From contig CM046295.1 in NCBI GenBank assembly GCA_025267735.1, positions 19,996,938-20,060,937 on the forward strand: a stretch of 64,000 bases of DNA, in the 5' to 3' direction. Below, in pieces: positions 1 to 64,000 of the stretch. Origin of the DNA: Mactra quadrangularis. Its lineage: Eukaryota > Mollusca > Bivalvia > Venerida > Mactridae. How positions within the stretch are numbered: position 1 is the first letter of the stretch; the number at the start of each line of letters is the position of its first letter. The translations under genes and the position numbers were made by a program. The notes under the pieces are model-generated. The model had not been told where the DNA came from. It saw nothing but the letters and a program-made list of their open reading frames with translations, and made no database searches.

Positions 1-864
1 TACATATGAACTTCTGCAGAAATAGTCAATTCCAATGAGAAAACGAAAACTCATTAAGTGATTGCTTGTGAAATAAACAAATAGTCGTATTGTTGTCAAA
101 GTACGTAGCATATTATCTTCTATGGATAAAGTATCACGAAATTAAGAAATAATTATTCATTTAATTGTTTGTGAATTCTGCTTATAATTATGTGTCCATT
201 GATATATTATTTTTCTATTCTTTAATAGTCATGTGTTGGTTTTTTTAACATCTTTATATCGTTTAATTGTTCACGAACTGCTAACTGTATTAAGAGATTA
301 ACACCAGTCTTGATTATTTTGATTACAACGGTGTTACATTAATATTAATACAGATTACTCAAGCGCCGTTGTAAAATTCTCTTTTTTAAAAAAGTTTATT
401 GTTTTGTATGTTTGTAAAATACCAAAACGAAGGGTAAAACGAGGAGTACAAAAAGCGTTTTGTATCCCAGCACACGAGTCGGCACTCAACAGGGATCAGG
501 GCCGATTTTACATAACACTCACCTGGAACGGCTAACTAGAAAAAGATATTTTTCCTTCATTATACTTACGAAGACCAACTTACATTTGTACATTGAGTTT
601 CAAGTTAGCTTTCTTAAATAGTTTACTTTATTGGATGATAAACCGTTTAAACCATTATTTGTATCGATTATTTTTAGTCATTTTTTCATATATACTATAA
701 TAAGACTAATATTTTTGTGAATTATATTTTAAATAAAACTTTATAATGCAAAGTGAATTAGTTTATTTTCTGTATCATATTCAATGCATTGTATTGTATT
801 TACAACTTATGCATACAAAATCAAAATTTCATTGCTTTGTGTCAATAAATTTCTCGTTCCAAAT

Positions 865-1020
865 CTTCCGGATTGAAGTACAGGAACTTCTATGATAAAA
901 GAAATAAAAAACGGAAATATTCTTTGGATATGTTTGAATGATCATTTATGATCTCTGTCGTTTAGGTTGATATTCTAGGAGTTATAAATGTAAGAAATAT
1001 TTATTGGAGTTATTTTTTTG
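865..1020 (+). promoter_or_regulatory. Probable promoter and non-coding exon of locus 1
   Basis: CTTCCGG at 865-871 sits about 150 nt before a GTGAGTTATATT donor at 1021. The same order and spacing occurs upstream of locus 8 (CTTCCTGG at 46080, donor at 46231) and, on the minus strand, upstream of loci 3 and 4. The start of transcription cannot be placed from sequence alone. Confidence 0.4.
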
Positions 1021-1617
1021 GTGAGTTATATTGAGAATATTATTATTGTTTTACTTCATACACAGTGTTTTTGTAATTTACAAGTTGGATAAAGGTTTCG
1101 TTTGCCGAATAAAGCCGAATTGACTTACGTTTTTGAGAAAAACCTCATATAATCTAATGTTTATATCTATACTGACCCTCAAATTATATTTGTTAAGTTT
1201 TATCGCATGTTCAACCCTCTAACTTTAAACGACACACTTTATATGATTTACTGACTAAAATCTAATTTTTTTTTTAAATTGTGCCGAGTTAAATCGAATT
1301 CAGAACAAGTCTTTAATTCATGGACAGTCAGTAAGGCATATCTTACTATGTATATAGAAAAATGGAACCTTTATAATAAATGAATTCAGGTACAATAGTT
1401 TCAGAGATTTATTTTACGCCACATTTGAAGCAGATATGTATGTTGTTAGTAAAGTTAAGGCAGACAAAATACTAATTCTAAGGCAAATTTCTAGTTTATA
1501 GGTAGTGTTTAGATGAGTTTAATGAAATTGTCGAGTTTAACTGAGTAACATAAATTTAGTAAATGAAATATATGTTTGAGGGTTTTCTATAAAAATTTCT
1601 CTGTTTATTATGTAACA

Positions 1618-1884
1618 AACCATCGGATAGGCCATATTACGGCGGTCAGTCAAATTCCCCACCGTTTCCGGTAAAGTTTTATCTCTGAATTTAGCTGTTG
1701 ACAAGTTCCTAAGCTTATACTTCTGTCAATGATGGCAACGATTATAATTAGTGTTATAAGGGTGAATTGTTGAATAAATCAATTTATGACCAAACTCTAC
1801 GAAACTACCTTTACCCAGGAATCGAACCTACGATGCATCGATCAGATGACTTTCCTGTTTCCATCTAAGGTAGCTGGCCGGCTG
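1618..1884 (-). repeat. SINE family A copy, minus orientation
   Basis: Its tRNA-like head, with the internal GGAATCGAACCTACGATGCA B box, is at the right end next to AGCTGGCCGGC. The tail lies to the left. It shares with other family A copies the conserved body block of a ~TCAGTCACTGAC core and AGCGCATA. It is diverged, so it is an old insertion. It lies in the first intron of locus 1 and is absent from the matching intron of locus 8. Confidence 0.65.
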
Positions 1885-3589
1885 CAGACAAATTAAATAT
1901 TTGCTTACATACATGTACACTAATATGCTTATAAAGCAAATTCAACAACTTGCGTTCGACCACAATTCAATTATACAATATATTTAGGTAGTTCTCAAAC
2001 ATTTCTATTGTACCTATTTGAAAAATGTAGAATAGAAATAAACAAAATCTGCAAACAAATGCCAAATCAGGAAGATAATTTTTAAGAGTGTCTAAATATA
2101 AGTTAAACCTTTATATATGTTGAACTATATTAACGATCACTATTTTACTGTCAAAGTTCTTTTGAATGTGGTGACTTTGCAGTTACGAACACTTCTGAAC
2201 AATGATTCTGAAAGGATCTTTTTATTAATTTTTAAATAGGTCATCCTCTTAACTTAACGTGTCAATCCAACGAGGGACAATTTTAAGTTTCAAAAAAAAA
2301 AACAGGGAGGAATAAATGTAACCAGAAATATTCTATTATTAGTGATATAAAAAACAAGTGAGTTATAACTACTCTATTATCTACTGAGCCACAAACACTG
2401 AACAATTAAAGGTGTTAATGCTACCATGTTGGTTTCTCTTTGTTACTATAGCACCAACACGGCGAGGTGTGGGTTAGAAAAGAAGACTTCTGAAGACTGT
2501 GTTTATTTTGTAAATTCTATTACATACAAACATTCATGCACAATCATACAATCATAATTATGTACATACTTGTATCTGTAAAGAAATAATACAAAAATAA
2601 ATAAAAGTACAAAAAGACTTAGGTTCCTAAAAAAAGAAGAAGAAAGCATGGTAACAAGGTCATACAAAGTCATTAACGTTTTTTAAACAAGACAACACTA
2701 AGATAAACACCAGTCTTTTGTAATTAAAATATGTCACTGAACTCAATAATTATCCATTGAATAGAAAGTACATGTAGCATTACAACTGTATAAAGAAACA
2801 ATCCACTTTTTCGAACTTACCAGTTAATATAACTGAGTACAAAAACTCTCACACTATCCATATAATTACAACAAACATACTCTGCTTGCTTCAAGTGGTG
2901 ACTGCAAAGAATTAGACAGGCATTGTATTAATTAATTAGCAAAATAAATCATTATGAATAACTATGAACTGTTAGAGGTTATTAATGACAAATGACACGT
3001 GGCATGGAAGTAAATGTCAAACTAATAAGTGCTAGTTGCTCAATTCCAAAGGTCGCGAAAACATATTACAATAAAATTGAAACCAAGTTTTAAACCAAAT
3101 GAAAGAATGACAACTGAAACGAATTACTTAATTAAAAACTAGAAATAGCTAAAGAACAAAAAATGCACAAGTGCTAAACCATTCCAGATTCTGTTCAAGA
3201 AGCAAGACCATTCTCTCACAAAAGCCAAGTTGAGAATGATTACCGCTTGGCAAACAGATCACGTGATAAACTTGCCAAGGGGAAATAATTAAAAACAGTA
3301 AGAAAAGGCGGAAAGAGTCCAAAGAACGGAAAAGCGTACAAAATAAAATAGTGACTAAACGAGGACCCCATTACTTTAATAATAATAAATACTTCGAAAC
3401 TGTACCCTAATATCCCGGACGAACGTGTTTCTCCACAAATGGAAGAGGCTGAAGTTGTAAGTACAGACCGTGTTCATTAATTTAAATTATACTTGTATGT
3501 TTATAGTTCTAAATTGAACACATACATTTGTTGTGAATAAAATATAGAGATTTCAAAGGTCACTTGAAATTACGTCAATCTTATTTCAG

Positions 3590-6272
3590 TTTTATAGAAA
3601 GTAAAACTAAATGAACATGGTGTATGTAACATTATTTGTCTTTGTTTTGTGCATTATCGAACATGTTAAGTTTAAATTATAACGTTATAACATTCTGATA
3701 CATAAAATTGTGTTAAGTCTATCCATGAATATTTATTTGTAAGCTCCTAGTGAAAAGACAAGTCAATACAAATTAGGAATCTTAAACAAAATGAACGATT
3801 GCTCACCAACGGCATAAAGCCGATAAACAATGATTAGTTAGAAGTCATTAAATCAATAACTGCTATAATGCAGATTTTAGTCGCCATGTCATCAAATATG
3901 ATATGTATTAATTCATTTGATTTTATTTTTTTCTATAAAATCAAAAGATATTCATTATGTAATATGAATTACACATCTATGTTAATTTTTATTTACCTGT
4001 TTATATCTAAACCAGCAAAAAAATGAATTATTTAAGCATTGGACTCTCTATGCAATGCCGCCAACCGAAAGACAACAATGGAATTAGTGTGTCTCTTTCT
4101 TGTGTTATTCTTGGCGTTGGTGTGCATATCATGGACAAGAATTTTACTTTAAAGTAAAATTGATATGTTATATATGTTTTAATTTATTGAGTCATTCTAT
4201 ATTTTATGCCGAAATGAATGTATATATCAATAACATTATAGAATGACTTTTCGTAGAGTCATCATACGACAATGACGGTTGTGAAACAACAATCAATTCT
4301 AACTAAATGAAGTTATGTTCACGATTTGCTTATATACTTTGTCTACAGTTGTTTGATGTTTGGTAAGCTTAGAATATTTATGTTTTTATTATCTTGTTCA
4401 GGTATTGCTCAAGATGTTCCTACTTGTAGGACCGAGAATACTTGTGATTGTTGTAATAGTAATCCGGATGATGAAACAAGAGATCTGTTGGATATTTGTG
4501 ATAATCAACAAGAAACAGAAGATGAAGCTTGGAGATGTACATATGGATGTTTAGATGGTTATTATGGTAGAAAATGTTTTAATAAATGTCCTAAGTACTG
4601 TACAAGATGCGCACGTGAGTTTGGCATAGCCAATCACAAAGATCATACGATATGTTACCTCTGTGCTGATGGTTACTATAACGGTACTGGAATAACAAAT
4701 TGTTCAACACCTTGTCCGGCAAACTGTGCTGAGAACCAATGTGACAAAACATCTGGTAATTGTTTATTCGGCTGTAAAGGTAACTGGAGTGGAGATAAAT
4801 GTAACATTTGTGCTGATACATGGTATGGTAACAATTGTGATATGCAATGTCCTGATTATTGTAAAGATAGACTGTGTGACAGAAATGATGAATGTACCAC
4901 TGGTTGTGCTGATAAAAACTTCAAAGGATCGAAATGTAATCAATGCGTTGAAGGGAAATATGGTGACTACTGTAAGAAGACTTGCTCTGTACATTGCCGC
5001 GACGAAACATGTGAAAGAATTGATGGTCACTGTTCTAATGGATGCACAGGTAACTTTGACGGGGAAAATGTGACATATGTCAAGCGGGTTATTACGGGAC
5101 AAATTGTGACAAATGGTGTTACAGTTGTTTAAATGGTTTGTGCGATCGGACAACAGGAATATGTATTGACTGCGTCAATGGCAAGTTCGATGAACAATGT
5201 GACAAGTCATGCTCAACAGGTTGTCTTAATGGAGAATGCTCAAGAGAAGATGGAGCATGTACATTCTGCAGAATGGGATACTATGGCCAAACATGTAACA
5301 AAACATGCCCTGATAACTGTCTAAACAACCTGTGTGGTCAATATGATGGTATATGTCACAATTGTAGTGTTGGATACTACAGTAAGTCATGCGGCTTCAA
5401 GTGTAGAAGTGGTTGTATAAACGATACCTGTAATCAAGACTTCGGAGATTGCATGTTTGGATGTGATAATGGATGCCAGAATGAAAACAGTAGCAAAGAC
5501 GGTAATAATAAAGTGATTTTTGTTCTTGAATGATATTTTTTTAATCCAAGTTTTGTATGCTTGGCAGTAAATGAAACTTAAAACAAAGTACATCATCCTT
5601 TATTGATAGCATTTGTCGTCGTGGTGTTTTGTAACTAGAATAAAATATATCGAAGTAAAACGGTCGTGCCAAAATGAAGTCATGTTGTTATTCAGACATG
5701 GAATGTCTTTTGGGCTCCCGGGGTCATATTCAAAGTAGCTGGTCAATTATCTCAATGCCACAAACCTCAATCGTTTATCATTAACAAATATAGGTTGTAA
5801 ATAATATATTTCAGAATCACAGTCGTCATGTGATATTGGAGTAATTGTTGGTGGGGTGATTGCTGGTTTTGCTTTTGGAATTTTATTGACTAGCGTTTTG
5901 TGCTACGTGTGGAGACGGTAAGTCATTCGTCTTATCGAAAAGTCGAATTCTATTCTCACCTTTTTGATATGTCATAAATTTGTATCTTAAATTACAGCTT
6001 CTTTGATCATAAATGCAATTCTAATAGACAAGATTCTTTTATATGGTTCATAGTTGTTCGTGTATTTATAAAGAGATCTTCGACGAAGTTCGCATAAGTT
6101 AAAAATAATGTACATTTAACTCTATACTACAATAATAAATGCATGTTTATTTTATTACAGAAGACAGACGAAGGAAAACAAGAAAGATCCAGCAATGCAT
6201 GTTAATGTTATGTATGAGAATGACAAAACTGACCCTGACGGTTATGAAGAATTACAAATTTCAAATCACTAG
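3590..6272 (+). pseudogene. Locus 1: multi-EGF receptor gene with a frameshift
   Basis: This locus encodes a predicted type I receptor with EGF/laminin-type repeats. Exons: signal-peptide exon 3590-3665 (ATG 3617), ectodomain 4402-5501, transmembrane 5815-5917, tail 6161-6272 (TAG). Two defects are visible. The signal exon ends G|TTAAGT where its paralogs have G|GTAAGT, so the donor GT is lost. In the ectodomain the frame is lost at 5061-5068: GGGGAAAATGT is one base short of a GGG-GAA-AAA-TGT reading. The frame from 4402 ends at 5132 and the family frame continues to 5501. An alternative ATG at 4356, in frame with the ectodomain, gives its own signal-like start MFGKLRIFMFLLSCSG, preceded by TCTACAG. 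The ectodomain is of the short class, without the CC module. The transmembrane exon is class beta (ends YVWRR). The tail carries MYENDKTDPDGYEEL. The frameshift lies in an A run, so an assembly error is possible. If it is an error, the gene may be functional from ATG 4356. Confidence 0.75.
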
Positions 6273-7266
6273 ATGTCGATAGATAATACATATACGGTTT
6301 TCTTTGTTCGGATTTAAGTTTTCATGGAAAGTTTCTAAATATTACAAGGACAAGTCAGGATCTTAATAGAATAAATATAGCAGTCTTTGTTTTGGATATT
6401 AATTCCGCATTGATTCTTTTTCACCTACCTCTCCTGAATAACCGCTGCAGACAGTCGTGTAAAGAAAACCTCTCCATTCAGAAACATTTTAATTGAATAT
6501 CTGAACTGTAGTAAGAAATGATTAATCAATTTCTATTTAAAAGCGGAATAACTAAACATTTTGTTGATATAAATTCCTATACCACCTTATTGGTATTTTA
6601 ACATTGTATATTTACATCCATTGGAAAGTTTATTGTGACGTAGTAATTATTTTGTTGGTGTTTTTGTGATCGTCATTTATTTGTTTAAAACATACAGAAT
6701 AATTTATACATGTGTTCATAGCTATATACGTTACTAAACATCTTTTCGTTGTGATATAAAATATGTTTATATCCAAAAATGTATATGTTTAAATTGTAAA
6801 TATTTATTCACAAAATAATTATATAAGCTTAATGTAGAGAATAGATTGAGTACTAGACTTTATTATTTAACTTACACTATATAACTATATTTTATTGTCA
6901 TTAAAATATATTCTCATCTTAAGTTGCACTAAAAGATGTTTTGCTTATATCAGCAGAACATGTTACATGTATATACTTTCTTTATAATCTGCAATATGTA
7001 TACGGTTGGTTGATCATTTACACACTCTATCATCCAGAAAAATATTTGAGTTATATAATCAATAATTATGTAAAGGGAAAAGTTTGACTGTTGAATTATA
7101 TTGATAATGTTTTTATTGTATATGTTTTGATTATATCAACATAACATGTTAGATTTGTTATGTTGAATACCCAGAACGCTAACTCTACCTTGTACTTAAA
7201 TACTTTTAAGATATTAAATGATATTTAAATAATATATTTAAGATCTTATAAGATAAGGAGATAAAA

Positions 7267-8733
7267 GGCTGCTCTGATGAACGTTTCACTGAATCAAAAT
7301 GTGATCAATGGAAAACAGGGAATTATGGTGACAACTGTGATAAACGATGTCCTGATAATTGTAAAGATAGAATCTGCGACAGCAGTGGTGAATGTTCCAA
7401 GGGGTGTGCTGATGATAACATCACAGGATCGAAATGTAATCAATGTGTTGTAGGAAAATATGGCGACTACTGTGATAAGACTTGCTCTGTACATTGCAAA
7501 GACGATACATGTGACAGACTTGATGGCCAATGTACTGATGGATGCACAGGTAAATTTGACGGGAAAAAAATGCGACATATGTCAGCCGGGTTATTACGGG
7601 ACAAATTGTGACAAATGGTGTCATAGTTGTTTAAATGGTCTGTGCGATCGGACAACAGGAAGATGTATTGACTGTGTCAATGGCAAGTACGATGAACAAT
7701 GTGACAAGTCATGCTCAACAGGTTGTCTTGATGGAGGATGTTCAATAGAAGACGGGGCATGTACTTCCTGCAGAGCTGGATTATATGGCAAGACGTGTAA
7801 CAAAACATGCCCTGATAATTGTCTAAACAACGTGTGTGGTCAATATGATGGTATATGTCACAATTGTAGTGTTGGATACTATAGTAAGTCATGTGACTTC
7901 AAGAGTCCAAATGAATGTTTCAACGCTACTTGTAGTCAAGACTCCGGCGATTGCACGTTCGGATGTACGAGTGGATGCCAAAATGAAGCCAATGGTAAAA
8001 AATTAAAAATGGTTTTAGGTTGTAACACGATATTGATGTTTAATAAGTAAAGTAAATATATATCCTTTGAATAATGAAGAATATAATGGAACATTAAACT
8101 AAGTAAATGCATTAGCACATTTTACTCCATAATAAATAAGTATCAGTGTTTTCGTAAAACCCTTCATAATGTTATGTATCGAAGTAAACGCTAGTGCTAA
8201 AATGATATGATTTGTTTTCAGATATAGTATTACTGTTGAGCTCCTGTGGTAATATTCCAATCGGTAGATTAATTATTTATCTTGAGTCAATCTATGGCAT
8301 GGGCTAACTTGTGTTAATTTTATAAAATATATTTACAGAACTACAGACGTCATGTTATACTGGAGAAATTATTGGTGGAATTATTGCTGCTGTTGTGATA
8401 CTTTTTACCTGTGGACACGGTAAGTCATATTGTTTAATGTCTAAAAAGGTAGTTTTACCTCATGGTTTTGACATTTTCTTTCATTTAGAGATTGAACTTT
8501 TTCTGCAATATATTAGCGTATTTATAGGAGGCGGCAGGGAACACAGTTTGATGTCTTAGCCATTTGTATCAACAAGTAAAATATACATTTTAAAATACAA
8601 TATTATCCTATTTAATTGCAGAAGAAAGACAAAGAAAATCAAGAAACATCCATCAATGCATGTTAATGCCATATATGAAAATGACAAGGCTGACCAAGAT
8701 GGTTATGAAGAATTACAAATTCCTAATCAATAG
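7267..8733 (+). pseudogene. Locus 2: 5'-truncated multi-EGF receptor pseudogene
   Basis: The copy begins abruptly inside an EGF repeat at about 7267 (GCSDERFTESKCDQW...). An in-frame TAA lies at 7249, and there is no signal exon or N-terminal cap. Remaining exons: ectodomain to 7994, transmembrane 8339-8419, tail 8622-8733. Lesion one is a seven-A run at 7564-7570 where six are needed, which shifts the frame before CDICQPGYYG. Lesion two is a transmembrane exon of only 81 nt: compared with locus 8 it lacks 22 nt after TACTTTTTAC, which breaks both the frame and the hydrophobic span. The tail exon itself is intact (IYENDKADQDGYEEL). A decayed promoter and non-coding exon remain at about 6990-7110. 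Its 3' flank matches that of locus 8, so it is the counterpart of locus 8 in the duplicated block. Confidence 0.85.
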
Positions 8734-9654
8734 ATGCCAATATACACAACATGTACTATTTTGTTCAGATTTTCTACCGCGGAATAACATTACAGTCGCG
8801 TTTATGTGAATAAAGTTGACCTTTGGAGGCTGAAAATCGACTCTGTTTTGCCGGACTCGATAACGATCGTCGTGCTCTGGTACAACGACTCTTCTCCAAT
8901 GTTAATGAAATGGGGTAAAGAATTATAATGACTTGTTCAATAATTAGAATTCATAAATTTTGTCGTACTTAAGGATAAATTACAACATATAGTAACATAC
9001 TTGTTTATCGTGTTTAAATGACACGGTTTGAATGTTTAATTTGTGACTTTTTATGTAAATATTAACAACCTTTTCTGAAATATGTATGTGTCGTTTGTAT
9101 GTCTAAAATAGATTTTATTGTATATTCACCAAAGAAAAATAAGTTTCATTTAGAGACATACATTATTATCGTATACTGTATCTACTCTGTATATTGTATA
9201 ATTCATATCATTATTCATTGTCTTCTTGAGTTAGGTGGACTGACATATTTGTTTGTTATTAACATAATATCCGCATAATTACCCTTAGCGTTTGTTGTAT
9301 CTTTAGATGTTATACACAAGGCATAATGTTACTATACATCTTCTAAATACACGTAAAACAAGTTAATGGTCTGTAATTCTACAAAGAGATTATAACCATA
9401 AAGTTCTTTAATAATGGATTTTTATTAAAACATTACAATGCATACAGTAACAAAATAAATTTTAATTTAGAATTAATATTATAAAAGGGGATTGTAATTA
9501 CAGAATATGAGTTTATTTTACTTGTTTTCTTTTATATTACGTAAATTGTATATCAAAATTGTGCCTTCTTGCACAAATATACAAAGTAACATGGAATGCT
9601 TTTGTGAGATTAAATATTAATTGTCAAAAGATTATAAATTTTCATATTTTTCAG

Positions 9655-9726
9655 TTTTAGTGAAATCTAAATAAACTTAAGATGACGTGGCTAACATTGG
9701 CTCTTTTGTGTTCTACAATGACTGTG
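9655..9726 (+). pseudogene. Orphan signal-peptide exon relic (block A)
   Basis: A TTTTTCAG acceptor is followed by the family 5' UTR block TTTTAGTGAAATCTAAA and an ATG at 9682 (MTWLTLALLCSTMTV), then a GTAAGA donor at 9727. It resembles the 49-nt signal exon of the intact genes but is 4 nt shorter, so it would leave the wrong phase. No ectodomain exon follows on this strand. Its duplicate at 51415 has the full 49 nt but has lost the ATG. It is the stump of a further gene copy lost before the block duplicated. Confidence 0.6.
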
Positions 9727-10494
9727 GTAAGAGGACATATTCGTGGAAGTCTCCACAATGCATTGACATATGCTCTACGTAATAAACCTTTTCTTTCATT
9801 TTCAAGTGTATGTTACTTCAGTAATGCCTTGTTCGGCTAAATGTCTTACATTTATCATATCGATAGATTTTCATTTGAAACATTGGTATAATATTCAACG
9901 GTAAAATAAAGGCCTCTATCTAATAAGATATAAACAAGAACATACAAGACAATACAATGCAATAAAATGCAATGCAAAATATTATCAATATAACAGTAAA
10001 AGTTTATCTAATAAAAAAGTCCTTATATAAATAACTCCTCAAATATAACCCTTAAAGAAAGAATATGTAAATGTTCGTTCTACCCAAACAAATTTCTTCT
10101 ATACTTCTTATATATTATAACAATGGTGATTCAATCAAATCCAGAAGACTTAAAACGTTCCTTATAGACATAAAATGTTTTATGAATAATCGGACATAAA
10201 TATTTTATAAACAATTCAAACAAACAAATGCAAGTACATAGAATATGTGCTTGAAATATACTTCACTCTGTGTCATAAAATTTTATCTAAGATATGCAAA
10301 CAAATTCAAAATGCTGAAGTGGAAAAACACATGGGCTGGATCTGTTTAGAACAAACTAATGCCGAGCCCAAACACTAGGTATATATTTTCCCTGGAATTG
10401 TAACCCGAGTGTGGCAAAATGACTCTAGTGTGTATTCCCCGTTTTATCGCGAGTGAACGAGGGTATGACGTAAAATGATTGAAAATGGTATTTT

Positions 10495-10799
10495 TTGTTT
10501 GTTTGCTGGGTTTAACGCCGTAGCAACACATTGTATAGGTCATATAACGGTGTTTAGTGAACCTACTCACTCCTCTTGGAAAGGCTTAATCTCTGGATTT
10601 AGCTGTTAACCAACTACAAAGCGCATATTGTCGTCAGTGACTGACAACTGCCCTACATAATGACAAATGTTTGGTAGGAGGGAGCATGGTCGTTGAAATA
10701 ATTTCATGAACAAGCTCCACGAAAGAATGCCCACCCAGGAATCAAACCAACATCCCATCGATCAGTAGATATGCGTGCTACCAACGGAGCTAGCCGGGC
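10495..10799 (-). repeat. SINE family A, near full length
   Basis: The element is in minus orientation. The tRNA-like head is at the right, ending GAGCTAGCCGGGC with box A reading TAGCT.CGTTGGTAGCACGC on the minus strand. The 3' end, at the left, carries GGGTTTAACGCCGTAGCAACAC. The same 3' motif (TGCTACGGCGTTAAAC on the other strand) ends the copies at 36098, 41343 and 60137. Open frames inside it are not genes. Confidence 0.8.
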
Positions 10800-10819
10800 A
10801 AGAAAAAAATAATAAAAAT

Positions 10820-10953
10820 CATTGGTAGGAGGGAGAACGGCCGTAGAAATAATTTTATGACCAATATTCACAAAAGTATGCCCCGCCCGGGAATCAAACT
10901 TACGACCCATCGATCAGTAGACTTGCGTGCTACTTATTGAGCTAGCCGGGCGG
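10820..10953 (-). repeat. SINE family A, partial (head half)
   Basis: This is a second copy of the same SINE, directly beside the first in the same orientation. It holds only the tRNA-like head and the adjacent body, and ends in GAGCTAGCCGGGCGG. The pair is also present at 52152-52565, so it predates the block duplication. Confidence 0.75.
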
Positions 10954-11905
10954 CTCTTTAAATAGTAAAAACAGTTGTAGAAACCACAGTAGACGGGTAT
11001 TTTGTGTAATTTCACTGTTTTTACCATTAAATAAGCGCATTTAATTATATAATTTATCAATATCTGTTATGAAGCAATCTATGTATGTTTCAGCGCATTT
11101 TCTCGCGTTTAATGCTTTACTGTCAAACAATACGAGTACGGCGTCCTTTTAGTAACTAAGAACGCTATTCTCGTTGTTAGTCTTCACTTAATAATGCGAC
11201 TTTAACGCGCATGCCCAGAAGGTCATGCGGATGCTTTAATTCGACCCTAGAGATATGAAGAAAAATACGTACAGAAGGTCAAACATATTTTATTTTATAT
11301 AGAATTAAAAAGAATAGTTTTTGTTTAGAAATTGTTAAAGGTACTAGTTCACAGATTTGGATAAAGATTTTTCTATATATTAAAAATACCATTTAGTGTC
11401 TGTAATTGTATTAAAAATATCTTAATATTTTAGGAAAAAACCTAATTTGCAAGAAATATACAATTAAAGTCACAACGTGACATATGGAGTAGATTTTTAC
11501 CTCTAGAAACACAATCATTTGTAGCTCTATGTCAATTTGCACTACAAATGTCATTATCAAATCACTAATTGCCTGCTTAAAATGTTTCCGAACAATTTTG
11601 ATAGTTTAAAAAAGTCGACGTTTTATTTGAAATCTGTGAATGAATACCGTTAATATCAACACATATTTATTGAAATATGAAATAAGAGAAGGAATTAAAA
11701 AATTAAAATATAATTGTCCTCATATATATAATATATTTTCGTTACAATAAGCAAGGTATGTTGGTCAACATAAAGAAAAATTCCACCGATTATGTACAGT
11801 TTATCATGTCTATGAAGAAGGATACTTGAGAAATGGTTTACACAACAATATCTATAGAAGTTATGTCCAAATGAAGAGAACAATTTTATTTCCATCTATT
11901 GACAT

Positions 11906-14900
11906 CTAGTGACGAGGGATTCGTAATTCTTCATAACCGTCAGGATCAGCTTGATCATTTTCATAGATAGCATTTGCATGTATTCCTGGATCTTTCTTAT
12001 TGTCCTTTGTATGTCTTCTGTAATAGATAAAATAGTCGTTTGTAATTGTATCTATATATTGGACAGGATATATTTATATTTTTAGGTTTATTCATTTCTT
12101 AACTTATAAAGACTCCGAAGTTGCCATAAATGAAGATAAGATGCTTGCAAGGATATAAACAGAAGATTGAATCAATTTTGAAATAAATTCAAATTTAAGA
12201 ATTAAATGAATAAATTATAAAAAATGGCTTACCGTGCCCACACTAACCATATAACATTATTCAAAGCAATAATTATCACAAAGGCAGCAATAATTCCACC
12301 AATTATTTCTCCAGTATAACATGATGGCTGTGGTTCTGTTAACATATTTAATAACATGATTGTAAAATTCTGCGTATTTTTGCCATATAAATTAAACATC
12401 AGAATCCAAAGAATTATATGAACAGAACATAATGTATTACTTTATAACAAATATCAACGTAATTAACATAAGACAATCTTTATATGTAGTGACTCCTCTA
12501 ACATTTTACTCATCATAATGGTATTCCTAACAATGATTTGTTAGACTTTTGGAGACTAAATTCTTATCTTATTGTACTCAAAATGTAACATCCCACATTT
12601 AGAAAATGTCTAAATGATTCGCTCGTGTATTTTTATCATCAATAAGAAACAATGCTTTTTTACACTTGAAATGGAAATTTACCTAGAATGTACGTATAGT
12701 ACATTAAACCGTATTTCAGAATGTTTTCTCTCATTTAAGCGATCAATTATTAAACTCATGTTCAAGAGACTGGGTTTCAAATAAAGACCGAATCTCTAAA
12801 ACTAGACCTAATACCATACATCATAGTTAGTGACTCATAACCGCTCTACTCTATACAGAGTTAAACTGTAGAATGGGCGTATACGTATTTCATGACTAAA
12901 CTTGATGAAGGCTTGAAGGTAGTGCCATGCTATTGAACCAAAGACATTGAGATTCGTAATATAGCGCTCCCAAATGAACTTTACAGGACAGGTCACTTAT
13001 TTAAAGAAAGGAAACAAAGTCTTGCTATAAAATTGCTATACAATGCCAATACTAACCTTCCTCGCAACCATTGATGCATCCTAGTGCACACAACCCAGTT
13101 GTTTGAGAACATGTATTGTTTATACAGTCTTGTCGTTTACATTCTATGTCACATACGTATCCATGGAAACCAGCAATACAATTGTTGCATGCACCATTAT
13201 TTTGACCACACATGTTGTCTTCACAATTAGTAGGACATGTTTCAGTGCACGTCTGACCATAGTACCCCGTTTTACAAGAAATGCAATGTCCAAGTTCACG
13301 GCTACATTCTCCGTTCAAACAATTTTCAGGACAATTGTCTTCACACAGGCTGCCGAAGTATCCAACCTTACAAGAGATACATCGTTTATCTTCTTGAGCA
13401 CATTGACCATTCAAACAAGTCGTTGGACATGGTGTATCGCATTTGTCACCGTAATACTTTATTTCTTTGCAAGCTACACAATTTCCTGTTTCCTTATCGC
13501 ATGCACCAGCACAATTACTGGGACAAGATTCCCCACACGAATCTCCATAGAAACCAGATTTACATTTAGAACATGAGGTTGTCGACTCGCATATCTCACA
13601 ATTATTGTAATAAACACAGCATTTATCTCCAGAGTATCCAGGCCTACATCCTTGTGAACATACAGAAGTATGTCTATCACACACTGAGTTCGTGCAACCA
13701 GTTGAACATGACTTGTCACATAGTTCACCAAACATGCCATTGACGCATTCAATGCATATACCTGTTGATCGATCACAAACACCATTCAGACAATTATAAC
13801 ACTGATTGTTACAGTTTTCTCCGTAATAACCTGGTTTACATTTGTCACACCTCTCTCTCTCGAAGTTACCTTTGCATCCATATGTACATACGCCATCATT
13901 TCTTTGACATGTGTCGTAGTTGCAGTTAACTGGGCAATCTATATCACAGTTGTCACCGTATTTTCCATCTTTACATCGGTCACATTGTGGCCCATCCAGG
14001 TTTTCATCCGCACAAGTGGTACAATCACCATTGCTTTCACATATTCTATCATTACAAATACCAGGACATGGTATATCACAATTGTTACCATACCAAGTAG
14101 TAGCACAAACGTTACATTTATTTCCAATCCAGTTACTACTTGTACAGCCGAGTAAACAACTACCTGTTGATTTGTCACATATGTTCTGCGCACAGTTTGC
14201 TGGACAAGGAGTTGAACAATTGGTTATTCCAGTACCGTTATAGAAACCATCAGCACATAGGTAACATATCTGATAATCTGGGTTCTGGCTAGATCCAAAT
14301 TCACGTGCACATATTGTACAGTACAAAGGACAGAAAATCCAACATCTGCCACTATAATAACCATCCATACATCCATATGTACATCTCCAACCAGATCTTT
14401 GATCCTCACAAATATCCAACAGATCTCTTGTTCCATCAACAGGGTTACTTTTACAACAATCACAAGTTTTCTCTGTCATACAAGCGGGGTATTGAGCAAT
14501 AACAATACCTAAACAAGACAAAACATAAACATAATAAGCTTAAAAACACTAAACTATTATAGCTAAAGCACATAAAAAATGTGTGTTGTTACTGAATTTT
14601 TAGAGGTTATAATCATTATTAAACAGTTATTGTATAATAAAGATTCAGAGTTGAGGTACTAGTATTAATATATATATAAAGTAATAAAAACACTTATATT
14701 TTAGATGCTAACTGCTTTATATTAAGAGAACAAGCACAGAGAATAAAATGGACACTCGTTTTATGTATTGATTTTAGAAATTAAGTATTTAATTCGACCA
14801 CCAACAGATCTTTCCAAGAAAAACCTTTTGACTGAATAAACTAACCTTTCCATTACTTGACGGATAACTCAGCACTGATTGACACTAACCTAATATTCTC

Positions 14901-15199
14901 TATCACATTCACTGTCGCTAAATTATTATCACATGGTAGTTGATGTCAATATTTTATTTATGATAGTTCATTTAGTTTCATTTTTATTGCTTTTACACCG
15001 CTTATGTAAGCTTTCCTGGATTTCAATAATGACACTTTCTGTAGCGCCCGATTAAATCAACGTTTTCGGAAGATGCATTAACTAGAAATTAAAACTTAAA
15101 TCTACACTATATAATAACGTTTTAATTTAAAACAACAAACTATTACTTACCAGAATAAATGTAGCACACACACAACAATACTATTGTTAGCAACATCAT
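11906..15199 (-). CDS. Locus 3: intact multi-EGF type I receptor with hemITAM-like tail
   Basis: The predicted protein has 571 residues. Exons, on the minus strand: 15199-15151 (signal peptide MMLLTIVLLCVCYIYS), 14508-13057 (ectodomain), 12335-12233 (transmembrane), 12017-11906 (tail, TAG). All boundaries are GT-AG and all phases agree. Ectodomain residues about 17-500 begin with a cysteine cap (CMTEKTCDCC) and continue with about 15 EGF/laminin-type repeats of the form C-x-x-C-x(4)-G-[YF]-[YF]-G-x-x-C. They include a module with vicinal cysteines (GDKCCVYYNNCEIC) and the N-glycosylation sites NGT, NCS and NNT. Residues 511-533 form the membrane span (class alpha, with an Asn-Asn pair). The basic tail carries Y553 (YEND) and Y563 (DGYEEL). 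The closest known families are MEGF10/11, Draper, CED-1 and SREC, which are engulfment and scavenger receptors. That role is inferred here. The N-terminal cap is not a recognisable full EMI domain. The 5' half resembles locus 4 and the 3' half locus 9. Confidence 0.9.
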
Positions 15200-16124
15200 C
15201 TTTAGTTTGTTTAGATTTCACTAAAACTGAAAATATTTAAATCAATAATTAGTTGACATTTTTCAAAATCATGTGATTCACCATTCTGAGTACAGTTCAG
15301 AACATAAAATCTAACACTGTTAATAAAATTTATTAGACTAGAACTTCCTGGTTTGATTATTTTGAATGATTTTTAAATGAGCTAATTTAAAGTTTTTACG
15401 CTATCCATTTACTGTAAGTATTTAGTACATTAAATGAGCATTTGAATGAAGATGAGCGGTAATAAAATTTATTGCAATACAATGTATTATATTTAAAGCA
15501 TAAACGTAAAAATAGTAAGTATTTAAAAATTAGGAGACTTAGAAAAGTTAATGAATGTATTTAATGCACACTGTACAATTGACAAATTATTGCACTGATT
15601 CTTTATATTTTAACTCTTATATGATGTATGTTAAACCACATTAAATTAGTACAATATATAAATAAACCATAAAATACGTAATGACTCAGATTTTTGTGTC
15701 AATTGTTAGTTAACAAATTTTTTGTTACACGACAGAGCACTTTGTATTAATAAACCAACAACATATTTAAAATAAAATAAAAATACGATTAACCCTGTGT
15801 TAACTTTATAATATCAAATACAGTTGATATTCACATTTTGCCAGTAATCACATATGATAGAAAACCTTCATAAACCCCTTTTATAGTATTTATTCCTACC
15901 ACTAAAACCCCTAGAAACGTGAACAACTCATGACAATTTACCACCATAATAGTAGTAATTTTATAGCAAATAAATAATTCATACAATTAAATGCAAACTT
16001 TAATAGCTTTAGAAATGTTATATTTAAGATGAAATATGAGAGCGTATGGCTTTTACAGTTTTTTTCATACTTCAAAATGCGAGAAGGGTATTGGGGCAAG
16101 TAGTATTGATAAAAATTAACTTAC

Positions 16125-16249
16125 CAGTCAGATTAATCCACTTCAAATGTTTAACATTCTTTGACGAGTGTTAAGATCAAACTGGCTATTCAATTTGTAA
16201 GAACATACTCGGATATATATACTTATTACATACGAACTTCAACCGGAAG
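16125..16249 (-). promoter_or_regulatory. Promoter and non-coding exon of locus 3
   Basis: On the minus strand the order is: an ETS-like CTTCCGG (complement of 16243-16249), a TATATATA stretch (about 16213-16220), then a non-coding exon ending AGTGGATTAATCTGACTG with a GTAAGT donor at 16124. The same exon end and donor occur upstream of locus 4 at 30389, and a diverged form at 50.93-50.99 kb. The matching acceptor is TATTTTCAG, just before the signal-peptide exon. Confidence 0.5.
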
Positions 16250-18197
16250 ATTTAAACAAAGTATTGATTTTAAATGTGGATATTGAAACTATAGATGTAT
16301 AAACTCCAGGAAATTCAAAACTTCATCTGTACATCTTCAACTGATAAATAAACTTTGTTCATGAGGTACATAACAATAGATTGGAGTGAATTTAAACAAT
16401 CCACATTAACTTCAAACTTTACTTTAACTGCTCGTCTTCATACTTTCTGTTTTAACATACACTACCTTGGTACGTACGTGTTGAAACAATGTGTTTGTTT
16501 CATATTCTGAAATAGGGTTTTAATCTACAGAATGTGATACCTTTCAATAAATTATGACTGTAAAGACTGGTTCCATCACATGTCAGCTCTTCTTATGGAA
16601 GGCTATGTGAATACTAGTCAAAAAGTGTTAAGGACAGTTGGAAAGACTATTAATCAATCATGACAACTTTTCATCGAGATAGGTGGCTCATTTTGAAGTG
16701 TAAAAGAATATTGGGAAATAAATGTGGCAATGGGAATATAAGTCATTAATCATAGTCATTAAATCCCCATCCCCCAAAAATAGTGGCTTTTTCACAAAGT
16801 CTTACGCTAAAATCATCGTCAGTCAAAGGAGGTAACATTTATAGATCAGTCATTTTTGGCCGATTGATTCCAAATATTATTGAATTATGTAGAATATAGT
16901 ATACCTTTGAATATCATATCACAGTTATGTGTATTATTTTCTGTCCTGTCTTTAAACTGCAAAATTAATGAAATTGACTAACGATAACTCTTTTTACAAG
17001 ACTTTTGTGAAGATGTGCACATGCGCACAGCGCATGAATTGCCTTAACAACCTCGTGTTCTGATTCAAATTTGCAACCTGAGCAATTCAATTCACATCCA
17101 TCATTGTTATCACAATTTTATCTTTACAATATTCATGAAAAGTAGAGGTGGCATAGTCAAAGTAGGGGTGCGTAGATGGACTCATCGACGCCATGTTTCA
17201 TCAGGTTACCTGTTTTTATTACCAGGAAATACCATTATCAATATATGAACGAGTTTCATTTGCAAAAATGTTGCAATATAAGACCAGAAAAAATCAAAAC
17301 TAATTGTAAAATGTTTTATTCTTTGTAAAAATTTGCATTTGTTGAAAAAATGCAAACTTATCTTCCCTACTTTAGATTAGCTACCGGAATTTGGACGGAA
17401 CATGTTCTCGAATATTTCGGTTTGCTAATAAATTAAATATAGTTCCTAGGTGACCAAATAGACATGAAAAATTCTTAATTCTACAATAAAAAGGCTATTT
17501 TACGTGGTCAGTTGGAAAATGTCCAGGAGAGCTCCTGTTTATTAGATGTATTTTATATGTCCGGAAGGTTCCGCACAATGAATCAACCGCGCCAAAATGT
17601 TTAACATATCATTAGCAGGGCACGCTAAAAGGTGATAATGGATAAATTTCAAGGCAATCTATAAATATAAAAACGCTGACACATCATGTATTGCGTGAAT
17701 GTTTAACTAACGGAGGAAATGTCATACACGGCTAAACGGTGATTTCAAGCATTTTTGGAATTGCTAATACTTGAACATTTAACAAACGACTTTTTCAAGG
17801 AGCGATAAACGAGCATTTCTATCAACCTTTTTCCACAAGCATACAGTTCTGTTCTTACGTAAAATGTTATAACAATCTTCAACTTGATTTGATTCTTACT
17901 TTTAGTTGCAACGAACACATTTAATTAAATTGTCACAAATATTTTAGTTTTGCTTACAAAATATATGAACATAGCTCATTTTATGTTAAAAGCAGACGCT
18001 ATCAAATACCAGTCCAACTCACTTTCAGTTAGTATTTGATTATAATATTTGTTAGCAGGTCTCGACAAATAATTCATGTGCTTCATAGACTTTGTTAAAA
18101 ATCGGAGCGAAAAAAGTGTGATATTTTTTATGAATTTCGCTATGATGTCAGAAACTATACAGTTTTCTTTTTTTTTATTTAATTGAGTTTAAAGTCG

Positions 18198-18400
18198 TAT
18201 TCAACACATATTTTGGCTATATATACGTCGGCCATCTCTTCCCACTATAGGTTTCCTGAACACTTTTCTATCACTAGCAATAACTTACCCTTCCATGAGG
18301 CCGACAACTTTTGTAAAGGGTATGACTTACCGCGACCGGGCTCGAACCCGCGATCTCCGGATTCGAAGTCAGACATGCTAACCACTACGCCACGGCCGCT
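18198..18400 (-). repeat. SINE family B (tRNA-Arg-like head)
   Basis: Read on the minus strand the head is GCGGCCGTGGCGTAGTGGTT and onward, with a GTCTGACTTCGAATC anticodon-arm region and a GGGTTCGAGCC B box. These resemble tRNA-Arg(TCG). The seven-base acceptor arm can pair with CGGTCGC with one G-T pair. A body of about 130 nt follows and is shared with the copy at 25525-25728. The shared body shows it is a SINE and not a tRNA gene. Confidence 0.75.
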
Positions 18401-19997
18401 ATATATATTACTATATATTAACAACATCATATTAAATAACTTTATTATACTTACATGTATAATATACGATTGTTTTGTGTAGGTTAGTAAGTGACATAAA
18501 GTGCAAAATACGATTACATCATCACAATTTTCATTTAGCACAGAAATACTTTGAGTCGTACTCATCAATTTTTTCGAAATTTAAGACGATTATTAAATTA
18601 TTTTGAATATTATTATATTTGCCTGAAAATGTTCAATTTGTACTAAACTATAGATCTACATCAGTTTAATGAAGGACGAGGTCCGGTATTTACATTGGGC
18701 TTGTTCCTAGGTACTAATTGATGCAGACTTTAATATAATGATTAACTTTATAGAATATATTTGTTTTAAGTATTGAACAAAACATAATGCTTTCTCATAG
18801 TTAACTTGAAATCATCATTTTTTAAAGAAATTATACTGACATTAGTAGAATGCACCATTGTATGAAAAACATGAGGTTCCGAAGTGATCTATGTATTGAA
18901 ATTTAAAACAATATAGATAAAGAATAAGCCAATAAACAAACAAACTGGTGATATGTTGATTTGTTAAAGTTGCGACGTTAACAGAGAACATTTTATGATG
19001 TTAAGTCTGAAGAATTGTAATAATGTCTGAACTGCTGCCATTGCAAATTAGTAACATTTTATGTGTTGGCACGGCGTTAAACTCATTATAAAAATCGTCC
19101 ATGGTACATTCCAGTTTTTGTGGAGGTTGACTAATCCATTGCTGCGAAATGGTATATACACTCTTAAGTCAGATGCGTTTTACCTCAATCATATACATCT
19201 TACTTCTCAATATGGAGTTATTGTTTTGAAGGACAAAACGTTGATATTTCTATGATACCTGTGGATATTCAACCGGGGTGGTTATAACCTTGTATGAAAT
19301 TTTACAATAATTTCGACATTCTCCATTATAAGATGTACGGATAATTAACCGGCCTAGTGAAAGGGTGTGTATGCATTCGTTATTGTCATAAATACAGGGA
19401 AATAAGGTTTGATGAGCGGAGCAATTATTTCTTTTGGAGGAAACTAGCAATATTCAGTGAAATGTCTTTGTTTGGACACGGGATTAGACCAAACAATAAT
19501 AAAAGTTTTGTATTATAAGCTCAGTTCAATTTTCTGGATTAGCTCCACATCATTTGCATCATTTTCTCTTTTCTAATTGTAGCGTTTTCCCTACTCAATT
19601 TTTATCGTTTCTCCACCACACTTTGTAATTTTTCTCCTCCCTATGTCTAGCATTAGCTCCTTTGTTTCTGTAGTATTAACTCCACCTGAGTTGTCGCGAT
19701 GTCTACACTCCTTTTGAAATATCAGCTCACAAGGAAACAAGGAAAATAATTAGACATTGTTATCAATACCATCTTTTATATTTTGATATACACTGTGCCT
19801 TGATACTTGAACCATCCTTAAGATACTAAAGATTGTTGACGTACACTTTAATGGCTGCATCCTATTTCCATTGATGTAAGTCCCATGATAATAAATTTGT
19901 CCACTTTAATACTTGTGAATAATGTCCTTGTTTTTAAATTTGTGTAATAAGTATAGGTCAATGTTCTGTATAGGATAGTCAAGGTTAAGCCATGACC

Positions 19998-22197
19998 AAT
20001 CTCCGTAAACAGAGATCCTGTTCTACTCGCGTTGTCGTACTGGATCTCTACTTAGTCAATGCAAGGTCACGTCGAGATGAACTTTGTGTCGACCAATCAA
20101 TGCGTAGCTTTCATCTAGACAAAAACACTATTAATTACATTTTGATTTCGTAATTTCTATTTTTAGACCAAGGTTTGCATGCAAATTTAACAGCGGTATT
20201 ATTCACAGTCTGCGATTGGGTGGCTCATTTCAAATTGCGTGACGTAGACGATGTAAACAAGTTACGTATCATATCAATTTCGTCATGAATATTATGATGA
20301 GAAACGGTCACCTGAGCGTGACCTTCGTTTGGAAAAGACCAGATCTAAATTAGCTAGTATGCGAGCGGTAAAATTTTAGATCGGGTTTTAATCAGATTGA
20401 GCCATGACATAACCGATTGTCATCTTAAAGCATCTTGTTCCTGAAGATAGTTATTATTCTTGATTTTTTTTTCATATTACCTTTCATGGTATGTAATTCT
20501 GTTAAAACATTTTATAAGCTTATAAATAAGTTGACTCTTAAATGTCTTTGTTGAGAGCGAAACTTTAATCTTATGTAAATGGTAGATTTAGGCAAAGAAA
20601 AGCAATGTTTAATTTTCTAGGTAAATCGTCAAAGAAGAGTAAGTGTTAATAGCTTCCAACAAAAGTTTTCTCATGTTGAACACATTGCCGAGTTTACAAG
20701 CAGTAAATGAGAAAAGCTAATCTCAGCTTTTTTTAATTCCTTCAATGTAGTTATTGTCGACACCTACCCACCATATAGACAATGACTGACTAAACCGTAC
20801 ACTACAATAATTAACCCGATGGTTTTAAACGTTCATCCATATCTAAATATTAGTTAGTCATGTATTATATTACGGATATTCTTAACATAAAACTCATCTG
20901 ACATACCAACTTTTTTTTAAACATTTGCAAACGGGCATATAAGTTTATATCGCAATTATGCAGTTATTTGATCTAAATTACCTAACGTTAAATATGTAGT
21001 CTCGGAAATTTAGGGACTTCGTATAAATCAACTTATAAAACCCCATTAAGCTCCACTGTATATCATATTATATCTTATAACTTTATATTCAATGATGGTC
21101 AAAGCTGCTAAAACATATTTCACTCTGCAAAGACAGTAACAAAATAACGATAAAATGATTTGTGATTTATAAATGAACTACACAAGATAATTGACAAACA
21201 TGAAATAGATTAACCAAAATAAATAATAAAATCACTTTTCAAGATTTGGACTAATGCCGGATTTCATTAACAAAATTGTTACTGTTTACGAATTACATGT
21301 AACACAATAATATTAATATCATTCTGTCATAGACAAAGCCTGCACTGGCACTTGGTTAAGATTTCGAATTCCCACTAGCCACACTGATTAGTTTATTTGA
21401 GCTAGTTCAAATATCTGAAAATTGTTTACTCAATCAAGTTGTTATCTTCCCTGTGAAGATCCTGTTTAGTATAATTTTGTGAAGAAGAACTTTCGAGGGA
21501 AGGTTGTTTACAGGAATATAAATTTCAAGTACATAACTTATGATAAGTGGACAGATGTCCTCTCAATGATCAAATCTTGGAAAGGATAGAATCATCATTC
21601 ACGGAATAAATAGATTGATAAAGATTATTTTAAAATAGAATTCTTGGAAATTGTGTTTATGACCATCAGCGCAAAACTAGCTTAGATGTTTCTTAATCAC
21701 ATGCTATTAGACTATTTTTACACTGACACTTTGATGTTTCAGCTCAAAAGTAGTGTACATGCTTCTTCAATTACTTGATATTAGACTTGTTTTACACCAA
21801 TCCGATTAAAACCCGATCTATAATTCTCTGCTTACATACTCGCTAATTTAGATCTGGCTGTTTTGCTACGGATTTGGATTAGGATTACGTTCAGGTGACC
21901 TTTCCTCATTATAATATTCATGAGACAATAATTATATTCCGTAACATATTTACATCGTCTACGTCACACAATTTCAAAAGAGCCGTCCAGTCACATCCTG
22001 TGAATAACACCACCGTCAATTGAGCTCGCAAACCTTGGTCTTAAGATAGAAATTACGAAATAAAGATGCTATTAGTGTTTCGTCTAGATGAATGCTATGA
22101 GTTAATTGGTCGACACAAAGGTAATCCCAACGTGACTCTCGACGCGAACCTTAGAGATAATGTATGACCGTGGTATTTCAATCTGTTTACGGAGATT
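19998..22197. repeat. Inverted repeat, arms of about 400 nt around 1.4 kb
   Basis: The left arm is 19998-20404 and the right arm 21797-22197, in opposite orientation. Shared blocks in order include ATCTCCGTAAACAG, GTGTCGACCAAT, TTTCGTAATTTCTAT, AGACCAAGGTTTGC, TGACGTAGACGATGTAAA, CAGATCTAAATTAG and AGATCGGGTTTTAATC. I judge identity at about three quarters by eye. The spacer has no coding potential. It could be two opposed copies of one repeat or a foldback element. I see no target duplication. Confidence 0.7.
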
Positions 22198-23030
22198 TTG
22201 TTACACTGATCTATCTATGTTTCATCTCACAGCCAATATTCATGTTTTTATTTAGTTTTGCGTTAATTTTTTTATGCACTACCTATGATCTGTCCCTGCT
22301 TTACATGCATCTACTGGCCTTCATTTAATATTTCGATTTACAGTGTAGTTCAAAGACGATATTTTGGAGGATTATTATAGACTAATAGCCAATTTCAGAA
22401 CACTAATTACAATATTACTTTTGTATTTTAACCAATTGTTCATAATTTACATTCACAACTAGCTATATGTGCTTTGTGATTAACTGACAAAATTGTAACA
22501 GGGGACTTAGAAACCAAGTTTCCATGGAATAATATTGTTACACGTACATTAAGACTTTGGCAAGAAATATTGGTTACCGTATAGGACTGGTAAAATCGAA
22601 TTCAGTATTAAAGAAAGTGTATGCAGCAACCTTCAAATCATGTAAGTTCAAAGGTTGTTAAGCCACTATGGCGGTGACGGAGTGTGAAATAACAGGCAAG
22701 CCAATCAACTGGAATTAATATTTACTATATGAATTTCCTGTTGATAAAGTCAACTTTGTTAGCCCGCTCTTGAAGGATGCCGAAGAATTGGCCTAGATGC
22801 ATTTCTCGTGACTACAAATATAGAAAATTTGTACATTCCATCATTTGCAATTTTAGTCAACCTTATAGTTAAATATGGTTTATATTTTATTTCACTTAAC
22901 AAAATTTTACTTCCCGTAGAACTTACGTTATTTTACTTTGTAAACAGGAAATTTGACACTAATGTTAAGAGTTTGTATAGGAAAACAGGACACTAATTAT
23001 TTGTATATAGTAATTAAGATTTGTATCCGT

Positions 23031-23210
23031 TAAGACATTTAAGACAAATTACTAAGCGCATACTTCCGTCACGAGCAACTAGTAGGAGGAAGAAAGACCG
23101 AAGAAATTATATCATGACCAAACTCGACGAAAGTGTGCCCGTGTGAAAATCGAACCCATGACATTTTGATGAATATCTTACATGTTACTGATTAAATTAG
23201 CCTGACAGGC
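23031..23210 (-). repeat. SINE family A fragment
   Basis: The fragment has a diverged ACTAAGCGCATACTTCCGTCA body and a GAAAATCGAACCCATGAC B box region, ending in TTAGCCTGACAGGC at the head. The tail is missing. Confidence 0.5.
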
Positions 23211-23884
23211 TTTCATAACTTTTATCTCTTTATATGTATCTGGATTCTTCATTGTTTACTAACCAATTGGTTATTCACTTTATTGCGTCGCCAAACCAAA
23301 TTTCAAACTGAACAATTTTTTATTGTTATTTGTTTGAACACAACAATCTCCACTCCGATTTATTTAATTTCACAAAATAAAACTTACGATACAATACGTC
23401 GTATGTCAATTTAATAAATTTATTGAAGAAGGCAGTGGTATGTTGACAACTATTGGTATTCCTTCATTTAGATTTCAATCCAACAATGCTATACAGTTAA
23501 CTATTTACTATTTTTTATTCAAATTTGTTTTCATTTTCAGGAAGTCCATACTTTACTTATGTAGGAAATGAAACTGTATCCTTCAATGTGCAGTTTTTAT
23601 CGAATGAAGTTCATTTTAAAGTCGACCATATTGATTGGGACAATCACCATTTCATAATCAATATCAATATCATGATTCTGTTACTCAATTCTGTCTACTT
23701 ATGTATTTTCTGAATACAATTTAGGTAATACAAATATATATTGTGTATTACTTTAAGACTCACTTAATTAATAATCATTGAGTTATCAGTTCATACATAT
23801 GGAATCTGGTAAAGCCGATAAAAACACATTAATCAGAAAATACACACTACATATAATAAACAAGCTAAAGTATAACAAAAGGCA

Positions 23885-24140
23885 ACACGAAAGTCTACTG
23901 ATCGATGTTTCTTGGGTTCCATTCCCTGGCGGTGCATAATTTTGAGGCTTTTGATCACGAGTTCATTTTCACTCCTACCACTGATTCAAATTTTGTATTG
24001 CTGTTGACACTCACTTACGGCAGGATATGCCTAGTAACTGGTTAACATTTGATTCCAGATTTAGCCTTTCCGGAAACAGTGCGTAGATTGACTGACTGTC
24101 GTGAATTATAATATACAATGTGTTGTTACCCTACCAAGCA
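23885..24140 (+). repeat. SINE family A, diverged copy
   Basis: From left to right: the GTCTACTGATCGATG head, GGGTTCCATTCCC as a decayed B box, TGACACTCACTTACGG body, TTTAGCCTTTCC and the CAATGTGTTGTTACCCTACC end. All match family A in order. Confidence 0.55.
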
Positions 24141-24183
24141 TTAAATATGAGGAAATATAAACAATTAGTGAAAACAAACTTAC

Positions 24184-24836
24184 CACAATTAAAGCAGCAT
24201 ATCGACACAACAACCAAATTTCGCCACATCATTTTCAGCTTGTGTAATTTTTGAATTTGCTGAAGACAGCGATGACATAAGATATGCAAGAGTTAAAAAC
24301 ATATTTCAAAGCCACTATGAGGTCCTGATACATGCGCAGTTTTGATTAGACGTGTTGATTTTTCGTTTTTATCCGAAAGTAGGAGTTTGATATATTCATG
24401 TTTTTTAGATGTGGTTGTTGTTGAGAGAGGGTGTAATGTGTTGACAAGAGACTTGTAGTGGAATATAATGGAACTTGATTTGTGACAATTGTTGAAATGT
24501 ATAAGTATTTTTTGAAAGTGTGATGATATTTTAGATTCATTGTACCACGAATGTTTAGTTTTGTTTTGAGTGTTTGTACAATTATCTAATAAGTTTACAA
24601 ATATTAAGTTCGTAGTTCCGACTATTGTCTCACAGACGTTCTTGTTCTGGACAATTAAACGCGAGCAATCATTAAAAAAGACTACTGTTTAATATAAAAA
24701 ACTTACCTTACTTACTTTGTGGCTAAACTAATTCCATTCGTTAATTTTCTGTTTTCAGTGTATAAATCCAACCAATCTTAAACTTTGAGTACAACTATTA
24801 AAAACACATGTCAACTACTGATTTTCAATCCGGAAG
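24184..24836 (-). pseudogene. Relic of a family gene: first exon and promoter only
   Basis: On the minus strand 24232-24184 is a perfect 49-nt signal-peptide exon with two ATGs (MMWRNLVVVSICCFNC) and a GTAAGT donor in the family phase. An ETS-like CCGGAAG lies at 24830-24836 on the plus strand, in the orientation and roughly at the distance expected for a minus-strand family promoter. No ectodomain, membrane or tail exon lies downstream (below 24184); a SINE copy does. The rest of the gene has been deleted. Confidence 0.6.
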
Positions 24837-25524
24837 AAAAAACAAAATATATCGTTTAACCAAACTATATACACACCTATTCTATAGAAATTAAATAGTA
24901 AATATCAATAAATTGTAATTGAAATATGTAATTGAAATTTTGTATAATGGGAATAATAAGATTTGAATGTAATTAATACTACAACAACGCTTATTTATGT
25001 AAACTATTTTGTACAGTCTATGTAATTTAACTAATTTATTAATTGAACAAACTTTTGATAGTTTAACAACGTTACAGAGCATACACCAACTAAAACTATA
25101 ATGAAAAAGTACAAATAATTTCAACAACATAATTGAATAGAAATATACAATCAGACGAAAGTACATAAATTTGAATGTAAACTGAAGTATATAAAATTCA
25201 ACTGCTTACTGATTCTGATTGGAAATCCAACAGTAACTTGTAACTGGTTGAACATGAAGCATTGTTAAATATCCAATGTTATCCAATAAATATCCCCACA
25301 AGGTTAATCTAAATCTAAATGTTATTTAATTATTCCAAAACTGTGTCTGGTAAAATTTATGAACACCCAAATTAAAGTAATCAAATTATAAATTGACTTT
25401 GTACTCAGACTTTAATGTAATAAACCAATGGTATTGATATACTCATATTAAACATAATTGAAGGTTAAAGAAACAACAAGACACATTAAGAAACGATACG
25501 TAAGCTATCATTAATCTTTTCTTC

Positions 25525-25728
25525 GTATTCAAAACATATTTAGCATATATCTACGACGGCCAGCAGTTCTTACTATAGGTCTTCTGGACACTTTTTTCTA
25601 TCCCTAGTACTAGCATACCCTACGACGAGGCCGACAATTTATGTATAGGGTATGATCTACAGCAACCGGCTCGAAGCCACGATCTCCGGATTCGAAGTCA
25701 GACATGCTAACCACTACGCCACCGGCAG
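25525..25728 (-). repeat. SINE family B, second copy
   Basis: This is the same element as 18198-18400, with the block CGGATTCGAAGTCAGACATG and the body GGTATGA.CTAC/CCGC. Small substitutions have broken its B box (GGCTCGAAGCC). Confidence 0.7.
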
Positions 25729-26330
25729 GGCTTGAGTCTTATATTAGATATTATTCTAGTATTTTTTATTGACAAAACTAAAAATGATGTTGCACTACAC
25801 AGATTGTAAACAATCAGACAAGTCTATTTCTTTATCATAATATACATGTATACTTGCAATTCTTGTCGTATATAAAGTCTTTTCTAGGGATTCCTGCTCA
25901 CAACTTTGACTGTCTTACAATAATATACCTTTGTCAAAGTCGATATTATATGTTGTTTTTAAATATCGCTTTAAATAAATTCTTTAAAATATATATTAAG
26001 TTGTAGATATTTTTATATGCTATTTTTGTAGTCTCAGTTATTAGTATACTGATAACTAAAAGTTAAGTAAAACTTAATATCATTTCAAAATAAACAATTA
26101 TCTAATTTAAGATAAAAGCCATTCAGTAGGACTACAATGTGTCATCAAAGGTTTTGGTAGAGATGTATTGTTACGAAAGCTAGGTAAATTGGTAGGCATA
26201 AGGCTGAATTTCCACAAACTAAAGCAGTTTTTTATGAGATATGAAGAAAAATAGGGGAACAAGTTACAAAACGTTTCCATAAAATTTCATTTATTTTTTT
26301 GTAGAAAATTATATTTGCAACTAAAGACAT

Positions 26331-29300
26331 CTAGTGACGCGGAATTTGTAATTCTTCATAACCGTCGTGGTCAGCTTGGTCATTTTCATAGATAGCATTT
26401 GCATGTGTTGTGGAATCCTTCTTAATATCCTTTGTATTTCTTCTGCAAGAAATAAAATAGTCGTTTGTTATTGTATCTATTTATTTGACAGGAATCATTT
26501 TATAAATATATTTAAGTTTTATCATTACTTAGCTATTAAGAATCCGACATAAATAAAATAAGATGCTTGTGAGGATATAAACAACAGTTTGAATCAAATT
26601 TAAAATAAATTCAAATAATATAAATAATTTATGAAAAACAAATAAATGACTTACCGTGTCCACACGAACCATATAACGTTATTTAAGGTAAAAAGGATCA
26701 CGATAGAAGCAATGAATCCACCAATTATTTTTCCAGTATTACATGATGGCTGTAGTTCTGTAAATATATCATTTAGATATGTCATTCTAAGATGCTTCTT
26801 ATTTTCCTTATATAAATTAAAATACAAATATAAATATCTATATAAACATAACAGAACAGAATCAATAACAAAAGCAACTTTATTTAAAAAAACATACGTT
26901 TACATACTGTGATTCGTTTAACGTCTTACTAATTAAAATGGCACACTAAAATAAGAATTGATTGACATTTTGGATACGAAAGTTTTATTTTAATTTTACT
27001 CACAAATGACCCCCGATTTTTATCTAGCTTGTATTAAACGGTGATGTAAATTGTATTTCATTATTTTGTAAAACTGGCAAATAGCACCTACCCTAGTCAG
27101 CGACTGAAAACTGTCCAATTCATACAGAGTTAGGCTGAATAATGGCCGTAAATATTTCAATATATAATACATATACAATGTATATATATATAACATATAT
27201 CAAATATATAATCATATATCTTAGGCGTGAAGGTAATGTCCTAGTATTGAACTCACGGCATTTAGATTCGCAGTACAGCGCTCCCAAATGAGCTTTATTA
27301 GGCAGGCCACTTATATGGAGAAAGGAAACAAAGTATTGTATTAATCTACAAATTGCTATAAAATGCCAATACTAACCTTCGCAACCATTGATGAATCCAA
27401 TAGAACACAAACCAGTGGTTTGAGAACATGTATTGTTTATACAGTCATATCGCTTACAAATCCTGTCACAAACGTCACCATGGAATCCGGCAGTACAGTT
27501 TTGACATATACCATCATATTGACCACATACGTTGTTTAAACAATTAACTGGACATGTTTCATTGCACGTCTGACCGTAATATCCTTCAATACAAGAAACA
27601 CATTGTCCATTTCTACGACCACATTCTCCATTCAAACAGTTTTCAGGACATTTGTCTTCACACTTATAACCAAAGTACTCTTTTTTACAGGAGAAACATC
27701 GTCCATCTTCTTGGAAACATTGATCATCTAGACAACTATCTGGGCAAGGCATTAGACACTGGTCACCAAAGAACTGTTCGTCTATGCAAGCTTTGCAAAT
27801 TCCAGTGTCTTTAGCGCATGCACCAGCACAATTAAAGTGACAATACTTTTCACACGAATTTCCGTAGAAACCTGATTTACATTTAGAACATGAGGTCGTC
27901 GAGTCGCATAACTCACATCTTTGAGAGTAAACACAGCATTTATCTCCAGAGTATCCAGTCCAACATCCTTCCAAACACACAGCAGTATTTCTATCACACT
28001 CTTTGTTTATACATGCAGATGAACAAGACTTGTCACATGGTTCACCAAACTTACCATCCATACAATCAATACATCTGCCTGTTGATCGATCACAAACACC
28101 ATTCAGACAATTATAACACTGATCGTTACAGTTTTCTCCATAATAACCTGGCCTACATTTGTTACATTTAACCCCGGCAAAGTTACCTTTACAGCCACTT
28201 GTACATCTGCCATCATCTCTTTTACATGTGTCGTACATGCAGTTGGACAATCTATATCACAGTTTTCACCGTATGTCTCACCTTTACATTGGTCACATTT
28301 TGGTCCTTCCAGGTTTTCATCCGAACAAGTGTAACAATCACCATTTCTGGCACACATCCTATCTTTGCAAATATCAGGACATCGTACATCACAATTGTTA
28401 CCATACCATGTATCAACACATAGGTTACATTTATCTCCTTTCATATTGCTACCTTTACATCCTTGTAAACAATTACCTGTTGTTCTGTTACATTTGTTCT
28501 CAGCACAATTTGATGGACAAGGAGTTGAGCAATTTGTTATTCCAGTATCGTTATAGTAACCATCAGCACATAGGTAACATATCTGATAATCACTTGGGGT
28601 TTTCGATGACCCAAATTCCTGTGCACATCTTGTACAGTATTCTGGGCAATAATTCCCACATTTCCCTCCATAATAACCTTCTTTACATCCATAGGTACAT
28701 CTCCAACCATATCTTTGATCCTCACAAATTTCCGACAGTTTTCTTGATCCATTATAAGGATTACTATTACAACAATCACAAGTATTCTCGGTCCTACAAG
28801 CGGGGTATTGAGCATTACCTAAATAAGCAACACATAAACATTATAAGCGTATAAACACTAACTACTATAGCTTCAGTACATAACCTATGTGTATGATACA
28901 GAAATATTAGTGGTTATTTTCATTACTTACAATTATTGTAGAATAAAGATTCAGATTTTAGGTACTAGGATTTAAATAAGTCTAAAATAACACAACCACT
29001 CAGATTTTAGATGCTTACAATAATTGTTTATATTGAGAGAAGAAGCATAGAGAATAAAAAAATACACTCGTTTCATGTACTGATTTAAGAAATAAAGTAT
29101 TTAATTCTACCACCGACAGATCTTTCCAAAGAAAACCTTTTGACTGGATAAAATAGCCTTTCTCTAACTTGCCGGATAACTCAGGTTGATTGACACTAAT
29201 CTATTATTATCTACATTCACTGTCGCTAAATTACTATCACATGGTAGTTGATGTAAATATTTTATTTATGATAGTTCATTTAGTTTCATTTTCATCGCTT

Positions 29301-29507
29301 TTACACTGCTTATGTAAGCTTTCTTGGATTTCAATAATGACACTTTTTGTAACGTCCGATTAAATCAACGTTTTTGGAAGATGCATTAACTAGAAATTAA
29401 AACTTAAATCTACACTATATAAAAACGTTTTAATTTAAAACAACAAACTATTACTTACCAGAAGAAATGTAGCACACACACAGCATTACCAATGTTAGCA
29501 ACATCAT
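26331..29507 (-). pseudogene. Locus 4: multi-EGF receptor gene broken by a 4-nt deletion
   Basis: Exons on the minus strand: 29507-29459 (signal MMLLTLVMLCVCYISS), 28818-27377 (ectodomain), 26757-26655 (transmembrane, class alpha, NNVIWFVWTR), 26442-26331 (tail). The splice sites are GT-AG and each small exon has the family length. The ectodomain is 1442 nt against 1452 in locus 3. Its frame is open from 28818 to about 28245, then shifts because CCAGTTAACTGC of locus 3 reads CCAACTGC here, a loss of four bases. The correct frame resumes and runs to 27377. A late cysteine is also replaced by Phe (GFINGC for GCINGC). It is long class, with the GDKCCVYSQRCELC module. The tail carries IYENDQADHDGYEEL. 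The deletion is not in a homopolymer, so a real mutation is more likely than a sequencing error, though it may be one allele only. Confidence 0.8.
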
Positions 29508-32088
29508 CTTCTGTTTCTTTAGATTTCACTAAAATTATATTAAATTAATAAATAAATAAATAATTAAACTAATAATAAATTGACGTTTGCAAAATCATAT
29601 GAAACACCATTGGAGTACATTTCAGAACATAAAATTCACCAGTTACTTTGATAATTAATTATTATTAGACCAGAGCTTCCAAGTTTTACTTAATTAACTT
29701 ATAATGACTTTAAATGAGCTCACTAAAGTTGTTATGCTATCCATTCACTGTAAATATTTAATTTATTAAATGAGCATTTGAATAAAGACGAGCGGTAATA
29801 GAATCAATTGTAATACATTTAATTATATAAATGCATACGCGTAATATAGTACGTGAAATAAAGTACAAGGTATTAACTGCTGAGTAAGAAAAGCATTCGA
29901 GTATATTTTGTGTACGTTTTACAATTTATCGTACGGAATATTATTATTTAAACTTTAATATAACGTCTCTTAAACCACATAAAAATAGTACAATACCTAA
30001 ATAAACTATAAAATACGTAATGCCTCGGCTTGTTAGTATTCATTATTAGTTTAAAACAACTCGATCGTGGTGTGAACAAGATTGTCTAAACACAATTAAA
30101 AATTCATAATCGTCAACAAAATACAAATAAAAAATAAGAAGAATCCCACGTGTATAAACTTTTATCAATTCACTTGGTATTCGAGAATAATCCTGTTTTA
30201 AAGAAAAACTTGTAAGCATGTTTAACCCCTTTTTAGAACATTTATTCCTTAATTTTAGAAACATGAACAACAATTAACATTGAAGTTAAAATATAAAAGC
30301 GTTTGGCTTTATCATTTCTTATTCTTGTTCAGATTTCTAAAAGCAACAGGGAGTACTGAGGCAAGTCGTTTAATGACAAATCACTCACCAGTCAGATTAA
30401 TCCACTTTACGTGTAAATATTCTACCACGCGTATTAAAATCAAATTAATATTCCATTTGTAAGAACACATTTGGATACTTAGTACATACGAACTTAAACC
30501 GGAAGATTTAAACAAAGTATTTTACATGGGGTCTATTGAATCTATAGAAGTAAACACTACAAATATTTTTTTTAACTTTATCTGTGCATCTTTAGCTGAA
30601 ATTTAAAACTCCGTAAACGAGGTACACGACAATAGGTAGGAATAAAACAAAACAAACCTTGTTATTGTTTAAGTACATGTAACTTTGAGTTTCCAGTTTC
30701 ATATATTCTGTTTTAACTAAGAATTACCTTGATCCGCGGAATGTGATACCTCTCAACCGTTTTAACTGTAACGACAGGTTCTGCCATATATGGACAGCAT
30801 TTCACAACTTACGGTGGACAATATTAGTGCTTATATAAAAGTGTCAAGGACAGTTGAAAAGGTTATTAAAGGATTAATGGACGATTATGGCAGATTTTCA
30901 TCGTGACTATGAAGAACTAGTCCTCGTCTATTGTTTTTTATGTAAAAACGGTTTCGCCTTTTCCAACAAATTTTACGATAAAAGTTATTTCTAATCAAAA
31001 CATTTAACATATATAATCAGTCATTTTTGGTTGTCCGATTCCAAATCGAATTATGTAGAATATTGTGTACATTTTGAATCACAATTATGTTCATTATCTT
31101 TCTGAATATGTAACTGCACATGTAATGAAACTGTCTTACGATAACCTTTTTCGTCCGATTTTGCGAAGATGTGAACAGGCGTACAACTCATTAAATTAAA
31201 TAGTAGTCATCACAACACCGTGCTCTTATTCACATTTGCCATCAGAGCAATTCAAAATTTGTTTTAATTAGTAAATAAGAATAAGGATACAACTCACATG
31301 TTTTATATACTATTTTTTATTTTACTGGTATAATACATCGAAATGATAACTTGTAGTTCATATTGTTTAGGTTAATGAGAAAACAATAAAGTTATAAAAT
31401 CTAGTCTATGTAATCAATGGTAATGTATAACTCTAGTTAAAACAAGTATTTTGGACACATATACAATTTAAAAAAAAAAACTAAAATAATTAGTTTGCAT
31501 TTCAGTACAGACTGCATACAGTAAAATATATTGTATTTGTGAATAACAAATAGAAAATACAGTATAAACTCTTTTAAACAACAACCACTGTAAGGAAATA
31601 AAGTATGTTGCTGGGATTTCTGCTTTTCAGACAATTAAACAAATGTCTATATAAATATCAAATGCTTATGATTCGAAATGACGCATATATCAAAACACAA
31701 AAGCATAACATATAAATCAACAAAGCCGATATAAGCAAATTTATTTCCCCTATCAAAAATTATACTTTGTAGTGTAACCATGCATAACCACTTTTGCCTT
31801 GTCCATGCTTACAATAGTCAAATATGTACCGAAAAAAAGTATGTTTGCATCATTAAATATGTAACATGCATATACATCCATAAAAACAAGTCTATGAACA
31901 TACTCAAATCAGTAAGGAGCAAAACAGGAACAAAGGTAAGTGAAATCTATCTAATGAAATGTATCCATGAAAATTCCATCGAATCTCTTTATGAACTTTG
32001 TAAATGTTTATTGTTTAATAAACAGTGTCGTTGAAAACTAAATCCGAACAAAACAAACTACATGTATGTCTTTAGTGTCTATTGACAT
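29508..32088. other. Promoter region of locus 4 and gap to locus 5
   Basis: No protein gene is visible. To about 31260 the sequence follows the upstream region of locus 3 (15200-17090), including GATGTG.ACA.GCG and GAGCAATTCAA blocks near the far end. The rest, to 32088, is AT-rich and I recognise nothing in it. Confidence 0.5.
30389..30505 (-). promoter_or_regulatory. Promoter and non-coding exon of locus 4
   Basis: The non-coding exon ends AGTGGATTAATCTGACTG with a GTGAGT donor, which is the same end as in locus 3. The ETS-like element is at 30499-30505, 110 nt from the donor (118 nt in locus 3). No TATATATA stretch is visible here. Confidence 0.5.
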
Positions 32089-34833
32089 CTAGTTTTTTGG
32101 AATTTGTAATTCGTCATAACCGCCAGAGTCAGCTTGGTCGTTTTCATAGATAGAATTAACATGTGTTGGTGGATCTTTCTTTTTTACTTTTGAGTCTCTA
32201 CTGTAATTAACAAAAATAAGTATTTGTCATTGTATTTTTAAAATGCAAATATGTATTTGTTTATAAAAATGACCCTGACAGTACTCTTCAAACAATGCTC
32301 TTAGAAGCAATCTACATAGACTTTGTACATAGATATTTATATTTTATAAACAAAAAGTTCTTCCAATAAAAAGTATATCTATTATACAAGACGCTCACAT
32401 CATATGGTAATGTGTGACTACAGTATTAGATAAGGAATGCGTTTTGATAGGACGAAAAATCTAACTTAGTGACTTACCGTCTCCAGATTAAACATAAAAC
32501 GTGAGACATGATAGTAAAAATGATACTACCAGCAACCATTCCACCAACAATTTCTCCAATGTAACATGATGACTGCAGTTCTGTAAATACAAAGTTTATT
32601 ACTTGTTTTAGATAATAATTACGATAGAGATAATTGTTTCCGTTTGTTTTAATAATAATGCCAAGTTCCACTGCCATTAATGTAGTCTGATATTAAAAGC
32701 ACGACTTCATTTTAGCAAGCGCATTTATTTGGGTTTTTTGTAGATAATAATAAATCACTATGAGCTACGTATGGTGGAGTAAAATTATTATCACATATTT
32801 TTATGTGGTAAATTGCATATTATGCAAGAAAATTTTGATACATCGTTTAAATGAAAAGCAGAAGGTACAAAAATTACAATTATTATTAGAATCATTTTGT
32901 ACTAACTGATGTTACAACTGTTTCCATCTTGACATCCAATCGTGAAATCCCCGGAGTCTTGATTACAGGTTTCGTTGATACAACCACTTGGACACCGGAA
33001 GTCACATGACCTACTGTAGTATCCAACACTACAGTTGTGACATATACCGTCATATTTACCACACAAGTTGTTAAGACAATTATCATGACATGTCTTGTTA
33101 CATAGAATCCAGCATTGAAGGATGTTCATGTTCCGTCTTCTATTGAACACTCCCATTAAGGCAATTTATTGGACATCGTGCGTTGCACTGAATGCCATAG
33201 AACCCGTTTTCACACAAACCACAATGGCCATCTATTTTGTCACATTTTCCATCAAGACAGTTTGTAGGACATGGTGTACTGCATTTGTCACCATAAAACT
33301 TTCCTTCTATACACGACTCATAATTTCCTGTATCTTTGTCGCATATCTCACGACCTTGAGAGGAAACACAGCACCTGTCCCCAGATAAACCAAATAAACG
33401 TCCCTGTAAGCATATTTCAGTGTTTCTATCGCATATAGAGTTCTTGCATCCAGTCGGACAGAATTTGTCGCATAGTTCCCCAAACTTGCCATTGACACAA
33501 TCAATACATCTTCCTGTTGATCGTTCGCAAACATCATTCAAACAATTAGAACAATAAGTGTCGCAGTTGGTTCCGTAATATCCTGGCTTACATATGTCAC
33601 ATCTGTCTCCGTCAAAGTTATCGTTGCATCCATTTGAACAATTGCCACTTGCTCTCTTACACATGTCGTATTTGCAGTTGGTAGGACAATTATTTTCACA
33701 GTTTTCACTGTATTTCCCTGTTATACACTGATCACATTTAGATCCTGTGAAATTATCATCTGCGCAGCCAGTGGTACAATCACCCTTGCTATTACACATT
33801 CTATCTTTACAATTATCAGGACATCGTATATCACAATTGTTACCATACCATGTAGCAGCACACACGTCACATTTGTTTCCAGCCCAGTTATTTATACAAC
33901 CGTGTGAACAAATACCTGTTGTTTGGTCACATTTGTTCACAGCACAGTTTTTAGGACAACTAGTACCACATCTAGTTCCATAGTAGCCATCAACACATGA
34001 GTCACATCTCGCATCACTACCATATTGATGACAACTAATACAAGAAGCAGGACAATAATTCCAACATTTGTTACCCCAATAACCATCTATACATCCATAA
34101 GTACATTTCCAATCTCCTTCTTTATTTTTACAAATATCCGACACATATCTTGTTCCATCATCAGGGTTACTTGTACAACAATCACAACTCAAGTTAGTCT
34201 TGCATGCAGGTACATCCTGAGCAACACCTTAACAAGATAAAAAACATAAGCCTTTTTGACAAAACAATCCTTAAGTAATTAATAATATTTATAAATAGAA
34301 ATTGATAATATCAATATTAAATAAAGTTATTTTTAAATTAACCACAACTTATGGATTTTCAGCAAGCGATGTATTATATGGTGAAACTGATTTTGATCCA
34401 AAATATATCTTTCACACTATCGAAAACACATTCCTTTGACTCTTTTGATTTTAGACTTACATTTTACATTGTATTTTTTCGGTTTGCAGAGAGTTTATGT
34501 AGCTACTTATCTTTATTTTAGTAATATTAAAACTTGCATACTGCCATCAAAAAATGTATGTCAAAATGAAAATGCTAGCACGTTAAATTGTACGTGCTGG
34601 TAATTTGTATCGTTCCATTATTGTCTTCTCAATATAAGCACGTCTTAAAACACTCTCTAGACCAACAAGGTACCCTTGCCAATCGAGAAAACAGGTTAGA
34701 CCAGCACCAAACTGATATAAGCACCAATCCGGACTCTTCCCTAATATCAAGTTTAGAAATCAAAGAAATAAAATTAAAATTTACCGTTGTAAATTCCAAA
34801 AACAATCAAGATACACCATGCTAGAAACAACAT
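32089..34833 (-). pseudogene. Locus 5: multi-EGF receptor pseudogene
   Basis: Exons on the minus strand: 34833-34785 (signal MLFLAWCILIVFGIYN), 34227-32907 (ectodomain), 32580-32478 (transmembrane, class beta, LCLIWRR), 32200-32089 (tail, IYENDQADSGGYDEL). The frame is open from the cap to about 33150 and then fails. Compared with loci 2 and 8 there is a one-base loss at GGGAGTGTTC, then a TGT to TGA stop in the restored frame, and then a loss of about ten bases at TTCTATGTAAC. Three repeat cysteines are already replaced upstream (QGRLFG, QGREIC, GNYESC, where locus 6 has Cys). The N-terminal repeats are of type II (CISCHQYGSDARCDSC), like locus 9. The tail is one of the two divergent ones, with GGYDEL in place of DGYEEL. 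Confidence 0.85.
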
Positions 34834-35069
34834 CCTTGTTTTTCGACGTTACAGTTAGTGTAATGTATAACCACGTTGCTTTTAGAAAATCAAAATGCTT
34901 TTTTTCTTCTCTCTGTGTTTGAGATATCTGTGATGAATACAGTATGCAACTTAATCCACATTTGTTAGATTTTCGATCATAAGTTATAAATCCACACGCA
35001 ACATTCAATCTAGGTAAAACTAATTTTACACTTTTTACATAATAAAATATCAAACTATTTATGATAAAC

Positions 35070-35076
35070 CCGGAAG
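35070..35076 (-). promoter_or_regulatory. ETS-like promoter element of locus 5
   Basis: CCGGAAG sits in the context AAACCCGGAAGATTTAAACG, almost identical to the elements of loci 3 and 4 and in the same orientation. It lies about 240 nt before the signal exon. Confidence 0.4.
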
Positions 35077-35646
35077 ATTTAAACGATTCTTTTTACATAT
35101 TTTAACAAATCTATTTAAACTTCTTCTTTGGGTTTTATTATTTTAGCCTTTTTATACATTATCGTCACATCTTTTTTTGAATAAGAAACTTTGTAAACTC
35201 ATAATAAATATGACTTTGTCTGAGTTACATTGAAAATGTTTGCGTGTACAATATTACCGTATAATTAGAAATAACTGTTTTTGAAAAAATTACCTCGTTC
35301 CAAAAGCCTTCATACAATATCTTTGATGCGTAACTTGTTTTTACAATTAAGCTTTGTATACTTTTCAATTGTACAACTATGTAACGTGAGAACACTTAAA
35401 TCATACGATAACAGTAGCATTTCAATATGCATTATCCTGTATGATGAATAATTCTAAATAGACTTCGCTATGAATTACAGAACAATCGTAGTTTGACCAA
35501 TTATGATTAATTTATCATTTAAATTTCATTGTTCTATACATAAGATAAATTTTGCGGATGTGATTTCTGTAGACAACGGACAAACAGATGACATCCGAAG
35601 TGAGAGAATACATGAATTTCCCACAAAAAACATGTTTTACTAGATT

Positions 35647-35917
35647 TAACCCCGTATCAACATAATTTTAGGTCAATTTTCGGCGTCCAGCGCACCTAAC
35701 CTAGATTTCCTGGACCATTGTCTATTAGCAGTACTCACCTATCCTTCCACAAGGCCGGAAACTTCTCCATATTATCTAATCAATGGAGTAAAATCGACAA
35801 AAAATGTTAAATTTTCATGGCAGGGTATATCCTCCCCGGGTGGGATTCGAATCCGCACCCTCTCGGGCACGAGGTTCCAAATCCTGGCGAGCTTCCAACT
35901 GCGCTATCGACCCGGGT
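35647..35917 (-). repeat. SINE family C
   Basis: The minus-strand head begins CCCGGGTCGATAGCGCAGTT, with B box GGATTCGAATCCCACC. The body GGAGAAGTTTC and GGTAGGTGAGTACTG-like blocks, and the tail AATTATGTTGATACGGGGTTAA, follow to the left. It matches the plus copy at 42656. Confidence 0.75.
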
Positions 35918-36097
35918 TACAAAACATTTAAAAAAAACGGTTAATCAATTTAAAGAATTTCTGTAACATAACAAGTCTGACCCTCATAACATTTTGTTAG
36001 AACAATCTAATGCATAACGATGGGTGACACCATGTATCAGCACCCGAAGACATGTTTAATCTGAATTGCTCTTAAGTTAGTGTCAGTATAATCAACT

Positions 36098-36348
36098 AGC
36101 CCGCCCACCTAGCTCAGTTGGTAGCACGCAGGTCTACTGATCAAGGGTTTGTCGGTTATATTCCATTGAGGGACATACTCGTGTCGAGTTTTGACATGAA
36201 AAACTTCATACAGTCATGTAGGGCAATGGATGGATAACTTGGTAAGATATTAATCCATGAATTTTGTGTTTCTAGGAACGGTGAGTAGGTTGATTGACCT
36301 CTGTGATATGACCTATACAATGTGCTGCTACGGCGTTAAACCCCGCGG
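36098..36348 (+). repeat. SINE family A
   Basis: The head is GCCCACCTAGCTCAGTTGG and onward, with a decayed B box. The end is TGTGCTGCTACGGCGTTAAA at 36320-36341. It is in plus orientation. Confidence 0.75.
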
Positions 36349-37828
36349 AAAAAACCTAACCAAAACCTTGACGTTTACGTTGGATACATAGTTCTAGAAA
36401 CTTATAGAAACAAATGGTGTACATAATAAAAATAGTGCTCATTGTCAAATTATTTACGTGAACCTTAATAAATAGAATATCTTTGTTAATATTGGTGTAA
36501 AATTGATTTTTATTTTACGAATGAGATAAGGATGCAATAATTTTACGCGTGGCGTAACTACGGGTAAAAATATAATACCATTAGCTCACGAGTGAAATAA
36601 TGTATCTTACACCGAAATAAACCTATTTTCTGTTTATCCAATGGTTCAAAGTGGCTTTTTTAAAGTTGAAGCCATGAGAACGGCGAGAACGGCGCATCCA
36701 AATGGTGAAAAATAACAAATTCATTTTCATTGTTTCAAAACAGTGGAATATCGATTTTTAATTTACCGATAAATTCGACCGGAAAGCATATAATAAAACA
36801 ACTTTTTAATTCAATTGAACTATTCTTCTTATGTATTTCGGATTATAATATAGACACATCTATTGTGATATGTAAACAAGAATACTAAAATATTTGTTCA
36901 GTTAAATTTTAAAGATTCGTTCATGCACTACCTCGCGGGGCAGTAATCGAAAAGTTTTGCATATACTCGTATAGTGTGTCATGTGTATTGGATTTAAGTT
37001 TACTTGTAAGTTATAAAGATTTTGTTTCTAAAATACAAACGTTAAATGACATGTACTTAACATTAAATTTTACTTTTTTCCCATTTCAATGGCCACTAAA
37101 ATGTATAATTGATAATAAATTTAAAGCCAAAATATTACTACAACTGTGGTCATGCAAATGTATGCCTGTGCCGTTAAAGTGTTTGTTGTATTATATTGAA
37201 ACTACGTAGCCACTCTTGTGCATATCGCATTACAGTCGTACCTGCTTCGCCATATTATAAAATATTCTGTCGTAGATGTTACAGCCAATACCCTGGCCAA
37301 TATGTTTGGTTTCAACATATGAATCAACCGAAGATACTTTTACTGAGCATATGCAAAGCTGACTCAGAAAGACTGGTTACGAAATGTCACGTGGATTATG
37401 TACCGTAATAAAAGGTGTGCTAACAGAAAAAAATAAACAAGCGCAAGTTAAAGTCTGCTTTCATGTACTTGTTCAGCAGGCTTACCCATTTTGTTTTATC
37501 ACCCATGATCGTTGAACTGTCCTTCACGCAGGTGATCTCTTGTAGAACCCATTTACATATGAGAGGATTAAAAAAACTGTTGGTAAATCTGATACTTAAG
37601 GTATGAATAACAATGCCCCTCGTGTTGTTCGAAACCCGGGACCTCTAAATTCCTAAACGCTTGAACTTTTAATGGCCAACTACTTCCATATGAAACGACT
37701 GCAGAAGTTACTGTGTTAACATCTAATATAAAATCTTATTGAAATTGCTAAATTACTTTACAAAGTTTTGTTGAATTAAATTCAATGGATTATATTATTG
37801 TCTGTTTACTTTTATATTTTGCACAAAT

Positions 37829-37835
37829 CTTCCGG
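37829..37835 (+). promoter_or_regulatory. ETS-like promoter element of locus 6
   Basis: CTTCCGG occurs in AAATCTTCCGGGTTTAAA, the same 18-nt context (reverse complement) as the element of locus 5. It is about 1 kb before the signal exon, as in loci 3 and 4. Confidence 0.4.
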
Positions 37836-38827
37836 GTTTAAAAAGTGCTGTATAACTGTATATCAAAATAACAGGAGATGTATTGAAAACTTAAATTCGA
37901 CTATTACCTGCTGAAATTAAATAAAGTTCAACACAAACATATTTGTTTTTCGCCAATGTAATATATACAGTTTGCAAAACAACAGAAAAATAGAAAAAGA
38001 CAAACAAACATAATAAAGGGAAAAAGGGGAAAAGAAGAAAGACACATGTAAATGTTAAAACAAAGGTAATTGTATTTTTATTCTTCACTGTGTAAATTAG
38101 CCGAGTGAATAAATTTGGCAAATGATTTTATTATTTTAGAGTAAGAAAGAACAGCAATACTGCCTAAAGTAAAAACTCACATTAAATAAAAAATATGAAT
38201 ATCACAAACAAGGTATGCTTCAACCACAATATGATTTTAGCGAATTACTATGGTTACTAACAGTGATTTTATATGATTGGTGCCGAATTGTATACCTGCA
38301 GGCAATGTCCGTTTAAAGTTGTCCCGTTTGATTTTGGTACAAGACAAATGGTGTTCAAAACATCTGGATTATATTTAAAATTGGTAAACGACAGAAATTT
38401 TACCCGCATTAGTAGACCATGACTAAAATTTAAAATACCAAAACTTTTGTAATCAGTTAACAATTTTTGTATCAATATGGTCATGGAAAAAATGTCTTAG
38501 TCACTTAATATGGCATATAACTCTTAGAGTGCTCTTAGAGTTTATGTTTTTATTTTTTTTGTCATTTCTTAATCTTTTTCATACTTGTTTTTTACGCTCA
38601 TATTTCCTACTATGCATATGATTGTGATGCGTATTTGAACATATATTCAATATGAAAAGAGCTCTATACAAATGCGCTATAAAATAATAATGATAAAAAT
38701 ATAACTACATGTATATAACTGTAGGCAAACAGTTAATCAGGCTCATAAAAAATCCTAAGGCTATATATCAAAATAAGCTTTACATTGTGAAAATTTTTCA
38801 GGAAGAGTGTCATAATACGGATTCATC

Positions 38828-41800
38828 ATGCTTTGGAATACATTGTTCGTTATGATGGTGTGTTGTGTATCAAAAGGTCAGTGTCTTATTTTAAACCTTT
38901 TTATAAGCTTGACTATTTCTTGAATGATTTTCCAACAAAGGGTTAGAAGACAACATTAACGTTTCCATAGTTAATTCATTTTACAAAAAAACCTACTGGT
39001 CGCATAAGGTTTGAATGCCAAAAAACAACCAAGCACCAAATATGTTTGGATTTTTGTTTCAATGAACATATCAGGTTCCGCAAACATGTATTCAATACAG
39101 CTTCACTTGTCGTTTTATGAATGAACGGTTTATATAGAAAGCCATCTATAATAAGGTTTTGTTCATTTAGTCATAGTTAACATGTCACACGACAGTGTAT
39201 TTGTATTGATGCTTTCCTGGTACGTCTTCAAAATTGATTTTGATTATGTATTTTTGAGATAATATTTTCATTAATTTGAAAACTGATACATACATTGCTT
39301 AAATGTTAAATTTGCGTTTCTAGTATAATAATAACGATAACCAATATTGAAAACCCTGATTATAATTATGATCCGACTGATGAAAAAAGGGCAAGAGACG
39401 TAACAATAAAAACTAAAACATAATTTGACCTGGACTCACTAAGCTTCTAGATTTAACTACTTATGGCTCAAACTTAAAATTGGCTAATTGAATCATTTCT
39501 GAACGCGGTTGTATACATTTACTGTACGTTTACCTCTAAATAGTTCATCTACGATTGAAATAATTAACACATAGCTTCATATAGAATATAAAAAATAGGA
39601 ACATAACTCAGTGATAAAGGAAGACTTAAAACAAACATTCAAATGGCAGGTGTTTTTTTTCTACTTCAGGTATTATTCAAGATGTTACTGCTTGTAGGAC
39701 CGAGAATACTTGTGATTGTTGTAAAAGTAATCCTGATGGAACAAGAGATCTGTGGGATATTTGTAATAATAAACAAGTAACAGAAGATAAAACTTGGAGA
39801 TGTAAATATGGATGTATAGATGGCTATTGGGGCAATAAATGTTGGAATTTCTGTCCTGAATATTGTTCTGTATGTTCACAAGATTTTGGTCATGCTAGTA
39901 TACCAAATGGTGATCAGATATGTTACCTGTGTGCTGAAGGCTACTATAACGGCACTGGAATAACAAATTGTTCAACTCCTTGTCCAGCAAACTGTGCTGA
40001 GAATCAATGTGACAAAACAACTGGTAATTGTTTACAAGGTTGTATAAACAACTGGGTTGGAGATAAATGTAACGTTTGTGCTGATACATGGCAAGGTAAC
40101 AAATGTAATGTACAATGTCCTGATATTTGCAAAGATAGACTATGTGATAGCAATGGTGACTGTACTACTGGTTGTGCTGATGATAACTTCACAGGATCGA
40201 AATGTAATCAATGTGTTGTAGGAAAATATGGCGACTACTGCGATATGACTTGCTCTGCTCATTGCAAAGACGGTACATGTGACAGACTTGATGGCCATTG
40301 TACTGATGGATGCAGAGGTAACTTTGACGGCGATAAATGTGACAAATGTCAGCCAGATTATTACGGGACAAATTGTGACAATCAGTGTTTTAATTGCCTT
40401 AATGGTAAATGTGATCTGTCAACAGGTAGATGTCTGGACTGTGTCAATGGCAAGTTTGGTGAACTATGTGACAAGTCATGCCCAACTGGATGCAATAACT
40501 TCATTTGTGATAGAAGCACTGCAACATGCCTGCATGGATGTTTATTAGGCTTATCTGGAGATAAGTGTTGTGTTTTCTCCCAAGGTTGTGATACCTGCCA
40601 AACAGATACAGGTAATTGCGAGTCGTGCAAAGAAGGAAATTTTTATGGTGACAAATGCGACTTACGATGTCCGTCAAGCTGTCTAAGTGAAAAATGTTCA
40701 AAAGAAGACGGAACATGCATATTCTGTAAAGCTGGATACTATGGTCATACATGTAACATGACATGCCCTAATAAGTGTCTCAACAACGTGTGTGGTCAAT
40801 ATGATGGTATATGTCACAATTGTAGTGTTGGATACTACAGAAGGTCATGTGACTACAAATGTCCAAGTGTTTGTGTCGACGATGCCTGCAATCAAATCTC
40901 CGGGGATTGCACGTATGGATGTACGAATGGATGCCAGAAAGAAAACAACGACAAAAACGGTAAGTAAGTAATATATTTGTTTTCCGTTATAACAAAATAT
41001 TGATATTTAAAAAGTAAAATAAATATTCAACCATAGAATATAAAGATGTATACTATAGAACGTACAACAAGGTGCATGCAATACCAATTTTACTATCGCG
41101 GTGAAAGTTACCTCCATAGTACATCTTTATCTAGATGCGATCAACCTCAAATCGTATATTATTACTTAATTTAAGTTGTAAATAATATATTTACAGAATC
41201 ACAGACGTCGAGTGATATCCGAATAATTGTTGGAGGAGTGATTGCTGGTTTTATATTTGGAATTATATTGACTATCGTTTTAAGTTTCATCTGGAGACGG
41301 TTTGTTACTTTTGTTAAACTTCTCTAACATAAACTGAAATCTTACCCGGCTAGCCCCGTTGGTAGCAGGAAAGTCTACTGATCGAGGGCGGGGCATTTTT
41401 TCGTGGAGCTTGGTCATGAAATTATTTCTACGGCCATTCTACTTTCGACCAATGATTTGTTATTATGTAGGGCAGTTGTCAGTCACTGACAAAAGTATGC
41501 GCTTAGTTGTTGTTAAACAGCGTAATCCATAGATCAAGCCTTGCCATGAGGAGTCAGTATGTTGACTTACCGCCATTTTAAGACCTATATAATGTGTTGA
41601 TACGGCGTTAAAAGCCAACAAAAATAAACAAATCGTATAAAGAGAGAGATCTTCGACGAAGTTCTCCTTAGTTTGATAAATGTACGAAAAACTCTTATAC
41701 TACAATAACAAATACATGTTTTATTTCTTTACAGACGACAGACGAAGGAAAACAAGAAAGATCCTGCAAGCTATGTTAATGCTATGTATGAAAATGACAA

Positions 41801-41840
41801 AGCTGATGGTTATGAAGAATTACAAATTCCAAATCACTAG
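38828..41840 (+). CDS. Locus 6: intact multi-EGF type I receptor
   Basis: The predicted protein has 515 residues. Exons: 38828-38876 (signal MLWNTLFVMMVCCVSK, donor GTCAGT), 39670-40959 (ectodomain), 41197-41299 (transmembrane, class beta, donor GTTTGT), 41735-41840 (tail, TAG). A TTTTTCAG acceptor precedes the signal exon. The ectodomain frame is open throughout with no in-frame start codon for its first 190 codons, so it must be spliced to the signal exon. It starts with the TCDCC cap and type I repeats (YNGTGITNC). It has a shorter vicinal-cysteine module than locus 3 (GDKCCVFSQGCDTC). The tail lacks the two residues DP, so it reads Y499-ENDKADG-Y507-EEL and the tyrosines are eight apart instead of ten. 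Intron 3 carries a SINE. The first likely polyadenylation signal is AATAAA at 41986. The role is inferred as phagocytic or scavenger receptor. Confidence 0.9.
41343..41630 (+). repeat. SINE family A inside intron 3 of locus 6
   Basis: The head is CCCGGCTAGCCCCGTTGGTA, the body GGGCAGTTGTCAGTCACTGA and the end TGTTGATACGGCGTTAAAAG. It lies between the transmembrane and tail exons and does not touch a splice site. Confidence 0.8.
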
Positions 41841-44408
41841 ATGTCAATTGACACAATTACCCATTATAGATACAGTTAAGACTTATTTAATGTATATACA
41901 ATGCTTCAAAATAGTTTCTTTCTGTATTTGTTTCGTGTGTATTGTTGACTATTGTAAGCTGGGATAAGCAGAAGCGAGAATTGGGAATAAATTTGTTCAT
42001 TCCAGATATGTAAATATATATGTCATGTTTTATCATATTTTGTTATATGCGTCCTTTACAATTACCAGATTTTGATATGTCCTTATTTTAATTGTGACTT
42101 TAGCTATCAATAGCAAAAAACTCTGAACCAAAATATAGTTATTATAGTTGCCCACAGAGGGTGTTGTTTAACAGAGGTTTTACTGTAAGATATGTATTGG
42201 TTTTACATTTATAAAATATATGTTAATATATACATGTATATATATAATTTATACTGTGATGTTTACCTGTTGGTTAAATAATGTTTTCATATTGTATACT
42301 TGTCTTCGAAATACTAGCTTCATTTAGAGAAACTACATTGTGTTACTTTATTGTATTGTCATTAACAAACTCACATTTTACTGTACTATTTGTATACATA
42401 CTCATGTCAAGATAAATGGTTTGAAATTTTGTAATAATAAAGGTTATTCGTATGTGTGCTCTATAGAATTTCGATATGTTAGCATTCTTTTTGTAATCTC
42501 ACATCCTAGATTGGGTTTAGGGTTATTCTTAGTATCTTTCTTTGTTAAAAATTGAAATTCATAAGCAATCATGTTTATATATCTTGTTTAACGATTTATT
42601 TTGTAATTTCTTCCGGGTTTGAAGATAAGCAGTTCGTTATTAGTTGTTTTTTTAAACCGGGGCGAAAGCGCAGCTGGAAGCGTGCCCGGATTTGGAATCT
42701 CGTGCCCGAGGGGTTGCGGGTTCGAATTCCACCCGGGGAGGTTATACCATTCCATGAAAATTTGACAATAATGTCAATTTTCCTCCATTGATTAAAAAAT
42801 ATGGAGAAGTTTCTAACCTTGTTGAAGGGTAGGTGAGTACTGGGCTATAGACAATGGTCCAGGAAAGCTAGGTTAGGGGCGCTGGACGCTGTAAAATGAC
42901 CTAAATTGTGTTGACACGGCATTAACTCCAATAAATAAAATAAAATAATATAAAGTTATTAGTTTTCAATACATGTACTTAAGATTAATGTCAAGCACTA
43001 ATGAAATAAGAAATTTGGCCATGTATTTTTCCTATTTATTCAAAATAGGCAAACATATTCAAATAATATTTATATAATTTCTTTTCTATTTCTCAATTCA
43101 ACAACTATATCATTGATATGTTTCTAAAATAGGTTTATGTATACGTGTTGTTTTAACTATGACTGACACTATGAGCTATTGAAATATTTATGTATACTTG
43201 ACTTAATCATTCGCTGTCTATGTATAATAATAATATATGTTTTTTGTTATGGTGTGTAATGTAAAACATAATAAACTATAAAAATACAATAACTGTCTTT
43301 ATTGTACAAATCATTTATGCCATAACTCACTCATTCTTTTGCATGGAGCTGACAACTAACTGAATCGAAAAGAAACACTTTAGCCAGATTGAATAAAAAA
43401 AGTATGACCTTGTGTGTCTAGAAGTCAAATATCAGACAATAACAACATCAATGTATGTATATATTTTAAAGAGTATTTGTAAAAAGATATTTGAAAAAAT
43501 ATCACATCACTTCAACGTTGACACTATGAATATCATTGTATATATCAGGATGAGTTGTAAACAATAATCATCCAAACACGACGAGAAGTTAATGTCAGTA
43601 CAAGTTATATGTAACAGAAATAGATGGAATAATCTAGGCTTGTCTGATAGTTAAAAATATATTCTGCCTTATAAAGTTTTGTTTAAGTTTTGTAATAAAG
43701 CATTATAGAATAAGTATAATGTACTATTATACTTAAACTTATTATTTATTGATATTTCTGTAACATATGATGTTCCTTGTGTGTGTGTATCAAGACTACT
43801 GGTCCTTGGTTAATTCATTTATTTCATTAACGTCAGATTAAAAGTTATGTGTTTGCAATAATTTGGGTGGTCATTAATTATTATTACAATAGAGTAGGAA
43901 TAATGTAAATAAAATCTATATTTGGATTTAAATCTAGTGAGTTTTATTCAAATTTATGCACTTTCTTCTCTTTAACTTTCTGTACATTTCTGCGGTTATA
44001 TTTATTTGTTCATTATATTAAATACCAACTGTACTACTTTTCTGTACCGTAACAAAATATAACTATCAGAAGTTTGACAAATTAATTAAATAGTTATCTC
44101 ATATAGGCTGAAGATGAAAAGAATAAAGTTTACATATAAACGAGTTTGTATGATATGAATTATTTTCAAATATTTTTATTCCTACTTAACAAGTTTTAAT
44201 TAAAATGCATTGACGTTTAAAATTTAAATTCAATAGAAAAGGTGTATATATATTTTGATTGAACGATTTATTCTGTATCTTCTAATGGGTTTAAAAATTA
44301 ATACTTATTCGTAGTTAGTTTCAAAGGGTTATACTTGAGATTAAAAGATAATTTTGATTTATAACAAAATTTAAGATAAAGATACTGGAAATTTTGAATC
44401 TTGTTTGT
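41841..44408. other. Gap between loci 6 and 7
   Basis: The gap contains the 3' flank of locus 6, an ETS-like CTTCCGG at 42610-42616 in the usual orientation for a plus-strand family gene, and SINE C at 42656-42932. The rest is AT-rich with nothing recognisable. The ETS site probably marks the former promoter of locus 7. Confidence 0.45.
42656..42932 (+). repeat. SINE family C, plus copy
   Basis: The head ends in the B box GGGTTCGAATTCCACCCGGG. The body includes TATGGAGAAGTTTCTAAC and GGTAGGTGAGTACTGG. The end TGTTGACACGGCATTAACTC resembles the family A end, so families A and C share a tail module. Confidence 0.75.
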
Positions 44409-45167
44409 AGGAACAATTTTATGGTGAAAAATGCGATACACCATGTCCAAATAATTGTTTAGATGATCAATGTGCACAACAAAGTGAACATCGTATAAAT
44501 TGTAAGGTTGGTTACTATAGCAACATATGTGAAAACGAATGTCCAGAAAAAAGAATGACCAATGAAAGTTTACCAAATTCCAATTTAGCTAAAAAGCTTT
44601 ATACGCATTTTCATTGATTGAACGGGTATACATTACCTTTTATGGTATGATCATACTAGAGACGAATGCAACCTCGTATGACGTCATATATAGCGTGGCT
44701 ACAATTTGTATTTAAGTTCAATAAGTTGCTCTATGTTTACAGTTAAAAGATCAGCATCTATTTTTAAAAAAATCACGTGACAGACATGCGATTTGAATGT
44801 TTATGTGTCTCTGTCTAAAAATAGAAAAATCAGTTTGTACGTAGTATTTTAGCAGAGGAAGAAAGTGAGCGAGTGAATCTTTCGAACCGATGAATTGGAA
44901 AGTATCAGTGAATATAATCGATTTCCGTCCCAAAATTGACCATTAATCTCTGATATTATGTCATTGTCAGCTGAATATACCAATATATTACAAAAATACA
45001 AAATTATAAAAAATGAAGACAAGCATACAAACAATAGCTTTTTTATGTATTACAGAAGAAAGATTATAGAAACGAAGAACAATCCAACAATTCAAGTTAA
45101 TTTTGTCTATGAAAATGACAAAGCTGACCCCAATGGTTATGAAGAATTACAAATTCCTAATCACTAG
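44409..45167 (+). pseudogene. Locus 7: fragment of a multi-EGF receptor gene
   Basis: Two pieces remain. About 44409-44550 encodes one and a half repeats (QFYGEKCDTPCPNNC) most like the corresponding part of locus 4. The tail exon 45056-45167 is complete (VYENDKADPNGYEEL, TAG) and keeps its TATTACAG acceptor. There is no signal exon, no cap, no other repeats and no transmembrane exon between the pieces. The tail and 3' flank resemble those of locus 1. The tail could not be joined in frame to a secreted ectodomain here, so this is a remnant. Confidence 0.85.
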
Positions 45168-47439
45168 ATGCCAATAGACACTATTATATAATTTTCGTTC
45201 TTCGGATCTAAGTTTTCGTGGATACTTTTTGAATACTACAAAGACAAGACAGGATCCTTATAGAATGAATTAACATAATAGCTGTTTTTTTGTTATGGAT
45301 ATTAATATCGCAATGAAACCCAACATCGATTCTGTTTCACCTGGCACGAAATTTTATGTGCCTTTACTGCCCAACGGATGCAGAAAAACGTGTAAAGAAA
45401 AAAATTCTATTCAGAAACAGACATACTGATTTTCTTAATTTTGGAATTAAAAGACTCATCAGATTTTTTCTGTAAAAGCAGAATAACAAAAAACCGGTTT
45501 ATTGATTGTGCCAATTAATTACAATAACATATTATTGTATCGTTTTCTGAGGACGTAGGATACTTACATTCTATAAGAAAGTTTATTGTGATTTAGTAAT
45601 ATTTTATATTTTTGTGACAGTCATTTTTTTGGTTAGTATTTGTATATAGTTCATACATTTGTTCATAGCTATATATATTACGAATAATAATATTATATTA
45701 CGAAACATCATTGCGTTGTGATATATAATATGTTTATATTGTAAATATTTATTCACGAAATAACTCTATTAACGTTATGTGGAGAATAAGTCGAGCACTA
45801 GACTGTATTATTTTACCTACAATATACATTGTATAACTACATTATATTGTCATTAAAATATATTCTTGTTTTAAGTTTCATTGAAAGATGTTTTGGTTAT
45901 ACCAGCAGAAAATGTTAGACTTTATATGCTTAATACAAACAACGCTAACTGTTCCTTGTACTTAAAGATATTTAGAGATTTTCGTACCTTTGTAATCCAT
46001 TCGTTTCATAGTATCATTTAATATGTTAGTTTTTGTATATTTAATAGTTTTCTCATCATTTGAAATTTAAGTTTCAAATCTTCCTGGTTGCATTATATAC
46101 TCTTTTTTGTGACTTTTATATAATCGACAGCATTTGTTCGGGTTGGTAGATCATTTACATACACTATTATGCAGGGTAATATTTGAGGAGTTATAATTGC
46201 AAGGCCTATCTAATGGAGTTAGTTTGACAGGTAAGTTATATTAAACATATTTGTATTGTCTCTTTTCATAACTAAGTGTGTTTTGAAAGTCAGATAACGT
46301 TTTTACTTGGCGCATTAGCTCGAGTTAAAAGTGCTTTTGTAGGCAAGCCGCGCAAGATCTAGTGCTTAAGTTAACACTCGAATTATATTTGCTTAATTCT
46401 ATTGTATATTAGGGTACTAACCTTTAAATTGTAATGACACACTTAATAAGACTTACAGACTGAAACTCAAAATTGGAGACCTCGGGATTATAACCCAGTT
46501 ATAAAAATACGGTCTGAGTCTTTAATTAACGGACAGTGAGTAAGCCATATCGTACTATCAATAATATAACTGGACCTTCATAAATGTGTTTAACTACACT
46601 AATTTCAGTGATTTATTCTAACGTCACTTACAGGATATTGAAGTTGAAATTTGATGGATTAAATTTGGACAGGCAAGAGACTAATTGCGAGTCAATTAGT
46701 TAATATTGCGGTTGTGTTTACAGGGGTTAAATGATGGTGTTAAATTTAACTGAATAACAGTGTTTTAGTTAATAAAATATGAACGTGGGTTTTATATCAA
46801 CATTGAAAATATTTGCATATATACGTGATTATATAAAATCCACGACATGTCTGTATGATTGTACAAAATGCCATAATAGTTTCATATAATTTCAGTTATT
46901 GCAGGCATTTCTGGCCTATATATTCACATTTGTAACATAATGTAATGTTTACATCAATCGCTTAAAGTATTTTAATGTGCTAATTATTTTCAACAAAATA
47001 TAAAACAACTTAAATGGGATGCTAGATCAGGAAGTTGATATTAATTTTGTCTAAGGTAATATTTGATACAGTGTAACCTGCATTAAGCGGCCAGTGACGT
47101 GAAGTGGCCGGACCGGCTGCTTACAGCAGTTGACCGATTAAACAAGGTTTAACTAAACTGCTTCAAGCAGTTCGTTCAGACATACGAAATTCACCATTTT
47201 CGAAGGACTTTGATTTGTTTACAGTACGATGTTAAATGCGACTACTTTCTAATGCGACTACCTTTCAGTTACATACATCTATAAACAATGCTTTCAATAG
47301 GATCTCATCAATACATGTTGTACTGAATTAAATATATAAGCCAAATGTTTCGTACACAATGTAAAGTTTACAAAGGTCAGCAGTTTATTATCCATCTAAT
47401 TTTTTATTTCAGATCGATTCAAAGCAAACCAAATTGAAG
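45168..47439 (+). other. 3' flank of locus 7, promoter and first intron of locus 8
   Basis: 45168-46000 follows the 3' flank of locus 1 (6273-7250). From about 46080 it carries the promoter and non-coding exon of locus 8. The first intron contains, at 47074-47180, CAGTGTAACCTGCATTAAGC and nearby GGCCG inverted segments, which resemble an end of a pogo/Tigger-type DNA transposon; that call is weak. There is no coding gene. Confidence 0.45.
46080..46230 (+). promoter_or_regulatory. Promoter and non-coding exon of locus 8
   Basis: CTTCCTGG at 46080-46087 is one base off the family CTTCCGG element. The non-coding exon ends GGAGTTAGTTTGACAG with a GTAAGTT donor at 46231. The matching acceptor TTTATTTCAG ends at 47412, before the signal exon. 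Confidence 0.45.
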
Positions 47440-49975
47440 ATGATGTTTCTAACATTGGTCGTATTTGGTTTGATTTTTATTAACCATAGTAAGTTTATGA
47501 TATAAAACCATTACATACTGTGACATAGAAGTGTGTTTAATTTGCCTATAGATATTAAGTTGTAAGCCAGTAGTGAGAAGGAATCTAGAAAATTAATTGT
47601 CATTAAAGCCTTTAAATTAATAATAGGTTTTAGTCGCCTTGTCATAATAATTATGAACGACTATGAGTTAAACTTCATTTTATAAATACTGTACACGAAC
47701 TTATATTAAAGAGTTCAGTTCTGTATTTCATGTTTATTCTATTGACTCATAGTATAGACCGTATAAAACAGCACAAGTTACTAGACTTGTGCATGTCATA
47801 TTACTTCCATAAAGCGATAATACTTAGTCTGAGATACTGTCTGAATTTAAAAATTTACAAACACCACCATGTATATGCAATGAGAGCAATATAGAATGAC
47901 GTTTTTATAACAGTACATTGTCATTGAGTCGTCATGTGATTATAAGGGTTGTATAGTTAAATTAAACTCTACCCAAAGGCAGTTTTGTAAACTTTTATGT
48001 ACTCTATCTATAGAAATTGATGTTTGATAAACTTAGAATATTTATGTTTTTATTATCTTGTTCAGGTATTGCGCAAGATATTCCTGCTTGCAGGACAGAG
48101 AAAACTTGTGATTGTTGTAATAGTAATCCTGATGATGGAACAAGAGAACTGGTGGATATTTGTAAGGATAAAGTTTATGATTGGAAATGTAAATATGGAT
48201 GTAGAGATGGTTATTGGGGTTACAAATGTTGGAACGCTTGCCCTATATACTGTATAAGATGTGCTCGATATTTTAACTTTCTGAGCAATCAAGATTATCA
48301 GAAATGTTACCTGTGTGCTGATGGTTACTTTAACGGTACTGGAATAACAAATTGTTCAACTCCTTGTCCAGCAAACTGTGTTGAGAACCTTTGTAACAAA
48401 ACAACAGGTAATTGTTTAAAAGGATGTACAAACAACTGGAGTGGAGATAAATGTGACTTTTGTGCAATTCCTTGGTATGGTGACAATTGTAATATGTCAT
48501 GTCCTGATTATTGTAGAAACAGAATGTGTGACAGCAGTGGTGAATGTTCCACTGGATGTGCTGATGAAAACTTCATAGGCTTGAAATGTAATCAATGTGT
48601 TGTAGGGAAATATGGCGACTTCTGTGATAACACTTGCTCTGTACATTGCAAAGAGGTAACATGTGAAAGACTTGATGGTCAATGTACAGATGGATGCAGA
48701 GGTAACTTTGACGGGGCTAAATGTGACAAATGTCGGCCGGGTTATTACGGGACAAATTGTGACAAATGGTGTTACAGTTGTTTAAATGGTTTTTGTGATC
48801 GGACGACAGGAAGATGTATTGACTGTGTAAATGGCAAATTTGAAGAACAATGTGACAAGTCATGCTCAACAGGTTGTGTTAACGGAGAATGTTCCAGAGA
48901 AAACGGAGCATGTACATCCTGCAGAATGGGATACTATGGCCAGACATGTAACAAGACATGCCCTGATAATTGTCTAAACAACATGTGTGGACAATATGAT
49001 GGTATTTGTCACAATTGTAGTGTTGGATACTACGGCAGGTCATGTGACTACAAATGTCCAAGTGTTTGTATCAACGATACATGTAATCAAGGCTCTGGCG
49101 ATTGCACGTTTGGCTGTACCAATGGTTGCCAGAATAAAGACAATGATGAAAACGGTAAAAATGGTTAGTTAAACATGTATTTATGTTCTAACACGATATT
49201 GATACTTAATAATTAAAGATAATGTGTATCAATTGTATATAATGAAGTATATAATGGAACATGAACTAAGTAAATGCATTTGCACATTTTACTCCATAAT
49301 TAATAAGTGTCGGTGTTTTCGTAACATCCTTCATAATGCTATGTATCTAAGTTAACGCTCGTTCTAAAAAGATATGGTTTGTTTTCAGATATAGTATTAC
49401 AGTTGGGCTCTTGTGGTAATATTCTAGTCGGTATTTTGATTATCTAACTTGAGTCAATCTATGGCATAGGTTAACTTGTGTTACTTAAATAATATATTTA
49501 CAGAACCACAGACGTCAAGTTATACTGGAGAAATTATTGGTGGAATTATTGCTGCTGTTGTGATACTTTTTACTTTGAATAACGTTATATGGTTCATGTG
49601 GACACGGTAAGTCATCTTGTTTAATGTCTATAAATTTAGTTTTACCGCATGGTTTAGACATTTCTTTTATTTAGAGAGTGAACTTATTCTATATAAGTAA
49701 ACATCTTAATTGCCATAATACTTCGATGAATATTCAAACAATATATTATGTATACATGTATATAGAAGGCGGCGAGGAGCACACTGTGTTGTCTTAGCAA
49801 TTTGTATAAACAAGTGAAATATACATTTTAAAAATACAATGTCATTATCCTTTTTTATTGCAGAAGAAAGACAATGGAAATCAAGAAGAATCCATCAATG
49901 CATGTTAATGCCATGTATGAAAATGACAAAGCTGACCCTGATGGTTATGAAGAATTACAAATTCCTAATCAATAG
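47440..49975 (+). CDS. Locus 8: intact short-class multi-EGF type I receptor
   Basis: The predicted protein has 450 residues. Exons: 47440-47488 (signal MMFLTLVVFGLIFINH, donor GTAAGT), 48066-49154 (ectodomain), 49504-49606 (transmembrane, class alpha, NNVIWFMWTR), 49864-49975 (tail, TAG). All phases agree. An alternative in-frame ATG at 48020, after CTATCTATAG, would give its own signal-like start MFDKLRIFMFLLSCSG, as in locus 1. The ectodomain has the TCDCC cap and type I repeats with the YNGTGITNC glycosylation pair. It goes from EQCDKSCSTGC directly to the last repeats, so it has no vicinal-cysteine module. The tail has Y432 (YEND) and Y442 (DPDGYEEL). AATAAA occurs at 50160. The ectodomain is closest to locus 1, but the transmembrane exon is not. 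Confidence 0.9.
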
Positions 49976-50924
49976 ATGCCAATATACACAACATGTACAT
50001 TTTTCTTTTACCAGATTTTGTACCGCGGAATAACAATTTAGTCGTTTTTATGTGAGTAGAGCTGACCTTTGGAGGCTGAAAATCGACTCATGTTTGCCTG
50101 ACTCGATAACAATCGTCGTGTTCTGGCACAAAGACTCTGCACAAATGTTTATGAAACGGAATAAATAATTATAATGACTTGTTTAATAATTATGATTCAT
50201 AAATTTGACGTATTTGGCTTTTTTTAAGAATAAATTACAACCTATAGTAACATACTTGTTTATCGTCTTTAAATGACACAGTTTGAATGTTTATTTTGTA
50301 ACTTATTATGTAAATATGAACAACCTTTTCTGAATTATGTATGTGTCGTTTGTATGTCTAAAATAGATTTTACTGTATATTCACCAAAGAAAAATAAGTT
50401 TCATTTAGAGACATACATTATTATTGAATACTGTATCTACTCTGTTTATTGTATAATTCATATCATTATGCATTGTCTTCCCGAGTTAAGTGGACTGTCC
50501 TATTTGTTTGTTATTAACATAATATCCGCATAATTACCCTTAGCGTTTTTGTTTATTTAGATTCAATACACAAGTCAAAAGTTTACTAAAACTCTTCTGA
50601 ATACACGTACAACAAGTTAATGGTATGCTATTCTACATAGACACTGTAACCATAACATTCTTTAAATAGTGGATTTTTATTCAAAAATTACAATGCAAAA
50701 TAAATTTTAATTCATATGGTGATATTTTATTGTACTCTTGCCTTTTGTAGAGCTTGTGTTCAAAGTTTCATATTTCAATAAAAGATACATTGATAAAGTT
50801 TTTAAATTCCAGATTGTTACATTCTATAGATTCAAAATAAAAGAAATGAAAAAAATCACATCATTCACTTGATTCACATTTTCCTGTTTTAGTTCGTTTG
50901 TACTTAGTGTTGAATTGTTCTCAC

Positions 50925-51463
50925 ATATAGAATAGCCAGTTTGATTTTAGTACTAGTGATAGAATGTTAACACTTGAAATGGATTAAGCTGACTTGTAAG
51001 TGACTTTTCATCGATCGAAGTATCTTAACTTTGCATGCTAAAGTATGAGCAAAAAAAATATTTTAGCCGCTCGATCACATGTTTCAACTTGATATAAACT
51101 TTTCTAAAAAAATACACCGTAAAGACACAATTTGGATGCAGCAAAGTAATGCTTTGATAGTAACAATTTATAGTGCATACTGCTTTGCTTGTAGCTATAA
51201 AAGACTTAAAATACGGTTTATATTATTTGTATTTTTTTCTAGTGAGATTTATTATTATAATAGGGGATTGTAATTACAGAATATGTGTTTATTTTACTTA
51301 TTTTATTGTATATTACGTAAATTGTATATAAAAATTGTGCCATTTTGCGCATATATACACAGAAACTGGAATGATTTTGTAAGATTATAGATGAATTGTC
51401 ACGAGATAATAAAGATAACGTGGCTAACATTGGCTCTGTTGATTGTGTTCTACATTGACTGTG
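50925..51463 (+). pseudogene. Relic of a family gene: non-coding exon and signal exon (block B)
   Basis: 50925-50993 matches the non-coding exon of locus 3 (GAATAGCCAGTTTGAT, then ATGGATTAAGCTGACTT with a GTAAGT donor). 51415-51463 is a full 49-nt signal exon with a GTAAGA donor in the family phase, but the start codon reads ATA. No ectodomain follows. The first-block copy at 9682 keeps the ATG but has lost 4 nt, so the two relics decayed independently. Confidence 0.6.
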
Positions 51464-52151
51464 GTAAGAGAACATATTTGTGAAAGCTTTCACAATGCAT
51501 TGACATATGTTCGACGTAATGAACCTTTATCTTTCATTTTCAAGTGTATGTCACTCCCGTAAAGCCTTATTCGACTAAATGTCTTACGTTTATCGTGTCG
51601 ATAGATTTTAATTATTAACAAGAAAATACAAGACAATACAATGCAATGCAATGCAAAATACTATCAATATAACTCATTAGTAAAATTTTATCTAATAAAA
51701 AAGTCCTTATATAAATAACTCCTCAAATATAACCCTGAACGAATATGTAAATGCTGGTTCTACCCAATCAAATTTCTTCTATACTTCTTATATATTATAA
51801 CAGTGGTGATTCAATGAACAAAAAAGACTTAAAACGTTCCTTTTAGACATGAAAAGTTTTATAAACAATTCAAACAAACAAATGCAAGTGCATGTAATAT
51901 GTGCTTGAAATATACTTCACTCTGTGTCATAAAATTTTATCTAAGATATGCAAAAATATTCAAAATGTTGAAGTGGAAAAACACATAGGCTGGATCTGTT
52001 TTGAACAAAATAATGCCGAGCCCAAACACTAGGTATACATTTTCACTGGAATTGTAACCCGAGTGTGGCAAAATGACTCTAGTGTGTATTCCACATTTTA
52101 TCGCGAGTGAACAAGGGCATGACGTAAAATGACTGAAAATGGTATTGTTTG

Positions 52152-52412
52152 TTTGTTTGTTTGGTTTAACGCCGTAGCAACACTTTGTATATGTCATATA
52201 ACGGTGTTCAGTGAACCTACTCACTCCTCTTGGAAAGGCTTAATCTCTGGATTTAGCTGTTAACCAACTACAAAGCGCATGTTTGGTAGGAGGGAGCATG
52301 GTCGTTGAAATAATTTCATGAACAAGCTCCACGAAAGAATGCCCACCCAGGAATCAAACCAACATCCCATCGATCAGTAGATTTGCGTGCTACCAACGGA
52401 GCTAGCCGGGCA
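52152..52412 (-). repeat. SINE family A (block B copy)
   Basis: This is the duplicate of 10495-10799. It lacks about 40 nt of the body (the segment with CAGTGACTGACAACTGCC), so AAAGCGCATG joins directly to TTTGGTAGG. Confidence 0.8.
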
Positions 52413-52432
52413 AGGAGAAAAGAATAAAAATT

Positions 52433-52565
52433 ATTGGTAGGAGGGAGAACGGCCGTAGAAATAATTTTATGACCAATATTCACGAAAGTATGCACCGCCC
52501 GGGAATCAAACTTACGACCCATCGATCAGTACACTTGTGTGCTACTTACTGAGCTAGCCGGGCGG
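52433..52565 (-). repeat. SINE family A partial (block B copy)
   Basis: This is the duplicate of 10820-10953, with the same truncation and the same neighbour. Confidence 0.75.
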
Positions 52566-53518
52566 CACTGTAAATAGTAAAAACAGTTGTAGAAACCAGA
52601 ATAGACGGGTATGTTGTGTAATTTCACTGTTTTTACCATTAAATTAGCGCATTTAATTATATAATTTTATCAATATCTGTTATGAAGCAATCTATGTATG
52701 TTTCAGCGCATTTTCTCGCGTTTAATGCATTACTGTCAAACAGTACGAGTACGGCGTCCTTTGAATAACTAAGAACGCTATTCTCGTTGTTAGTCTTCAC
52801 TTAATAATGCGACTCTAACGCGCATGCCCAGAAGGTCATGCGGATGCCTTAATTCGACCCTAGAGATATGAAGATTAATACGTACAGAAGGTCAAACATA
52901 TTTTATTTTATATAGAATTAAAAAGAATAGTTTTTGTTTAGAAATTGTTAAAGGTACTAGTTCACAGATTCGGATAAAGATTTTTCTATATATTAAAAGT
53001 ACCATTAAGTGTCTGTAATTGTATTAAAAATATCTTAATATTTTAGGAAAAAACCTGACTTGCAAGAAATATACAATTAAAGTCACAACGTGACATACGG
53101 AGTAGATTTTTACCTCTAGAAACACAATCATTTGTAGCTGTATGTCAATTTGCACTACAAATGTCATTATCAAATCACTAATTGCCTTCTTAAAATGTTT
53201 CCGAACAATTTTGATAGTTTAAAAAAGTCGACGTTTAATTTGAAATCTGTGAATGAATACCGTTAATATCAACACATATCTATTGAAATATGAAATAAGA
53301 GAAGGAATTAAAAAATTAAAATATAATTGTCCTCATATATATAATATATTTTCGTTACAATAAGCAAGGTATGTTGGTCAACATAAAGAAAATTTCCACC
53401 GATTATGTACAGTTTATCATGTCTATGAAGAAGGATACTTGAGAAATGGTTTACAAAACAATATCTATAGAAGTTATGTCCAAATGAAGAGAACAATTTT
53501 ATTTCCATCTATTGACAT

Positions 53519-56500
53519 CTAGTGACGAGGGATTCGTAATTCTTCATAACCGTCAGGATCAGCTTGATCATTTTCATAGATAGCATTTGCATGTATTCCT
53601 GGATCTTTCTTATTATCCTTTGTATGTCTTCTGTAATAAATAAAATAGTCGTTTGTAATTGTACCTATATATTTGACAGGATATGTTTTTTGATTTTCAG
53701 ATTAATTATTTTCTCAATTTAATAAGATCCCCGTCGTTGCCATGAATGAAGATAAGATGCTTGCAAAGTTATTAACAAAATTTGAATCAATCTTGAAATA
53801 ATTAAAATTTTATAAATATATGATTTAATAATGAAAACAAAAAATGGCTTACCGTGTCCACACTAACCATATAACATTATTCAAAGCAATAATTAACACA
53901 AAGGCAGCAATAATTCCACCAATTATTTCTCCAGTATTACATGACGTCTGTGGTTCTGTAAAAATATATAATAACATGATTGTAAAATTCTGCGTATTTT
54001 TGCCATATAGATTAAACATCAAAATCTAAAGAATCATATGAACAGAACATAATGTATTACTTTATAACAAATATCAACGTAATTAACATAAGGCAATCTT
54101 TATATGTAGTGACTCCTCTAACATATTATTTATCATAATGGTATTCCTAACAATGATTTGTTAGACTTTTGGAGACTAAATTCTTATCTTATTGTACTCA
54201 AAATGTAACATCCCACATTTAGAAAATGTCTAAATGATTCGCTCGTGTATTTTTATCATCAATAAGAAACAATTCTTTTTTACACTTGAAATGGAAATTT
54301 ACCTAGAATGTACGTATAGAACTTTAAACGGAGTTTCATAATGTTTTCAATCATTTAACCGATCAATTATTATACTCATGCTCAAGAGACATGACTTCAA
54401 CAGCAGACCGAATCTCTAAAACTAGACATAATACCATATATCATAGTCAGTGACTGATAGCCGCTCTACTCTATACAGAGTTAAACTGTAGAATAGGCGT
54501 ATACATATTTCATGACAAAACTACATGAAGGCTCGAAGGTAGTGCCAAGCTATTGAACCAAAGACATTGAGATTCATAATATAGCGGTCCCAAATGAACT
54601 TTACAGGACAGGTCACTTATTTAAAGAAAGGAAACAAAGTCTTGCTATAAAATTGCTATACAATGCCATACTAACCTTCCTCGCAACCATTGATGCATCC
54701 AAGTGCACACAACCCAGTGGTTTGTGAACATGTATTGTTTATACAGTCTTGTCGTTTACATTCGATGTCACATACGTATCCATGGAAACCAGCAATACAA
54801 TTGTTGCATGCACCATTATTTTGACCACATATGTTGTCTTCACAATTAGTAGGACATGTTTTAGTGCACGTCTGACCAAAGTACCCCGTTTTACAAGAAA
54901 TGCAATGTCCAAGTTCACGGCTACATTCTCCGTCCAAACAATTTTCAGGACATTTGTCTTCACACAGGCTGCCGAAGAAAGCAACCTTACAAGACATGCA
55001 TCGTCCATCTTCTTGGGCACATTGGCCTTTCAAACAAGTCGTTGGACATGGTGTATCGCATTTGTCACCGTAATACTTTATTTCTTTGCAAGCTACACAA
55101 TTTCCTGTTTCCTTATCGCATGCACCAGCACAATTACTGGGACAAGATTCCCCACACGAATCTCCATAGAAACCAGATTTACATTTAGAACATGAGGTTG
55201 TCGACTCGCATATCTCACAATTATTGTAATAAACACAGCATTTATCTCCAGAGTATCCAGGCCTACATCCTTGTGAACATACAGAAGTATGTCTATCACA
55301 CACTGAGTTCTTGCAACCAGTTGAACATGACTTGTCACATAGTTCACCAAACTTGCCATTTACGCATTCAATACATCTACCGGTTAATCGATCACAAACA
55401 CCATTCAGACAATTATAACACTGATTGTCACAGATTTCTCCGTAATAGTTTGCCTTACAGTTGTCACATCTGTCACCGGCAATGTTACCATCGCATCCAT
55501 TTGTACATATGCCATTAACTATTTCACATGTGCCGTGCTTGCAGTTAACTGGACAATCTTTATCACAGTTGTCACCGTATTTTCCATCTTTACATCTGTC
55601 ACATTGTGGTCCATCCAGGTTATCATTAGCACAAGTGGTACAATCACCATTGCTGTCACAAATTTTATCTTTACAATAATCAGGACAAATGTCACATTTA
55701 TCTCCACTCCAGTTGCCAGTACAATCTTGTAAACAATTACCTGTTGTTTGGTTACATTTACTCTCGGCACAGTTTGTAGGACAATTTAATGAACAATTTA
55801 ATCCATAGTACCCATCATGGCATGAGTAACAAACTATAGGATTTAGTCGTTGACAACTTATACAAGTAGTATGACAATAAGCCCAACATTTCAAATCCAT
55901 ATAACCATCTAAACATCCATATGTACATGCCCAACCATATCTTTGATTACTACAAATATCTTCGACATCTCTTGTTCCATTATCAGGATTACTTTTACAA
56001 CAATCACAATTTCTCTCGGTCATGCAAGCAGGTGCATCTTGAGCAACACCTGAAAAAGATAATAAAACATAAATATTCTAAGCTTAACAAACATCAAATT
56101 TCTACAGACGAAGGATATAAGTTTATTTCAATTCTAAAAAAGATAAAGTCACATTATGACTCAACGAAAAAGTAATTCTATATTGTTCTAATTGCATATA
56201 ATTGTATTTTATTTCTAAGTACAATCAATATTAACACTTACTTAAAGTAATACGATATGCGTGAGTCGGAATTCGTTTTATGTCTTTACTGTAAGTCCTT
56301 AAGAAAAAAACAGAACCGAACTCTCAAAATATATATGTTCATCACAGTATTTATGAAAAGAAGGTTAACTTATAGTCGATACATGTATGACATGGCGACT
56401 GAAAATCTGCATTATAATATTCATTGTTTTTATGACTTCTAACTATAAATTACATATCGACCTCATGCCGTTAATGAGCAAAAGTTCAATTTGCTGTACA

Positions 56501-56647
56501 TTTTTGTAAGTACTGATTGCCTTTCACTAGGAGCTTACAAATAAGTAGTCTCTGACAGACTTTACACAATTTTATGCAATTTTATAATCTAAACTTACCA
56601 TGATTAATACTGTACATTACAAAAACAAACAGTGTTAGAAACATCAT
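53519..56647 (-). CDS. Locus 9: intact long-class multi-EGF type I receptor
   Basis: The predicted protein has 545 residues. Exons on the minus strand: 56647-56599 (signal MMFLTLFVFVMYSINH, donor GTAAGT), 56049-54676 (ectodomain), 53955-53853 (transmembrane, class alpha, NNVIWLVWTR), 53630-53519 (tail, TAG). All phases agree and all introns are GT-AG. The N-terminal half has the cap (CMTERNCDCC) and type II repeats (CISCQRLNPIVCYSC), unlike locus 3. From about 55410 to the end it is nearly identical to locus 3, including the module GDKCCVYYNNCEIC. It lacks one half-repeat after DICPDYC relative to locus 3. The tail has Y527 (YEND) and Y537 (DPDGYEEL). An acceptor CTTATTTCAG lies upstream of the signal exon. 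Its promoter may be at 60740, beyond a transposon. The role is inferred as phagocytic or scavenger receptor. Confidence 0.9.
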
Positions 56648-57037
56648 CTTCAGTTTGAATAGCTTTAAATAAAACTGAAATAAGAAAATTAGATAGATAT
56701 CAATTTTATTGAAATTAGCAAAGTTTACATTAATACAAATCGTTTGATGTGTAATAAATTAATCCTATTATATGTATTTCTTACTTGTGTATGTAACTGA
56801 AATGTCGTTGAGTGGTCGTCAATGAGCGGTGACTGAAGTTGAGATTTACAATGTATTTCAAGTATTAACTTAAATAAACTTAATATTAACTTCCTGGTTC
56901 GGAATTGCTTTTTGTTCGTTTAAATCATTTCAAAATGAGCACAATAAAACAGTTTCAAACGATCAATGTAAACAGAATATGTGTAAAAAGATGGACCATA
57001 AAAGGCTGTAAATACTGAATTGATATAAAATATATAT

Positions 57038-57115
57038 TACAGTTAAATCACAATTATCCGAATTCGTAGAGAGACCGAAAAAATATTCGGATAATCCTGG
57101 ATTTCGGATAAAGCG
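57038..57115. mobile_element. Possible end of a pogo/Tigger-like element
   Basis: CAGTTAAATCACAATTATCC follows a TA and has the look of pogo/Tigger inverted-repeat ends. ATTATCCGAAT and ATTCGGATAAT then form an 11-bp inverted repeat, and TTTCGGATAA follows. No transposase or second end was found. Confidence 0.3.
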
Positions 57116-57769
57116 GGTTTTGGAGGTGTTTGAATATGTATTCCTCAATATAATTCGAGGTAATAAATAACTTGAATGTTTATATAAGTATAAATTATTA
57201 CATATTCTGTAAATGTCGTAATATGACTATCCAAATTTATCAAATCTAAATTTCAGAAACAGAAAATAATTCCGTACGTCATAATTGTGAACAATGTTCA
57301 CATTTTACTTCCCATGTACCTTATACGATACACATTATAGTGTATTTCAAAGATCCAGGACAAAAATTGATATAAATGTTAAATTTTGACATAACCAAGA
57401 AAGTGACGTAATACGGAGTTACAACATTTGGATTGAAAGATCAAAAGAATGACGAAAAAACAACTAGTTTGAGGGGCAATATCATTTAAGAAACTAGGAG
57501 TATTGAAATTTTGAAATGTTAGTCTGTATTCTTTTTAGTCTCTTATCGTAGTTACAACAAACATAACAGTAAATTGTCAATGTATATGACATATTGCACG
57601 ATTGAAATTTAATCGTATAAAGTTGTTGAAATATTTTGATAAGCATGTAAAGATTTACAATTTGAATATTTGTCCACGTACATATATCACTAACTAAAAT
57701 ACTGCTATTCAGTTAAACTCAAATTATCATTAAACTCCTAATAACACAACCACAATACAAACTAAGGGT

Positions 57770-59860
57770 CGATTGCATAATTCTAGTTAAAAGATAATCT
57801 CGAGTTTAAACCAGAATTTAAACTCGAGGCATTGCATAAATATAGTTTAACTAGTCGCAGAATAAGGAAAAAACTGGATGGATTGCCTAAATACAGATTA
57901 GACAAAACCTGAGTTTATATTTAGTCAAATACATCATAAAAATTAAACCTGCCATTGGGGTAGTATAAAGACGAGTTTTAGAAAATAAATCAGTTTTGTA
58001 AGTTGAGAAAAATGGCGCTCGCATATAAGCATTATGTTTGTTGATCATAAATTAATGTCATGTCATTGTCGCGTGATTATATACTTAATGAAATGCATTT
58101 GTATGTTTCACACGGGCCTCTTGACATATTATTGCAGAAATATTGCAGAAATAATTTTTTTACTTCTTCTTCATATTTGCAGCGGATAAATTTAAATATA
58201 ATGCGCAACTATCTACGAAATTAACCTACATAGTGAAACAAGTTCTTACAACCAAGAATAAACAAAAAAGTGCATATGCGGATCAAGGGGGTGTCAGGGG
58301 GATCCGCACCCCCCCTATAATTTCCAAAATGTACCTGTCCATTAGAGTATTTCTTGACTATAAGTCATTTTGAATAGCATGAAGCAAATTTTCTCGGTGC
58401 TTATATAGATTTTATGGTTATGTAGTCTGTATTATCAATATGTAGCATTATTCTGCAAAATATGTACAATGTGGTTGTGGTTCGAATGTTTGGACCCCCC
58501 CCCCCCCCTAGAAAAAGTTTGGACCCCTCCTGGTAAAAAATCCTGGATCCGCACCTAGAACTTCTAAACAAGACTCGAACCAACACAGAGGGTGCAAGTC
58601 TACTGCCAAAGCTGATCTGCTACAATCAGACCTCATAGTGTGATATCGAATCACGGTGATGTGGCTTTGCGTTTTGATTATCAAACTGTTGAGTATAGGG
58701 GATGGCAGAAAGTTGCACTAGCGATATTCTAAGGAAAACGGAGCTTAATATATTTGAGTTAATGCGTGTATTTATTGAGAGCTATATACGTCATGTATTC
58801 AATAGATTAAACTCTGCAAGTACTGACAACCATTATCATTCTGCAAATAAGTCACTGCCTGTATGATTATTATAATCATCACAAATATAAAACATGAATG
58901 CCCTTCACATTAATTAACATTTATTATACTAATTCATTTCTTTTCTGTCACAACTCCTCGAAACAAATTTGACCTCGAATAGAAAGGTCAGCTTGACTCA
59001 TGATATAATTTGTAACACAAATGCCTGTTTTTTGTCAGAAAAAAGAACAAAGCTGGAAAAAATACAATAGCAATAAAACTTAACGCAAATTCACAATAGA
59101 AAATGGTCAAATAGACGAATCTACTAATCTATGCCATATCTTTAATATAATAAGCGGCATTTATCTACATGAAAGTTTGAAAAAAGCATAACTATGATTT
59201 GTAAAGTAACATTTGACATTTTAGTTAGGCTAGTTCGGCATAACTACAAGTTAACATCCAAAAACAGTTTGATCGGAGCTTTCACCTGAGGAACGTAAAT
59301 AATATGTACCAGAGCTTTCTGACTGTGCAAGTAAACTGATGAAACATCATAAATGTACAGTACATCTATTATTTACAAATAAATCTATCAGTTAGATTGT
59401 GGATTATATACAGGAAATATTATTCAAGTACAGGTTAAAAAAAGTCAGGTGATTTTTGTATAATATAATCTTTTTACATTCGTTTTTCAAGACAACGATA
59501 GAAGAAAAACCAATCACGTAAAAATAACCATATTTTTTATCTAAAAATGTCTATATTCGTATATATCTGATAATTGCACTATTGACTGATTTAAATTTTG
59601 TGCAAAAATTAACGTCCGAGCACGAAATTCTCATGAATTTTTGGTTCAATGAAAACAAAAACAGACTATAATTTATCTAACCTGAAGACTAACTATTACG
59701 GTATAACAAAGCTGAAGGATTGTTATCCTCTGGACAGGTAGTCTTATGTTAGCTAAACCAAAATTAAACTTGAATTATGCAATTGAGAGATAAACTCGAG
59801 GCTAGTGAGTCCCGGACTAAGGCTAAAACTAGACTAAATAAAACTTGAATTATGCAATCG
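57770..59860. mobile_element. Non-autonomous DNA transposon with terminal inverted repeats
   Basis: The left end CGATTGCATAATTCTAGTT (57770-57788) is matched in reverse by the right end AACTTGAATTATGCAATCG (59842-59860). Each end is followed inward by CTCGAG-containing sequence. A hairpin with 12-bp arms lies at 57799-57828. The interior encodes no protein. A G/C-rich segment with long C runs (58255-58560) looks like a nested repeat. I see no clear target duplication, so the class is not assigned. Confidence 0.6.
58255..58560. repeat. G/C-run repeat nested in the transposon
   Basis: In AT-rich surroundings this segment has GGGGGTGTCAGGGGGATCCG, a seven-or-more C run after GCAC, a run of about 15 C at 58496-58509, and GGATCCGCACC again at the right. 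The repeated GGATCCGCACC in the same orientation on both sides suggests the ends of a short element. Confidence 0.4.
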
Positions 59861-60136
59861 GCTTTATGTGTCTAGCAGTTAGTATCGTGTCTTCACAAAG
59901 TTTACCCATCAAATATCGGCTTCAATATCCTGTCAATGACTAAGGATAAATAACCGAAACTACTTTTTTAACTCAATTATAAAGTCCCATTTTATAAATA
60001 GAAAATGGGATATGCTTTACTCACTTTCTCAATCGCATATAGTGGGCTGAAAATCTGAGATCTTCAATTCCGAAGTTCAATCTGTATATCTTATAAGTCA
60101 TGCCGTTAAAATTTAAAGGTTCAAACCATAAAATTC

Positions 60137-60418
60137 TCAGTTAGTAGCATGCAAGTCTACTGATCAAGGGGTTGTGGGTTCGATTCCCGGGCGGGATTAG
60201 TGGAGCTTGTTCATGAAATTATTTCTACGGTTATTCTCCCTCCTAACAATGATTTTAATTATGTAGGGCAGTTGTCAGTCACTGACGAAAATATGCGCTT
60301 AGTAGTTGGTTAACAGTTAAAGCCAGAGATTTAGCCTTTCCAGGAGGAGTAAGAAGGTTGTCTGACCGCCGTTATTTGACCTATTCAATGTGTTGCTACG
60401 GCGTTAAACCCAACAAAA
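60137..60418 (+). repeat. SINE family A, best-preserved B box
   Basis: The B box GTGGGTTCGATTCCCGGGCG is intact. The body GGGCAGTTGTCAGTCACTGA and the end TGTTGCTACGGCGTTAAACC are complete. The first part of the head is diverged. Confidence 0.8.
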
Positions 60419-60460
60419 AAGGGTAAACAATGCTATAAAATAATTCAAATTCAAACTTAC

Positions 60461-60746
60461 CATATATCAAGTAACTTGTCTACCAAACCATAATTTGACT
60501 CGAATTAATTCACAAAATTAAATGTTATCCTACTTGTCAAACAAAATCAAGAATAAAATAAGAAATTAACAAAAATTTCAACATAAATCACCGCAAAATT
60601 TTCTTCAACAGATACTTATTACACATACAACGCCTCGAATATTTCTCTGGACGATAGCGTATGTAAATGATAGTTTAAACCGAACGAATGTTTTGTCTTT
60701 ATTTCCTTCATAGTGGCATAGAAAAGTTTTTACTTGAACCCGGAAG
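60461..60746 (-). promoter_or_regulatory. Candidate distant promoter of locus 9
   Basis: CCGGAAG at 60740-60746 occurs in GAACCCGGAAGACTTGAA, close to the elements of the other minus-strand genes and in the same orientation. A GTAAGTTT donor on the minus strand at 60460 could end a non-coding exon. It is 4.1 kb from the signal exon; removing the 2.1-kb transposon and the SINE would leave about 1.7 kb, near the family range. The assignment is tentative. Confidence 0.3.
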
Positions 60747-62061
60747 ACTTGAAAATCAATTTGATTTACAACAACCTACATTACAGTCAAAAAATATTGA
60801 ACTGGTACTTAATACATGTTCTGAAGTTTACGTACATGAAAATAAAGAACTAAAACAACGTCTAGTATGTGAGTTGGGTAAATGTTTTAATTGAACAGCT
60901 CAGTCATTTCATTAAAACGACGGGTATAAACGGATATGATCCGAATTATAACAAATATTAATTGAGTGCCAGTTTCATACTATTCGACCATAATCTGATA
61001 AACATGTTAATAAACAAATGCATTGAATATGATGTTGACAATAAACATGTCTTTGCATATAATGTATATTTAGGATGAATTCAACAAAATAACTTTTGTA
61101 TAAAGGTAAACATAATTATAAGTCAAAAATCGAAAAAAAAATTTCTACAATAATTGATATAAACGGTTTAATATCCAACACAACTATAAGGAAAAATAAC
61201 TTGAAGCTTTGGTCCATGTACTTTGATAAACATCAGCACCTCTGATAGTGAGAGGTGTTCGTAGGGGTGATCGTTCGTACTAGCCATAATTATTGTTGAG
61301 TGTTTACTTGTGAGATAAAATGCCAATCGTTTCCCCTACTTCTCGCCGAGAACGAATGCTTCACTTTCCATTGATGTTTTTACAAACATACCATATAATG
61401 ACATAAGTATATATATCGTACTACGCCATTAAAATTAATATAAATTTTAATTCAATTTAGTCTGAAAAATCAAGATTGAAGTTAATCTCTTAACACAGTC
61501 AGCAAATTGTGGACAAATAAAAAGGAAAATCTTACCAAACTACGTATAACTGTTTTAGAATATAATATAGCAAGGAACACAGTAGTTAAATCTAATATAC
61601 AAAACTTAATAAAATGTTAATTAAAATTCACAAAACAAAAAATGAAAGAGTTTGTTACAATTTTTGTTTAATATATTCACGGAATATAATTTGCAACGTC
61701 CTTAGTAAACAGTACAACTATTTTAAAGTTAATTCACAGGGAATGCATTTTTAAATTGTTTTTTTTTTATTTTACTTTAGAGAAATTTGATGCATTGTAA
61801 ATATGTTACAATTCAAATACAACAACTGTATATTTAGTACTTTCGTTAAAATGTTCACTTACAACTTTGTACAAAACTTGCATACAAGAGTTAAACAAAT
61901 TGGAATCGATTGTTTTCCGCCGTATTTCATATATATTTATAACAATTCATCTGTAATTCTAGTCAATCGTGTAGAGATACGAATCTGGTGTTTTGGGAAC
62001 ATTAATCTCAACTTGCAAAATAAAGGTGTCCATTTGAAATCGATAACTTTTGTTTGTGCAA

Positions 62062-64000
62062 CTAGTGATGAGTGATTTGTAGTTCTTCATAACCCTCGAT
62101 TTCTGCGTTGTCATTTATATATACAGCATTTACATGTGGTGATGGCTCTTTCTTATTTTCATTTGATTGTCTACTGTAATAAAAATAAATTTTGTACGAT
62201 AAAGACTATTCCTGAAGCAATGCATTGAATATCCCAAAAAAGGTTATATGAAATAAATGCTTAAAAGCAGTGATTATTTTATCGTAATAAACATAATCAA
62301 AATAGAAAACGTGTTAAAACGATTTTGTTTAATGATACAAAAGACAATTATTGTAAATGAGAAAATGTGTTAGCTTATTTTGTGCAAGATTGTTTTAGCA
62401 CCATCTTGTGATCTAAAAAAACGACTACACTTTGATCTTCTTAGCTCAAAATATAATTAGAGAATGATCTCATTCCATATTTAATAATTCTATTGTTTCG
62501 ATGTTTATTTGTTTGAATCTGTACTCGTTGTCGTATACGTTGTGTATGTACTCAAATAAAACATGACGTTTAAATTCTCTAAATTGTCGTTAGTTTTCAT
62601 CTAAGGTGATGCCGGTGGATGATTTTGTATTTCCTTTGTATATTTACATTAACTTTTGCCTAAAAATTGTTTCCAATATTGTAAGTATACACAATAAATA
62701 AATGTAAGTTATTTAAATTTACTCACCGTCTCCATATAAAACATAAAACGTGTGACAGTACAGTAATAATTGTAAATCCTGCCAACATTCCACCGATTAT
62801 TGCTCCAGAATACATTGATGACTAAAAACAAAAAAATGATGTAAACGAATCTTGATTGTTTGTTGACTAATGAATCGACCTATGACTAACTAGACTAACA
62901 GATATATTAACATTTAATCCGAAGCTTGTTATCAAGTTCTTTGCACAGACCATAACAGTTTAAAATCATAATCGTAACGGCTGTTAATTCGAATTAAAAA
63001 AAAAATTAAAAACATATAATGATAACTAACCGTTCTCACACTTGCATTCATACGTACAAGCCCCGGTCTTTTGAATACAAGTATTAAGTATACACTCTTT
63101 ACTACAAATCATGTCACATGATTTACTGTAATATCAAACACTACAGTTGTGACATATACCATCATATTGACCACACACGTTGTTTAGACAATTATCAGGA
63201 CATGTCTTGTTACACGTCTTGCCATAGTATCCAACTTTGCATGATGTACATATTCCATCGTCATGTGAACACTGACCATTAAAACAATTTGACGAACATT
63301 GCATGGCGCATTGGTCGTTATAAAAAGTTCCACCTTCAGAGTTGCTCTTTCTACATCCGTGTGTGCATATAGCAGAGTTTCTATCACATACTGAGTTATT
63401 GCATCCAATTGAACAAGACTTGTTACACAGTTCACCAAACTTGCCAATGACACAGTCAATACATCTACCTGTTGATCGATCACACAAACCATTCAAACAA
63501 TTAGAACACGGTTGATCACAGTATGACCCGTAATAATTTGCCGCGCATACATTACAACTATTGCCGTCAAAATTAATTTTGCATCCATTTGTACAAAGGC
63601 CATCGTCTATGTTACATTTGTTGTCTATGCAGTTAACGGGACAGAACCTACCACATTTGTCCCCGTATGTCCCTATCTTACATTGATCACACTGAGGTCC
63701 TTTCCTATTCTCATTAGCACAACCAAAGGAACATTCGCCATTGCTGTCACACATTTTATCTTTGCAAAAATCAGGACATCGTATATCACAATTGTTACCA
63801 TACTATGTATCAGCACAAACTTTACAATTATCTTCACTTAAAGTGGTGTTGGTACAATTTGGTAAACAATTGCCTGTTGTTTGGTTACATTTATTCTGTG
63901 CACAGTTAGTAGGACAATTTGATGAACAATTCGTCCCAAAGTAACCATCGACGCATGAGTAACAAATTTTATTGCAATCGTTTCCATATTTATTATGACA
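62062..64000 (-). pseudogene. Locus 10: multi-EGF receptor pseudogene, cut by the window end
   Basis: Exons on the minus strand: ectodomain from beyond 64000 to 63031, transmembrane 62821-62727, tail 62173-62062 (TAG). In the family frame a TGG (Trp of DTWYGNN) is TAG at 63803-63805 and a GGA (SVGYYSKSC) is TGA near 63132-63134. The transmembrane exon is 95 nt rather than 103, because the first eight bases are lost and the acceptor now abuts TCATCA. This leaves the phase wrong. The transmembrane class is beta (LCFIWRR). The repeats are type II, with a gap where the vicinal-cysteine module would be. The tail is the most diverged: VYINDNAEIEGYEEL, which loses the YEN motif but keeps GYEEL. Confidence 0.85.

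Follow-up and report, generated by a model that had tools for sequence, protein, structure and literature searches.

Receptors of the hemITAM class have been described with a single tyrosine signalling site in the cytoplasmic tail (PMC8882614), and a glycine before this tyrosine is reported to be conserved in the activating members (PMC12669754). Syk-like kinases and SHARK have been reported in invertebrates (PMC10253181), as has CgSyk in the oyster (PMC12842671), where CgCLec-TM1 and CgCLec-HTM are reported to be hemITAM receptors that act via Syk (PMC13027682, PMC12842671), and the Botryllus FcoRs are also described with hemITAMs (PMC12065747). Among receptors with EGF-like repeats, Draper is reported to signal through Src42A and Shark (PMC4503800), MEGF10 has been linked to Syk, and CED-1 is described with one YxxL plus an NPxY (PMC8092387). 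A sequence-only reading of the locus analysed here had taken such a motif on invertebrate EGF-repeat receptors to suggest Syk/Shark-type signalling with convergent motif use; its novelty is overstated in view of these oyster and Botryllus reports and of the pairing of EGF repeats with Shark or Syk in Draper and MEGF10.

In the window, by which we mean the whole stretch of 64,000 nt that was analysed, a six-frame scan and tblastn found ten blocks of EGF repeats, each paired with one of ten tail exons; nine tail exons had been counted previously. In exon order, the gene starts with a signal-peptide exon, continues with a single large exon holding the EGF-like repeats and then a short membrane exon, and closes with an exon for a tail of about 36 residues. 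In four of the ten loci (L3, L6, L8 and L9) the reading frame runs unbroken from the ectodomain across the membrane exon into the tail, and their exon models have GT-AG borders and one open frame. L3, on the minus strand and with all exons open, consists of exon 1 at 15151..15199 (start codon, signal-peptide-like MMLLTIVLLCVCYIYS and GTAAGT donor), an EGF-like-repeat ectodomain exon at 13057..14508, a membrane exon of 103 nt at 12233..12335 and a tail exon at 11906..12017 (YENDQADPDGYEELRIPRH-stop). All exons are likewise open in L9, on the same strand, with exon 1 at 56599..56647 (signal-peptide-like, GTAAGT donor), EGF-like repeats at 54676..56049, a membrane-spanning exon at 53853..53955 and a tail exon at 53519..53630 (also YENDQADPDGYEELRIPRH-stop), and in L8, on the plus strand, with the corresponding exons at 47440..47488 (signal-peptide-like, GTAAGT donor), 48066..49163, 49504..49606 and 49864..49975 (YENDKADPDGYEELQIPNQ-stop). 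The signal exon of L6, on the plus strand, was not located; its EGF-like-repeat exon at 39670..40959 is followed by a membrane exon at 41197..41299 with a GTTTGT donor and a tail exon at 41735..41840 (YENDKADGYEELQIPNH-stop) that is two codons shorter but in frame, and the gene is open from ectodomain to stop.

The remaining six loci are broken, partial or cut within the window. A frame break interrupts the ectodomain of L1 near 5063 (plus strand; tail exon 6161..6272, YENDKTDPDGYEELQISNH-stop), of L4 near 28240 (minus strand; tail exon 26331..26442, YENDQADHDGYEELQIPRH-stop; signal-peptide-like exon 1 with GTAAGT donor at 29459..29507) and of L5, where a break or stop lies near 33140-33150 (minus strand; tail exon 32089..32200, YENDQADSGGYDELQIPKN-stop). 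L2 (plus strand; tail exon 8622..8733, YENDKADQDGYEELQIPNQ-stop) is truncated at its 5' end and has an ectodomain frame break, and its tail is out of frame relative to that of L8 because its membrane exon is 81 nt, 22 nt shorter than the usual 103 nt. The ectodomain of L7 (plus strand; tail exon 45056..45167, YENDKADPNGYEELQIPNH-stop) is only a short fragment at 44381-44563, and neither a pattern nor a hydrophobicity scan found a membrane exon there, while in L10 (minus strand; tail exon 62062..62173, YINDNAEIEGYEELQITHH-stop) two in-frame stops interrupt the EGF repeats and the window edge cuts the ectodomain.

The closest relatives found are six genes of the clam Mactra antiquata (ACF0H5_024038-024041, 024098 and 024099), with ectodomain identities to L8 of 46-56% for five of them and 40% for 024039. 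Other protein-database relatives are mollusc proteins named MEGF10/11, draper-like or SCARF1-like, and weak sequence matches among solved structures are to 6u11 ('EGF-like domain-containing protein', E 4e-5) and SCARF1 8hna (E 0.005); an AlphaFold model of the ectodomain was discarded at a mean pLDDT of 33. The Cys-rich repeats of the ectodomains match laminin-EGF in Pfam weakly, below the curated cut-off, and multiple EGF-like repeats with the single membrane span of the membrane exon are present, as in Draper, CED-1 and MEGF10. For the EMI domain, Pfam listed no match in L8 or L9 with a limit of E 1 (most matches above about 0.1 being removed by the HMMER filters), and none in the M. antiquata proteins P0001, P0002 and P0005 with a limit of E 0.1. 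The cluster is perhaps best taken as a tandem array of bivalve receptors of the SCARF/MEGF kind, with EGF repeats and a single pass through the membrane (type I), as one part of an explanation that, taken whole, we hold with a little less than even confidence. PMC12021676 and PMC9334734 mention multiple-EGF-like or MEGF10 genes in molluscs, and we do not claim the expansion as unpublished.

Immediately ahead of the stop, all ten tails carry the pattern Y-x-N-D ... G-Y-[E/D]-E-L-x-I, with GY[DE]EL followed by five residues and the stop codon, and the invariant positions include N16, Y19, N21, D22, G28, Y29, E31, L32 and I34. In six frames GY[DE]EL occurs ten times, always within 10 residues of a stop, compared with a mean of 0.07 and a maximum of 1 in 60 first-order Markov sequences, although the ten copies are paralogues and thus not ten independent observations. 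The statement that every receptor tail carries DGYEEL survives in the form GY[ED]EL (10/10) but not in the strict form, which is confined to seven tails (L1, L2, L3, L4, L6, L8 and L9; L7 has NGYEEL, L5 GGYDEL and L10 EGYEEL), and the frame runs unbroken into the tail only in the four loci named above. The span given for it, 11906..56647, does hold fitting tails, but it runs from the L3 stop to the L9 start codon and omits the tails of L1, L2 and L10.

Each tail has one YxxL, as do the two M. antiquata tails of the same type, yet a second invariant tyrosine, overlooked in the earlier reading, is present in 10/10: the proximal site, N-x-x-Y-x-N-D, lies ten residues upstream of the distal one (eight in L6). 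NPxY is absent from all ten window tails, each of which has N at -3 of the proximal Tyr. An ITAM (YxxL/I-x(6-12)-YxxL/I) was considered and rejected, occurring in 0/12 tails, with Asp at the proximal +3 position in all ten window tails and a spacing of 8 in L6; an ITIM is ruled out too, in agreement with the earlier assignment, as [VILS]xYxx[LIV] is found in none of the 12 (ten window, two M. antiquata). Acidic residues at -7..-1 of the distal Tyr number three in eight tails and two in the other two, a contiguous triacidic stretch in the style of DEDG or EEEI is found before it in 0/10, and [DE]GYxxL is present in 8/10 window tails and 0/2 of the M. antiquata tails. A tail-only protein search, with five candidates, gave none at E 10. 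The motif suggests that the distal tyrosine is probably hemITAM-like: the YxxL with a preceding Gly, in frame in the four unbroken loci, is as first described, whereas the acidic-D-G context fails outside the cluster and there are two conserved tyrosines, not one. We name the distal site a 'hemITAM-like YxxL', because that acidic context is not conserved beyond the cluster.

The same residues would also suit a (G)YXXPhi sorting signal that AP-2 or AP-3 would recognise in its unphosphorylated state and that would carry receptor and cargo to endosomes or lysosomes with Syk uninvolved; we consider this unlikely, but a serious rival. G-Y-x-x-bulky hydrophobic is found in 10/10 window tails and 1/2 M. 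antiquata tails, GY-x-x-L with acidic x residues is in 10/10, and the lysosomal signals GYEVM (CD63), GYQTI (LAMP1) and GYDQL (cystinosin, AP-3-bound) are reported to share the pattern (PMC5297682). The weak ectodomain match to the scavenger receptor SCARF1 also points this way, as does a Gly directly before the Tyr in 10/10 tails while Asp at -2 is found in only 7/10. Gly, however, is reported to be conserved in activating hemITAM receptors too (PMC12669754), and because it is reported for both it does not discriminate between them, so that its use as a decider in favour of sorting was abandoned. Moreover, M. antiquata P0005 has Ala in this position, immediately before the distal Tyr, and sorting alone leaves the conserved +5 Ile and the proximal YxND unexplained.

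Over all 45 pairs, tail-exon identity is 0.78, versus 0.42 and 0.44 for the flanking intron and 3' sequence and a shuffled baseline of 0.33, and the tail exons stay far more conserved than the flanking sequence even where the latter, in a given pair, is close to that baseline. For all ten tails dN/dS is 0.39 over tail columns 2-37 and 0.25 in the motif half; the values are 0.28 and 0.16 for the four open loci and 0.46 and 0.31 for the other six, the quoted whole-tail figures being recomputed without the first column, which spans the splice acceptor. The lower dN/dS of the motif half relative to the membrane-proximal part has a bootstrap support of 0.96, computed with the first column and its intron bases. 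The six codons of GYEELQ have almost no synonymous change (pS 0.06 versus 0.36 for the tail, first column included), and because of this DNA-level homogenisation is inseparable from protein selection there; the motif also persists in the six non-intact loci, so that recent shared ancestry accounts for part of the similarity. The near-absence of synonymous change in GYEELQ, with 6/10 loci non-intact in the window and a block running from the L2 tail to the middle of L3 (8602-14068) that recurs from the L8 tail to the middle of L9 (49844-55687), its longest piece at 94% identity, could indicate a largely decaying cluster in which the uniform motif reflects recent duplication and homogenisation, not use. 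We think this highly improbable given the conservation of the tail exons far above their flanks, the dN/dS values below 1, the four open loci, and the presence of the same tail type in M. antiquata.

Window-type tails are found in two of the six M. antiquata genes (024040 and 024099), as TGYEDLQI and EAYDDLHI, whereas the other four have YENP or YDNP and no YxxL. P0002 matches all ten window tails (E 7e-8 to 1e-3) and P0005 only those of L8 (0.005) and L7 (0.01); NPTY is present in P0002 and absent from P0005. Two of the YENP/YDNP tails were compared with the window and no related exon was found, the best alignment (E 0.16) being unrelated and those to the tails of L3 and L9 weak (E 3). A search of mollusc proteomes for EGF-repeat receptors ending in DGY-x-x-L had been suggested as a check; [DE]GYxx[LI] is present in 0/26 database relatives with a predicted membrane span and in 0/2 M. 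antiquata tails of the same type. The most widely kept tail motif is YxN, in 10/10 window tails, 6/6 M. antiquata proteins (P0001-P0005 and P0025, the four YENP/YDNP members included) and 18 of those 26 relatives, of which 15 have Yxx[LI]. The element retained is the proximal YxN, with the distal YxxLxI kept within the window tail type and the acidic-D-G context not conserved beyond the cluster.

Grb2-type SH2 domains prefer YxN, and Src-family SH2 domains prefer pYEEI, to which YEEL is near. The prevalence of YxN, together with Yxx[LI] in just over half of the database relatives, is consistent with a tail that serves as an adaptor-docking module without Syk, its proximal YxN binding a Grb2-type SH2 and its distal YEEL a Src-family SH2; this reading, also a serious rival, seems to us rather improbable. 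Against it stands Y[DE][DE]LxI in 12/12 tails of the window type, though in the two M. antiquata tails the type is partly defined by that motif. It also overlaps the hemITAM reading and does not exclude it, because the phosphorylated DNGR-1 hemITAM tail is reported to have pulled down GRB2 and LYN as well (PMC12669754).

A tree of 12 rows (four window loci, six M. antiquata genes and two outgroups, the other six window loci being left out) is mostly unresolved, with 7/9 inner branches open and both outgroups long. The window loci group together in 80% of bootstrap trees (branch support 16/58), and the M. antiquata YxxL and YENP groups are each recovered in 100%. We note that both tail types adjoin in M. 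antiquata, as judged from consecutive locus tags. One could imagine a paired-receptor system, in which a lineage-expanded, clustered EGF-repeat family places one kind of ectodomain on alternative tails, 'activating' (YxND plus GYxxL) or YENP/YDNP without YxxL. This appears doubtful; if true, it would resemble NK receptors or the Botryllus FcoRs in its logic, with EGF repeats as its building blocks.

The explanation that we tentatively prefer, giving it not quite an even chance, is that of a SCARF/MEGF-type receptor with a compact two-site tyrosine docking tail, the distal YxxL of which would dock Syk or Shark as a hemITAM-like site. What is observed comprises the exons, the four open frames, a tail more conserved than its flanks and the corresponding tail in M. 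antiquata; phosphorylation and kinase docking we infer, along with cell type, ligand and output. Receptors would be clustered by ligand, a Src-family kinase would then phosphorylate the tail tyrosines, and Syk or Shark would dock through their tandem SH2 domains on the distal YxxL of neighbouring receptors, in hemITAM fashion, while the proximal tyrosine would recruit an adaptor with a PTB domain (CED-6/GULP type) or an SH2 domain (Grb2 type) for uptake. The points against this two-site docking tail include the six non-intact loci of ten, the acidic context in 0/2 M. antiquata tails and the absence of YxxL in 4/6 M. antiquata members. Should Syk or Shark indeed dock at the distal site, bivalves would be using hemITAM-like signalling on EGF-repeat scavenger-type receptors besides lectins. 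The M. antiquata genes, in which the tail motifs are swapped, allow the activating-versus-other question to be tested within one gene family.

The oyster CgCLec-TM1 and CgCLec-HTM are also bivalve membrane receptors, described with a hemITAM-type tail, for which Syk and ERK signalling to IL-17 is reported; they differ in having a C-type lectin ectodomain in place of EGF repeats. Dectin-1, DNGR-1 and CLEC-2 share the single YxxL and, in activating members, the Gly before Tyr (PMC12669754), but have lectin-like ectodomains; the window tails have a second conserved tyrosine upstream, and all ten lack a contiguous acidic stretch such as the DEDG of Dectin-1 or the EEEI of DNGR-1 (AEEI in mouse). 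The Botryllus fester co-receptors are also a clustered invertebrate family, described with hemITAM, ITIM or core YxxPhi tails, but with Ig/sushi ectodomains and at an allorecognition locus (PMC12065747). The M. antiquata genes share the ectodomain family of the window loci, with TGYEDL or EAYDDL replacing DGYEEL and YENP/YDNP in four. Draper, CED-1 and MEGF10 are single-pass receptors with EGF-like repeats whose tails pair NPxY with YxxL or an ITAM, with a Src-family kinase acting ahead of Shark or Syk for Draper and MEGF10 (PMC4503800, PMC8092387); in contrast, Pfam detects no EMI domain in the window receptors, their tail is about 36 residues long and their proximal site is NxxY, not NPxY (10/10). 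Their compact tail could, if the preferred explanation is true, be a minimal natural version of the two-motif design of Draper and CED-1, and the two-site tail looks like a variant on signalling already reported in oyster and fly, not a separate kind.

Reading of the window in six frames, with EGF-repeat blocks and tail exons placed by tblastn, revealed ten of each, paired into ten receptor loci, of which L1, L2, L6, L7 and L8 lie on the + strand and L3, L4, L5, L9 and L10 on the - strand. Their common layout has four exons: the first, coding for a hydrophobic sequence that resembles a signal peptide, closes with a GT donor; the second, a large one, holds the EGF-like repeats; the third, 103 nt long, supplies the membrane span (in L1, L3, L4, L5, L6, L8 and L9; that of L10 is related, with a different 5' border); and the fourth encodes the tail, in 106 or 112 nt up to and including the stop codon. 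Exon 1 was located for L3, L4, L8 and L9, with a candidate for L5; a search covering L1-L6, L8 and L9 gave nothing convincing for L1, L2 and L6. L3, L6, L8 and L9 are open from the ectodomain exon to the tail stop, and the other six loci are not intact within the window. L1, L4 and L5 each have an ectodomain frame break, and these single breaks may be either genuine or assembly errors; L2 is truncated at the 5' end and frame-broken in the ectodomain, and its membrane exon falls 22 nt short of that of L8; L7 is a fragment only, and no membrane exon for it was found in the window; L10 has two in-frame stops within its EGF repeats and extends past the window edge. The donor of the L6 membrane exon, at 41300, is a non-consensus GTTTGT, and read-through there would yield a short tail that lacks both tyrosine motifs. 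Separately, an ORF at 18245-18580, reading RGVVVSMSDFESGDRGFEPGRG, resembles a translated tRNA-derived SINE.

All ten tails contain GY[DE]EL followed by five residues and a stop. The strict form DGYEEL occurs in seven, which bears out the sequence-only reading that the tails end in GY[ED]EL and mostly in DGYEEL, but its span of 11906..56647 runs from the L3 stop to the L9 start codon and leaves three of the ten tails outside. The six-frame translation of the window has ten occurrences of GY[DE]EL, all of them in these tails; 60 Markov sequences average 0.07. The residues invariant across tails – N16, Y19, N21, D22, G28, Y29, E31, L32 and I34, together with the splice-end Arg and one Lys – spell a proximal N-x-x-Y-x-N-D and a distal G-Y-x-E-L-x-I, the two tyrosines being spaced by ten in nine loci and by eight in L6, the tail of which is two codons shorter, in frame.

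Across all 45 pairs, the tail exons share a mean identity of 0.78, compared with 0.42 in the 110 nt of intron before them and 0.44 in the 120 nt that follow; 30 shuffles set the baseline at 0.33. Taken over tail columns 2-37, dN/dS is 0.39; columns 2-13 alone give 0.57 and columns 14-34 give 0.25. The four open loci have 0.28 for the whole tail and 0.16 for its motif half, the remaining six 0.46 and 0.31. The GYEELQ codons show almost no synonymous change among the ten loci (pS 0.06, the lowest among six-codon stretches of the tail), for which either gene conversion or a signal acting at the DNA level, for instance a splicing enhancer of the GAAGAA type, could account. A segmental duplication joins 8602-14068 (L2 tail to mid L3) with 49844-55687 (L8 tail to mid L9), the main pieces below 10.6 kb being 86-89% identical and the longest, 10667-14068, 94%. 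In the duplicated pair L2/L8, L2 is decayed and L8 open. L3 is 94% identical to L9 in its 3' part; upstream of ~14.07 kb (14068-15711) its long match is to L4 (28400-30050), including a 300-nt piece with 94% identity near exon 1. L3 thus looks mosaic, which points to recombination or gene conversion among the loci. Given the near-silent GYEELQ codons, the L2-L3/L8-L9 repeat and the closeness of L3 to L4, copying between loci makes the distal motif look more uniform than it otherwise would.

An ectodomain search gave 24 matches, of which the 18 named are all from molluscs; five genes of Mactra antiquata, also of the order Venerida, rank at the top, ahead of MEGF10/11, draper-like, SCARF1-like and other names, and a profile search added a sixth. 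The window-type tail is present in ACF0H5_024040 (VNPTYGND...TGYEDLQI), which matches all ten window tails, and in ACF0H5_024099 (VYENENEAYDDLHI), which matches weakly and only L8 and L7. In its place, 024038, 024039, 024041 and 024098 have NYMTP, NYMKP or NYVTP followed by YENP or YDNP, so YxN is found in six of the six genes and YxxL in two. These Mactra genes, with consecutive locus tags and an ectodomain of one family, carry two tail types, YENP/YDNP (relatives P0001, P0003, P0004 and P0025) versus YxxLxI (P0002 and P0005); the listed P0004 tail starts ahead of the true membrane span, with motif counts unaffected. Among 42 database relatives, a sample bounded by the search tool and gene models, 26 have a predicted membrane span; GYxx[LI] occurs in 2 of these, Yxx[LI] in 15, YxN in 18 and DGYxxL in none, and the search for DGYxxL in mollusc EGF receptors proposed earlier was therefore negative in this sample. 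Two related EGF-repeat receptors, P0026 (Mya arenaria) and P0029 (Saccostrea cucullata), have a cytoplasmic protein-tyrosine-phosphatase domain, PF00102 (E 8e-55 in P0026; a listed annotation for P0029).

None of 12 tails (ten from the window, two from Mactra antiquata) matches an ITAM or an ITIM, the latter as the sequence-only reading had held. Its hemITAM-like assignment stands for the YxxL and the Gly before Tyr, but the window tails lack the unbroken acidic run that PMC12669754 and PMC11624271 describe for Dectin-1 and DNGR-1. (G)YXXPhi is given as a sorting-signal consensus in PMC5297682. The distal motif is also compatible with that consensus, and sorting via AP-2/AP-3 is a real alternative, one that could operate on the same tail. 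The reading with the best support is that of a SCARF/MEGF-type receptor whose tail offers two docking sites: a Src-family kinase would phosphorylate the tail tyrosines first, Syk or Shark would then dock at the clustered distal YxxL sites, and the proximal NxxYxN would dock a PTB or Grb2-type adaptor, such adaptors having preferences for sites of the proximal type. Precedents for this docking tail are Draper-Src42A-Shark (PMC4503800), MEGF10-Syk together with CED-1, which pairs a single YxxL with NPxY (PMC8092387), and oyster hemITAM lectins acting with Syk (PMC13027682, PMC12842671).

Coupling of EGF-repeat receptors to Syk-family kinases is already known, and invertebrate hemITAM receptors are on record from oyster (PMC13027682, PMC12842671) and from Botryllus, the latter in a review that also mentions Hydractinia candidate genes with the same motif classes (PMC12065747). 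The more unusual lead is the switch of tail motif between neighbouring Mactra genes. We keep the window family apart from Draper, CED-1 and MEGF10 because no EMI domain was found in L8 and L9, the window genes searched for it, and no canonical NPxY in any of the ten window tails; in outline, the family would work as those receptors do.
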